From Vicinamibacterales bacterium (GTDB lineage Bacteria > Acidobacteriota > Vicinamibacteria > Vicinamibacterales > CAVVIG01), in NCBI GenBank assembly GCA_025450765.1, contig JANWLS010000199.1, positions 1 to 47,909 on the forward strand: a stretch of 47,909 nt of DNA, read 5' to 3'. Below the pieces are notes generated by a model that was not told the DNA's origin, did not search any database, and saw only the letters and a list, made by a program, of their open reading frames with translations. The translations under genes and the position numbers were made by a program. Shown piece by piece: positions 1 through 47,909 of this stretch (its first letter is position 1; every line of letters begins with the position of its first letter).

Positions 1-982
1 ACGGCCCGCCGCGCTGGATGTCGAACACCACCGCCGGCACTTCGGCGAAGTACGCCAACCCGAATAACTCCTGCATCAGCGAGATGCCGGGGCCGGACGT
101 CGCGGTGAACGCACGCGAGCCGTTCCACGACGCGCCGATCACCATGCCGATGGCGGCGAGCTCGTCTTCGGCCTGGATGATGATGGCGTTCATCTCGCCG
201 GTTTCCGGGTTCTTCCGGAACTTGCTGCAGAACCCGGTGAAGGCGTCCATCACCGACGTCGACGGCGTAATCGGATACCAGGCGGCCACCGTGGCGCCGG
301 CGTACACGCAGCCGAGACCCGTCGCCGTGTTCCCGTCGATCAGGATCTTGTCGCTGTTCTCGTTCATCTTCTCGAGACGGAACGGAAGCGGATCGAAATT
401 GGCCTTCGCGAAGTCGTATCCGAGCCGGAGCGCCTTGTGGTTCGAGTCGCGCAGCGCCTTCTTGGCGGCGAACTTCTCGTCGAGCAACTCCTCGACGATC
501 GACATGTCGACGTCGAGCACGGCGATGAGCGCGCCGGCGTAGGCGATGTTCTTCATCAGGATCCGCTCGCGCGATTCCTTGAAGTTCGCCACGCACATCT
601 CGGCGAGCGGGATGCCGAGGACCGTCACGTCGCTCCGCACGATCCCCGGATCGAGCGGCCAGCTCGAGTCGAACATCACGAAGCCGCCCTCGCGCACTTC
701 CTTGATATCGCGCTCGTAGGTCGTGCCGTTCATCGCGACCATCAGGTCGTAGTCGAGCGCCCGGGCTGTCTGGCCGTCCTTGTTCACCCGGATCTCGTAC
801 CACGTCGGCAGGCCCTGGATGTTCGACGGAAACAGGTTCTTGCCCGAGACCGGAATGCCCATGCGGAAGATGGCCTGCATGAGCAGGCCGTTCGCGCTGG
901 CCGATCCGGTTCCGTTGACGTTGGCGAGCTTGATGGCGAAATCGTTGACGCGGACGGCGACGTCTACACCGACACCGGACAT
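1..982 (-). CDS. korA: 2-oxoacid:ferredoxin oxidoreductase, fused gamma-alpha subunit (partial, C-terminus outside window)
   Basis: Oxidises a 2-oxoacid (2-oxoglutarate is the usual KorA substrate) with CoA and passes electrons to ferredoxin, working with a TPP-binding beta subunit that should lie beyond the left edge. About 327 residues are visible from ATG at 982. Residues 1 to about 200 look like the gamma domain, with the motif GTGSASANGLLMQAIFRMG near the start. The alpha domain follows, with 'GNTATGLGCVYAGATVAAWY' and 'PITPST', and then 'ATSGPGISLMQELFGLAY'. The start overlaps the end of the upstream flavoprotein gene by 19 nt (964-982), so the two are probably translationally coupled. 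The gamma-then-alpha fusion is the common KorA form. Substrate specificity is inferred; a pyruvate or branched-chain enzyme is possible. Confidence 0.9.
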   Translation of the reverse strand, partial: MSGVGVDVAVRVNDFAIKLANVNGTGSASANGLLMQAIFRMGIPVSGKNLFPSNIQGLPTWYEIRVNKDGQTARALDYDLMVAMNGTTYERDIKEVREGGFVMFDSSWPLDPGIVRSDVTVLGIPLAEMCVANFKESRERILMKNIAYAGALIAVLDVDMSIVEELLDEKFAAKKALRDSNHKALRLGYDFAKANFDPLPFRLEKMNENSDKILIDGNTATGLGCVYAGATVAAWYPITPSTSVMDAFTGFCSKFRKNPETGEMNAIIIQAEDELAAIGMVIGASWNGSRAFTATSGPGISLMQELFGLAYFAEVPAVVFDIQRGGP

Positions 983-2745
983 GCGGCCCTCCCGGCGTAC
1001 GGCGTCTCGAGCTCGAATTTCTGCATATCCCACGCGGCGGTCGGACAGCGTTCCGCGCACAACCCGCAGTGCACGCACACGTCCTCATCCTTGAGCATCA
1101 GTCGTTTGGTTTGCGGAAGCGGGTCGGAGGCATACAGCGCCTGGTCCGGATTGACGGCCGGTGCCGAGAGCCGGAGCCGCACGGCGTGCTCGTCGCCGTC
1201 GGCGGTAATCGTGAGGCACTGCACCGGGCAGATGTCGACGCAGGCGTCGCACTCGATGCACTTGGGCGCCGCGAAGACGGTCTCGATATCGCAGTTGAGG
1301 CAGCGCTGCACTTCGCGCGCCGTCTGCTCGGCCGTGAAGCCGAGCTCCACCTCGATGTTCAGCTTCTCGAAGCGCCGCTTCAGATCGACGTGCGTCATCT
1401 TCTGGCGCGGCGACGGGTTGTAGTCGTTGTGGTAGCTCCACTCCGACAGCCCCATCTTCTGGCTCACCAGATTCATCCCGTACGCCGGACGCTCGGTCAC
1501 CGGGATGGTCTTGCAGTAGTTGTCGATCGAAATGGCCGCCTGATGGCCGTGCTCGACCGCCCAGATGATGTTCTTCGGGCCGAACGCCGAGTCGCCGCCG
1601 AAGAACACCCCGGGCCGCGTCGACATGAAGGTCGTCTTGTCGACGACCGGCGCGCCCCACGTGTCGAACTCGGCGCCGAGCTCCCGCTCGAACCAGGGGA
1701 ACGCGTTCTCCTGGCCGATCGCGAGGATCACATCGTCGGCCGGGATGAAGATCGTCTCGAGGACCTTCGACTTCTTCGCCTCGGCGTCCCACTCGAGCCG
1801 CTCGAACTCCATCCCGGTGAGCGTGCCGTTCTCGACGACGAAGCGCTTGGGGGAGTGGTTGATGACGATCTCGACGCCCTCTTCCTCGGCGTCCTCGAGC
1901 TCCCAGGGCGACGCCTTGAAGAAGGCGCGCGGACGCCGCGCCATCACCTTGATGTCCGTCGCACCGAGCCGGCGTGAGGAGCGGCAGCAATCCATCGCCG
2001 TGTTGCCGACGCCGATGATGAGCACGCGCTTGCCGATCTTGTCGATGTGCCCGAAGGCAATCGATTGCAGCCAGTCGATGCCGATGTGAATCCGATCGGT
2101 GTCGTGACGGCCCGGCAGGTCGAGCTCCTTGCCGCGCGGCGCGCCGCTCCCGATGAAGATCGCGTCGTAGCCCTCCGCGAGCAGCGCCTTCATGCTCGTC
2201 ACCGGCGAGTTGTAGCGGATGTCGACGCCGAAGTCGATGATCGTCTGGCACTCGTCGTCGAGGACCTGCGCCGGCAGGCGGAACGACGGGATGTTCGTCC
2301 GCATCAACCCGCCCGGCTTGTCGAACTGCTCGAGGATCGTCACCTCGTAGCCGAGCGGCATCAGGTCGTTCGCGACCGTGAGCGACGCCGGACCGGCGCC
2401 GACACAGACGACACGCTTGCCGTTCTTGACGCTGGGAATCGCCGGAAGCCGATCCGTGATGTCGTCGTCGCGGTGATCGGCGGCGACGCGCTTCAGGCGG
2501 CAGATGGCGACCGGCTTGCCGTCCACGCGCTCGCGGCGGCAGGCCGGTTCGCACGGACGATCGCAGGTCCGCCCGAGAATCCCCGGGAAGACGTTCGATT
2601 CCCGGTTCACCATGTACGCGTCGGTGAACCGGCCCTGCGCGATCAGCCGGATGTACTCCGGGACGTTCGTGTGCGCCGGGCAGGCATATTGGCAGTCGAC
2701 GACTTTGTGAAAGTAGAGGGGGTCGCTTACATCGGTCCGCTGCAT
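964..2745 (-). CDS. GltD-like FAD/NAD(P)H oxidoreductase with C-terminal ferredoxin domain
   Basis: A 593-residue cytoplasmic electron-transfer flavoprotein. The N-terminus has the Fe-S domain of the glutamate synthase small subunit/dihydropyrimidine dehydrogenase family (CQYACPAHTNVPEYI, then CDRPCEPAC). The middle has two Rossmann folds: 'CVGAGPASLTVANDL' for FAD and 'LIIGVGNTAMDCCRSSRRLG' for NAD(P)H. The C-terminal ~90 residues hold two 4Fe-4S motifs, CIECDACVDICP and CVHCGLCAERCP. It overlaps the 2-oxoacid:ferredoxin oxidoreductase start by 19 nt, so it most likely moves electrons between that enzyme's ferredoxin pool and NAD(P)H. It lacks the large GOGAT subunit, so true glutamate synthase is unlikely. 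A box resembling TATAGAAT lies about 40 nt upstream of the ATG. Confidence 0.88.
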   Translation of the reverse strand: MQRTDVSDPLYFHKVVDCQYACPAHTNVPEYIRLIAQGRFTDAYMVNRESNVFPGILGRTCDRPCEPACRRERVDGKPVAICRLKRVAADHRDDDITDRLPAIPSVKNGKRVVCVGAGPASLTVANDLMPLGYEVTILEQFDKPGGLMRTNIPSFRLPAQVLDDECQTIIDFGVDIRYNSPVTSMKALLAEGYDAIFIGSGAPRGKELDLPGRHDTDRIHIGIDWLQSIAFGHIDKIGKRVLIIGVGNTAMDCCRSSRRLGATDIKVMARRPRAFFKASPWELEDAEEEGVEIVINHSPKRFVVENGTLTGMEFERLEWDAEAKKSKVLETIFIPADDVILAIGQENAFPWFERELGAEFDTWGAPVVDKTTFMSTRPGVFFGGDSAFGPKNIIWAVEHGHQAAISIDNYCKTIPVTERPAYGMNLVSQKMGLSEWSYHNDYNPSPRQKMTHVDLKRRFEKLNIEVELGFTAEQTAREVQRCLNCDIETVFAAPKCIECDACVDICPVQCLTITADGDEHAVRLRLSAPAVNPDQALYASDPLPQTKRLMLKDEDVCVHCGLCAERCPTAAWDMQKFELETPYAGRAACPVSV

Positions 2746-2832
2746 GAGGGTATCTCTTTCCCCGGGGTGCCTATCAGGCTGATTCTATACCGCTTGCAGC
2801 TCTTCAGTCGATATCCGGCGGGCAGAGACAAT

Positions 2833-3900
2833 TTACGACAATTGCACGATGACGATGTCGACACGGCGGGCCTGGCGCGTGGCGGACTTCCACTGAACGA
2901 GGATCGGGCTCTGGTAGGTGCCGCGCACCAGCCGCGGGGCGGTGCGCCCGGGTTCGGCGGTCGCGAGGAAGCTGACGCGGCGCGAACGGAGGAAGCGGCG
3001 CGCCGGCACCGCCATCACCTTGGCGAAGAGCCGCTCGAGCGACGACTCGTCGAGCCGCAGCGCTTCCATCAGCGAGTTGAGCACGCGCACCACGTCGTAG
3101 CGCGCGTAGCTCAGGGTCTTGCCGGGAATCGCGAGCGGATCGTCGAGCATGTTGCGCCCCTTGAGGCGCGCGAACCGCAGCGGGTTCTTCAGCACGTCGA
3201 CGAGGTCGTGCTGCATCAGCAGCGTCTCGTACTCGTTGACGGTGATGCCGACGTGGTGCTCGCCCGGATCGACGATGAGGTCGACACGTCCGCGCTCGAC
3301 CCCGCTCGATGCGAGCAGGTCGTTGGCGGTCTCGAGCAGCCCGAGCCGCGTATCGGCCAGGTTGACGGCGTCGATCGGATGACGCGACACCGGGATGCTC
3401 ACCGACGTGCGGGCGATCGGCCGCTCGCGATCGTAGGCGATCACGGTCGTCTTCCGCTGGCGCTTGAGCGCCTCGTTCGTGCCGTCCAGGTCGATGAAGA
3501 AGACCGGCGCCGCAGGCCGGGTGCGATACGTCACGCAGTTGCGCAGCCCCGCGCCGATGTACGTCAGGTGCGAGTCGCCGTTGCGCGGCTCGACCTCGCG
3601 CTGCGCCGGCGTGAGCTCCGTCCGCAGGTCCATCTGGTCGTGGCGGTACTCGGCGCCGGGCGGAAAGAGATCGGTGAAGCTCCGGAAGAACTGGCCGAGG
3701 CGGCGATCGTTGTGGTGGAGGCGGGCCGACAGGCTCTGTTCGAGATACCCGGCGGTCGTGTGAAACGAGCAGTACATCGCGAGCTCGTGGCGGCAGAGGA
3801 GATCGCCAGCCTGCTCGGCAATGCGGCGTGTGACGTCAATGGCCTCGAAGCGCCGCTGAGGCGCGAGCGTCAGCGTCAGCTCGGTCGGACTCCCGATCAT
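2833..3900 (-). CDS. YjbQ/UPF0047-related protein, double the usual length
   Basis: A 355-residue soluble protein with no signal peptide. Residues ~40-165 carry UPF0047-like features: 'FHTTAGYLEQ', 'FPPGAEYRHDQ', 'EPRNGDSHLTYIGAGLRN' and 'FFIDLDGTNE'. YjbQ-family proteins are usually about 140 residues and form trimers with a histidine-rich site; some show secondary thiamine-phosphate synthase activity. The remaining ~190 residues include 'GEHHVGITVNEYETLL', which resembles the family's H-x-x-A-G-I-T-x-N-E box, so the protein may be a diverged tandem or have an added domain. It begins 87 nt upstream of the flavoprotein gene on the same strand. A TATGAT box sits 11 nt before the ATG. Function is not established; family membership is by motif recognition only. 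Confidence 0.6.
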   Translation of the reverse strand: MIGSPTELTLTLAPQRRFEAIDVTRRIAEQAGDLLCRHELAMYCSFHTTAGYLEQSLSARLHHNDRRLGQFFRSFTDLFPPGAEYRHDQMDLRTELTPAQREVEPRNGDSHLTYIGAGLRNCVTYRTRPAAPVFFIDLDGTNEALKRQRKTTVIAYDRERPIARTSVSIPVSRHPIDAVNLADTRLGLLETANDLLASSGVERGRVDLIVDPGEHHVGITVNEYETLLMQHDLVDVLKNPLRFARLKGRNMLDDPLAIPGKTLSYARYDVVRVLNSLMEALRLDESSLERLFAKVMAVPARRFLRSRRVSFLATAEPGRTAPRLVRGTYQSPILVQWKSATRQARRVDIVIVQLS

Positions 3901-3990
3901 AGCTCGCGATCATCATACCGCACGAACCTTTGCGGTGCGCGTCCCGTCTAACCACCGACTGTCCACGCGGGCGATCGAGCGGGAGACGAC

Positions 3991-6459
3991 ATGGGGCATG
4001 TGCTTCGAGACCTGCGGTACGCCGTCAGGGGCCTGCGGCGAACGCCCGGGTTCGCGGTCGTCACGATCCTGACTCTGGCGCTCGGCATCGGCGCCAACAC
4101 GGCCATCTTCTCGGTCGTCAACGCCGTGGTGCTGCGGCCGCTGCCGTACCCGCATCCCGGACAGCTGGTTTACATTTCCAGCCAGTTTCCTGCGCTCGGC
4201 TTCGATCAGTTCCCCGTCTCTCCACCGGAATTCTTCGAGTTCGAGGAGCGGACGCGGGCGTTCTCGAGCGTCGGCGCGTTCGTGACGGCCCAGGCGAATC
4301 TCACGGCACCGGACCGGCCTCGCCGGATCAACGTCGCCGCGGTGTCGGCCGACCTGTTCGGTACGCTCGGCGTGCCGCCGCTCGAAGGGCGCGCGTTCGC
4401 GGTGGGCGAGACGCGGCCGGGTGGTCCTCACGTGGCGATCCTTTCGTACCAGCTGTGGCGATCGGCGTTCGGCGGGGAGCCTGGACTGGTCGGCCGGATG
4501 GTCGAGATCGACGGTGTGCGCCGGCAGGTGGTCGGCATCATGCCCTCGGGATTCGATGTCGCCGACCAGCATCTGGACGCGTACCTGCCCCTGGTGCTCG
4601 ATCCCGCCGACAAGCAGAGTCGAGGGAGTCACTACCTCTATTTAATAGGCCGGCTCGCCGACGGCCAGACGCTGACCACCGCCCGGGCCGAGCTCGAGAC
4701 GCTGCTCGCCGGGTGGCAGCGATCGGTCACCGGCCTCGACAACCCGCCGCGTGCCCAACGTGTTCACACGCCGAACACGACGACGCACCGGCTGCGGTTC
4801 GACCCGCTGCAGGCGCAGGTGGTCGGCACGGCGGGCACGGCCGTGTGGGTGCTGCAGGGGGCGGTCCTGTTCGTCCTGCTCATCGCGTGCGCCAATCTCG
4901 CCAATCTCCTGCTCGCCCGCGCGGAAGCGCGACACAAGGACGTGGCGGTCCGCCTGGCGCTCGGCGCGAGCCGCGGACGCCTGCTGATGCAGTCGTTGAC
5001 CGAAGGATGCGTCCTCTCCCTGGCCGGCGGCGCGGCCGGCCTCCTGCTCGCCGCCGGAGGGTTGCAGGCGCTGGCGGCCGCGTATCCCGACAGCCTGCCG
5101 CGCGCGTCCGGCGTCGGCCTGGACTGGCGCGTGCTGATCTTCACGCTTGTGGTCGCGATGGCCTGCGGCGTGGTGTTCGGCCTCGCGCCGCTCCTTCATC
5201 TCACGCCGACGGCGACGTTGGCGACGCTCAAGGAAGGTGGGCAACGCACCACGTCGGGACGCCACCGCCTCCGTCGCGCGCTCGTCGTCGTCGAAGTGGC
5301 CCTGGCGGTGGCACTCGTGTCGGGCGCCGGTCTCCTGCTCCAGACGGTGATGAATCTCACGAACGTGGACGCCGGGTTCAGGCGCGGCCGGCTCGTCACG
5401 TTTCTCGTCGCGCCGCCGCGAGCGCGCTATCAGGACCCGCACCTGGCCTCCGCGCTCTATCAGCGCCTGTTCGATCAGCTGAAGGCGCTCCCTGGCGTGC
5501 AGAACGTAGCGGCGATGAGCGGCCTTCCGCCCGACCGGCCGGTCAACGCCAACGACACCGATATCGAAGGCTACACGGCGCCGCCCGAAGGCCCGTTCGA
5601 GAACATCGACTACTACCAGCTTGCGACGCCCGCGTACGTCGAGACGATGGGAATCCCGGTGATCCAGGGACGTACGTTCGAAAGGACGGATACGACGGGC
5701 GCACTGGTCGCGATGATCAACGAGACCACGGCCCGCACGTTCTATCGCGGGCAGAACCCGATCGGGCGGCGCATCCGTCCCTCCGGCCCGGACGGGACGC
5801 CGTGGTTCACGATCATCGGTGTCCTCAAGGATGTGAAGCAGGGCGGCGTCGACAAGAAGGCCGGGACCGAGGTGTATTTCGACTTCGATCAGCTCACGCG
5901 GATTCCGGGCTTCAACGACTTTGCGATGCACGTGGTGATGCGCACCTCGCTCGCGCCGACGGCGCTCGCGGCCTCCGTGCGCGACGCCGTCCGCTCGGTC
6001 GACCCGACGCTGCCCGTCGTCAAGTTGCAGACGATGGACGAGGTGTTCGACCAGGCGATCGGCCGGCCCCGCCTGCTCGCGGAGCTGCTGATGATCTTCG
6101 CCGGGCTCGCGCTGCTGCTCGCCGCGATCGGCAGCTACGGCGTGCTCGCGTACATGGTGATGGAGCGACGGCGGGAAATCGGCATCCGGCTGGCACTCGG
6201 CGCCGATCGGGCATCCGTGCTGAAGATGGTGCTGTCGCAGGGAATGGCCCTGGCCGCCGCGGGCGTGGTCGCCGGCCTCATTGCCACGCTGGCGATCGGG
6301 CGCACGCTGGCGTCGCTGCTCTTCGGCATCGCGCCGGGCGACCCGGCCACCATCGGCCTCGTGATCGTGTTGATGCTGCTGGTCGCGATGGCGGCGTGTT
6401 ATATGCCGGCCCGCTCGGCGACGCAGGTGGACCCGATGATCATCCTGCGCGACGAGTAG
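3991..6459 (+). CDS. ADOP-type ABC transporter permease (MacB/FtsX family)
   Basis: An 822-residue inner-membrane protein of the Acidobacterial duplicated orphan permease type. It opens with an ADOP leader (LRDLRYAVRGLRRTPGFAVV) and a first transmembrane helix, followed by a MacB-like periplasmic domain (about 50-260) and an FtsX helix bundle (about 285-420). It then repeats the pattern: a helix near 430, a second periplasmic domain, and a second FtsX bundle with 'RRREIGIRLALGADRASVL'. Family members are thought to export or remodel envelope substrates with a separate ATPase, but no ATPase gene is adjacent. A GGGAG ribosome-binding site lies 5 nt before the ATG. It is transcribed divergently from the YjbQ-like gene. 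Confidence 0.9.
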   Translation: MGHVLRDLRYAVRGLRRTPGFAVVTILTLALGIGANTAIFSVVNAVVLRPLPYPHPGQLVYISSQFPALGFDQFPVSPPEFFEFEERTRAFSSVGAFVTAQANLTAPDRPRRINVAAVSADLFGTLGVPPLEGRAFAVGETRPGGPHVAILSYQLWRSAFGGEPGLVGRMVEIDGVRRQVVGIMPSGFDVADQHLDAYLPLVLDPADKQSRGSHYLYLIGRLADGQTLTTARAELETLLAGWQRSVTGLDNPPRAQRVHTPNTTTHRLRFDPLQAQVVGTAGTAVWVLQGAVLFVLLIACANLANLLLARAEARHKDVAVRLALGASRGRLLMQSLTEGCVLSLAGGAAGLLLAAGGLQALAAAYPDSLPRASGVGLDWRVLIFTLVVAMACGVVFGLAPLLHLTPTATLATLKEGGQRTTSGRHRLRRALVVVEVALAVALVSGAGLLLQTVMNLTNVDAGFRRGRLVTFLVAPPRARYQDPHLASALYQRLFDQLKALPGVQNVAAMSGLPPDRPVNANDTDIEGYTAPPEGPFENIDYYQLATPAYVETMGIPVIQGRTFERTDTTGALVAMINETTARTFYRGQNPIGRRIRPSGPDGTPWFTIIGVLKDVKQGGVDKKAGTEVYFDFDQLTRIPGFNDFAMHVVMRTSLAPTALAASVRDAVRSVDPTLPVVKLQTMDEVFDQAIGRPRLLAELLMIFAGLALLLAAIGSYGVLAYMVMERRREIGIRLALGADRASVLKMVLSQGMALAAAGVVAGLIATLAIGRTLASLLFGIAPGDPATIGLVIVLMLLVAMAACYMPARSATQVDPMIILRDE

Positions 6460-6463
6460 CGAC

Positions 6464-7048
6464 TCAGTTCGCGCTGGCGCGGTGCACCGACTGCAGAAGG
6501 ACCGGCTGCTGCGCGTAGTTCTCGAGGACGATCAGCTTGTCCTTCGCATCCGCGGTGATCTTCGTCGCGACCGACATCTTGCCTTCGCCGCTGCCGTCCG
6601 GCTTGACGCGCAGCTCGATCACCGTGAACGGATACTGCAGGGACAGCCCCTGGTTGCTCACCTCCCAGTAGCCGATCGGCCGATCGGTGGCGAGGTCGAT
6701 CTGCTCACCGCCGTCACCCGTCGGCTTGCGCGTGGCGTAGTGGAGGTCGTACCCGATGCTGTCGGGGGTGCGGATGTAGCCGACGCGCGGGGTCTTCCTG
6801 AGCGCGTCGAGCAGCTTGTCCGGCCCGTCCTGCATCAGCACGTTGATCAGCCGGTCGCGCGTCGCGGGCGGCGTCCAATGATCGATGTGGATCTGGACGG
6901 TGGTGGTCTTCGGGCCAGGACCGGAACGGTTCATGTTGACGGCCATGGCGGTGAAGGTTTCCGCCGGGCCGCCCTGCGCCAGCGCGAACGGGCACAGGAC
7001 GGCGGCAAAGAGCGCGGCCAGCAGAAGCGGTTTCAAGCGCATCGTCAT
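6464..7048 (-). CDS. small secreted protein of unknown function
   Basis: A 194-residue protein with a Sec-type signal peptide (MRLKPLLLAALFAAVLCPFA followed by LAQ), so probably periplasmic. The mature part is mixed alpha/beta without cysteines or recognisable catalytic motifs. It includes 'HIDHWTPPATRDRLINVL' and a later 'GYWEVSNQGLSLQYPFTVIE'. The ATG at 7048 overlaps the stop of the DUF3618-like gene by one base (TGATG), so translation is likely coupled; a GTG at 7051 and an ATG at 7042 are alternative starts. I do not recognise the family. It is the last gene of a three-gene minus-strand run and ends 4 nt from the converging ADOP gene, leaving no room for a separate terminator. Confidence 0.75.
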   Translation of the reverse strand: MTMRLKPLLLAALFAAVLCPFALAQGGPAETFTAMAVNMNRSGPGPKTTTVQIHIDHWTPPATRDRLINVLMQDGPDKLLDALRKTPRVGYIRTPDSIGYDLHYATRKPTGDGGEQIDLATDRPIGYWEVSNQGLSLQYPFTVIELRVKPDGSGEGKMSVATKITADAKDKLIVLENYAQQPVLLQSVHRASAN

Positions 7049-7278
7049 CACCCCGCCGTCCGCGTGCCGCCCCAGCGGCGGCGCAGATCCTTGTACACGC
7101 GCCGGGCGATCACTTCGCTCCGGCCCACCGCGGTGCCGATGGTCTCCGCGCTCTTGAGGGCCACTCGGCGAACGGCCTCGCGCGGCTGCATCCGCCGCTC
7201 GAGCGCGTCGAGACGCCTGTCCATCAGCTCACGCGTGTCTCTCGCTTGCTGCCGAAGCTCGTCCGGGCTGACATCCAT
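7048..7278 (-). CDS. DUF3618-like small protein
   Basis: A 76-residue basic helical protein starting MDVSPDELRQQARDTRELMD. The 'DELRxxxxxTRxxLxxxLDALE' style of N-terminus resembles DUF3618, which is commonly encoded beside holin-X-like membrane proteins. A clear AAGGAG precedes the ATG at 7278, supporting this start over upstream in-frame codons that would lengthen the protein into GC-shadow sequence. The first 55 nt overlap the 3' end of the holin-X-like gene. Envelope-stress or membrane-associated roles have been suggested for such pairs elsewhere; nothing here shows a specific function. Confidence 0.7.
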   Translation of the reverse strand: MDVSPDELRQQARDTRELMDRRLDALERRMQPREAVRRVALKSAETIGTAVGRSEVIARRVYKDLRRRWGGTRTAG

Positions 7279-7658
7279 TGGACGTTCTCCTTCATGCTTT
7301 CGAGGGTTTGTTCGGGCACGACACGGATACGACGGATGAGCGCCCACGCGGGGACGCACAGGAACAACCCGATGAGGACACCGACCCCACCGAGCAGCAG
7401 CACGCCGGCCCACATCGGCCAGCCACCCGCTGACGCGATGGCCAGTCCCGCGGCGACGAAGCACATCACCAGTCCGCCGGCCAGCAGCGCTCCTGCCGCG
7501 CCGGCGACGACGCCGGCCCTGGTGGCCTTGCGGAGCTCGATCGTGATCTCGGCGCGCGCGAGCGCAATCTCCTTGTGCACGAGCTCATTCACATCGTCGA
7601 AGAGGTTGCGGATGAGATCGCGAGTCGAAACGTCTGACATCCGATCCAGATCCAGCAT
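7224..7658 (-). CDS. holin-X/phage-holin-superfamily membrane protein
   Basis: A 144-residue inner-membrane protein. The N-terminal third is a polar amphipathic helix ('RDLIRNLFDDVNELVHKEIA' then 'LARAEITIELRKATRAG'), followed by two hydrophobic segments (about 55-80 and 85-110) rich in Gly/Ala/Val/Leu, then a basic C-terminal tail. This matches the Actinobacterial Holin-X (PF07332) layout. The ATG at 7658 has AAGGAG five bases upstream; a GTG at 7664 overlaps that site and is less likely, while an internal ATG at 7640 is also possible. The 'holin' name reflects family history; there is no phage gene nearby, and it is probably a chromosomal membrane protein paired with the DUF3618-like gene. 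Confidence 0.8.
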   Translation of the reverse strand: MLDLDRMSDVSTRDLIRNLFDDVNELVHKEIALARAEITIELRKATRAGVVAGAAGALLAGGLVMCFVAAGLAIASAGGWPMWAGVLLLGGVGVLIGLFLCVPAWALIRRIRVVPEQTLESMKENVQWMSARTSFGSKRETRVS

Positions 7659-7862
7659 GATCACTCCTTACCGGCCGAAGCCCTCGGTGGCTTCGCTCCC
7701 ATCATGTGCAAGCGTCATACCCTCGGAGGGGATGGGCGAATGGCGCAGGCCGCGACGCGTTTGACTACAGGAGCCCATCTTTTATTGAGCTTGTGGTGGG
7801 CCCCATCTGTCCCTCGCCCAGGAACGGCTCGGTGGAGAGGCGACTCCGTGCGTGGGCTGGAG

Positions 7863-7868
7863 TAAGAT
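7863..7868 (+). promoter_or_regulatory. candidate -10 box for a leaderless transcript
   Basis: TAAGAT lies exactly six nucleotides before the GTG at 7875, the same geometry seen before several other genes in this window. No convincing -35 box is visible. Confidence 0.35.
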
Positions 7869-7874
7869 GGGGTG

Positions 7875-8381
7875 GTGCGGGTGCTGAGCAAGGTCATCTT
7901 CTGGATCGGCGTGGTGATGCTCGTCGGCGCGGCGGCCGCGCCGCCCGCCAGGCCATTCGTCTCACCGCATCCGCAGGTGAATCTCCCGCCGCTTCAGCTC
8001 CCGAAATTTCAGCTCACGCGGAGCCAGGACGAGGTCCGGGCGATCTACAAGTTCGCCGCCGAGCGGCCCGACGTCCTCCATTACATTCCCTGCTTCTGTG
8101 GGTGCGATCGGCTCGGCCACACCTCGAACGAAGACTGCTTCGTGAAGACGCGCGCCGCCAACGGCGACGTGACGGCCTGGAACGATCACGGCATGATGTG
8201 TCCGATGTGCCTGGCGATCGGCGATCGGGCCAAGCAGATGACGGAGGCCGGCATTCCCGTGTCGCGCATCCGCGCGGACATCGACAAGACCTACAACCAC
8301 ACCGGCGTGGAAACCCCCACACCCGAGCCGCCGAAATCCAAGACGACCCAGCCAAAGACGAGACCTGGCGGTTCGTTCTAG
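7875..8381 (+). CDS. exported PCYCGC-motif protein
   Basis: A 168-residue protein with an N-terminal hydrophobic segment (VIFWIGVVMLVGAAAAPPA) that acts as signal or anchor. The core carries 'HYIPCFCGCDRLGHTSNEDC' and then 'DHGMMCPMCLAIGDRAKQM', matching the PCYCGC family (PF13798): six conserved cysteines and several histidines, probably binding metal. Family members in Bacillus are lipoproteins of unknown role; this one lacks a clear lipobox. GTG at 7872 and 7875 are both possible; 7875 fits the six-base spacing to TAAGAT, whereas a GGAG at 7859-7862 fits 7872. It stands alone, 273 nt ahead of the cytochrome operon, and its Cys/His-rich core may tie it to the redox theme of that operon. Confidence 0.75.
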   Translation: MRVLSKVIFWIGVVMLVGAAAAPPARPFVSPHPQVNLPPLQLPKFQLTRSQDEVRAIYKFAAERPDVLHYIPCFCGCDRLGHTSNEDCFVKTRAANGDVTAWNDHGMMCPMCLAIGDRAKQMTEAGIPVSRIRADIDKTYNHTGVETPTPEPPKSKTTQPKTRPGGSF

Positions 8382-8568
8382 TCGCCTGGCGCTTGGCGAT
8401 CACGCGTTAACTCGACTCATATCAACAGTTTAGCTAGAGCTTGATGGGCATCGAGACGTCCCATCCCGCCCAACGGGTCTGCCTGGTCCGTTACAAAGAC
8501 AGACATCCGTGAACACAAAAGACAAAATAAGACCTGACTTTCCGGTTTCGATGGCCGTATTCTCGTAC

Positions 8569-8585
8569 ATGTCGTATGGCGACAT
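8569..8585 (+). promoter_or_regulatory. short inverted repeat upstream of module A
   Basis: ATGTCG-TATGG-CGACAT is a perfect six-base inverted repeat 70 nt before the first cytochrome gene, inside a 273-nt gap (8382-8654) that is richer in A/T than its surroundings. It could be an operator for the module A/B operon. No promoter boxes are convincing here. Confidence 0.3.
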
Positions 8586-8654
8586 AACGCCCTCGTGGGC
8601 TGCCGCGTTGATTACTGCGGAAACCGCCAACGTTGGTTTTGGGGGCTGCACGGA

Positions 8655-11480
8655 ATGACGACTCGGATGTGTGGGCTGATCGTGGCGCTCTCCGCCGCAC
8701 TCGCCCTCACCATGACTTCGTCGGCCGCGCTGAGCGCGCAACAGGCGACGCCGCCTGCGACGGCGACGTCTGCCGCGCAGCGCGCGATGTCGCCGGCCGC
8801 GCAGAAGGCGCTCGTGCAGAAGTACTGCGTCACCTGCCACAACGATGCCCAGATGACGGGGGGCCTCTCGCTGGAGTCGTTCAATCCCTCCAAGGTCGAT
8901 CCGAGCGTGGCCGGTTTGATGGTCGGCAAGTTGAAGCGGCACGCGATGCCGCCGGCCGGCATGCCGCAGCCGGACAACGCGACGCGCGACGCGTTCATCA
9001 CCGCCTTGTCGGCCGAAGCGGTGAACGCGCCCGCCGGGTCGCACGCCGACGCGAAGACCGCGGCTCCGCCGCAGATGCCGCACGTGGTCGGGGCGCCGAA
9101 GATCGTGTCGTTCGTGCATCACGGCGACGTGATGTCGGTGGCCGAGCAGAACACGATGGTGCACACCATCTGCACGCAGTGCCACGTCGACCAGATCAAG
9201 CCTGGCGGCCTCTCGTTCCAGCACTTCGACATGGCGCAGGCCACGGCCCACCCGAAGATCGCCGAAGACATGCTCGCCAAGCTGCGCGCCGGGATGATGC
9301 CGAAGGCGAGCGCGCCGGTCCGGCCCGACGCGGCGTCGATTCATGCGTTCGTCGTGTCGCTCGAGCACCGGATCGATCGCGCCGCCGCGGCGCATCCCGA
9401 TCCGGGCACGCGCACCTTCCAGCGGCTCAATCGGACGGAGTACACGGACTCCATCCGTACGATGCTCGGCTTGTCGGTGGACGTGAGCCAGTGGCTCCCG
9501 CCCGACACCATGAGCCACAACTTCGACAACATCGCGGACGTGCAGCAGATGTCGCCGACGCTGCTCCAGAGCTATCTGGATGCGGCGGATGAAATCAGCC
9601 GGCTGGCGATCGGCGATCCGCACGCGGTCGCTTCGTCACTGACGTATCCAGCGAGCCCGACCGGTTCCCAGATGCAGCACGTGCCGGGCGCCCCGTACGG
9701 AACGCGCGGCGGCGTGTCGGCCGTCCACATCTTCCCGGCCGACGGCACCTACACCTTCAACGTGCTCTTCTTCGGCGTGCCGACGGGGCAGCTGTATGGA
9801 TCGACGGTGAAGGACGAGCACGTCGAGATTTCGATCGACGGCCAACGCGTGGCGCTGCTCGCGATCGACCCGCACATGAGCGAGTCGAGCCCCCACGGCC
9901 TCAACCTCACGACCGCGCCGATCCAGGTGAAGGCCGGTCCGCATCGCGTCGCGGCCGCGTTCCCGAAGCGGTTCGACGGCCCGATCGACGACCTGCTCAA
10001 GCCGCATCGCTACACGCTGGCCGACACGCAGATCGGCGACGGCCAGGGCGTGACGACGCTCCCGCACGTGCGGACGCTCACGGTCACCGGCCCGCTGCAC
10101 GTCACCGGCGTGTCAGACACGATCAGCCGCGACAGGATCTTCAGTTGCCGGCCGGTGAGCGCGGCCGACGAAGTGCCGTGCGCGACCTCGATCATCAAGC
10201 GCCTGGCGGCGGAAGCCTACCGGCGGCCCGTGAGCGCGACCGACCTGCAGCCGCTGCTCAACTTCTACCAGCTCGGACGCAGGCAGGGCGATTTCGAGAA
10301 CGGGATCCGGATGGCGCTCGAGGCGATTCTCGCCAGCCCGCACTTCCTCTTCCGCCTCGAGCCGCGGCCGGTCACGGTGTCGGCGGGCCAGAACTATCAG
10401 ATCCCGGACATGGCGCTCGCCTCGCGCCTGTCCTACTTCCTGTGGGCCACGCCACCCGACGCGACGCTCATCACGCTGGCGCAGCAGGGGCGCTTGCATC
10501 AGTCCACGGTGCTCGACGCGCAGGTGCACCGGATGCTGCAGGATCCGCGTGCCTACGCGCTCTCGACGCGGTTTGCGGCGCAGTGGCTGCGGCTGCAGGA
10601 CGTGGACAAGGTCCGGCCCGACGCCCTCCAGTATCCGCAGTACGACGCGACGCTCGCCGAGGCGATGAAGACGGAAACCGAGGACTTCTTCAACAGCATC
10701 GTCACGGGCGATCACGACGTGCTCGATTTGCTGACGGCCGACTACACCTACGCCAATCAGGAGCTCGCGGCGTTCTACGGCATCGACGGCGTGGCCGGAC
10801 CGCAGTTCCGGAAGGTGTCGCTCGCCGGGACGCACCGGCGGGGGATTCTCGGTGAAGGCGCCATCCAGGTGGAGCCGTCGGTCGCCGATCGCAGCGATCC
10901 GGTGCTGCGCGGCAAGTGGGTGCTCGAAGTGCTGCTCGGCCAGCCACCCCCGCCGCCGCCGCCGAACGTCGACACGAATCTCGACGACTCCGCCAAGGCG
11001 GTGCAGGGCGGCAAGACGCTCTCGGTGCGCCAGCGGATGGAGGAGCATCGCGCGAATCCATTCTGCGCGTCGTGTCACAGCGTGATCGATCCGATCGGCC
11101 TGTCGCTCGAGAACTTCGGGCCGTCGGGACACTGGCGGATTCGGGACAACGGCGTGCCGGTCGATGCGTCGACGGTGCTCTACGACGGCACGGCCATGAA
11201 CGGCCTCGACGGGCTCGAGCAGGCGATGCTCGGGCACCGGGACACGTTCCTGCGGGTATTCACGGAGAACCTGATGGCGTACGCGCTGGGGCGGCAGGTC
11301 GAGTACTTCGACATGCCGACGGTGCGCGCCGTCATCCATCGGGCGGCGCAGCACGGCAACCGCTTTTCCTCGTACGTGATTGGCATCGTCGAAAGCGATG
11401 CCTTCCGCATGAGCCGGGCGGGCGCTCTGAGCGCGGCAAATGCGGATCACCAGGACCATCAGAAAAACGGATCGAACTGA
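8655..11480 (+). CDS. module A tri-haem cytochrome, DUF1587/1595/1592/1588/1585 family
   Basis: A 941-residue exported protein with a signal peptide (cleavage likely near residue 28, ALSAQQ). There are three CxxCH haem sites: Cys58-His62 (CVTCH), Cys173-His177 (CTQCH) and Cys804-His808 (CASCH). The first two lie in tandem PSCyt-like domains, each with a downstream Met-Pro pair (MPPAG, MMPK) that could give the sixth ligand. DUF1587 follows at about 255-320 (FQRLNRTEYTDSIRTMLGL), then a beta-rich region, DUF1595 with 'AAEAYRRPVSATDLQPLLNF', DUF1592 (LASRLSYFLWATPPDATLI), DUF1588 around the third haem, and DUF1585 at the end. ATG 8655 precedes the signal peptide; an upstream in-frame ATG at 8595 would spoil it. 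Family function is unknown; a periplasmic redox role is inferred from the haems. Confidence 0.92.
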   Translation: MTTRMCGLIVALSAALALTMTSSAALSAQQATPPATATSAAQRAMSPAAQKALVQKYCVTCHNDAQMTGGLSLESFNPSKVDPSVAGLMVGKLKRHAMPPAGMPQPDNATRDAFITALSAEAVNAPAGSHADAKTAAPPQMPHVVGAPKIVSFVHHGDVMSVAEQNTMVHTICTQCHVDQIKPGGLSFQHFDMAQATAHPKIAEDMLAKLRAGMMPKASAPVRPDAASIHAFVVSLEHRIDRAAAAHPDPGTRTFQRLNRTEYTDSIRTMLGLSVDVSQWLPPDTMSHNFDNIADVQQMSPTLLQSYLDAADEISRLAIGDPHAVASSLTYPASPTGSQMQHVPGAPYGTRGGVSAVHIFPADGTYTFNVLFFGVPTGQLYGSTVKDEHVEISIDGQRVALLAIDPHMSESSPHGLNLTTAPIQVKAGPHRVAAAFPKRFDGPIDDLLKPHRYTLADTQIGDGQGVTTLPHVRTLTVTGPLHVTGVSDTISRDRIFSCRPVSAADEVPCATSIIKRLAAEAYRRPVSATDLQPLLNFYQLGRRQGDFENGIRMALEAILASPHFLFRLEPRPVTVSAGQNYQIPDMALASRLSYFLWATPPDATLITLAQQGRLHQSTVLDAQVHRMLQDPRAYALSTRFAAQWLRLQDVDKVRPDALQYPQYDATLAEAMKTETEDFFNSIVTGDHDVLDLLTADYTYANQELAAFYGIDGVAGPQFRKVSLAGTHRRGILGEGAIQVEPSVADRSDPVLRGKWVLEVLLGQPPPPPPPNVDTNLDDSAKAVQGGKTLSVRQRMEEHRANPFCASCHSVIDPIGLSLENFGPSGHWRIRDNGVPVDASTVLYDGTAMNGLDGLEQAMLGHRDTFLRVFTENLMAYALGRQVEYFDMPTVRAVIHRAAQHGNRFSSYVIGIVESDAFRMSRAGALSAANADHQDHQKNGSN

Positions 11481-11492
11481 GGGAGGATGAGA

Positions 11493-12923
11493 ATGTTTCT
11501 CACACAGAAGAAGCTGTCGCGCCGCACGGTCCTGAAGGGGATGGGCGTCACCATGGCGCTGCCGTTTCTCGACGCCATGGTTCCGGCCGGCAAGGCGTGG
11601 GCGAAGACGCCGGCTGGCCAGGCCATGAGCCAACCGCGGCTGGTCGCGATGGAGATGGTGCACGGCTGCGCGGGAAGCGCGCACCTGGGCTGGAACGAGA
11701 ACATGTGGTCGCCGGCCAAGGCCGGGAGCGACTTCGACATCACCCAGTCGAGCCTGAAGTCGCTCCAGCCGCTGCGCGACTACCTGACCATCGTCAGCAA
11801 CACGCGGAATCATGCCGCCGAAGCGTGGTCGGCGCCGGAAGTCGGCGGCGATCACTTCCGCTCGAGCGCGACCTACCTGACGCAGGCGCACCCGAAGCAG
11901 ACCGAAGGATCGGACATCCACGACGGCGTCTCGATCGACCAGATCTACGCGCAGGTGCACGGCAAGTCGCTCGCCATCCCCTCGATGCAGCTCTGTATCG
12001 AGCCGGTGGACCAGGGCGGCGGCTGCGCCTACGGCTACGCCTGCGTCTACATGGACACGATCTCCTGGGCCTCCCCGACCGAACCGCTGCCGATGATCCG
12101 CGACCCCCGCGCGGTCTTCAACCAGCTGTTCGGCCTGGGGGGCACTCCCCAGGATCGCGCGCAGCGCCGGCAGGCCAACGCGAGCATCCTGGACTGGCTC
12201 ACCAGCCAGGTCTCCGATCTGAAGCGCGATCTCGGCCCGCAGGATCGGGTGAAGCTGACCAACTATCTCGATGACGTGCGCGAGATCGAGCGGCGGATCC
12301 AGAACGTCGAGGCACGCAACAAGAGCGGCGCGATGCGCGACCTGCCCGAGGCGCCGATCGGCGTGCCCGACTCGTTCCACGAGCACGTGCACCTGATGAT
12401 GGACCTCATCGCCGCCGCCTTCCAGTCGGATCTCACGCGGACGTTCACCTTCAAGCTCGGACGCGATGCGTCGGGCCGTGTCTACCCGGGTGCCGGCGGC
12501 AAGGCGGCGACGGCGGCGTTCCATCCGACATCGCATCACCAGGAGAAGGAAGACCGCCTGCGCATCTTCCAGGCGATCAACACCTATCACGTGAGCATGG
12601 TGCCCTACCTGGCCAACAAGCTGAAGAGCATCCAGGAGGCCGACGGCAACCTGCTCGAGAAGAGCCTGCTGATCTACGGATCGCCGATGGGCGACTCGAA
12701 CCTCCACAACCACGTGCGGCTGCCGCTCTTCATGGTGGGCCACGCGGCCGGCCAGCTGAAGGGGAACAACCACATCATCGCGCCCGACAACACGCCGATG
12801 GCCAATGTGTGGCTGACCGTCCTCAACATGCTCGGCGTGCAGAAGGACAAGTTCCAGAACAGCACGAACGCCATGGACCTCAACTCGGCCGGTGTGATCA
12901 CGACCACGTCGACCGCGGCCTAG
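11493..12923 (+). CDS. module A Tat-exported DUF1552 protein
   Basis: A 476-residue protein with a twin-arginine signal: LSRRTVLKGMGVTMALPFLD, arginines 10-11, then a hydrophobic stretch and AKAWA-type end. The body is DUF1552 (PF07586), whose signature HxxSHH appears as HPTSHH at 344-349. Another family block reads 'LCIEPVDQGGGCAYGYACVY'. The protein is structurally likely to be alkaline-phosphatase/sulfatase-like by its relation to DUF1501-type proteins, but no activity is established. The ATG at 11493 lies six bases after GGAGG; ATG 11487 overlaps that site. It starts 12 nt after the cytochrome stop, so the two are surely co-transcribed. Tat export suggests folding or cofactor loading in the cytoplasm before export. 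Confidence 0.92.
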   Translation: MFLTQKKLSRRTVLKGMGVTMALPFLDAMVPAGKAWAKTPAGQAMSQPRLVAMEMVHGCAGSAHLGWNENMWSPAKAGSDFDITQSSLKSLQPLRDYLTIVSNTRNHAAEAWSAPEVGGDHFRSSATYLTQAHPKQTEGSDIHDGVSIDQIYAQVHGKSLAIPSMQLCIEPVDQGGGCAYGYACVYMDTISWASPTEPLPMIRDPRAVFNQLFGLGGTPQDRAQRRQANASILDWLTSQVSDLKRDLGPQDRVKLTNYLDDVREIERRIQNVEARNKSGAMRDLPEAPIGVPDSFHEHVHLMMDLIAAAFQSDLTRTFTFKLGRDASGRVYPGAGGKAATAAFHPTSHHQEKEDRLRIFQAINTYHVSMVPYLANKLKSIQEADGNLLEKSLLIYGSPMGDSNLHNHVRLPLFMVGHAAGQLKGNNHIIAPDNTPMANVWLTVLNMLGVQKDKFQNSTNAMDLNSAGVITTTSTAA

Positions 12924-12937
12924 GAGCGGACATCGTG

Positions 12938-14680
12938 ATGAGACCAGCTTCGGCCATTCGCGCAGGTTTGACGTTGGCAGTGGCGGTGTGCCTCACGGCA
13001 CTCGTCACCGCCGCGCCGAGCATGACGCCGGTGGCTGATGCGGCGATGAACAGCGAGCCTGGCCAGGTGAAAACACTCCTGGAGCAGGGCGCCGACGTCA
13101 ACACGGCTCAGCACGACGGGATGACCGCGCTCCACTGGGCGGCGCTCAATGGCGACGAGGCGCTGGCGAAGATGCTGCTGGTGGCCGGGGCGGATGCCAA
13201 TGCGGCGACGCGGGTCGGCGGCTACACGCCGCTCGATATCGCCGCGAAGGATGGTCACGCGGACCTGGTGAAGGTGCTGCTCGACGGCGGGGCCGACGCC
13301 AGGCGCGTCGATCTGCACGGCACGACGCCGCTGATGCTGGCGGCGGCCTCCGGCAGCGTGCCGGCCGTGCTCGATCTCCTGAAGGCGGGGGCGGATGTGA
13401 ACGCCACCGAGCACGTCAAGGGCGAGACGGCCTTGATGTTCGCGGCCGGCAGCGGCCGCACCGACGTGATCAAGACGCTGCTCGCGCACGGCGCCGATTG
13501 GAAACCGGCGTCGAAGGTCCTCGACTGGACGAAGCTGCCGAAGGACGATCCCCGTCTTGGCGGCGCCGGCCGCCGGCAGGCCGCGGCGGGCGCGGCGAAG
13601 AAGGGCAGCAAGGGCCCGGCCGGAAAAGCGGCGGACGCGTCCGCTGACGCGACGAAGACGCCGAAATTCACCCAGCCGCTGTCGTACGTCCAGCTTGTCG
13701 GGACGCAGGGCGGCATGACCGCCTTGATGCTCGCCGTGCGCCAGGGCGACCTGCCGAGCGTGCAGGCGCTCGTCGACGGCGGCGCGGACGTGAACGAGGT
13801 GAACCCCGGGGACCGCAGCAGCCCGCTGCTCATCGCGACGATCAACGGCAATTTCGACGTCGCCGAGTACCTCCTCGCGCACGGCGCGGATCCGAACCTC
13901 GCCAGCAAGGCGGGGGCGACGCCGCTCTACGCGACGATCAACGTGCAGTGGGCGCCGAAGGCGTTCTATCCGCAGCCCAATCCGTTCCAGCAGCAGACGA
14001 CTTATCTGCAGATGATGTCGGACCTGCTGAAACACGGCGCCAACCCGAACGCGCGCCTCACCGAGCGTCTCTGGTACACGGGCTACAACTTCGATCAGGC
14101 GGCCGTGGACGCCGCCGGCTCGACGCCCTTCTGGCGTGCCGCGCAGTCGACGGATCTTGCGGCGATGAAGCTGCTCGTCGCGCACGGCGCCGACCCGCGC
14201 ATCTGGAGCGAGGTGACGCCCGAGCGCGGCCTGCCGAACGGGGGGAACCGGAACGATACCCTCACGAAGGCCCAGCTCCTGGCGCAGCAGGAAGCGCGCG
14301 AGAAGAAGCTCGGCAGCCCCGCGGTGAGCCCGTTCCTCGTGGCGTCGGGCGCCGGCTGGAACGGCAACTTCAACGTGAACGCCCCGGGCAGCTGGATGCC
14401 GACGATCCGCTACTTCGTCGAGCAGCTGCACGTGGACGTCAATCAACGCGACGATAACGGCTACACGGCCCTGCACTATGCGGCGGCGCGCGGCGACAAC
14501 GAGATGATTCTCTATCTCGTCTCGAAGGGCGCCGATCCGACGCTCGTGGCCGACGATGGCATGACGACGGTGGACATGGCGAACGGTCCGAAGCAGCGCA
14601 TCAATCCGTTTCCGACGACGATTGCGCTGCTCGAAGGGCTGGGCGCCCGGATGATGCACAAATGCGTGTCGTGCGGCTGA
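12938..14680 (+). CDS. module A exported ankyrin-repeat protein with CVSCG tail
   Basis: A 580-residue protein with a signal peptide (RAGLTLAVAVCLTALVTAAP). Ankyrin repeats fill about 35-210 ('DGMTALHWAALNGDEALAKM', 'GGYTPLDIAAKDGHADLVKV') and resume after an Ala/Lys-rich linker near 210-245, running to the end. A family-specific insert reads 'LWYTGYNFDQAAVDAAGSTP'. The last residues are MMHKCVSCG, Cys576 and Cys579, a motif shared by all three ankyrin proteins here. GGAG at 12923-12926 supports ATG 12938 or GTG 12935. It begins 14 nt after the DUF1552 stop. Ankyrin repeats normally bind proteins, so it may scaffold the cytochrome or DUF1552 partner in the periplasm; that is inference. Confidence 0.92.
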   Translation: MRPASAIRAGLTLAVAVCLTALVTAAPSMTPVADAAMNSEPGQVKTLLEQGADVNTAQHDGMTALHWAALNGDEALAKMLLVAGADANAATRVGGYTPLDIAAKDGHADLVKVLLDGGADARRVDLHGTTPLMLAAASGSVPAVLDLLKAGADVNATEHVKGETALMFAAGSGRTDVIKTLLAHGADWKPASKVLDWTKLPKDDPRLGGAGRRQAAAGAAKKGSKGPAGKAADASADATKTPKFTQPLSYVQLVGTQGGMTALMLAVRQGDLPSVQALVDGGADVNEVNPGDRSSPLLIATINGNFDVAEYLLAHGADPNLASKAGATPLYATINVQWAPKAFYPQPNPFQQQTTYLQMMSDLLKHGANPNARLTERLWYTGYNFDQAAVDAAGSTPFWRAAQSTDLAAMKLLVAHGADPRIWSEVTPERGLPNGGNRNDTLTKAQLLAQQEAREKKLGSPAVSPFLVASGAGWNGNFNVNAPGSWMPTIRYFVEQLHVDVNQRDDNGYTALHYAAARGDNEMILYLVSKGADPTLVADDGMTTVDMANGPKQRINPFPTTIALLEGLGARMMHKCVSCG

Positions 14681-14708
14681 CGCGCGACCAACGACGGGAT
14701 ATCTGGTC

Positions 14709-17561
14709 ATGATGAAACGCGTAAGCGGAATTCTGGTGGCACTCGCGGGCGGCCTGGCGCTCGGCTTCGGGCTGCAGGCGAGTCCGGCGGCGCAGCAGGC
14801 GTCGGCGAACTCGACCACGGCGCCTCCCGCGGCCACGGCCAGCGCCAGCGCGCAGGGGACGATGTCGCCCGCGGCGCAGAAGGCGGTCGTGCAGAAGTAC
14901 TGCGTCACCTGCCACAACGACGCGCAGATGACGGGCGGGCTCTCCCTGCAGCAGTTCGACGCCACGAAAGTGGATCCGAGCATCGCCGGCCTGATGGTCG
15001 GCAAGCTGAAGGCGCACGCGATGCCCCCGGCGGGGATGCCGCAGCCGGACAACGCCACGCGCGCCGCGTTCATCGCGGCGCTGCAGGCGGAGGCGGTCGG
15101 GCAGAAGGGATCCTCGAAGCCGTCGAGCGCGAGCGCGGCGCCGCCGAAGATGCCGTCGCGGACCGGACCGGCGAAGATCGTCAGCTTCGTGCACCACGGC
15201 GACGTGATGTCGGTGGCCGAGCAGGACAAGATGGTGCACGCCATCTGCACCCAGTGCCACATCGACGCGATCAAGCCGGGCGGGCTGTCGTTCGAGCACC
15301 TGCACATGGCCGATCTGCCGGTGAAGCACCCTGATATCGCCGAGAACATGATCGCCAAGCTGCAGGCGGGGATGATGCCGAAGGCGAGCGCGCCGGTCCG
15401 GCCGGACCAGGCGTCCATCAATGCCTTCGTCGCCTCGCTCGAGAGCCGAATCGACAAGCGCGCGGCCACGCATCCCGATCCCGGCTCGCGCACGTTCCAG
15501 CGGCTCAACCGGGTGGAGTACGCCGCCTCGATCAGGAACCTGCTCGGGCTCTCGGTCGACGTGAGCCAGTGGCTGCCGCCCGACACGATGAGCCACAACT
15601 TCGACAACATCGCGGACGTGCAGGAGATGTCGCCGACGCTGCTCCAGGCGTATCTCGATGCCGCCGATGAAATCAGCCGGCTCGCCGTGGGCGATCCGCA
15701 CGTGGTGGCCTCCGCCGCCAGTTACCCGGCGAGCACCACCGCCTCCCAGGTCGAGCACGTCCCCGGGGCGCCGCTCGGCACGCGCGGCGGGCTCTCGGTC
15801 CTTCACGTGTTCCCGGCCGACGGGACCTACAGCTTCAAGGCCCTGCTCTTCGCGGTCTCGACCGGCGGGCTCTTCGGATCGCGGCTCGCCAACCAGCAGA
15901 TCGAAATCTCGATCGACGGCCAGCGCGTGGCGCTGCTGAAGGTCGACCCGCAGATGAGCGAGTCGAAGCCCCACGGGCTCGAGCTGAGCACGCCGCCCAT
16001 CGAAATCAAGGCGGGGCAGCATCGCGTCTCGGCCGCGTTCCTCAAGGAGAGCGACGCCGCCAACGACGACCTGATGGCGCCCGAGCGCTACACGCTCGCC
16101 GACCTCGACATCGGCGACGACTTCGGCGTCACCGAGTATCCGCACCTGCGGATCCTGACGATCACCGGGCCGATGCACGTCACGGGCGTCTCGAACACGA
16201 TCAGCCGCGACAAGATCTTCGTCTGCCGGCCGATCACCGCGGGTGACGAGCTGCCCTGCGCGACGCGGATCGTGCGGAAGCTCGCGACCGAGGCCTATCG
16301 CGCGCCGGTGTCGGCGACCGAGCTGCAGCCGCTGATGAAGTTCTATCAGCTCGGGCGTCAGCAGGGCGATTTCGAGAACGGCATCCGGATGGCGCTCCAG
16401 GCCGTCCTGGCGAGCCCGCACTTCCTCTTCCGGCTCGAGCCGCGGCCGGTCACGGTGAAGGCCGCCGCGAACTACCGGATCCCGGACCTCGCGCTCGCCT
16501 CGCGCCTGTCCTACTTCCTCTGGGCGACGCCGCCCGATGCGACGCTCATCAAGCTGGCGGAGCAGGACCGGCTGCATGAGCCGACCGTGCTCGAAGCGCA
16601 GGTGAAGCGGATGCTGCAGGACCCGCGCGCCTACGCGCTCTCGACCAGGTTCGCGGCCCAGTGGCTCCGCCTGGAGGACGTCGACAAGGTCCGGCCCGAC
16701 GCGCTGATGTATCCGCAGTACGACGCGACGCTCGCCAGGGACATGAAGACGGAAACCGAGGACTTCTTCAACAGCATCGTCACGGGCGACCAGAACGTCC
16801 TCAACCTGCTGACGGCGGACTACACCTACGTGAACCAGGATCTGGCGAACTTCTATGGCATCAAGGGCGTCGCCGGGCCGCAGTTCCAGAAGGTGTCGCT
16901 CGATGGGACGCACCGCCGCGGCATTCTCGGCGAGGGCGCCATCCAGGTGGAGACGTCGGTCGCCGAGCGCAGCGACCCGGTGCTGCGCGGCAAGTGGGTC
17001 CTCGAAGTGCTGCTCGGGCAGCCGCCACCCCCGCCGCCGCCGAACGTCGATACGAACCTGGACGACTCGGCCAAGTCGGTCGAGAACGGCAAGCCGCTCT
17101 CGGTGCGGCAGCGGATGGAAGAGCACCGCGCGAATCCGTTCTGCGCCTCGTGCCACAGCGTGATCGATCCGATCGGGCTCTCGATGGAGAACTTCGGGCC
17201 TTCGGGTCACTGGCGGATTCGTGACAACGGCGTGGACGTGGACAACTCGACGACGCTCTACGACGGCACGAAGATGGTGGGGCTGGACGGCCTGGTGACC
17301 GCGATGATGAAGCACCAGGACACGTTCCTCACCGTGTTCACCGAAAACCTGATGGCCTACGCGCTTGGCCGGCAGGTCGAGTACTTCGACATGCCGACCG
17401 TGCGGGCCGTGATCGACCAGGCGAAGCGGCACGGCAACCATTTCTCCTCGTACGTGATGGGGATCGTCCAGAGCGACGCGTTCCGGATGAGCCGGGCCGG
17501 CACGCTGACGGCTGACAGCGCGGACGTCCATCAAAACCACGCGGCGACGAAGGGGCACTGA
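14709..17561 (+). CDS. module B tri-haem cytochrome, DUF1592 family
   Basis: A 950-residue close paralogue of the module A cytochrome, with near-identical stretches such as 'DVSQWLPPDTMSHNFDNIAD'. It has a signal peptide (ILVALAGGLALGFGLQASPA) and haem sites at Cys65-His69, Cys180-His184 and Cys812-His816. The domain order is the same: two tandem haem domains, DUF1587, DUF1595, DUF1592 with the proline run 'GQPPPPPPPNVDTNLDD', DUF1588 and DUF1585. It starts 28 nt after the module A ankyrin gene, so modules A and B probably form one operon. Unlike modules A and C it is followed directly by an ankyrin gene, with no DUF1552 gene or remnant between. It probably arose by tandem duplication of module A. 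Confidence 0.92.
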   Translation: MMKRVSGILVALAGGLALGFGLQASPAAQQASANSTTAPPAATASASAQGTMSPAAQKAVVQKYCVTCHNDAQMTGGLSLQQFDATKVDPSIAGLMVGKLKAHAMPPAGMPQPDNATRAAFIAALQAEAVGQKGSSKPSSASAAPPKMPSRTGPAKIVSFVHHGDVMSVAEQDKMVHAICTQCHIDAIKPGGLSFEHLHMADLPVKHPDIAENMIAKLQAGMMPKASAPVRPDQASINAFVASLESRIDKRAATHPDPGSRTFQRLNRVEYAASIRNLLGLSVDVSQWLPPDTMSHNFDNIADVQEMSPTLLQAYLDAADEISRLAVGDPHVVASAASYPASTTASQVEHVPGAPLGTRGGLSVLHVFPADGTYSFKALLFAVSTGGLFGSRLANQQIEISIDGQRVALLKVDPQMSESKPHGLELSTPPIEIKAGQHRVSAAFLKESDAANDDLMAPERYTLADLDIGDDFGVTEYPHLRILTITGPMHVTGVSNTISRDKIFVCRPITAGDELPCATRIVRKLATEAYRAPVSATELQPLMKFYQLGRQQGDFENGIRMALQAVLASPHFLFRLEPRPVTVKAAANYRIPDLALASRLSYFLWATPPDATLIKLAEQDRLHEPTVLEAQVKRMLQDPRAYALSTRFAAQWLRLEDVDKVRPDALMYPQYDATLARDMKTETEDFFNSIVTGDQNVLNLLTADYTYVNQDLANFYGIKGVAGPQFQKVSLDGTHRRGILGEGAIQVETSVAERSDPVLRGKWVLEVLLGQPPPPPPPNVDTNLDDSAKSVENGKPLSVRQRMEEHRANPFCASCHSVIDPIGLSMENFGPSGHWRIRDNGVDVDNSTTLYDGTKMVGLDGLVTAMMKHQDTFLTVFTENLMAYALGRQVEYFDMPTVRAVIDQAKRHGNHFSSYVMGIVQSDAFRMSRAGTLTADSADVHQNHAATKGH

Positions 17562-17571
17562 GAGGGATCAG

Positions 17572-19509
17572 ATGACTATGTGGCGCAACAGCTCTCTGTG
17601 GGTGGTGACACTCGGCGCGGCGCTCGCGCTCGGCGGCAGCGCGCTGACCGCGGCCGGACCGAAAGCCGCAGTTCCTCCGTCGGCGACGCCGGCCGTCGCC
17701 TCGGCCAACAGCACGACGCCGGTGGCCGACGCGGCGATGGTCAACGAGACCGCGACGGTGAAGGACCTGCTCGAGAAAGGCGAGGACGTCAACTCGGCGC
17801 AGCACGACGGGATGACCGCGCTGCACTGGGCGGCGCTCAACGACAACGCCGACATGGCGACCATGCTGCTCTACGCGGGTGCTGACGCGAATGCCGCGAC
17901 TCGGCTGGGCGGCTACACGCCGCTCGATCTGGCGGCGCGCGACGGCCACGCCGACATGGTGAAGACGCTGCTCGCCCATGGCGCCGACGCCAAGCGGGCC
18001 GATTTTCACGGGACGACCCCGCTGATGTTCGCGGCGCAGTCGGGCGACGTGCAGGAGATCTCGGATCTGCTGACGGCCGGCGCCGAGGTGAACGCGAAGG
18101 AATCGACCAAGGGCGAGACCGCGCTGATGCTGGCCGCCGCGCACGGCCGGACGGATGCCGTCAAGCTCCTCCTGTCGCACGGCGCCGACTGGAAGCCCAC
18201 GACCACCGTGCTCGATTGGACGAAGCTCCCGAAGAGCGACCCGCGCCTCCCGCACTTCCGGGGTCAGTTCGGGCAGCCGCTCCAGCCGGCCAAGAAGGGA
18301 GCGGCCGCGGAGAAAGGTGCCGCGAAGGATGCGGCGGCCAAGGGACCGGCCGACACGAACGCGCCGGCCAAGACCGCTGACGCGAAGGAAGCGAGCGCGA
18401 AGACCGTCGCGCCGCCCGATCCGAACGCGCCGCCACCCGCGCATCCCAAGACGATGACGCGCGAGATGGTGGACAAGATGGGCATGTCGCAGAAGATGAC
18501 GGACTTCCGCGGCGAGATGGGGCTGGTGCACAGCAAGGGCGGCCTGAGCGCGCTGCTCTTCGCGGCGCGCCAGGGATACACGGACACGGCCGAGGCTCTG
18601 CTCGCGGGTGGTGCGGACATCAATGAGGTCGATCCCGGTGATCACACGAGCCCGCTGCTCATGGCGATCATCAACGGCCATTACGACCTGGCGAAGTACT
18701 TCCTGGCGCACGGCGCCGACGCGAACGCGGCACAGAGCAACAACGGCGTGACGCCGCTCTACGCGGTGCTGAACTGCGAATGGGCGCCGAAGGCCGAGTA
18801 TCCGCAGCCGACCGCCTACGGCCAGCAGCAGACCAGCTATCTCGATTTGATGTCGGACCTGCTCGCGCACGGCGCCAATCCGAATGCCCGGCTGACGCAC
18901 AAAGTGTGGTACTCCGGCTACAACTTCGATCTGTCCGGCATCGACGAGACCGGCGCGACCCCGTTCTGGCGCGCCGCCTACGCGGACGACATCAACGCGA
19001 TGAAGTTGCTCGTCGCGCACGGCGCCGACCCGAACCTCGCGACGAAGAAGCCGGACAGCAACGTCAACTTCTACCGTCACAAGACGGCGCATGACTACTC
19101 CGGCCTCAAGCCGGTGCCGGCCGGCGGCCCCGATATTCCGCCGCTGCTCGCCGCCTCGGGTGAAGCCTACGGGTCGAGCCTCACCTCGAACTCGCATCGG
19201 TTCGCGCCGACGGGGATGCTCGCCGCGGTGAAGTACCTCGTCGAGGATCTGCACGTGGACGTGAACGCGCGCGACGCCGACGGCAACACGGCGCTCCACA
19301 ACGCGGCCTCGCGCGGCGACAACGCGATGATCCTCTATCTGGTGTCGCGGGGTGCGAACATCACGGCCGTGAACCGGAACGGACAGACGGTGGCGGACAT
19401 GGCCAATGGGCCGGTGCAGCGCATCGACCCATTCCCGCAGACGATCGCGCTCGTCGAGCACCTGGGCGCCAAGCTGATGCACAAGTGTTTGTCCTGCGGC
19501 CAGCAGTGA
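17572..19509 (+). CDS. module B exported ankyrin-repeat protein with CLSCG tail
   Basis: A 645-residue ankyrin protein with a signal peptide (LWVVTLGAALALGGSALTAA). Repeats run from about 55 to 230, then a long Ala/Lys/Pro-rich linker (about 235-300) ends in a Met-rich segment 'MTREMVDKMGMSQKMTDF', and repeats resume to the C-terminus. The family insert appears as 'VWYSGYNFDLSGIDETGATP'. It ends LMHKCLSCGQQ, with Cys639 and Cys642, two residues longer than its paralogues. GAGGG sits five bases before the ATG at 17572; an ATG at 17578 is alternative. It follows the module B cytochrome by 10 nt. The linker is the longest of the three, the clearest difference between the ankyrin paralogues. Confidence 0.92.
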   Translation: MTMWRNSSLWVVTLGAALALGGSALTAAGPKAAVPPSATPAVASANSTTPVADAAMVNETATVKDLLEKGEDVNSAQHDGMTALHWAALNDNADMATMLLYAGADANAATRLGGYTPLDLAARDGHADMVKTLLAHGADAKRADFHGTTPLMFAAQSGDVQEISDLLTAGAEVNAKESTKGETALMLAAAHGRTDAVKLLLSHGADWKPTTTVLDWTKLPKSDPRLPHFRGQFGQPLQPAKKGAAAEKGAAKDAAAKGPADTNAPAKTADAKEASAKTVAPPDPNAPPPAHPKTMTREMVDKMGMSQKMTDFRGEMGLVHSKGGLSALLFAARQGYTDTAEALLAGGADINEVDPGDHTSPLLMAIINGHYDLAKYFLAHGADANAAQSNNGVTPLYAVLNCEWAPKAEYPQPTAYGQQQTSYLDLMSDLLAHGANPNARLTHKVWYSGYNFDLSGIDETGATPFWRAAYADDINAMKLLVAHGADPNLATKKPDSNVNFYRHKTAHDYSGLKPVPAGGPDIPPLLAASGEAYGSSLTSNSHRFAPTGMLAAVKYLVEDLHVDVNARDADGNTALHNAASRGDNAMILYLVSRGANITAVNRNGQTVADMANGPVQRIDPFPQTIALVEHLGAKLMHKCLSCGQQ

Positions 19510-19529
19510 GAGGCAGAACTGTTGACGGG

Positions 19530-19580
19530 CTTCAGGCTGCGGGCTACGGGCCGGTCGGGCCCGAAGCCCGCAGCCTGAGG
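19530..19580 (+). repeat. GC-rich hairpin after module B, member of a dispersed repeat type
   Basis: Arms at 19530-19545 and 19565-19580 (CTTCAGGCTGCGGGCT and its complement) pair at 15 of 16 positions. No T-run follows, so it is not a classical terminator, though it may protect or end the module A/B transcript. A sequence that begins alike (GACGGGCTTC) follows the stop of the fused E1 gene at 40664. Confidence 0.6.
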
Positions 19581-19651
19581 CCTGAAGCCAATCGGTAAGG
19601 AATCGCGAACGAAGGATTAACGAAGAACTACTGAACAATCAATAAGATAGC

Positions 19652-19696
19652 TTCATCGGCCAGTTGGCTGACACTCAGAGACAACTGGTGACGAAG
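19652..19696 (+). repeat. imperfect palindrome in the module B-C gap
   Basis: CCAGTTG (19660-19666) and CAACTGG (19682-19688) are perfect inverted arms that extend outward imperfectly (TTCATCGG against GTGACGAA). This lies in the least GC-rich part of the 305-nt gap 19510-19814. It could be an operator or an RNA stem-loop. Confidence 0.45.
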
Positions 19697-19702
19697 TAAT
19701 GC

Positions 19703-19738
19703 AAAAAAAAGGCCGCACTCAACCGCGGTGCAGGCCTT
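19703..19738 (-). terminator. rho-independent-like terminator on the minus strand
   Basis: Read on the minus strand, AAGGCCTGCAC, a loop, GTGCGGCCTT and then a run of eight T (complement of 19703-19710) form a textbook intrinsic terminator. One base bulges in the stem. No minus-strand gene is recognised to its right, where the module C cytochrome lies on the plus strand, so it would end an antisense or short unannotated transcript. Confidence 0.5.
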
Positions 19739-19814
19739 ATACTTCGCAGCATCGGGGCACGTGTCCTGCCAGCCCTCCGTTGGCGTCGTGCGCCCTGAAA
19801 GAATGTAGCTGCGA

Positions 19815-22613
19815 ATGCCCAACGCCACTCTGAAATGGTGCGGTGTGCTGGCGCTCGGCCTGGGGTTGAGTGTCGGCGTCTCTCTCGATTCGCGTACAGT
19901 GGATGCACAGGCGCCTTCTGCGGCGCCCGCTCCGGCTGCGTCGCACGCGCCGAGCGCCCTCCCCGCCGACGCCCAGAAAAAACTCATCCAGGACTACTGC
20001 GTCGGCTGCCACGATGATGCGCAGCTGACCGGCGGTGTCTCCTTCCAGGCCTTCACGAGCGCGGCCGCCGTCGACCCGGTGCTCGCCGCGAAGATGGTCC
20101 ACAAGCTCAAGACCGGGCAGATGCCGCCGGCGGGCATGCCGAAGCCCGATGCGACGACGGTCAACGCCTTCGTCGCGGCGCTCGAAGCCCGCGCGCTGCC
20201 GGAAGCCGCCAAGGCCGCCGAATCGACGGCCGCCGCGCCGGTGCAGGTCATCGCCTACGCGCACACCGGCGACGTGATGACGCCGACCGTGCAGAACACG
20301 ATGGTGCGCGAGATCTGTACGCAGTGCCACAACGACAAGCAGCGCGCCGGCGGCGTCTCGATGATCGGCTTTGACGTGGCCACGGTGACCAGGTCGACCG
20401 CCCAGGCCGAGCTCGCCGAGAACATGCTGGCCAAGCTGCGCGCCGGCATGATGCCGAAGTCGAACGCGCCGAAGCGTCCAGACCAGGCCAGCATTCACGC
20501 CTTCGTGGTCTCGCTCGAGTCGCGGATCGATCGGGCCGCTGCGCTGCATCCCGACCCGGGCACGCGGACGTTCCAGCGGCTGAACCGCGCGGAATACGCC
20601 GATGCCGTCGAGACGATGCTCGGGATCGACGTCGACGTGAGCCAGTGGCTGCCGCCCGACACGATCAGCCACAACTTCGACAACATCGCGGATGCGCAGA
20701 ACTTCTCGCCGACGCTGCTCCAGGGCTATCTCGGGGCGGCTGACGCGATTGCACGGCTGGCCGTCGGCGATCCGAACGCCGGCCCGGGCTCGGCGACCTA
20801 CAGCGTGGACCGCACCGCGTCGCAGATGCTGCACGTCGACGGCGCGCCCTACGGCACGCGCGGCGGCCTCTCGGTGGTCCACATCTTCCCGGCGGACGGC
20901 ACCTACAAGTTCAAGATGCTGTTCCACGGGACGCCGACCGGACAGCTCTTCGGCAAGACGGTGCTCGGCGAGCAGATCGAAGTTTCGGTGAACGGCGTCC
21001 GCGAGGCGGTGCTCACCATTCCGCCCACGCTCGACGAGTCGGACCCGAACGGTCTGACGCTCGAGACGCCGCCCATCCACGTGGATGCGGGGCCGCAGCG
21101 CGTGTCGGCGGCGTTCATCAACCGCTTCGACGGCCCGATCGACGACTTGCTCGAGCCGCACAACCACACGCTCGCGGATACCCAGATCGGCGACGGTCAG
21201 GGGATCACGACGCTCCCGCACCTGCGCGACTTCACCATCACCGGTCCCTACAAGACGACCGGCGTGTCCGAGACGGTGAGCCGCCGCAAGGTCTTCACCT
21301 GCCGTCCGACCTCGGCGGCCGAGGAAGCGCCGTGCGCCCGCTCGATCGTGACACGCCTCGCCACCCAGGCGTACCGCCGGCCGGCGACGCCGAGCGAGAT
21401 CGCCGACGTGATGAAGTTCTACGACCGCGGCCGCAAGGATGGCGACTTCGAGTCGGGCATCCGGACGGCGCTCCAGGCGGTGCTGGTGAGCCCGCACTTC
21501 CTCTTCCGCGTGGAAGATCGGCCGGCCGCGCTCCGCGCCGGGCAGACCTACAAGATCGACAGCCTGGACCTCGCCTCGCGCCTGTCCTACTTCATCTGGG
21601 CGGCGCAGCCCGATGCGGAGTTGATCAAGGTGGCCCGGTCGGGCCGTCTCGAGGAACCGGCGGTCCTCGACGCGCAGGTGCACCGGATGCTGAAGGATCC
21701 GCGGGCCGAGTCGCTCTCGACGCGCTTCGCGTCGGAGTGGCTGCGCCTGCAGGACGTCGGCAAGATGCATCCCGACGCGATCTCGTATCCCTACTACGAC
21801 GCCACGCTCGGCGATGCGATGGTGCGCGAGACGCAGCTCTTCTTCAACAGCCTCGTGCAGGAGGATCGGAACGTCCTCGACCTGCTGACGGCCGACTACA
21901 CCTTCGTGAACGAGCGCCTCGCGCGCCACTACGGGATTCCCGGGGTGGCCGGGCCCGAGTTCCGGCGCGTGTCGCTCGTCGGCACCCACCGGCAGGGCCT
22001 GCTCGGACAGGGCAGCGTCGAGGTGCTCACCTCGGTCGCGGATCGCACCTCGCCCGTGCAGCGCGGCAAGTGGGTGCTCGAAGTGCTGCTCGGGCAGCCG
22101 CCGCCCCCGCCGCCGCCCAACGTCGACACGAACCTGGATGATTCGGCGGCCGCCGCGCAGGGCGGACGCACGCTCTCGACGCGCGAGCGCATGGAGCAGC
22201 ACCGGGCCAATCCGTTCTGCGCCTCGTGCCACAGCGTGATCGATCCGATCGGGCTCTCGCTCGAGAACTTCGATCCGACCGGCCGCTACCGGATCAAGGA
22301 CAACGGCGTGGCCGTCGATACGGCCGGCAATCTCTACGACGGGACGAGAATGGTGGGCCTCGCGGGCCTGAACGCCGCCCTCGTGAAGCACCAGGACACG
22401 ATCCTGGAGGTCTTCACCGAGAACCTCATGGCGTACGCGCTGGGACGGCGCGTCGAGTACTACGACATGCCGACGGTCCGGTCGATTATCCGGAACGCGG
22501 GGCAGCACGGCAATCACATCTCGGCGTACATCGTGGGGGTCGTGAACAGTCCGGCCTTCCGGATGAGCCGGGCGGAATCCACCACAACGACGGCGGCGCG
22601 GCAGGATCAGTAG
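19815..22613 (+). CDS. module C tri-haem cytochrome, DUF1592 family
   Basis: A 932-residue paralogue, visibly more diverged from A and B than they are from each other. It has a signal peptide (WCGVLALGLGLSVGVSL). Haem sites are Cys62-His66 (CVGCH), Cys168-His172 (CTQCH) and Cys802-His806 (CASCH). The DUF1587 block reads 'FQRLNRAEYADAVETMLGID', and 'NVDTNLDDSAAAAQGG' follows the proline run. The C-terminal DUF1585 region keeps 'VFTENLMAYALGRRVEYYDM'. The 305-nt gap upstream, with stem-loops and the lowest GC nearby, suggests its own promoter. It heads a three-gene module with DUF1552 and ankyrin genes 20 nt and then 2 nt downstream. Different residues around the first two haems could mean a different redox partner. 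Confidence 0.92.
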   Translation: MPNATLKWCGVLALGLGLSVGVSLDSRTVDAQAPSAAPAPAASHAPSALPADAQKKLIQDYCVGCHDDAQLTGGVSFQAFTSAAAVDPVLAAKMVHKLKTGQMPPAGMPKPDATTVNAFVAALEARALPEAAKAAESTAAAPVQVIAYAHTGDVMTPTVQNTMVREICTQCHNDKQRAGGVSMIGFDVATVTRSTAQAELAENMLAKLRAGMMPKSNAPKRPDQASIHAFVVSLESRIDRAAALHPDPGTRTFQRLNRAEYADAVETMLGIDVDVSQWLPPDTISHNFDNIADAQNFSPTLLQGYLGAADAIARLAVGDPNAGPGSATYSVDRTASQMLHVDGAPYGTRGGLSVVHIFPADGTYKFKMLFHGTPTGQLFGKTVLGEQIEVSVNGVREAVLTIPPTLDESDPNGLTLETPPIHVDAGPQRVSAAFINRFDGPIDDLLEPHNHTLADTQIGDGQGITTLPHLRDFTITGPYKTTGVSETVSRRKVFTCRPTSAAEEAPCARSIVTRLATQAYRRPATPSEIADVMKFYDRGRKDGDFESGIRTALQAVLVSPHFLFRVEDRPAALRAGQTYKIDSLDLASRLSYFIWAAQPDAELIKVARSGRLEEPAVLDAQVHRMLKDPRAESLSTRFASEWLRLQDVGKMHPDAISYPYYDATLGDAMVRETQLFFNSLVQEDRNVLDLLTADYTFVNERLARHYGIPGVAGPEFRRVSLVGTHRQGLLGQGSVEVLTSVADRTSPVQRGKWVLEVLLGQPPPPPPPNVDTNLDDSAAAAQGGRTLSTRERMEQHRANPFCASCHSVIDPIGLSLENFDPTGRYRIKDNGVAVDTAGNLYDGTRMVGLAGLNAALVKHQDTILEVFTENLMAYALGRRVEYYDMPTVRSIIRNAGQHGNHISAYIVGVVNSPAFRMSRAESTTTTAARQDQ

Positions 22614-22633
22614 CGCCTACTGAGGAGACCGAT

Positions 22634-24067
22634 ATGTCATTCATCACGAAGAAGCACCTGTCCCGCCGGACGGTCCTGAAGGGCATGGGCGTCAGCCTGG
22701 CGCTGCCGTTCCTCGACGCCATGGCGCCTGCGGGCACGGCGTGGGCGAAGACGGCGGCCGGCCAGTCCGCCAGCAAGACCCGGCTCATCGCCATCGAGAT
22801 GGTGCACGGCTCGGCCGGCAGCACCGAGCTCGGGATCAAGGAGAACATGTGGTCGCCGGCTGCCGTGGGCCACAGCTTCGACCTGGGGCCGACGAGCCTC
22901 AAGGCCCTGGATCCGTATCGCGAGTACCTGACCATCGTCAGTGGCACGACGGTTCACGGCGCCGAAGCGTGGTCCGCTCCGGAAGTCGGTGGCGATCACT
23001 TCCGCTGCAGTGCGACCTACCTCACGCAGTCGCATCCGAAGCAGACGGAAGGGTCGGACATCCACGCCGGGACGTCGATCGATCAGATCTACGCCCGGAC
23101 GTACGGTCAGGACACCGCGATTCCCTCGATGCAGCTCTGTATCGAGCCGGTCGACCAGGCGGGCGGCTGCGCCTACGGCTACGCTTGCGTCTACACCGAC
23201 TCGATCTCGTGGGCCTCACCGACCGAGCCGCTGCCGATGATCCGCGACCCGCGCGCGGTGTTCGATCAGCTGTTCGGCGAAGGCTCCACCGCCAAGGAGC
23301 GGTCGATCCGGCGGCAGACCAACGCCAGCATGCTCGACTGGGTGGCGGCGCAGGTCACCGACATGAAGCGGCAGCTCGGGCCATCGGACCGCGCGAAGCT
23401 CAGTAACTACCTGGACGACGTGCGCGAGATCGAGCGGCGCATCCAGAACATCGAGGCGCACAACAAGAGCGGCGAGCCGCGCGAGCTGCCCGAGGCCCCG
23501 GTGGGCGTCCCCGACTCGTTCGAGGAGCACGTGCACCTGATGTTCGACCTGCAGGCGATCGCGCTGCAGTCGGATCTCACCCGCGTGTTCTCGTTCAAGA
23601 TGGGCCGCGACGGATCGGGCCGCGTGTATCCCGGCAGCGGCGTCACGACCGGCTTCCACAACGCCTCGCACCACCAGGAGAAGGAAGAGCGGCTGCGCGA
23701 CTTCCAGAAGATCAACGCGTATCACGTCAGCACGCTCTCCTACATGCTGGCCAAGCTGAAGGGGATCCAGGAAGGCGACAGCAGCCTGCTCGACAAGAGC
23801 CTCATCGTGTACGGCTCGCCCATGGGCGACTCGAACCTGCACAACCACAAGCGCTGCCCGCTCATCCTGCTCGGCCACGCCAACGGCCAGGTGAAGGGCA
23901 ACAACCACGTGAAGGTGCCGGTCGACACGCCGATGGCGAACACGATGCTGGCCGTGCTGCAGAAGCTCGGGGTGCAGAAGGACAAGTTCTCCGACAGCAC
24001 CGAGGCGATGGACCTGAATGGCGCGGCGATGACGACGACCGCGGCCGAGAATCGGCAGGGGATCTAG
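22634..24067 (+). CDS. module C Tat-exported DUF1552 protein
   Basis: A 477-residue paralogue of the module A DUF1552 protein. Its Tat signal is 'HLSRRTVLKGMGVSLALPFL' with arginines 11-12, and the family signature is HNASHH at 342-347. The block 'IEPVDQAGGCAYGYACVYTD' is almost the same as in module A. GAGGAG lies six bases before the ATG at 22634, which excludes longer in-frame starts inside the cytochrome gene. It carries no haem motif. Its stop is 2 nt from the ankyrin start, so the two products are likely made in step. That both full modules keep the order cytochrome, DUF1552, ankyrin argues for a functional unit. Confidence 0.92.
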   Translation: MSFITKKHLSRRTVLKGMGVSLALPFLDAMAPAGTAWAKTAAGQSASKTRLIAIEMVHGSAGSTELGIKENMWSPAAVGHSFDLGPTSLKALDPYREYLTIVSGTTVHGAEAWSAPEVGGDHFRCSATYLTQSHPKQTEGSDIHAGTSIDQIYARTYGQDTAIPSMQLCIEPVDQAGGCAYGYACVYTDSISWASPTEPLPMIRDPRAVFDQLFGEGSTAKERSIRRQTNASMLDWVAAQVTDMKRQLGPSDRAKLSNYLDDVREIERRIQNIEAHNKSGEPRELPEAPVGVPDSFEEHVHLMFDLQAIALQSDLTRVFSFKMGRDGSGRVYPGSGVTTGFHNASHHQEKEERLRDFQKINAYHVSTLSYMLAKLKGIQEGDSSLLDKSLIVYGSPMGDSNLHNHKRCPLILLGHANGQVKGNNHVKVPVDTPMANTMLAVLQKLGVQKDKFSDSTEAMDLNGAAMTTTAAENRQGI

Positions 24068-24069
24068 CC

Positions 24070-25890
24070 ATGTGGCGTCACGCGCTGACGACCGTCGCGC
24101 TGGTCGCGACGGTTGGCCTCGTCGCCGCGGTTCCGGGGCGGCCGCTGCTCGCCGCCCAGAGCGGTTCGCCGGTCGCGGACGCGGCGATGCGCAGCGACGT
24201 CACGCTCGTCAAGAACCTGCTGCAGCAGGGCGGCGACGTGAATGCCGCGCAGGGCGACGGCATGACGGCCCTGCACTGGGCCGCCCTGTCGGGTAACGCC
24301 GATCTCGCGCAGATGCTGCTCTACGCGGGTGCCAATCCCAATGCCACCACGCGGCTCGGCGGCTATACGCCGCTCCACGTGGCCGCCAAGAACGCGCACG
24401 CGGCCGTCGTCGAGGCGCTGCTCAAGGGCGGCGCCGACGCGAAGGCGGCGACGTCCGACGGCACGACGGCGCTGATGTTCGCTTCCGAGGCCGGCAGCCT
24501 CGACTCGATGACGTCGCTGCTCGATCATGGCGCCGACGTGAACGCGGCGGAATCGGCGAAGGGAGAGACGGCCCTGATGTTCGCCTCCGCCTACGACCGC
24601 GTCGACGCGGTGAAGTTGCTGCTGCAGCACGGCGCGAATGCGAAGGCGACCTCGAAAGTGATCGATTGGAGCAAGCTGCCGAAGGACGATCCGCGCCTGT
24701 CGCAGTTCGGGCGGCGTGCGGCACCCGCCGCGGGCGCGAAGAAGCCGGGTGCGCCGGCGAGCGCCGAGGCGGCCGAAACGGCGGAGGCGGCCCAGGCCGG
24801 CCTCGGCCGGCGAGCTGCGGTCAAGGCCAAGGGCAACGCCGATGCGCAGGCGGCGCAGATCGAGGAGCTTCTGGGCGGGTACGCCAAGCTGGTCGGCCGG
24901 CAGGGCGGCCTGACGCCACTCCTTTTCGCCGCACGCCAGGGCAATACGCAGACGGTGCAGGCGCTCCTGGACGGCGGCGCGGAGATCAACCAGGTCGATG
25001 CCGGCCAGCACACGAGCCCGCTGCTCGTGGCCGTCATGAACGGGCACTTCGATCTCGCCGAGCAACTCCTGGCGAAAGGCGCCGATCCCAACCTGGCGCA
25101 GGACAACGGGGTCACGCCGCTCTACGCGGCGCTGAACTGCGTGTGGGCGCCGCGGACGCTGTATCCGCAGCCGACCGCGTACCGCCAGCAGAAGACCACC
25201 TATCTTCAGCTCATGAGCGATCTGCTCGCGCACGGTGCGAAGCCGAACGTGCGGCTGAAGGAGAAGGTCTGGTACTCCGGCTACAACTTCGATCAGTCGG
25301 GCGTGGACGAAACGGGTGCGACGCCGTTCTGGCGGGCGGCCTGGGCCGACGACATCGACGCGATGAGGCTGCTCGTCGCGCACGGCGCCGATCCGACGAT
25401 CGCGACGATGAAGCCGAAGGGACGCGTGCCGACCGGCACCGGCAACCTGGACGATGAAAAGGCCGCGAAGGCCAAGGCCGATCCGTCGGGCCGTCCGCCC
25501 GTCGCCGTGGGCGGACCGGACATCACGCCGCTGCTCGCCGCCTCCGGTGAGGCGTACGGGTCGAGCTTCACGGCCAACCACCATCGCTACGCGCCGACGG
25601 GGATGCTCGCGGCCGTGAAGTACCTCATCGAAGATCTGCACGCGGACGTGAACCAGGCCGACGCGGATGGCAACACGGCGCTGCACAACGCGGCGGCGCG
25701 CGGCGACAACGAGATGATTCTCTATCTCGTCGCGAAGGGCGCCGACGTGAAAGCCGTGAACCGCCGTGGCCAGACGATTCCGGATCTGGCCAACGGACCC
25801 ATTCAGCGCATCAGCCCGTTCCCCGAGACGATCGCGCTGCTGCAGCGCCTCGGCGCCAGGCTCGCGCACAAGTGCCTCTCCTGCGGCTAG
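24070..25890 (+). CDS. module C exported ankyrin-repeat protein with CLSCG tail
   Basis: A 606-residue ankyrin protein with a signal peptide (VALVATVGLVAAVPGRPLLA). Repeats cover about 35-205 ('DGMTALHWAALSGNADLAQM', 'GGYTPLHVAAKNAHAAVVEA'), an Ala-rich helical linker follows (about 215-275), and repeats continue to the end. The family insert is 'VWYSGYNFDQSGVDETGATP'. The protein ends LAHKCLSCG, with Cys602 and Cys605, so the tail is kept in all three paralogues although the preceding residues vary. The ATG is 2 nt from the DUF1552 stop; AGGGGAT just upstream may act as ribosome-binding site. It ends module C; two repeat elements follow. Confidence 0.92.
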   Translation: MWRHALTTVALVATVGLVAAVPGRPLLAAQSGSPVADAAMRSDVTLVKNLLQQGGDVNAAQGDGMTALHWAALSGNADLAQMLLYAGANPNATTRLGGYTPLHVAAKNAHAAVVEALLKGGADAKAATSDGTTALMFASEAGSLDSMTSLLDHGADVNAAESAKGETALMFASAYDRVDAVKLLLQHGANAKATSKVIDWSKLPKDDPRLSQFGRRAAPAAGAKKPGAPASAEAAETAEAAQAGLGRRAAVKAKGNADAQAAQIEELLGGYAKLVGRQGGLTPLLFAARQGNTQTVQALLDGGAEINQVDAGQHTSPLLVAVMNGHFDLAEQLLAKGADPNLAQDNGVTPLYAALNCVWAPRTLYPQPTAYRQQKTTYLQLMSDLLAHGAKPNVRLKEKVWYSGYNFDQSGVDETGATPFWRAAWADDIDAMRLLVAHGADPTIATMKPKGRVPTGTGNLDDEKAAKAKADPSGRPPVAVGGPDITPLLAASGEAYGSSFTANHHRYAPTGMLAAVKYLIEDLHADVNQADADGNTALHNAAARGDNEMILYLVAKGADVKAVNRRGQTIPDLANGPIQRISPFPETIALLQRLGARLAHKCLSCG

Positions 25891-25902
25891 GGCGATAACG
25901 CC

Positions 25903-25987
25903 GAGACGCGGAGAGGAGCCAGATCGCGCGGAGGAGATACCATAAAGTAGTTGGTTTCTTCTCCGCGATCTCCGCGGCTCTGCGTGC
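25903..25987 (+). repeat. imperfect inverted repeat of the 'acgcggag' type
   Basis: Left arm about 25903-25937 (GAGACGCGGAGAGG..., GATCGCGCGGAGGAGA) and right arm about 25957-25987 (TCTTCTCCGCGATCTCCGCG...) are imperfect complements around a 19-nt A/T-rich loop. Similar units occur at 28501-28570 and 36574-36600, so this is a dispersed chromosomal repeat. Confidence 0.6.
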
Positions 25988-26029
25988 CAACCTTCCGCGT
26001 AAGTTGTCTGCGAACGTCTCCGTTCACTC

Positions 26030-26091
26030 AGGGGTCAGATCGTGTTTCTTGCACCAGAGTTCGACGGTGCAAGAAACACGATCTGACCCCT
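26030..26091 (+). repeat. perfect 26-bp inverted repeat, REP/MITE-like
   Basis: Arms 26030-26055 and 26066-26091 are perfect complements around a 10-nt loop. The outer end begins AGGGGTCAGAT, a type of end commonly seen beside REP-associated (IS200-like Y1) transposases; no transposase gene is in the window. With module C ending at 25890 it could also act as a transcript end, but no T-run follows. Confidence 0.7.
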
Positions 26092-26127
26092 ATGACCCCC
26101 GTCATACCGGCCTCGATGGCAATCTAG

Positions 26128-26133
26128 TACACT
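26128..26133 (+). promoter_or_regulatory. candidate -10 box for a leaderless transcript
   Basis: TACACT lies seven nucleotides before ATG 26141 (four before an in-frame TTG at 26138). No -35 box is evident. Confidence 0.35.
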
Positions 26134-26140
26134 GTTCTTG

Positions 26141-27517
26141 ATGGCCAGAAGTCACCGCCCGTTCGCTGCCCGCGCCTCGCGGCTGCCGTGGCCCGGTCTC
26201 CTGGCCTTGTTTCTCATCGTTCCCGCGGCCGTGTTCGCCATGGGCCAGTTCTCCGGGAACACCGATGAGAGCGCTGCCATCAACTACACCAATACCCAGC
26301 CCACCGATCCGGTGGCGCAGTTGCAGAAGCGGGTCGACAGCGGCCAGGCGACGCTCACCTACGAACCGAAGCACGGATATCTCGCCTCGGTCCTCAAGGA
26401 CCTGCACGTCCCGATCGATTCGCAGGGGCTCGTGTTCTCCCGCACCAGCCTGCAAGTCGATTTCATCGCTCCGTGGACCCCGCGCGCGCTGTACTACAAC
26501 GACGATGTCTATGTGGGCTACGTGCAGAACGGGCCGATCATGGAGATCGCGTCGGTCGATCCGAACCTCGGCGCCATCTTCTACACGTTGAAGCAGCAGC
26601 CGAGTGCACATCCGACGTTCGAGCGTCAGGGCGCCACGTGCCTGCAGTGCCACGATTCGGCGTCGACGACCGGCGGCGTGCCCGGTTTCATCATGCGATC
26701 GGTGTACTCAGACAAGTTCGGGTATCCGATCGACACGCCGGACGGCACGACGACCGACGCGACCCCGTGGGAGCACCGCTGGGGCGGGTGGTACGTCACC
26801 GGAACGCACGCGCCGGCGCCGACGATGGGTAACATGATGGCCCCGATGACGCTGCACGACATCGGGAACGTGCCGAACTACATCGCGAACGTGAAGCTGC
26901 CGACCGGGAGCGTCACGGATCTGTCATCGAAGTTCGACACGAGCGCCTATCTCGCGCCGGGCAGCGACATCGTCGCGCTGCTGGTCCTGGCGCACCAGAC
27001 CCACGTGCACAACCTGATTACGATGGCCAACTACGACACGAGGAAGGCGCTCTACACGGAGAAGCTCGCCGACGTCGAAATGGGCACCACGGCGGACGGC
27101 CAGCACTCGCCTTTGACGATGATGCGCGTGAAGGGGGCGGCCGACCGGCTTGCGCGCGGGATGATGTTCGCGAGGGACGCGTCGTTTCCGGGGCCGGTGA
27201 AGGGGACGTCTGGCTTTGCCGAGGAGTTCCAGGCGCGCGGCCCGAAGGACCGGCAGGGCCGCTCGTTGCGAGATCTCGACCTGCAGACGCGCCTGTTCAA
27301 GTACCCATTGAGCTACCTGGTGTACTCGGACGATTTCGACGCGCTGCCCCAGCTCGTCAAGGGCTTCGTCTACCAGCGGATCTTCGATGTCCTCTCGGGG
27401 CAGGACAAGAATCCGGATTACGACGAATTCTCGGCGGCCGATAAGAAGGCCGCGCTCGACATCCTCGAAGAGACCAAGCCGGACTTCGCGGCCTTTTCAT
27501 CCACCGCCCGGCAATGA
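26141..27517 (+). CDS. exported mono-haem c-type cytochrome-like protein
   Basis: A 458-residue protein with an N-terminal hydrophobic segment (WPGLLALFLIVPAAVFAMG) serving as signal peptide or anchor. One haem motif, CLQCH, spans 167-171, within 'GATCLQCHDSASTTGGVPGF'. The rest has no domain I can name; it contains 'WEHRWGGWYVTGTHAP' and 'LLVLAHQTHVHNLITMANYD', whose histidines could bind haem or metal, followed by helical sequence to the C-terminus. A TTG at 26138 is an alternative start. It lies 250 nt after module C on the same strand, beyond two repeat elements, so it probably has its own promoter. It may be an electron partner of the tri-haem proteins; this rests on location and haem content only. 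Confidence 0.8.
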   Translation: MARSHRPFAARASRLPWPGLLALFLIVPAAVFAMGQFSGNTDESAAINYTNTQPTDPVAQLQKRVDSGQATLTYEPKHGYLASVLKDLHVPIDSQGLVFSRTSLQVDFIAPWTPRALYYNDDVYVGYVQNGPIMEIASVDPNLGAIFYTLKQQPSAHPTFERQGATCLQCHDSASTTGGVPGFIMRSVYSDKFGYPIDTPDGTTTDATPWEHRWGGWYVTGTHAPAPTMGNMMAPMTLHDIGNVPNYIANVKLPTGSVTDLSSKFDTSAYLAPGSDIVALLVLAHQTHVHNLITMANYDTRKALYTEKLADVEMGTTADGQHSPLTMMRVKGAADRLARGMMFARDASFPGPVKGTSGFAEEFQARGPKDRQGRSLRDLDLQTRLFKYPLSYLVYSDDFDALPQLVKGFVYQRIFDVLSGQDKNPDYDEFSAADKKAALDILEETKPDFAAFSSTARQ

Positions 27518-27554
27518 TCAATCGGGGCTCTGCCTCGAACCCCGGCTCACTTCT

Positions 27555-28817
27555 CTACGCTCGCATCCCGGCTCGCGCCGTTCCGTTCGCAGATCTGCTT
27601 GCGCGGGCTTTCAGCATGCGCGCAAAGGCGTCGAACACCTTCCGCATCTGCGGCGCCTTGTAGGGAAAGAGATCGGACGAATCCATGGCGTGAACGACCA
27701 TGCACTGGTCCGCCTCGAACAGCAGTAACCGCCCGTCCCGCGTTTCTCCGCAATCGAGCACGAGATAATCCAGCCCCATTCGATCCTGGACGGCGCCGAG
27801 CGCGGCGGCGTGGCGTCGTGCGAACGTGTCGTCAAAAGTCGCCATCGCTTGCGCTTCCTCGGCTCGCTTCTCCGCGCTTTCGCTCATGCCGGCATTGAGG
27901 TAGTGAATCATCCAGTGCTTCGAGATGGCGAGGTGACAGAGGAATGGCTGGCCGTCGATGAGCGCGACGCGGTACTTCCGGAAGAGGCCGTCCACGCCGC
28001 GGTAGTCCACGAACGGCGTCAGGTACAGCTCATCGTCGGCATGCGCGCCGAGATAGCCCTTGAGTTCATTTGGCGAATCGATTTTCGCAAGGTCGTGTCC
28101 GCCGTGCGATCCGAGCGGGCGCACGAGCAGCGGATAACCGATGCCGCCCGCGGCTTCCACCGCGTTCGTCCGATGGTGCCGTGCCACTGCCGGGACCACT
28201 AGTCCCTCCGTACCTTGCAGGCGTGCACAGACGCCTTCGCGTGAGAGCGCCAGCACCTGCGCCGGATGATTGATGACCGGACGAGACCAGCACCGAAGCC
28301 GCTCGGCGAGCCATGCGAGCAGCGGGCGATTGCGCTCGTTCTCGCCAACGGCGACGAACAGGACGTCGTGTTCGGGGACGACCTCCGGGAAGGGGAGGGT
28401 GGTGTCGACGTAGAGCAGATCGAGCGTGGCGCCGGAGCCTTCCAGCAGGCACTCCAGCGGCGTATTGGCCATGAAATCGCCGGCGCTCAGGAGGGCGAGC
28501 ACGCGGAAGCCGCGGAGCGGCTCACGCGGAGACGCGGAAGCCGCGGAGAGGTCACGCGGAGACGCGGAGGGCGCATCGGGCGCGGACAACGCGACCCGGT
28601 ACTGTTGTCGCATGTGCAGGGCCTGCGCCTGCACCTCGAGCGCGGCATCGTGATTGAGGGTGAGTTGCAGCACGGTGGACAGGTCGAGGAGCGTCGCCGC
28701 CTCGCCTGGGTGCTGCGTCGCCTGCTCGATCAGGTGCGCCTGGAGCGGGGCGAGATCGGCGCCCGCCATGGCGGCGCGGAACAGGCGTGCGAAACCGAGC
28801 AGCGGTTCAGTGATCAT
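27555..28817 (-). CDS. ATP-grasp ligase-like protein with helical N-terminal domain
   Basis: A 420-residue cytoplasmic protein. Residues 1-75 form a helical, TPR-like region. Residues ~86-105 are a Ser/Pro/Arg-rich linker encoded by a dispersed DNA repeat. From about 104 comes a Rossmann-like pre-ATP-grasp part (FRVLALLSAGDFMANTPLEC) and then the ATP-grasp fold: 'GIGYPLLVRPLGSHGGHDLA' holds the ATP-binding Lys/Arg and Gly-rich loop, and 'GLDYLVLDCGETRDGRLLLF' with EADQ gives the metal-binding acidic residues. Such enzymes join a carboxylate to an amine or thiol via an acyl phosphate. ATG 28817 overlaps the decarboxylase stop (ATGA), so the two are coupled. A ligase acting on the amine made by that decarboxylase is a plausible inference. 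Confidence 0.75.
   Translation of the reverse strand: MITEPLLGFARLFRAAMAGADLAPLQAHLIEQATQHPGEAATLLDLSTVLQLTLNHDAALEVQAQALHMRQQYRVALSAPDAPSASPRDLSAASASPREPLRGFRVLALLSAGDFMANTPLECLLEGSGATLDLLYVDTTLPFPEVVPEHDVLFVAVGENERNRPLLAWLAERLRCWSRPVINHPAQVLALSREGVCARLQGTEGLVVPAVARHHRTNAVEAAGGIGYPLLVRPLGSHGGHDLAKIDSPNELKGYLGAHADDELYLTPFVDYRGVDGLFRKYRVALIDGQPFLCHLAISKHWMIHYLNAGMSESAEKRAEEAQAMATFDDTFARRHAAALGAVQDRMGLDYLVLDCGETRDGRLLLFEADQCMVVHAMDSSDLFPYKAPQMRKVFDAFARMLKARASRSANGTARAGMRA
28501..28570 (+). repeat. tandem 'acgcggaag' repeat inside the ATP-grasp gene
   Basis: Two near-identical units, 31 nt (28501-28531) and 30 nt (28532-28561), each running from ACGCGGAAGCCGCGGAG to TCACGCGGAG, then a partial third. 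The sequence type matches the intergenic repeats at 25903 and 36574. It sits in frame in a linker, so the gene stays open. Confidence 0.75.
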
Positions 28818-30289
28818 GACGCGGCGTCCAAGGTGTCCGTCTCGAGTGCCTGGCCGCAGGCGAGCACCGCCTCGGCGAGCGCCTCGATGTCCGCGCTCCT
28901 CGTCCGATGGTTCACGATCGCGGCGCGGATGGCACGATGCCCGTTGATGATGGTGGTGGACGGTGCCGCGATCCCGGACTCCTGGACGGCCTGCACGATC
29001 TCGCTGTTGACGTGATCGAGGTCCGGCCGGCGGCCGCGGTAGCGGAAGCACACGATGTTGAGCGAGACCGGCGCGAGCAGCTCCAGTCGCGGCTCGGCCT
29101 CGATTCGCGTGGCCAGCTCGCGCGCCAGCTCGCATGTGCGCGAAATGCTGCGCCCGATCGCGTCCGCCCCGTACACCGTGAAGGTGAACCAGGTCTTCAG
29201 CGCGCGGAAGCCGCGGGACAGGTCGGGGCCGAAGTCGCACGGCCAGGGCGAATCGCCGGCGAGGCCGCGATCCGTGCGCTGCAGGTAGGCTGCCGCCGAC
29301 GCGAAGGTGTCCTGATGGAGGCGGCCGTCGCGGACCAGCACGAAGCCGGCGTCGTACGGCACCTGGCCCCACTTGTGGAAATCGAAGGCGAGTGAATCGG
29401 CCGTTTCGATGCCGGCGAGCTTCGGCGCGAGGTCCGGCGCCAGGATGCCCAGCGCGCCATACGCACCATCCACGTGGAACCACAGGCGCTCACGCCGCGC
29501 GATCGCGCCGAGTGCGGCCAGATCGTCGATCGCGCCGGTGTCCACCGTTCCCGCGGTCCCGGCGACGAAGAACGGGTGCAGGCCCGCCTGCCGGTCGCGC
29601 GCAATGGCGGCCTGCAGCGCGAGCAGATCCATCTGCTGGCGGTCGTTGGTCGGGATCACGCGGATCGCGTCGCTCCCGAGCCCGCTCATCTCCATCGCGC
29701 GCGTGAGGCAGCCGTGCGCCGCGGCGGACAGGTACGACGTCAGCGCCGCGCCCGGCCAGCCAAGTCCCTGCCGGCGGACGGACGGGCCGAGGGCCGCGGT
29801 GCGCGCGACGAGCACGCTGACGAAATTCGCCATCGAGGTGCCCGTCACGAAGAGGCCGCTGGCGTCCCGGGGGAAACCGAACAGCTCCCGCATCCAGTCG
29901 ACGACCTGGCGCTCGACGTGAACCGGCATCTGGCTCCGGCCACCGAGATTGGCGTTCAGCCCGCCGGCCAGCATTTCTGCCAGCATGCCCACCGGAGTAC
30001 CCCCGCCGTGCACCCAGCCCATGAAGCGCGGATGCGCGTTGCCGACGGCGTAGGGAAGCACCCGCTCCATGAAGGCGCGGTGGGCATCGGCCAAGGCGGT
30101 CGGCTGGTGCGGCAGGCCGTCGCGAAAGGCGTCGCGCACGGCGCGGGGCGCCGGCTTCCACACCGGCCGTTCACGAATCTGCTCGAGGTAATCGCAGATG
30201 TCGTCGAGCATCCGGTGCGCGTCCGATCGGAACGACGGCCAGTCTGGCGGGTCGAGGGACGTATCGGGATCGGCCACGGGGTGCGACAT
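28814..30289 (-). CDS. PLP-dependent group II amino-acid decarboxylase (aromatic-L-amino-acid type)
   Basis: A 491-residue cytoplasmic enzyme that should remove CO2 from an L-amino acid to give the amine. The PLP lysine is in 'LAFDFHKWGQVPYDAGFVLV' (about Lys306), the pyridine-stacking histidine in 'AAAHGCLTRAMEM' (about 192), and the aspartate that pairs with the pyridine nitrogen in 'WFHVDGAYGALG' (about 274). 'LFVTGTSMANFVSVLVARTA' is the usual cofactor-phosphate segment. Length and order match tryptophan/DOPA/tyrosine decarboxylases; the substrate cannot be told from sequence. ATG 30289 is chosen because upstream codons (TTG 30313) are poor; no strong ribosome-binding site is seen. It is translationally coupled to the ATP-grasp gene downstream and divergent from the DUF423 gene. 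Confidence 0.88.
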   Translation of the reverse strand: MSHPVADPDTSLDPPDWPSFRSDAHRMLDDICDYLEQIRERPVWKPAPRAVRDAFRDGLPHQPTALADAHRAFMERVLPYAVGNAHPRFMGWVHGGGTPVGMLAEMLAGGLNANLGGRSQMPVHVERQVVDWMRELFGFPRDASGLFVTGTSMANFVSVLVARTAALGPSVRRQGLGWPGAALTSYLSAAAHGCLTRAMEMSGLGSDAIRVIPTNDRQQMDLLALQAAIARDRQAGLHPFFVAGTAGTVDTGAIDDLAALGAIARRERLWFHVDGAYGALGILAPDLAPKLAGIETADSLAFDFHKWGQVPYDAGFVLVRDGRLHQDTFASAAAYLQRTDRGLAGDSPWPCDFGPDLSRGFRALKTWFTFTVYGADAIGRSISRTCELARELATRIEAEPRLELLAPVSLNIVCFRYRGRRPDLDHVNSEIVQAVQESGIAAPSTTIINGHRAIRAAIVNHRTRSADIEALAEAVLACGQALETDTLDAAS

Positions 30290-30449
30290 GCGAGGCGGAA
30301 TCACGGTGAGCAAGTCCCGGTCCAGCCGTCAGCCTGCCCGGGGCGGGGAGCCTGCCCGGAATTTCATGCCCTCGGCCGGTCCTGGCAGCGCCCGTCGTCG
30401 CCTGGCTGACAAGGCGTGCCGGGGATTCGGCCGGACGGACGACACCGGT

Positions 30450-30455
30450 TACACT
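30450..30455 (+). promoter_or_regulatory. candidate -10 box for a leaderless transcript
   Basis: TACACT is followed by exactly six nucleotides and then ATG 30462 of the DUF423 gene. No -35 box is evident. Confidence 0.4.
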
Positions 30456-30461
30456 CTGGGC

Positions 30462-30833
30462 ATGTCTCGCACCATGCTCTTTGCCGGCAGCCTGTCGGCT
30501 GGAATCTCCGTGGCGCTCGGCGCCTTTGGCGCGCACGGCCTCAGCTCCCGCCTCTCGCCCGACATGCTGCAGATCTGGGAAACGGGCGCGCGCTATCAGA
30601 TGTACCACGCGCTCGCGCTGCTCGCGGTCTCCTGGGTGTGCACGCGCCTGCCGGCCTCGTCGCTCGCCGGCTGGGCGGGCATCCTGTTCATCGTGGGAAC
30701 CGTGCTCTTTTGTGGCAGCCTCTACGTCCTCGCGGTGAGCGGACGGCTCTGGCTGGGGGCGATCACGCCGCTCGGCGGCCTGGCGTTCCTGGCGGGCTGG
30801 ATCTGCCTGGCGCTCTCGGCCGTGTGGGGATAG
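30462..30833 (+). CDS. DUF423 membrane protein
   Basis: A 123-residue inner-membrane protein with about four hydrophobic helices. It starts 'MSRTMLFAGSLSAGISVALG' and continues AFGAHGL, the family hallmark (A-F-G-A-H-G-L), and later 'GARYQMYHALALLAV', also typical of DUF423 (YgdD/YwdK). Function is unknown in the family. The start follows a TACACT box by six bases and there is no ribosome-binding site, so a leaderless mRNA is likely. It is the divergent partner of the decarboxylase gene; 30290-30461 between them holds a GC-rich stretch with two 'agcctgcccgg' copies. Confidence 0.88.
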   Translation: MSRTMLFAGSLSAGISVALGAFGAHGLSSRLSPDMLQIWETGARYQMYHALALLAVSWVCTRLPASSLAGWAGILFIVGTVLFCGSLYVLAVSGRLWLGAITPLGGLAFLAGWICLALSAVWG

Positions 30834-30837
30834 CCCC

Positions 30838-30877
30838 GTGGGAACTCCCGGGCGGAAACGCTCGTAGGTTCCCACAG
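30838..30877 (+). repeat. small inverted repeat after the DUF423 gene
   Basis: GTGGGAAC near 30838 and GTTCCCAC near 30869 are eight-base inverted arms around a ~23-nt loop, filling the gap to the next gene. It may be a weak terminator or leader stem; no T-run follows. Confidence 0.35.
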
Positions 30878-30879
30878 GC

Positions 30880-33402
30880 GTGCGCATCCTCAATCAAGAT
30901 CTCCGGCTCGCGATCCGCGGCCTCCGCAAGAGCCCGGCGTTCACGGCGACGGCGGTCCTGGTGCTCGCGCTCAGCCTTGGAATCAACACCGCCGTGTTCA
31001 CGCTCGCCAACACGATGGTCTTCCCGCCGTCCAGCGGCCACGCGGACGACCTCGTCAGTCTCTACAATCGCCAAACGACTCCGAGTGGATCGCGGGAGTC
31101 GTATCGCGCGTTTTCCTACCAGGATTACCTCCGCCTCCGATCCCACACGGAGATCTTTCCGCACCTGCTGGCGCAGAACATGACGATGCTCGGCGTGACC
31201 GACGGCGGCACGACGACGCGCGAGTTCGGTTCGATCGTCTCGTCGAACTTCTTCGACACGCTGGGTGTGCGGCCGCAGCTGGGACGGGCATTCACGGCCG
31301 AGGAAGAGCGCCCCGGCGCGAATATCGCGGTCGCGATCGTCAGCGACCGATATTGGCGCGGGCACGGGGCGACGCCGGACATCATTGGAGAGACGATTCG
31401 CCTCAACGGGCGCGTGTTCACGATTGTCGGGGTGGCGCCGGCAGGCTTCACCGGCACCGAGGTGCTCCTCACGCCGGAGGTGTGGCTTCCGCTCGGCGTG
31501 TACGACGAGGTCGTGGTCGATGTGTTCCGGCAAGGGCAGGGCGGGCTGGCCGATCCGGCGACGCATGGCCTGTTCGTCTCAGGATTGCTGGCGACGGGCC
31601 TCACACTCGCCAACGTGTCGCCGCGACTGAACGCGGTGGCGGCCGAGCTCGCCCGGGCCGATCTCGCCAACGATCGTGACTACAGCCTGCTCGCCCGCCC
31701 GGTGAACCATTGGGGGCTCGGCACCAATCCGCAGAGCGGGGCGCCGATCGCGGGCCTCGCGGGCTTGCTCGTGCTGATGGCGATCGTGGTGTTGGTGATC
31801 GCCTGCTTGAACCTGGCCAATATGATGCTGGCGCGTGGCGCGGCCCGGCGTCGAGACGTCGCCGTGCGGCTGGCGCTCGGCGCCTCGCGGGGCCGGATCA
31901 TCCGGCAACTGCTGACGGAGGGCGCCGTGCTGTCGGTCCTCGGCATTCTGCCGGGGCTGCTGCTGGCGTACTGGGCCGTCGACCTGCTGATCGCCTCGCT
32001 CGTGCCGCGCCTGCCGTTCGAGATCATCATGTCGGCGGCGCCGGACGTTCGCGTGCTCGCCGCGACGATCCTCTGCGCGGCGGGCAGCACGATGGTGTTC
32101 GGCCTCGGGCCGGCGTGGAAGCTCTCGCGCACGGCGCTCGTCACGGATCTGCAGGATGGCGGGACGCGGTCGAGCGAAGCGTTCGGCCGGCTGTCCGGCC
32201 GCAACCTCATGGTGGTCGGCCAGCTGGCGCTCGCGCTCGCGCTGCTCACGACGTCGGGACTCTTCGCGCGCGCGGCGATGCGCGCGGCCGTGGCCGATCC
32301 CGGCTTCTCGACCGAGCACGAGCTCCTCGTATCGGTCGATCCGAGCCTGGCCGGCATGAATGAGACGCAGGGGCGCCAGCTCTATCAGCGGCTGCTCGCA
32401 CGGTTGCGCGCGCTGCCCGGCATCGAGGCGGCCAGTTACGGATCGATGACGCCCTCTGGCGAGATGACCATGGAGCGGCGTGTGAGCCCTGCCAGCGGGC
32501 GCGGGGCCGCCGCCGAGACGGCCGCCGGCGTCGACACCGTGTTCGTGGCCGTTGGCGCCGACTACTTCAAGGCGCTGGGCCTGCACGTGCTTCGCGGGCG
32601 CGGCTTCACCGAACAGGAAGCCCAGACCGACAGCGGGCGTGGAGTGGCCGTCATCGACCAGGCGCTCGCCAAACAGCTCTTCCCCGATCGCGAGCCGATC
32701 GGTCAGCTGATTCGTGTGAACGCGTCGAGCGATCAGCCAGAGGCCCGGGTGGTGCAGGTGATCGGCGTCGCCCCGCTGCTGCATTACGACCTGTTCGACG
32801 ACACTCCGGCCCACATGTATGTGCCGGCAGGGTCGCACTACATCGCGAACATGAACGTGCAGCTCCGCGTCGCCGCCGCCGGCGCCGGGAGCGATGAGAC
32901 GATGCTGGATGTGGTCCGGCGTGCCGTTCGCGACGTGGATCCCAATCTGCCCGTCGTCGCGCTCCGCACGATGCGCGATCAGCAGGAGCACGGTCTGTCG
33001 CTCTGGCTGGTGCGCACGGGCGCCCGGCTCTTCACGGCGTTCGGGGCGCTCGCCCTGCTGCTGGCCGCGATCGGTGTCTACGGCGTGAAGGCGTACGCGG
33101 TGTCACGGCGCACGCGCGAAATCGGCATCCGGATGGCGCTCGGGGCCGCCCCGCGCGACGTGCTGGGGATGATGCTGCGGGAAGGGCTCGCGCTGGCCGC
33201 GCTCGGGCTCGTCTCGGGGCTCGCGCTCGCGGCCGGTCTCGCGCAGCTCGTTCGAGGCCTGCTGTACAACGTCAGCGCCTTCGATCCGGCGATTTTCGCG
33301 ATCGCGCCGCTCGTTCTGGTGCTCGCGATTTTCGCCGCCAGCTGGATTCCGGCGCGTCGCGCCACACGTGTGGCGCCACTCGACGCCCTGCGAACCGAAT
33401 GA
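30880..33402 (+). CDS. second ADOP-type ABC transporter permease
   Basis: An 840-residue inner-membrane protein with the duplicated MacB-domain/FtsX architecture. It begins 'LNQDLRLAIRGLRKSPAFTA' and runs into the first helix. The first FtsX bundle contains 'LANMMLARGAARRRDVAVRL', and the second copy 'RTREIGIRMALGAAPRDVLG' near the C-terminus. It is the same type as the permease at 4 kb but clearly a different paralogue, with different periplasmic domains. GTG is the first codon that keeps the family N-terminus. No ATPase gene is adjacent. It starts 46 nt after the DUF423 gene and ends 318 nt before the TonB receptor gene. Confidence 0.9.
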   Translation: MRILNQDLRLAIRGLRKSPAFTATAVLVLALSLGINTAVFTLANTMVFPPSSGHADDLVSLYNRQTTPSGSRESYRAFSYQDYLRLRSHTEIFPHLLAQNMTMLGVTDGGTTTREFGSIVSSNFFDTLGVRPQLGRAFTAEEERPGANIAVAIVSDRYWRGHGATPDIIGETIRLNGRVFTIVGVAPAGFTGTEVLLTPEVWLPLGVYDEVVVDVFRQGQGGLADPATHGLFVSGLLATGLTLANVSPRLNAVAAELARADLANDRDYSLLARPVNHWGLGTNPQSGAPIAGLAGLLVLMAIVVLVIACLNLANMMLARGAARRRDVAVRLALGASRGRIIRQLLTEGAVLSVLGILPGLLLAYWAVDLLIASLVPRLPFEIIMSAAPDVRVLAATILCAAGSTMVFGLGPAWKLSRTALVTDLQDGGTRSSEAFGRLSGRNLMVVGQLALALALLTTSGLFARAAMRAAVADPGFSTEHELLVSVDPSLAGMNETQGRQLYQRLLARLRALPGIEAASYGSMTPSGEMTMERRVSPASGRGAAAETAAGVDTVFVAVGADYFKALGLHVLRGRGFTEQEAQTDSGRGVAVIDQALAKQLFPDREPIGQLIRVNASSDQPEARVVQVIGVAPLLHYDLFDDTPAHMYVPAGSHYIANMNVQLRVAAAGAGSDETMLDVVRRAVRDVDPNLPVVALRTMRDQQEHGLSLWLVRTGARLFTAFGALALLLAAIGVYGVKAYAVSRRTREIGIRMALGAAPRDVLGMMLREGLALAALGLVSGLALAAGLAQLVRGLLYNVSAFDPAIFAIAPLVLVLAIFAASWIPARRATRVAPLDALRTE

Positions 33403-33437
33403 TCCGCAGCCATGAACCGCGAGCCCGGAGACAATTT

Positions 33438-33471
33438 TTGACAACGCTGAGCCTTTGGAGTGCTGTATACT
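33438..33471 (+). promoter_or_regulatory. candidate promoter of the TonB receptor gene
   Basis: TATACT at 33466-33471 is a good -10 box; TTGACA at 33438-33443 resembles a -35, but the spacer is 22 nt, longer than usual. The gap 33403-33720 would then include a ~240-nt leader with a GCCGCT-ATGC-AGCGGC hairpin (33530-33545). I match no known riboswitch in it. Confidence 0.35.
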
Positions 33472-33720
33472 GCCCGCTTCATGTTCGGTCTCAAGGCGGC
33501 GCGCGGTGTCAGTCCTCTACTTTTCTCGTGCCGCTATGCAGCGGCCGGACGCCCCCCACGCATTCAGCGCTCCCGTATCTTTTCCCGTCCTCACCATTCC
33601 GGCCGCTAGACGTCACTCCGGCGGGGCACTGGCCCGGGAGCCTGCTCCAGGGACGCAGCGTTGTCCCGTTGCTTCGCTGGTCATATGTACGTTCCCGACA
33701 TCATTAGAAGGAGAACTGCG

Positions 33721-36573
33721 TTGGAATCCTTACGGAAGTCTGTTTTGTTGCTTGCGCTTTGTGCGATGTTCAGCGCCGCACCCGCCTTCGCGCAACTCGA
33801 GCCGGCGCACCTCACCGGCGTCGTCAAGGACGCCCAGGGCGCCGTGCTGCCGGGCGTGACGGTCACCGCGACCTCTCCTGCCCTGATCGGCTCGGAAGTG
33901 GCCGTCAGCGAAGTCAACGGTGCCTACCGCTTTGCCTCGTTGCCAGCCGGCACGTATACGCTCAGCTTTTCGCTCACCGGATTCCAGACGCAGGAGCGCA
34001 AGGGAATCGTGCTGGCGACCGGGCAGACGCTGACCATCGATGTGCAACTGGCGCTCGCCTCGCTCAAGGAGAACGTGACCGTCACCGCCGAATCGCCCGT
34101 CGTCGACACGCAGTCGACGACCGTCGGCTCCGTGCTGAGCACGGCCAAGCTGGTGGGCGTACCGACCTCCACGGACGTCTGGGGCGCGCTCGCGCAGACC
34201 CCGGGTGTCCGGATGCGCGGCTACGACGTCGGCGGCAGCCACAAGATGTCGCAGACCGGGTACGACAGCTTCGGCATGCGCGGCCAGAACCACGTCGTCA
34301 TGGAAGGCCTGGACACGACGGAAGGGAACAGCGGCGACGGCAACTACATGGACTACTTCACGCAGAGTGAAATGTCCGTGACGGCGGCCGGCGGCGATGT
34401 CGCGATGCAGTCGCCCGGCGCGGCCATCATCTATACCGTCAAGAGCGGCGGCAACCAGTTCAAGGGCCTCGAGAACATCACCTACGAGGGCAGCAACTTC
34501 GTCGGCAACAACATCGACTCGGCCACCGCGGCTCGGGGCTTCACCGGCCAGCCGAACCTCCTCTTCTGGGAAGGGCACGCCGAACTGGGCGGCCCGGTGA
34601 TGAAGGACAAGCTCTGGTTCTACACCGCGTACAACCACTTCAAATTGAACAAGGCGATCTCCGGCGTCGATCAGAACGTGGCGACGCAGCTCGCGCTCTT
34701 CAACTCCTACACGGCGAAGCTCACCTACAAGGCGAGCCAGAAGGACACCGTCGTCGGCTTCTACAACTGGAACAAGAAGGCGCTGCCGCTGCGCGGCCTC
34801 TCGGCGACGACGCCGCCGGAGTCGGCGCTCGCGGAGTACAACCCGGATTGGAACATCGCCGGGCGCTACCAGCGTGTCTGGAGCAACCGCCTGTTCTCGG
34901 AGTTCACCTTCGGCACGTGGGGCTACGATTTTCCCGAGGTTCCGAGCGTCGACTTCCGGAACCAGCCGCCGCGACTCGATACGGCCACGGGCGTGTCGTC
35001 GGGTGCGGGCTGGGGCGGCGGCGCCGGTCCGTTCGACCTGGGGTGGCGGCGTCCGCAGGTGAACGGCCAGGGCACCTACTTCCTGCCGACCAAGCATGGC
35101 AGCCACGATTTCAAGATGGGCTTTGCCTGGGCCAACGACAGCACGTACGACGACTCGAGCGGCACGTCGGGCGCCATCTACTATCTGGATCGCAACAACA
35201 AGCCCGATGAGATCCGGTTGACGGATGTCGGCGACCCGGCGACCTTCGGCACGGCGTGGACCGGTCCGAACGACCGCGACCTGCGGTACGCGCTCTACTT
35301 CCAGGATCGCTGGACGGTCGGCCAGTTCACGACGACCCTCGGCCTGCGATACGACCATCAGCGGCCGTACTACGAATCGGCGAAGAGCGACCCGATCCTG
35401 TCGGGCATCTTCCAGCCGACGACGACGCCCGGGGCGACGCTCCTCTCGCGGGGGATGCTGGCGCCGCGCGCCGGGGTGAGCTGGGACCCGAAGGGCGACA
35501 GCCGCTCGGTCGTCAAGGCGTTCTACGGCCGGTTCTATTTCAATTTCGCGACCGACTTCTCGAACGTGGATCCCGGCGGCAGCAACACGCGGGATTACGT
35601 GTTCAACGACCTGAACAACAACGGGCTCTACGATGGACCGCAGGAGCTCGGCGCGCTGGTGGGGTCGACGGGCGGCAACAGCACGACGCTCGATCCCAAC
35701 ATCAAGACGCCGTACACCGACGAAGTCGACCTGTCCTACGACCATCAGTTCTGGGGCGAGTCGTCGATCCGCTTCGCCTACGTGCGGAAGATGACGCGCG
35801 ACCAGTACGCGACCTACAACGTGGCGCGCGCCGGTCAGTTCACCGTGCCGGTGACCGTGCCGGTGACGCTTCAGAACTACTCGGCCAATGGGGCCGTCAC
35901 TCAGGGGACGCAGAACTTCACCGTCTACGACATCCCCGACGCGTTGAGTGGCGTGGTCACGAATCTGGTCGCGACGATGCCGGCCGAAGTAGACAACGGT
36001 GCGGAGAACTACGACACGCTCGACGTCGCCTTCAACAAGCGCTTCCAGCAGGGGCTGTTCCTCGACAGCAGCTTCGACTACGGCTGGCGCGACGAGCTCC
36101 GGACGACCTCGTCGAGCAACAGTCCGTCGAATACGGACCCGATTGGCACCGGCTACTTCCAGAACGTGTTTCCGACGGTGCCGAACCGGCAGAAGACGAC
36201 TTCGTGGCAGGCGCACCTCTCGGGCCGCTACGAGTTCCCGCTCGGGATCGGGTTTGCCGCCAACCTGCGCGCGCAGAGCGGCTGGCCGTACGCCCGCGTC
36301 ATTTCGGTGAAGCTGCCGAATGTCGGCACGCAGAAGTTCCTGATGACGGACCTCGATCAGAACTACGCGGATGCGGTGACGCTGATCGACCTGCGGCTCG
36401 ACAAGAGCGTGCGGGTGCGCACGACGCGCCTCACGTTCATGGTCGACATCTTCAACCTGATGAACTCGAACACGGTGACGAACTTCAACCTGGCGAACGG
36501 CTCGCGGTACAACCAGATCAACGCGACGCTGGATCCGCGGACGGTGGAGCTCGGGTTCCGGGTCGAGTTCTAG
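33721..36573 (+). CDS. TonB-dependent receptor with N-terminal carboxypeptidase-like domain
   Basis: A 950-residue outer-membrane protein with a signal peptide (SVLLLALCAMFSAAPAFAQ). Residues ~28-110 form a carboxypeptidase regulatory-like (CNA-B) domain: 'LTGVVKDAQGAVLPGVTVTA', 'GAYRFASLPAGTYTLSFSLT'. A plug domain follows ('FGMRGQNHVVMEGLDTTEGN') and then a long beta-barrel, ending 'RTVELGFRVEF' with a terminal Phe as usual for outer-membrane insertion. Acidobacterial Oar-like receptors of this type import or bind large substrates using TonB/ExbBD energy. The start is TTG 33721, seven bases after AAGGAG; in-frame ATG 33685 lacks a ribosome-binding site. Neighbouring genes do not reveal the ligand. 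Confidence 0.92.
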   Translation: MESLRKSVLLLALCAMFSAAPAFAQLEPAHLTGVVKDAQGAVLPGVTVTATSPALIGSEVAVSEVNGAYRFASLPAGTYTLSFSLTGFQTQERKGIVLATGQTLTIDVQLALASLKENVTVTAESPVVDTQSTTVGSVLSTAKLVGVPTSTDVWGALAQTPGVRMRGYDVGGSHKMSQTGYDSFGMRGQNHVVMEGLDTTEGNSGDGNYMDYFTQSEMSVTAAGGDVAMQSPGAAIIYTVKSGGNQFKGLENITYEGSNFVGNNIDSATAARGFTGQPNLLFWEGHAELGGPVMKDKLWFYTAYNHFKLNKAISGVDQNVATQLALFNSYTAKLTYKASQKDTVVGFYNWNKKALPLRGLSATTPPESALAEYNPDWNIAGRYQRVWSNRLFSEFTFGTWGYDFPEVPSVDFRNQPPRLDTATGVSSGAGWGGGAGPFDLGWRRPQVNGQGTYFLPTKHGSHDFKMGFAWANDSTYDDSSGTSGAIYYLDRNNKPDEIRLTDVGDPATFGTAWTGPNDRDLRYALYFQDRWTVGQFTTTLGLRYDHQRPYYESAKSDPILSGIFQPTTTPGATLLSRGMLAPRAGVSWDPKGDSRSVVKAFYGRFYFNFATDFSNVDPGGSNTRDYVFNDLNNNGLYDGPQELGALVGSTGGNSTTLDPNIKTPYTDEVDLSYDHQFWGESSIRFAYVRKMTRDQYATYNVARAGQFTVPVTVPVTLQNYSANGAVTQGTQNFTVYDIPDALSGVVTNLVATMPAEVDNGAENYDTLDVAFNKRFQQGLFLDSSFDYGWRDELRTTSSSNSPSNTDPIGTGYFQNVFPTVPNRQKTTSWQAHLSGRYEFPLGIGFAANLRAQSGWPYARVISVKLPNVGTQKFLMTDLDQNYADAVTLIDLRLDKSVRVRTTRLTFMVDIFNLMNSNTVTNFNLANGSRYNQINATLDPRTVELGFRVEF

Positions 36574-36660
36574 CACACGGAGACGCGGAGGACGCGGAGG
36601 GCTCCCGGTCCGGGGCCCACGCGTCCTCTGCGGCGCCGTCCTCATCCCGTCACGAACTCC
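36574..36660 (+). repeat. 'acgcggag' repeat after the TonB receptor
   Basis: CACGGAGACGCGGAGGACGCGGAGGG, given in two parts as CACGGAGACGCGG and AGGACGCGGAGGG, is the same repeat type as at 25903 and 28501, followed by a partial complementary copy (CGCGTCCTCTGCGG). It may fold back at the transcript end. Confidence 0.5.
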
Positions 36661-36730
36661 CACCGATAAGTAAGGAAGAAGCGCTAGAGTTTTCAGGGGC
36701 GATTTCTCGCCTTAAATGGTCGTGTTGCGA

Positions 36731-36736
36731 TACAAT
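36731..36736 (+). promoter_or_regulatory. candidate -10 box before the ClC upstream ORF
   Basis: TACAAT is followed by six nucleotides and then ATG 36743 of a 10-codon ORF, the same geometry as the other leaderless candidates. Confidence 0.4.
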
Positions 36737-36742
36737 AGCGGG

Positions 36743-36775
36743 ATGCCCGCGTCTCGAAATACGGCCACCACGTAA
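36743..36775 (+). CDS. short upstream ORF (10 residues) before the ClC gene
   Basis: ATG 36743 to TAA 36775 encodes MPASRNTATT. Its stop is three bases before the ClC start, close enough for re-initiation or coupling. With TACAAT placed six bases before its ATG, the transcript would start at or beside this codon. Whether it is translated is not shown by sequence. Confidence 0.35.
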   Translation: MPASRNTATT

Positions 36776-36778
36776 GCT

Positions 36779-38551
36779 ATGGATACTGTTCCGACGATGC
36801 GCACCCGGCGGCGGATTCTCGACCATCCGCGGCTGCGCAAGTACACCTCGCTCGTCCACGAAGACCTCAGCGCCACCTACTCGCGCGACCTCCACAAGTG
36901 GTTGATCGTCGCTCCGATCATCGGCGTGATCACGGGGCTCGTCATCACGTTAATCGTGAAGGTCATCCTGGTGTGGATGTGGCCGCCCGTCCTCGCCTAT
37001 TTCCTGCAGCATTGGTGGGCCATCGTGCCGGTGCTCGGCGGAGGCTTCGCGCTCGCCGGCCTGATCATGCAGTACATGACGCCGGACCCCGATGAGCACT
37101 CGTCGGAAGAGATCATCCGCTCGTATCACGAGCACCAGGGCGACATCCAGATCCGGCCGTTCCTGCCCAAGCTGGTGGCGGCCGTGCTCTCGGTCGGTCT
37201 GGGTGGCAGCGCGGCGCTCGAAGGCCCGAGCATCTACAGTGGCGGCGCGATCGGATCGTGGCTGTGGGCGAAGTTCCACTGGCTGAAGCTGGAGCCGCGC
37301 GACCGCCGCATCATGCTGATCAGCGGCGCGGCCGCGGGGATGGCGGCCGTGTTCCGGGCGCCGCTGACGGGTCTGATTTTCGCGATCGAAATGCCGTACA
37401 AGGACGATCTGGCGCACGAGGCACTGCTGCCCTCGCTCATCGCCTCGGTCGTCTCGTACGCGACGCTGGCGTCGTTTCTCGGGGCCAGGCCCATCTTCGA
37501 CTTCGTGTCGGGCGCGAGCTTCAGCCGGCAGGACCTGCTGTGGTCGGCGCTGCTCGGCGTGATCATCGGCCTCGTCGCGATGGCGTTCGACATCACGTTC
37601 CGACGCTTCCGCACCTTCATGGTGCGCAACACGATCCCGCACTGGGTCAAGATGACGATCGGAGGGGTCGCGACGGCCCTGTGCGGCATCATCTTCGTCT
37701 CGATCTTCCACGGCAGCCTGATTCCGCTCGGCCCGAACTACGAGGCCGTCCCCGACGTGCTGCAGCACGCGCACAGTTCGGCGGAGCTCGTCTCCTTCGG
37801 CTTCTTCAAGCTCGCGGCCACGCTCTTCTCGCTCGGCGTGGGCGGCGTGAGCGCGATGTTCGTCCCGCTCTTCCTCAGCGGCAGCTCTTTCGGCGTGGCG
37901 TTCGCGCAGTCGATCGTCCACTCGCCGATGATCGACCTCTACGCGGCGGTCGGCATGGCGGCCTTCATCGCCGCCGGCTACAAGACGCCGCTCACGGCGG
38001 TCGTCTTCGTCGCCGAGGCGACGGGCGGACACGCCTACATCGTCCCGACGCTCATCGGCGCGGCGGTGGCCTACGCCGTCTCGGGCGAGGCGTCGGTCTC
38101 GGGCGACCAGCGGCTGCACGAAGGAGTGAAGATCACCGACCTGCGGCATGTCTCGGTCCGCGACGTGATGCAGCGGCAGATCGTCTCGGTCGAGGCCACC
38201 ACGACGCTGCGGCACTTCGTCGACAGCCTCGGCGCGCATCATCCGCACGCGGTCTACCCGGTCTACGAAGGCGATCGGCCGATCGGCGTGATGCTGATTC
38301 GCGCGATGGCCTCGGTGCCGCTGCCGAAATGGGAGCAGACCACGATCGGCGAACTGGCGGAACGACGCGTCACGCGCATCTCGGCCGACGTCGATCTGAT
38401 GGAGGCGCTGCGGCTGCTCATGGGGCAGCGGGGTCAGCGGATGCTGCTCGTCACCGACTCGCACGGACGGCTCGAAGGCCTGCTCACGAAATCCGACATC
38501 CTCAACGCCCTCGCCACGCGCGGCGCGGGACGGCACTTCACGCATCCGTAG
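36779..38551 (+). CDS. ClC-family chloride channel/transporter with CBS domains
   Basis: A 590-residue inner-membrane protein. After an acidic/basic N-terminus, the ClC helices run from ~40 to ~445. Ion-path motifs are 'GGSAALEGPSIYSGGAIGSW' (the EGP glutamate is the gating residue in the family) and 'GVSAMFVPLFLSGSSFG' (GxFxP-like). The first GSGIP motif is not recognisable, as in several bacterial ClC branches. Two CBS domains follow (about 460-585: 'VRDVMQRQIVSVEATTTLRH', 'LLVTDSHGRLEGLLTKSDIL'), which may sense adenine nucleotides. No ribosome-binding site precedes the ATG; translation may be coupled to the 10-codon ORF ending three bases earlier. Whether it is a channel or a proton antiporter is unresolved. 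Confidence 0.9.
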   Translation: MDTVPTMRTRRRILDHPRLRKYTSLVHEDLSATYSRDLHKWLIVAPIIGVITGLVITLIVKVILVWMWPPVLAYFLQHWWAIVPVLGGGFALAGLIMQYMTPDPDEHSSEEIIRSYHEHQGDIQIRPFLPKLVAAVLSVGLGGSAALEGPSIYSGGAIGSWLWAKFHWLKLEPRDRRIMLISGAAAGMAAVFRAPLTGLIFAIEMPYKDDLAHEALLPSLIASVVSYATLASFLGARPIFDFVSGASFSRQDLLWSALLGVIIGLVAMAFDITFRRFRTFMVRNTIPHWVKMTIGGVATALCGIIFVSIFHGSLIPLGPNYEAVPDVLQHAHSSAELVSFGFFKLAATLFSLGVGGVSAMFVPLFLSGSSFGVAFAQSIVHSPMIDLYAAVGMAAFIAAGYKTPLTAVVFVAEATGGHAYIVPTLIGAAVAYAVSGEASVSGDQRLHEGVKITDLRHVSVRDVMQRQIVSVEATTTLRHFVDSLGAHHPHAVYPVYEGDRPIGVMLIRAMASVPLPKWEQTTIGELAERRVTRISADVDLMEALRLLMGQRGQRMLLVTDSHGRLEGLLTKSDILNALATRGAGRHFTHP

Positions 38552-38604
38552 GGCACGGGCCACGGAAGGCGGCGAAGGGCGTGGCCGGCAGCCCGGCAAT
38601 GCGC

Positions 38605-38610
38605 GATAAT
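38605..38610 (+). promoter_or_regulatory. candidate -10 box for a leaderless transcript
   Basis: GATAAT is followed by exactly six nucleotides and then ATG 38617 of the E1 gene. No -35 box is evident. Confidence 0.4.
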
Positions 38611-38616
38611 AGGCGC

Positions 38617-40665
38617 ATGCCTGTGGAAATGAAGCGTTCGGCGCGCGGCCCCATCCGGCCTGCGCGCGATGAGGCGCGGCGCTGGTACGAGCTGCTGCAC
38701 ATGGGGCGCACGCTCGACGAGAAGGCGCCGAATTATCTGAAGCAGGGGCTCGGCTGGAGCTATCACGCGCCGAATGCCGGCCACGACGGCATCCAGCTCG
38801 CGCTCGGCCTGACCTTCCGCCCGGGGCGCGACTACCTTTTTCCCTACTATCGCGACCTGACGACGTGCCTGGCCGCCGGCCTCACGGTCGACGAGATTCT
38901 GCTCAACGGCCTGTCCAAGGCCGACGACGTGGCGTCCGGCGGGCGCCACATGTCGAACCACTTCGCCAAGGCCTCGATTGGCATCCAGAACACCTCATCG
39001 GCGGTGGCGAATCACGCGCAGCATGCCGCCGGTCTTGGCCGCGCGGTCGCGTTCTACGAGCGGGATGCCATCGTGTACTGCTCGGTCGGCGAGTCGTCGA
39101 CCTCGGAGGGGTACTTCTACGAGGCGGTGAACGGCGCGTCGCACGAGCGCCTGCCGGTCATTTTCGTCGTCCAGGACAACGGCTACGGCATCTCGGTGCC
39201 GAAGGCCGAGCAGACGGCGAACGAGTTCGCCTCCGACAACTTCAGCGGCTTCAAGAACCTCCTGATCGTCCACTGCGACGGCACCGACGTCTTCGACTCG
39301 TTCCGCGCGATGCGCGAGGCGGTGGAGTTCGTGCGCGCCGGGCGCGGCGCGGTCCTGGTGCACGCGCGCTGCGTGCGGATCGGATCGCACTCCAACTCGG
39401 ACCGCCAGGATCTCTATCGCTCGCCCGAGGAGCTGGCGGCCGCCAAGGCGGCGGATCCGCTGCCGAAGTTCGTCGAGCGTGCGCTAAGCGAGGGCTTTCT
39501 CACGGCCGACGACATCCACGAGATCGAGGCCCGGAACAAGCAGCGCTATGAGGAAGCGGCCGATCGAGTACGCGTCGCGCCCGATCCGGATCCGCGCACG
39601 ATTTTCGATCACCTGGTCCCGGAGGCCTGGACGCCGACGGCGTGGCCTGAGGGTCAGCCGGACGGATCCGGGCCTGAGTGGTCGCTCCTGCAGGCCATCA
39701 ACGAAACGCTGAAGGCCGAGTTCCGCCTCAATCCGGACACGTTCCTGTGGGGACAGGACGTCGCGAACAAGGAGAAGGGCGGCGTCTTCAACGTCACCAA
39801 GGGGATGCAGCAGGAGTTCGGTGCGAAGCGCGTGCACAACGCGCCGCTCGCCGAAGACTACATCATGGGGACGGCCGACGGCTTCTCGCGGCTCGACGAC
39901 AAGATCCGGCTCGTCATCGAAGGGGCCGAGTTCGCCGATTATTTCTGGCCCGCCGCCGAGCAGATGGTCGAGATGTCACACGAATACTGGCGGACGAACG
40001 GCGCGTTCTCGCCGAACGTGACGGTGCGCCTCGCCTCGGGCGGGTACATCGGCGGTGGCCTGTACCACTCGCAGAACATCGAGGGGTGGCTGACCACACT
40101 TCCGGGCCTGCGCGTCGTGACGCCGGCCTTTGCGGACGACGCGGCGGGGTTACTGAGGACCGCGATGCGATCGCGAGGCCTGACCGTCTTCCTCGAGCCG
40201 AAGCACCTGTACAACCTCCCCGCCGCAAGAGCGCACGTGCCCGAGGCGTTCGCGGTTCCGTTCGGCAAGGCGCGCGTCCGCCGAGCCGGCCGCGACCTGA
40301 CGATTGTCTCCTACGGCACGGCCGTGCACTTCGCGCTCGAAGCCGCCGAGTTGCTGGCGAAAGAGGGCACGGAAGCGGAAGTGATCGACCTGCGCTCGCT
40401 CGTGCCGATGGATCTCGAAAGCGTGCTCGCCTCCGTGCGGCGCACCAGCCGCGTGCTCGTGGCGCACGAGGACAAGGTGCACGGCGGGTTCGGCGGCGAA
40501 ATCGCCTCGCAGATCCAGGCCGAGGCGTTCGTCTGGCTCGATGCGCCGATCGGCCGCGTCGGCTCCACCTTCACGCCGGTTGGCTTCAACCGGATCCTCG
40601 AACGGGCCATCCTGCCCAATACGGAAAAGGTGCTGAAGGCGGCGAAGCAGGTCCTCGCGTTCTGA
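38617..40665 (+). CDS. fused alpha-beta E1 2-oxoacid dehydrogenase (branched-chain type)
   Basis: A 682-residue TPP-dependent enzyme catalysing oxidative decarboxylation of a 2-oxoacid and transfer of the acyl group to a lipoyl-E2. Residues 1 to ~335 are E1-alpha: 'LFPYYRDLTTCLAAGLTVDE', and the TPP/Mg segment 'GESSTSEGYFYEAVNGASHE' ending in the QDNGYGIS box. Residues ~350-682 are E1-beta: 'AINETLKAEFRLNPDTFLWG', 'LAEDYIMGTADGFSRLDDKI', 'VLVAHEDKVHGGFGGEIASQ'. Fusion of both subunits in one chain is known in 2-oxoisovalerate dehydrogenase-like enzymes. No E2 or E3 gene is adjacent, so these must lie elsewhere. The start follows GATAAT by six bases. Substrate preference (branched-chain, pyruvate, 2-oxoglutarate) is inferred. 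Confidence 0.9.
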   Translation: MPVEMKRSARGPIRPARDEARRWYELLHMGRTLDEKAPNYLKQGLGWSYHAPNAGHDGIQLALGLTFRPGRDYLFPYYRDLTTCLAAGLTVDEILLNGLSKADDVASGGRHMSNHFAKASIGIQNTSSAVANHAQHAAGLGRAVAFYERDAIVYCSVGESSTSEGYFYEAVNGASHERLPVIFVVQDNGYGISVPKAEQTANEFASDNFSGFKNLLIVHCDGTDVFDSFRAMREAVEFVRAGRGAVLVHARCVRIGSHSNSDRQDLYRSPEELAAAKAADPLPKFVERALSEGFLTADDIHEIEARNKQRYEEAADRVRVAPDPDPRTIFDHLVPEAWTPTAWPEGQPDGSGPEWSLLQAINETLKAEFRLNPDTFLWGQDVANKEKGGVFNVTKGMQQEFGAKRVHNAPLAEDYIMGTADGFSRLDDKIRLVIEGAEFADYFWPAAEQMVEMSHEYWRTNGAFSPNVTVRLASGGYIGGGLYHSQNIEGWLTTLPGLRVVTPAFADDAAGLLRTAMRSRGLTVFLEPKHLYNLPAARAHVPEAFAVPFGKARVRRAGRDLTIVSYGTAVHFALEAAELLAKEGTEAEVIDLRSLVPMDLESVLASVRRTSRVLVAHEDKVHGGFGGEIASQIQAEAFVWLDAPIGRVGSTFTPVGFNRILERAILPNTEKVLKAAKQVLAF

Positions 40666-40761
40666 CGGGCTTCGGGCGTCGGACCTCTGGCCTGCGCGGG
40701 CCTGTGGCCTTCAACCTGCGGCCTTTCAAGTTGCCCTCCTCTTGTGCCGATTCCCCGGCCG

Positions 40762-41244
40762 ATGCGGATCCTCGTGGCCGACGATGAATGGGCAGTGGGT
40801 GAGCTGCTCGCGTCCGTCTGCCGGCGTGGCGACCACGAGGTCGACATGGTCACCTCGGCGGAGGCTGCGCTCGACCACCTCGCCATCTCCAGCACCGATC
40901 TCCTCATCGCCGACATCGAAATGGCCGGCGACGCCCCATCCCGGTTCATGGCGGCCGTGCGACACGCGTGTCCGGGGCTGCCGGTCATCGCGACCGTGGC
41001 ACACGACGAACCCCTGCTCGTCGCCGAGCTCTTTGGCGATGGCGCGGTCGATGTGTTGAAGAAGCCGTTTGCGATGGAGGACCTGGGGATTCGGATCGCG
41101 CTCGTCGAGGAGCGGCGGCGTTACGTGAGGGACCTGGCCAACGAGCGCATGCCGGTCCGGTCGACCGTGACGGCCTTCCGCCGGCCCATTGCGGATCGCG
41201 GGACGGTTGTCGAGCCGGCCGAGCGCCGCCGCGGCGCGGCCTGA
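40762..41244 (+). CDS. single-domain response regulator (CheY-like)
   Basis: A 160-residue protein with one receiver domain and a short basic tail, no output domain. The phosphorylation site is intact: acidic pair Asp7-Asp8, acceptor Asp51 ('LLIADIEM'), Thr78 and Lys101 ('DVLKKPFA'). The tail (about 125-160) is Arg/Ala-rich and may be disordered. ATG 40762 gives a canonical receiver start; GTG 40744 would add six residues. No histidine kinase is nearby. It lies 96 nt after the E1 gene, the gap holding a GC-rich repeat resembling that at 19530. It ends 2 nt from the converging MarR gene. Confidence 0.88.
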   Translation: MRILVADDEWAVGELLASVCRRGDHEVDMVTSAEAALDHLAISSTDLLIADIEMAGDAPSRFMAAVRHACPGLPVIATVAHDEPLLVAELFGDGAVDVLKKPFAMEDLGIRIALVEERRRYVRDLANERMPVRSTVTAFRRPIADRGTVVEPAERRRGAA

Positions 41245-41246
41245 GG

Positions 41247-41699
41247 CTACTTCGCGGTATCCGCCGGCTCGCGCGTGGCGTTCTGCGTGAGGACTTCGTT
41301 GAGCGCGCGCACGAGCGTCGGCCCGAGCGATCGCAGCTCGGCACGCGTGGTCGCAGACAGCTCGCGGAGGATTTGTTCGCCTTCAGCCGTGAGCTCCAGC
41401 AGCACCTGACGACGATCCGTCTCGCTTGGCCGGCGCTTCACCATCCCACGACTCACCAGGCGGTTCGCCAATTCAACGGCGCTGTGCGACTGCACCTGCA
41501 GACGTTCGGCGAGGGTGCCGATCGTCGCTTCCCGGTCGGTCGGCAAGCCTTTGATGGCGAGGAGAAGCTGGTGCTGCCGCGGCTCGATCCCGGCCTTCCG
41601 GGCGGTTTCCTCGCTGAAGCGCAGGAAGCGCCGGATCATGTAGCGGAACTGCGCGAGTGCCTGATAGTCGACGACGGATGACTCGTCCCGCAGAGGCAT
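41247..41699 (-). CDS. MarR-family transcriptional regulator
   Basis: A 150-residue winged-helix repressor, probably dimeric. The N-terminal helix is followed by 'HQLLLAIKGLPTDREATIGT', the recognition helix 'VQSHSAVELANRLVSRGMVK', and the wing 'RRPSETDRRQVLLELTAEGE', all typical. Such proteins bind small aromatic or oxidant ligands and repress neighbouring genes. A perfect TATAAT (complement of 41706-41711) lies six nucleotides before the ATG, so it probably has its own leaderless transcript as well as read-through from the hydrolase gene 25 nt upstream. Control of the upstream oxidoreductase/protease/hydrolase genes is an inference from position. Confidence 0.88.
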   Translation of the reverse strand: MPLRDESSVVDYQALAQFRYMIRRFLRFSEETARKAGIEPRQHQLLLAIKGLPTDREATIGTLAERLQVQSHSAVELANRLVSRGMVKRRPSETDRRQVLLELTAEGEQILRELSATTRAELRSLGPTLVRALNEVLTQNATREPADTAK

Positions 41700-41705
41700 C
41701 CGGGG

Positions 41706-41711
41706 ATTATA
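41706..41711 (-). promoter_or_regulatory. TATAAT -10 box of the MarR gene
   Basis: On the minus strand, TATAAT then six bases (CCCCGG) then ATG 41699. It matches the -10 consensus exactly, with no -35 seen, and fits a leaderless mRNA. It partly precedes the stop of the hydrolase gene's trailing region. Confidence 0.5.
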
Positions 41712-41724
41712 CCGCGCGAATGCC

Positions 41725-42453
41725 CTATTTCCCCTCGCGCGTGCGCAGGAACGGCAACGTCAGATCCCAGGCCAGATTGGCCGCGCGGGCGTTGTAGCTG
41801 GCCCGCTCGTCGCAGAAAAACCCGTGATCGGCGTCCGAGATTTCAACATTTAGGAACGGCCGTCCGGCGTCGGTCATGGCGTCGATCACGGCCCGCCGCT
41901 GCGTCGCATCGATGTGCTTGTCGAGCCCGCCCCAGAAAAACAGCATCGGCCCGTGCAGCGCCCCCGCATGATGGAGCAGGGCCGGCGCAATCCCGCCGCC
42001 GTAGAAGGAGACCGCTGCCTGGAGCGGCAGCGTAGCATTGGCGAGAAACGCGACGCGCCCGCCCATGCAGAAGCCGACCGCGACGATATGGTTCGGCTGG
42101 GTCTGGCGATCCTGGTGGAGCCACTCGTGCGCGGCGCGCAGGTCGGCGATCAATCCGTCTTCCGTCAGCGCCTGCATGTGCGGCCTGATCGCCTCGAAGT
42201 CCGTGTACGACCCCTCGAAGCCCGGCGCGGTGCGGTGGTACAACTCCGGCGCGATCGCCACATAGCCCTGCGCCGCGAAGCGCTCGGCCACCCGGCGGAT
42301 GTGGCCGTTCACGCCGAAGGCTTCCTGCAGCACGATGATGCCTGGGTACGGTCCGCCGCTCGCCGGACGCGCCGTGAACGCCGCCATGGTCGTGCCATCG
42401 CCGATGGAGAGCGAGACGGCGGCGCTGGTGATGGGAAGGTCGGTTGTCGGCAT
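41725..42453 (-). CDS. dienelactone hydrolase family protein
   Basis: A 242-residue cytoplasmic alpha/beta hydrolase. The Cys-Asp-His triad is visible: Cys129 in 'AVGFCMGGRVAF', Asp178 in 'WGGLDKHI' and His210 in 'SDADHGFFCDERASYNARAA'; Glu44 in 'VLQEAFGVNGHIRRVAERFA' is the family's helper glutamate. Members open lactone rings in aromatic degradation, but most are of uncertain substrate. It starts six bases after the M16 protease stop and precedes MarR by 25 nt, so it appears to be the third gene of a four-gene run. No signal peptide is present. Confidence 0.9.
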   Translation of the reverse strand: MPTTDLPITSAAVSLSIGDGTTMAAFTARPASGGPYPGIIVLQEAFGVNGHIRRVAERFAAQGYVAIAPELYHRTAPGFEGSYTDFEAIRPHMQALTEDGLIADLRAAHEWLHQDRQTQPNHIVAVGFCMGGRVAFLANATLPLQAAVSFYGGGIAPALLHHAGALHGPMLFFWGGLDKHIDATQRRAVIDAMTDAGRPFLNVEISDADHGFFCDERASYNARAANLAWDLTLPFLRTREGK

Positions 42454-42459
42454 GGTCCT

Positions 42460-45234
42460 TTATTTGGGAGCGGGCCCGAGCGTGACCTGCGCGAAGTCGT
42501 CGGGGCGGATCCACTTCTTGAAGGCCGCCTCGATCTGCGGCGCGGTGATGGACAGATAGTGCTGGGCGGCCTGTATCGGCTCGTCGAGCGGCAGGTCGGA
42601 CAGGGAGCGGCCGAGCAGGCCGGCGCCGATCCCGTGCACGCTCGCTTCGGCGAGCGGAATCTGGTTGATGAGGAGCGTCTTGGCCCGATCGAGCTCGATC
42701 GGCGTCACGGGCGCAGTCTGCATCGCCTCGAGATCGCGAATCACGAGCGCGCGCGCTTTCGAGACGTTCTGCGGATCGCAGGCGTAGCTGACCGAGAAGG
42801 TGGAGCGTCGGCGGCCGATACTGAAGTTCGATCCGATGGAGTACACCAGGCCGGCCTGCTCGCGCACGTCGTGGTAGAGCCGCGTGGCGTAGAAGGCGCC
42901 CGACAGCACGTGGTTCCCGGCTTCGAGCGCGTAGTAGTCGGGATTGTCTCTCGTGAGCCCGAGCGTCTCGCCGAGCGTGACCTCGTCCTGTACGCGGCTG
43001 GTGTCGGGCACCACGCTCTCGCCCGAGTGGCTGAGCGGCACCGGCGGCAGCAGCGTGTCCGGTTTCGAGCCGCTCGTCTTCCAATCGCCGAAATATTTTT
43101 CGACGATGGCACGCGCCTGCTCGGGTGTGGTGTTGCCGACCACCACGATCGTCGTCATGTCGGGCCGGAAGATCTGCTGGTAGTACGCCTTCACCTGATC
43201 GAGCGTGACGCTGCTCACGCTGGTCGCGGATGGCTGACGCAGCACCGGATCCGTTTTCGGGTAGAGCAGCGACGCCATCGAGACTTGCGCCAGGTACCCG
43301 GGGCTTTGCCGCTCGCCGGCGATCGCGCCGGCCGTCTGGCGCTGGACGATCTGGAACGCCTGCTGGGGCAGGGCCGGGTGGCGCATGCCGTCAGCGAGCA
43401 GCGCCGCGCCCTGATCGAATTGCGGCGCCAGCACACTCAATGAGAACGACGTGCCCAGCCCCACATCGGCCGCGATATCATCCAGCGCCTTCTGATACTC
43501 GAGGCGGCTCCGCGTGGTCGTGCCGTAGTCGAACAGTCCATCGAGGATATCGGACACGCCCTCTTCACCCTTCGGCGTTTGCAGATCCGCGTTGTGACGG
43601 ATGGCGCCCATGAGCGTCACGGTATCGCTGATCGATTCCGGCTGCACGATCAGGCGGAGCCCGTTGGGCAGGGTGACGTCCGACGGGTGCACGGTGGACG
43701 GCGTGATCGGCGGGACCTCGGTGATGTGCTCGGCCCAGTCCGGCAACTCCACCTTGCTCGTCACCTTCGGCGTGAACGACTCGGCGCCCTTGAAGCTGCT
43801 CGACGTGGTCGGCTTGCCGGACGGCTGCGGCGTCAGGACCGCCGTCAGTGCGGTGTCGTTGTTCAGATACGCCCGCGCCACGCGGTTCACATCGTCCAGG
43901 GTGACGTGGCGGACCGCGTCGACGTCCGCCTCGGGCGAGTCCTTGCCTTCGACCGCCACCGCGTCCGACCATTCGCCGGCCAGGCCGGAGACCGAGTTGC
44001 GCCCGAACTCGGCCGAGGCCAGCTCGTGCCGCCGTGCCGCTTCGACGAGATCCGAGGGGACGCCGTTCTTCACATAGCCCGCGATGATGTCCTTCAGCGT
44101 CGGCACGAGGCTGGCGCCGTTGTCACCCTTCGGGAACGCGGCGATCGCGTAGCCCACCGTCGCGATTGGAAACGCGCTCGCGCTGAAGCCCGCCGACAGC
44201 GCCTTGCCGTCGACGCCAAGCGCGTAGAGATCGGCGCGCTCACTGCCGAGCACGTCCGCCAGGATCTCGCCCGCCGCGAAGTCGGGGCTCTTCGAGCCCG
44301 GCAGGCGATAGGCGACCACAGAGAGCCCGTACGGCAGATCGGTGTCGAGCTTGAGATCCTTGGCCGTGAGCGGCTGCAGGTGAACCTCGGGTCTCGCCGG
44401 GACCGTCCGCGACCTGATCGGTCCAAACAGCCGCTTCACCGTGGTGAGCGTCGCGGCTGGATCGACATTGCCGACGATCACGAGGATCGCGTTGTTCGGG
44501 GCGTACCACGTGTCGTAGAACTTCTTGAGCATCTGGCCGGTCGTCTGATCGAACGAGGGCCGCGTGCCGAGGCCGTCGTGCGCGAACGGCGTCCCCGCGA
44601 ACATGTGCGCCAGCAGCTCGGTGTAGAAGACGTAGCCGGGGTTCGACAGATCGGAGGCAACCTCCTGCTCGATGGCGCCGCGCTCCTTCTGCCACAGCTC
44701 GTCGCTGTCGATCACGCCGGCCATCCGGACCGCGCCGATGTGCAGGGCGGTCTCGAGGTCGGCCGAGGGGACGCTGAAGAAGTACTGCGTGACCGTCTGC
44801 TGCGTGTCCGCGTTGAACTCGCCGCCCATGGCCGCCGAGATGGTCGACAGCTGCTCGGCCGAAAGGCCCGGGCTGCCGCGGAACATCATGTGCTCCTGCG
44901 CATGCGCCATGCCCGGAAAGCCATCCGGCGCCTCGTTGGACCCGACGAGATAATTGATTTCGGTGGTCACCACCGGTGCGAGCGGGTCGCGCACGACGAC
45001 GACCTTCAAGCCGTTGTCGAGCGTCGCGCGGAGCGGCGCACCCGGCGTGGCGGCCTGTGACGTTGCCGCTCGCGGCGATTGCACGGCTGGCGACGCCTGC
45101 AGGCCGCGCGAGGTGAGCGACGGCATCGCGAGCACGGCACAGGCGCCGCAGACGGCGAGCGTCAGCAGGCGGCTCACTCGTCGGCCGATCGCGGGCCGGA
45201 TGGATGGATGGGACGTGGAACGCGACAGGCTCAT
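42460..45234 (-). CDS. exported M16 (pitrilysin-family) zinc metalloprotease
   Basis: A 924-residue protein with a long N-terminal signal region ('SRLLTLAVCGACAVLAMPSL'), so periplasmic. The N-terminal half has the inverted zinc motif HxxEH as His111-Ala-Gln-Glu114-His115 and the distal ligand Glu191 ('KERGAIEQEVASD'). The C-terminal half (about 470-924) keeps the M16 fold but lacks HxxEH, as expected for the inactive half of a single-chain two-lobed enzyme. These proteases digest unfolded peptides. AAGGTG lies six bases before ATG 45234; ATG 45240 overlaps the preceding stop as TGATG and is also possible. It follows the Old Yellow Enzyme gene without a gap. Confidence 0.9.
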   Translation of the reverse strand: MSLSRSTSHPSIRPAIGRRVSRLLTLAVCGACAVLAMPSLTSRGLQASPAVQSPRAATSQAATPGAPLRATLDNGLKVVVVRDPLAPVVTTEINYLVGSNEAPDGFPGMAHAQEHMMFRGSPGLSAEQLSTISAAMGGEFNADTQQTVTQYFFSVPSADLETALHIGAVRMAGVIDSDELWQKERGAIEQEVASDLSNPGYVFYTELLAHMFAGTPFAHDGLGTRPSFDQTTGQMLKKFYDTWYAPNNAILVIVGNVDPAATLTTVKRLFGPIRSRTVPARPEVHLQPLTAKDLKLDTDLPYGLSVVAYRLPGSKSPDFAAGEILADVLGSERADLYALGVDGKALSAGFSASAFPIATVGYAIAAFPKGDNGASLVPTLKDIIAGYVKNGVPSDLVEAARRHELASAEFGRNSVSGLAGEWSDAVAVEGKDSPEADVDAVRHVTLDDVNRVARAYLNNDTALTAVLTPQPSGKPTTSSSFKGAESFTPKVTSKVELPDWAEHITEVPPITPSTVHPSDVTLPNGLRLIVQPESISDTVTLMGAIRHNADLQTPKGEEGVSDILDGLFDYGTTTRSRLEYQKALDDIAADVGLGTSFSLSVLAPQFDQGAALLADGMRHPALPQQAFQIVQRQTAGAIAGERQSPGYLAQVSMASLLYPKTDPVLRQPSATSVSSVTLDQVKAYYQQIFRPDMTTIVVVGNTTPEQARAIVEKYFGDWKTSGSKPDTLLPPVPLSHSGESVVPDTSRVQDEVTLGETLGLTRDNPDYYALEAGNHVLSGAFYATRLYHDVREQAGLVYSIGSNFSIGRRRSTFSVSYACDPQNVSKARALVIRDLEAMQTAPVTPIELDRAKTLLINQIPLAEASVHGIGAGLLGRSLSDLPLDEPIQAAQHYLSITAPQIEAAFKKWIRPDDFAQVTLGPAPK

Positions 45235-45239
45235 GCGCA

Positions 45240-46331
45240 TCACCTTGGCAGGGGGAGTTGTGCCCGTTCGTATTGTGGCGGCCACGGCACGTCGACGCCG
45301 AGCGCGTGCGCGGCACGGAAAGGCCAGTATGGATCACGCAGCAGTTCGCGCGCGAGAACCACGACATCCGCCTGGCCGGTGCCCAGGATCTGCTCGGCCT
45401 GCACCGGCTCGGTAATCAGGCCGACGGCGCCCGTGGGGATCTGCACCTCGCGGCGGATCGCGTCGGCGAAGGAGACCTGGTAGCCCGGGCCGATCGGGAT
45501 GGCGGCACCTGGCGCGATTCCGCCGCCCGAGCAGTCGATGAGATCGATGCCGATCGCCTTCAGCTCACGGGCGAAGGCAATCGACTGCGGGAGGTCCCAG
45601 CCGCCCTCGATCCAGTCGCTGCCGGAGATCCGCACGAAGATCGGACGGTGCCCGGGCCAGGCGCCGCGCACGGCGCGCGCGACCTCGAGAGGAAACCGCA
45701 TCCGGTTTTCGAGCGACCCGCCGTACTCGTCGTCGCGATGATTCGTGATCGGCGAGAGGAACTCGTGGCAGAGGTAGCCGTGCGCCATGTGCAGTTCGAT
45801 GACGTCGAAGCCGGCGTCTTCGGCCAGGTGGGTCGCGTCAACGAATTCTTTCACGAGTGCGGGGATTTCTTCGCGAGCGATCGGGCGCGGCATCGGGTAG
45901 TGCGGATTGAACGGCCTGGCGCTCGGGGCAATCGGCTCCCAGCCACCGTGTGCCGCATCGACCGCGTGTCCGCCTCTCCATGGCGCATCGGTCGATCCTT
46001 TGCGCCCGGCGTGTGCCAGCTGGACGCCCGCGTGCGCCCCCTGCTCCTTGATGAAGTGCGTGATCCGGCGGAACGCCTCGGCGTGGCGATCGGACCAGAG
46101 GCCTGAATCAGCGGGAGAAATGCGGCCGATCGGGGAAACCGCCGTGGCTTCCACCATCACCAGCGCCGCCCCGCCCACCGCACGGCTGCCGAGGTGGACG
46201 AAGTGCCAGTCGGTCGGCAGCCCATCGTCGCTCGAGTACTGGCACATGGGCGAGACGACGATCCGGTTGCGAAGCTGGACCGAGCGGAAGGTGCAGGGCG
46301 TGAAGAGTCGCGGCGTCATGGCCTGAAGCAT
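45240..46331 (-). CDS. Old Yellow Enzyme family NAD(P)H:flavin oxidoreductase (YqjM-like)
   Basis: A 363-residue FMN enzyme that reduces activated C=C bonds of enones using NAD(P)H. The YqjM-type cysteine is Cys30 in 'VVSPMCQYSS'; substrate-anchoring His181 and His184 are in 'IELHMAHGYLCHEFLSP', and 'LAHAGRKG' and 'NHRDDEYGGSLENR' are family blocks; FMN-phosphate binding is near 'GLITEPVQAEQIL'. ATG 46331 and ATG 46319 are both possible; a TAAAAT box overlapping 46331 favours 46319. It heads a minus-strand run with the M16 protease, hydrolase and MarR genes. Such enzymes answer electrophile or oxidant stress, which fits a MarR regulator. Confidence 0.9.
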   Translation of the reverse strand: MLQAMTPRLFTPCTFRSVQLRNRIVVSPMCQYSSDDGLPTDWHFVHLGSRAVGGAALVMVEATAVSPIGRISPADSGLWSDRHAEAFRRITHFIKEQGAHAGVQLAHAGRKGSTDAPWRGGHAVDAAHGGWEPIAPSARPFNPHYPMPRPIAREEIPALVKEFVDATHLAEDAGFDVIELHMAHGYLCHEFLSPITNHRDDEYGGSLENRMRFPLEVARAVRGAWPGHRPIFVRISGSDWIEGGWDLPQSIAFARELKAIGIDLIDCSGGGIAPGAAIPIGPGYQVSFADAIRREVQIPTGAVGLITEPVQAEQILGTGQADVVVLARELLRDPYWPFRAAHALGVDVPWPPQYERAQLPLPR

Positions 46332-46413
46332 TTTAGCGTTGTTGGCCGCCTTTCGCGGGCCGCGCGTCAGCAGGTCGTCGCCGTCGACGCGAACGCTCGA
46401 GTGTGCAAAGCCA

Positions 46414-46441
46414 TTGACCAGCAGATAGAGGGGACGATAAG
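46414..46441 (+). promoter_or_regulatory. candidate promoter of ispH
   Basis: TTGACC (46414-46419) and GATAAG (46436-46441) are spaced by 16 nt in the 158-nt divergent gap between the Old Yellow Enzyme gene and ispH, giving a leader of about 40 nt. Confidence 0.35.
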
Positions 46442-46489
46442 CTCGAAAAGTGGGGCAGGCAATTTGCTGTCCGCTGGTGTGACAACGTT

Positions 46490-47521
46490 ATGGTTCACGA
46501 ACCAGGGCAGAAGTCGAGCATTCCCCTCCTCTCCTCCGGCACGCTGTTACTACCCAGTCCCAGAGGATTCTGCGCCGGTGTGATTCGAGCCATCGAGATC
46601 GTGCGTCTCGCGCTCGAAAAACTCGGCCGGCCGGTATACGTCCGGAAGGAGATCGTCCACAACGCGTACGTGGTGGCTGAGCTGGCGGCGCAGGGGGCCG
46701 TCTTCGTCGACACGCTCGATGAAGTGCCGTCGGGCGCCGTCGTCGTCTTCAGCGCGCATGGCGTGTCGCCCGAAGTGCGCGCGGATGCGGCGCGCCGCGA
46801 GCTCCAGATCATCGACGCCACGTGTCCGCTCGTCACGAAGGTGCACCTCGAAGCCGTGCGCTATGCGCGCAGCGGCTACACGATTGTCCTCGTCGGTCAC
46901 CGCGATCACGACGAGGTCGAAGGCACGGTGGGCGAGGCGCCCACGGCCATTCACGTCATCTCCTCGGCGGATGAAGTCGATCGCCTGGACGTGCCGGATC
47001 CGACGCGCGTGGTCTATCTCACCCAGACGACCCTCAGCATGGACGACACGGCGGAGATCGTGGCGCGGCTGAAGGTACGCTTTCCGGCGATCGTCGCGCC
47101 GCCGGACCAGGACATCTGCTACGCCACGCAGAACCGGCAGACGGCCGTCAAGCTGATCGCCCCGCGCGCGGATCTCATTCTCGTCGTCGGGGCGCACAAC
47201 AGCTCGAATTCCAACCGGCTCGTCGAGGTCGCCGAGCGCGCCGGTACGCGCGCGCACCTGATCGGATCGGTCGAGGACATCCGGCCGGAATGGCTCGAAG
47301 GGTGCCGCCGCATCGGCGTGACGGCCGGCGCCTCCACGCCGGAAGTGCTCGTGGAACAGGTCGTCGCCGAGCTCCGTGCGTGGGGCTGCGAGACCGTCGA
47401 GCCGGTCGAAGTGGTCCGGGAGAACGTGCGATTCAGTCTGCCGCCGCAGCTCCGGCAGCACGAGGCGCTCGCCTCAGCGGGTGCGGCCGGTCTTCACCAT
47501 CATGGCAACGACGAGCCCTGA
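46490..47521 (+). CDS. ispH: 4-hydroxy-3-methylbut-2-enyl diphosphate reductase
   Basis: A 343-residue Fe-S enzyme of the last step of the MEP pathway, reducing HMBPP to IPP and DMAPP. The three cluster cysteines are Cys28 ('PRGFCAGVIRAIE'), Cys112 ('IIDATCPLVTKVH') and Cys210 ('DQDICYATQNRQ'). Substrate-binding histidines are in 'IVHNAYVV' and 'FSAHGVS', and 'SSNSNRL' and 'TAGASTPE' bind diphosphate. The ~20-residue N-terminal and C-terminal extensions (HHHGNDEP end) are not conserved. The 3' end overlaps the start of the squalene-hopene cyclase gene by 20 nt, so isoprenoid supply and hopanoid synthesis are translationally linked. Confidence 0.95.
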   Translation: MVHEPGQKSSIPLLSSGTLLLPSPRGFCAGVIRAIEIVRLALEKLGRPVYVRKEIVHNAYVVAELAAQGAVFVDTLDEVPSGAVVVFSAHGVSPEVRADAARRELQIIDATCPLVTKVHLEAVRYARSGYTIVLVGHRDHDEVEGTVGEAPTAIHVISSADEVDRLDVPDPTRVVYLTQTTLSMDDTAEIVARLKVRFPAIVAPPDQDICYATQNRQTAVKLIAPRADLILVVGAHNSSNSNRLVEVAERAGTRAHLIGSVEDIRPEWLEGCRRIGVTAGASTPEVLVEQVVAELRAWGCETVEPVEVVRENVRFSLPPQLRQHEALASAGAAGLHHHGNDEP

Positions 47522-47909
47522 ACGGAGCCACCCACCCGAGGCGTGGGAGGCGCCGCCGTCGGACGGTTTGACCGAACGCCTCCGCGAGGCGATCGAGCGA
47601 GCGGTCGACTTTCTGCTGGAGCGACAGTCCCAGGATGGCTACTGGCTGGGCGAGCTCGAAGCGGATACCACCCTCGAATCCGACTACATCTTCTATCTGC
47701 ACGTGCTCGGCCGGGCCGACGAGGAGCGGATTGGCAAGCTCGCCAACTACATCCGCCGGCGGCAGCTGCCCGACGGCGGCTGGAACATCTACGAGGACGG
47801 GCCCTCGGAGATCGACGCCACCGTCAAAGGGTATCTCGCGCTGAAGCTCGCGGGCGACGACGTCCAGACGCCGCACATGATCGCGGCGCGCGATCGTGTC
47901 CTGGCGCTC
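47502..47909 (+). CDS. shc: squalene-hopene cyclase (partial, C-terminus outside window)
   Basis: The first 136 residues, in frame to the window edge, of a membrane-associated terpenoid cyclase that folds squalene into hopene. It shows the alpha-barrel start 'AIERAVDFLLERQSQDGYWL' and the first QW-type repeats (Q-S-Q-D-G-Y-W and 'RQLPDGGWNIYEDGPSEIDA'), with GELEADTTLESDYIFYLHVL-type helix between. The catalytic DxDD motif would lie beyond the edge. The ATG at 47502 is inside the end of ispH (20-nt overlap), typical of a coupled operon. Hopanoid synthesis is widespread in Acidobacteriota; other hopanoid genes (hpn) may follow outside. Confidence 0.9.
   Translation, partial: MATTSPERSHPPEAWEAPPSDGLTERLREAIERAVDFLLERQSQDGYWLGELEADTTLESDYIFYLHVLGRADEERIGKLANYIRRRQLPDGGWNIYEDGPSEIDATVKGYLALKLAGDDVQTPHMIAARDRVLAL

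What the first reader, a model, noticed from the sequence alone, without database searches (positions are those of the whole stretch)
8655..25890. Triplicated exported module: tri-haem DUF1592 cytochrome, Tat DUF1552 protein and ankyrin protein
Eight consecutive plus-strand genes are all exported and fall into three modules with a fixed order. Cytochrome and ankyrin proteins have Sec-type signals and the DUF1552 proteins have twin-arginine signals. Gaps inside modules are 2-20 nt. The families are known only as domains of unknown function, so the reaction, substrate and electron acceptor are undefined. Inference: the three products form a periplasmic redox assembly, with the ankyrin protein as scaffold and the Tat protein as a pre-folded, possibly metal-loaded partner.
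Basis: partly seen in the sequence, partly recalled or inferred. Interest (0 to 1): 0.82.

Follow-up and report, generated by a model that had tools for sequence, protein, structure and literature searches.

The report
Ankyrin-linked periplasmic haem redox module
The eight genes are three copies of a widely inherited three-gene unit (a multi-haem protein, an exported metal-enzyme-like protein and an exported ankyrin-repeat protein) that probably oxidises sugar-like compounds outside the inner membrane, and it turns a long-standing 'unknown function' gene pair into something that can be tested.

Summary
The order is cyt-DUF1552-ank, cyt-ank, cyt-DUF1552-ank at 8655-25890, all on the plus strand. 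It is not a local triplication. The same genome has 12 DUF1592 genes, 10 DUF1552 genes and about 13 of these ankyrin genes, and all 10 DUF1552 genes sit between a DUF1592 and an ankyrin gene. In 79 named-genome loci plus this genome, 99 of 114 ankyrin genes directly follow a cyt-DUF1552 pair; most exceptions are contig ends. In 28 further genomes 87 of 92 DUF1552 genes lie just downstream of DUF1592, and 57 of 64 family-specific ankyrin genes sit beside them. Partners co-evolve.

New here: DUF1552 is predicted to have an alkaline-phosphatase/sulfatase fold (Z 14.9). The cytochrome hides a CBM6/35/36-like beta-sandwich (residues 327-485, Z 9.4). Relatives include a CBM26-sugar-dehydrogenase-DUF1592 natural fusion followed by DUF1552, and DUF1592-DUF1552 operons with cytochrome b561.

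Best reading: a self-contained periplasmic oxidoreductase unit, probably for carbohydrate-like substrates, with the ankyrin protein as a dedicated assembly or maturation partner. Unit: strong. Redox wiring: good. Substrate and ankyrin role: inferred.

The parts
8655..11480 (+). cytA: tri-haem PSD/DUF1592 cytochrome, 941 aa, Sec-like signal; CXXCH at residues 58, 173, 804; CBM-like beta-sandwich at residues 327-485
9633..10109 (+). part of cytA encoding residues 327-485, CBM6/35/36-like beta-sandwich not annotated by Pfam
   Evidence: AlphaFold2 model; 7ay3 CBM36 Z 9.4, rmsd 2.7, 107 aligned; no Pfam hit there
11487..12923 (+). dufA: Tat-exported DUF1552 (HXXSHH) protein, 478 aa
12938..14680 (+). 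ankA: exported ankyrin-repeat protein ending HKCVSCG (GTG start at 12935 possible)
14709..17561 (+). cytB: tri-haem DUF1592 cytochrome, 950 aa, 76% identical to cytA
17572..19509 (+). ankB: exported ankyrin-repeat protein ending HKCLSCGQQ; directly after cytB with no DUF1552
19815..22613 (+). cytC: tri-haem DUF1592 cytochrome, 932 aa, older paralogue (63% to cytA)
22634..24067 (+). dufC: Tat-exported DUF1552 protein, 477 aa; predicted alkaline-phosphatase-superfamily fold
24070..25890 (+). ankC: exported ankyrin-repeat protein ending HKCLSCG
26138..27517 (+). possible fourth member: mono-haem (one CXXCH) protein of a family without Pfam/NCBIfam name; the same family directly follows an ankyrin gene of this type on contig C21 of this genome and in L048
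   Evidence: tentative

Best explanation
Each module encodes one self-contained exported oxidoreductase unit. The PSD/DUF1592 cytochrome is the electron-carrying body: N-terminal haem domain(s), an embedded CBM6/35/36-like domain that would hold a carbohydrate or similar polyol-rich substrate, and a strongly conserved C-terminal haem domain (PSCyt3). The DUF1552 protein, folded in the cytoplasm and exported by Tat, has an alkaline-phosphatase-like fold with many invariant histidines and acts as the substrate-handling (probably metal-containing) partner. Electrons leave through the haems to a cytochrome c / quinone-linked carrier. The ankyrin protein, with a C-terminal CXXC tail, is a dedicated partner that assembles or matures this pair (docking, haem or thiol handling) rather than an enzyme. 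Paralogous modules in one genome would serve different substrates. Shown: gene unit, order, co-evolution, export motifs, haem motifs, conserved CXXC. Predicted: both folds. Inferred: carbohydrate-like substrate, direction of electron flow, ankyrin role.
For: Unit: 10/10 DUF1552 genes of this genome lie between cyt and ank; 99 of 114 ank genes follow CYT-DUF; 87/92 DUF1552 just downstream of DUF1592 and 57/64 family-specific ank genes beside them in 28 genomes; genome-level presence 104, 101 and 95 of 149. Partner distance correlations 0.88/0.83/0.83, and swapping partners between neighbouring modules reached the observed value in 2, 0 and 0 of 1000 shuffles. Redox wiring: three CXXCH; DUF1592-DUF1552 followed by cytochrome c' and cytochrome b561, with a TonB receptor upstream, in Sphingobium herbicidovorans, and DUF1592-DUF1552-cytochrome b561 in Sphingobium sp. 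TomTYG65. Carbohydrate link: embedded CBM-like fold; natural fusion CBM26 x3 + GSDH sugar dehydrogenase + cyt c + PSD3-5-4-Cyt3-PSD2 directly before DUF1552 in Pseudoalteromonas; DUF1592-DUF1552-3-keto-disaccharide hydrolase in Planctomyces; triad near an OprB sugar porin in Novosphingobium; galactarate/altronate dehydratase genes near modules on C24 of this genome and in L112; GMC + gluconate-2-dehydrogenase subunit 3 or PQQ dehydrogenases near modules in several loci. Literature: PSCyt genes linked to CBMs and sulfatases in Verrucomicrobia (PMC5615132); a cytochrome domain of the DUF1587-containing Cbp2D reduces LPMOs (PMC8981238). DUF1552 fold: Z 14.9, 276 aligned.
Against: No activity, metal, substrate or interaction is shown. 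Several DUF1592-DUF1552 neighbourhoods are not sugar-like (Rieske and flavin monooxygenases in S. herbicidovorans, acyl-CoA dehydrogenases in TomTYG65), and the short Sphingobium DUF1592 proteins have no room for the CBM-like domain. Neighbour enrichment was not measured against a genome background. The DUF1552 active-site region has pLDDT below 50, and a profile comparison with sulfatases found no sequence relationship (shallow profiles). The ankyrin gene is absent from a minority of DUF1592-DUF1552 pairs in this class and from most of the plasmid-borne pairs seen, so it is not essential to the core chemistry.
Confidence: 0.45

Rival explanations
1. The ankyrin protein is a haem or thiol maturation factor for the exported cytochrome (like Cj1386, which traffics haem to catalase), using its C-terminal CXXC on apocytochrome or DUF1552, and is not part of the finished complex.
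For: C-terminal CXXC in 107 of 109 full-length proteins with the second Cys usually the last residue; precedent of an ankyrin protein dedicated to a haem enzyme, Cj1386-KatA (table and reference in PMC4518328); one dedicated ank per cytochrome.
Against: The Novosphingobium triad ankyrin lacks the CXXC; general c-type maturation systems would not need a dedicated copy per cytochrome; some DUF1592-DUF1552 pairs do without it.
Confidence: 0.3
2. DUF1552 is a hydrolase (sulfatase/phosphatase type) and the unit removes sulfate or phosphate esters; the cytochrome only targets it to polysaccharides.
For: Predicted fold matches sulfatases and phosphodiesterases (Z up to 14.9); PSCyt genes often lie near sulfatases in Verrucomicrobia (PMC5615132).
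Against: By motif reading the nucleophile position is an invariant His in DUF1552 (GGDHFR, residue 122) rather than Ser/Thr/Cys, though this part of the model is unreliable; two or three haems plus cytochrome b561 partners are unexplained by hydrolysis.
Confidence: 0.2
3. The unit exports electrons (extracellular electron transfer or a periplasmic electron sink) rather than oxidising a specific substrate.
For: Multi-haem exported protein; large copy number.
Against: Two to three haems only, and no porin-cytochrome conduit genes were recognised beside the modules; CBM-like domain and sugar-enzyme fusion.
Confidence: 0.1
4. Peroxide defence unit analogous to an ankyrin-catalase pair.
For: Exported ankyrin next to a haem protein (precedent in PMC4518328).
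Against: No catalase or peroxidase domain in the cytochrome; recurrent neighbours are not stress genes.
Confidence: 0.05

Closest known systems
Planctomycete-type (PSCyt3/PSD) DUF1592 cytochrome next to an unknown-family gene, as noted in freshwater Verrucomicrobia (PMC5615132)
   Same: Same domain set, an adjacent partner gene of unknown function, links to CBMs and carbohydrate genes
   Different: Here a third dedicated gene, an exported ankyrin protein with C-terminal CXXC, follows; a CBM-like fold lies inside the cytochrome; extra N-terminal haem; 11 or more copies
Cellvibrio Cbp2D (DUF1587 and cytochrome domains with a CBM; PMC8981238)
   Same: Multi-domain exported cytochrome with DUF1587 and a carbohydrate-binding domain; one of its domains donates electrons to LPMOs
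   Different: No DUF1552 or ankyrin partner described there; no sequence match of our cytochrome to a solved cytochrome domain
Alkaline phosphatase superfamily (sulfatases, NPPs, LtaS)
   Same: Predicted overall fold of DUF1552
   Different: No detectable sequence relationship; canonical nucleophile not recognised; Tat export; tied to a cytochrome
LacABC-type periplasmic sugar 3-dehydrogenase (PMC9007349)
   Same: Periplasmic sugar oxidation; GMC/subunit-3 and 3-keto-disaccharide hydrolase genes occur near some DUF1592 or module loci
   Different: The module itself has no GMC or subunit-3 protein
Ankyrin partners of haem enzymes (Cj1386-KatA, PMC4518328; AnkB-KatB of Pseudomonas, from memory)
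   Same: Dedicated ankyrin protein for a haem protein
   Different: Different haem protein family, three-gene order, C-terminal CXXC

Membership tests
DUF1592 / planctomycete-type PSD cytochromes | PSD3, PSD5, PSD4, PSCyt3, PSD2 domains above curated cut-offs | tested here: met
   all five in all three proteins and in 36 of 36 aligned relatives
DUF1592 / planctomycete-type PSD cytochromes | c-type haem motif in PSCyt3 | tested here: met
   CASCH at residues 802-812 in all three
DUF1552 (PF07586, HXXSHH) | profile match above cut-off and HXXSHH motif | tested here: met
   270 and 285 bits against 30; H342, S345, H346 invariant in 41 sequences
Alkaline phosphatase superfamily | alkaline-phosphatase fold | tested here: met
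   predicted model only: Z 14.9, rmsd 4.4, 276 aligned to sulfatase 7stt
Alkaline phosphatase superfamily | Ser/Thr/Cys nucleophile and metal-ligand set | tested here: inconclusive
   His at the nucleophile position by eye; region pLDDT below 50
Alkaline phosphatase superfamily | detectable sequence homology | tested here: inconclusive
   hhalign to own-genome sulfatases found nothing, but profiles are shallow, Neff about 2
CBM6/35/36 modules | beta-sandwich fold | tested here: met
   predicted model only: Z 9.4 to CBM36 7ay3, rmsd 2.7, 107 of 124 aligned; a shared fold, not proven family membership
CBM6/35/36 modules | carbohydrate binding | not testable with these tools
   needs the purified domain
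LacABC-type sugar dehydrogenase | GMC oxidoreductase and Gluconate_2-dh3 subunits in the unit | tested here: not met
   absent from the module; only nearby in L048, L056, L082
Ankyrin haem-trafficking partners (Cj1386 type) | required for haem loading of the partner | not testable with these tools
   needs genetics and biochemistry

The most novel reading that the evidence does not exclude
A new class of periplasmic carbohydrate oxidoreductase: an alkaline-phosphatase-fold protein whose nucleophile position has become a histidine-rich metal site works as a redox enzyme, passing electrons to a CBM-bearing multi-haem cytochrome, with a dedicated ankyrin/CXXC protein assembling each paired set; genomes carry one to dozens of paralogous sets for different substrates.
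Probability: 0.2. Interest if true: 0.88.

Novelty: new variant of a known kind. Interest (0 to 1): 0.64.

Why it matters
DUF1592/DUF1552 genes reach dozens of candidate copies per genome in some genomes of this class, and He et al. (PMC5615132) state that nothing is known about the function of such cytochromes. Showing that a dedicated ankyrin gene belongs to the unit, that the cytochrome carries a carbohydrate-binding-like domain, that DUF1552 has a hydrolase-like fold, and that a complete triad exists in a sequenced soil isolate outside the hard-to-grow phyla (Novosphingobium sp. KACC 22771) makes the question directly testable.

Tried and rejected
Natural fusions among the three module genes: none seen in the loci called. 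Solved relatives by sequence: none. Sequence-level link of DUF1552 to sulfatases by hhalign: none. DUF1501 sister family in this genome: no match. A conserved fourth gene: recurrent only in a minority; SusC/SusD pairs in 8 loci and the mono-haem family in 3. An early reading of L060/L069 neighbours as a DUF1549/DUF1501 pair was wrong; from their N-terminal sequences they look like pyruvate dehydrogenase genes (not profile-tested). Promoter/terminator scan uninformative. Literature: no paper in the library held both DUF1592 and DUF1552, and none found describes the ankyrin link. The helical PSD3/4/5/2 parts were barely tested by the fold search, so no claim is made about them.

Full report
Observation. 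The eight genes are real, in the stated order and strand. The three cytochromes are 59-76% identical, the two DUF1552 proteins 72%, the three ankyrin proteins 52-59%. All three cytochromes carry PSD3-PSD5-PSD4(DUF1592)-PSCyt3-PSD2 with three CXXCH each.

It is a genome-wide unit, not a local triplication. In the same genome (3.3 Mb, 82.6% complete) there are 12 DUF1592, 10 DUF1552 and about 13 related ankyrin loci. Gene calls on the contigs put all 10 DUF1552 genes between a DUF1592 gene and an ankyrin gene, same order and strand. The exceptions are module B (no DUF1552), a cytochrome at a contig end (C230), an ankyrin at a contig end (C21) and one solitary ankyrin gene (C140). The order CYT-ANK-CYT-DUF-ANK of modules B and C recurs in a second genome of the genus (G126:C145). 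Trees show the modules of this genome as one lineage-specific expansion with recurrent sister pairs (C184/C4 and C213/C70 in all three trees); cytA and cytB are recent sisters, cytC is older.

Conservation elsewhere. A profile of the ankyrin proteins found 79 loci in named genomes, mostly Acidobacteriota and Gemmatimonadota MAGs. With the own-genome contigs included, 99 of 114 ankyrin genes directly follow CYT-DUF, 4 follow DUF at a contig edge and 5 are themselves at an edge. In 28 genomes of the same class chosen across families, 87 of 92 DUF1552 genes lie just downstream of DUF1592 on the same strand, and 70 have an ankyrin match downstream. Of ankyrin matches above 200 bits 57 of 64 are beside the pair, of those at 100-200 bits 18 of 24, of those below 100 bits 1 of 19. 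In 149 genomes of the class DUF1552 is in 104, DUF1592 in 101 and the ankyrin family in 95. So the pair is the core and the ankyrin protein a frequent, dedicated third member. Partner distances across 77 complete triads correlate at 0.88, 0.83 and 0.83; exchanging partners only between neighbouring modules of one locus reached these values in 2, 0 and 0 of 1000 trials. Among the eight own-genome triads alone the correlation stands out only for CYT-DUF (2 of 5000).

Anatomy. Relatives mostly have two CXXCH; the own-genome proteins have a further N-terminal haem domain (11 of 11). A model of cytA (mean pLDDT 79.7) shows a beta-sandwich at residues 327-485 that Pfam does not annotate. The best structural matches are CBM36, CBM6 and CBM35 modules (7ay3, Z 9.4, rmsd 2.7, 107 aligned). 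Within the genome the PSCyt3 haem domain is the most conserved part (80% mean identity) and the CBM-like part the least (53%), as expected if haem chemistry is fixed and substrate binding varies; this is inference. A model of dufC (mean pLDDT 71.8, active-site region low) matches the alkaline phosphatase superfamily throughout the list (Z up to 14.9). Invariant or nearly invariant residues include E55, H58, D121, H122, H342, S345, H346, N401, H403, H405 and H425; by motif reading His122 takes the place of the usual nucleophile, which I mark as unproven. The ankyrin proteins end in (H/N)xCxxC, often as the very last residues.

Function from context. Plasmid records are informative. In Pseudoalteromonas sp. 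Bsw20308 DUF1552 directly follows a 2157-residue protein that joins three CBM26 modules, a glucose/sorbosone dehydrogenase domain, a cytochrome c domain and the whole PSD3-PSD5-PSD4-PSCyt3-PSD2 set. In Planctomyces sp. SH-PL62 the order is DUF1587, DUF1592, DUF1552, 3-keto-disaccharide hydrolase. Novosphingobium sp. KACC 22771, a soil isolate with a complete plasmid, carries an overlapping CYT-DUF-ANK triad (not listed in the PLSDB table) near an OprB carbohydrate porin. In Sphingobium herbicidovorans DUF1592-DUF1552 is followed by cytochrome c' and cytochrome b561 and preceded by a TonB receptor; Sphingobium sp. TomTYG65 has the pair followed by cytochrome b561. Near modules in Acidobacteriota and Gemmatimonadota there are galactarate/altronate dehydratase genes (C24 of this genome, L112), GMC oxidoreductase with gluconate-2-dehydrogenase subunit 3 (L048, L056, L082), PQQ dehydrogenases and SusC/SusD pairs. 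Not all neighbourhoods are sugar-like, and enrichment over background was not measured.

Conclusion. A co-inherited exported redox unit is well supported. Wiring to the cytochrome/quinone chain is supported by two ankyrin-free homologous operons. A carbohydrate-like substrate is the best of several options. The ankyrin protein is a dedicated partner whose role (docking, haem or thiol maturation) is open; Cj1386, an ankyrin protein for haem trafficking to catalase, is a relevant precedent (PMC4518328). Literature found: PSCyt genes beside unknown families and CBMs (PMC5615132), Cbp2D (PMC8981238), 3-keto-glycoside catabolism (PMC9007349). Nothing found describes the ankyrin-linked triad.

Noticed in passing
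window 26138-27517; L040:16421-17638; L048:11764-13137: Mono-haem (one CXXCH) protein family without Pfam or NCBIfam name that directly follows an ankyrin gene of this kind in three places; possible fourth member.
   Followed up: partly
window 7872-8381: PCYCGC / CYCXC family protein just upstream of module A, below the NCBIfam cut-off.
   Followed up: no
L039:7532-9424 (contig C140): Solitary ankyrin-module protein with no cytochrome or DUF1552; the closest relative of ankC; its neighbourhood includes a GH39 gene.
   Followed up: no
L035:6933-8684 (contig C70): The ankyrin gene of this module is split by an in-frame TAG into two reading frames, so it may be decaying or mis-assembled.
   Followed up: no
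L128:1698-8171: 2157-aa natural fusion of CBM26 x3, glucose/sorbosone dehydrogenase and the DUF1592 domain set, followed by DUF1552.
   Followed up: partly
L125:9479-14626: Complete CYT-DUF1552-ankyrin triad in Novosphingobium sp. KACC 22771 plasmid, with no gene listed in the PLSDB table; its ankyrin protein lacks the C-terminal CXXC.
   Followed up: yes
L060:9758-11545 and L069:6234-11632: Ankyrin gene alone (L060) or the whole triad (L069) sits behind what look like pyruvate dehydrogenase (E1, E2, E3) genes, read from N-terminal sequence only.
   Followed up: no
L045:12078-16468: The triad is followed by what look like [NiFe]-hydrogenase structural and maturation genes (from sequence reading, not profile-tested).
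   Followed up: no
window 3991-6459 and 30880-33402: Two large permease-like genes with the same N-terminal pattern (MacB/ADOP-like by sequence reading) on either side of the cluster.
   Followed up: no
L121-L123: Own-genome sulfatase-family proteins of 700-750 aa; L122 also matches designed and natural TPR proteins over its C-terminal part in the PDB sequence search.
   Followed up: no
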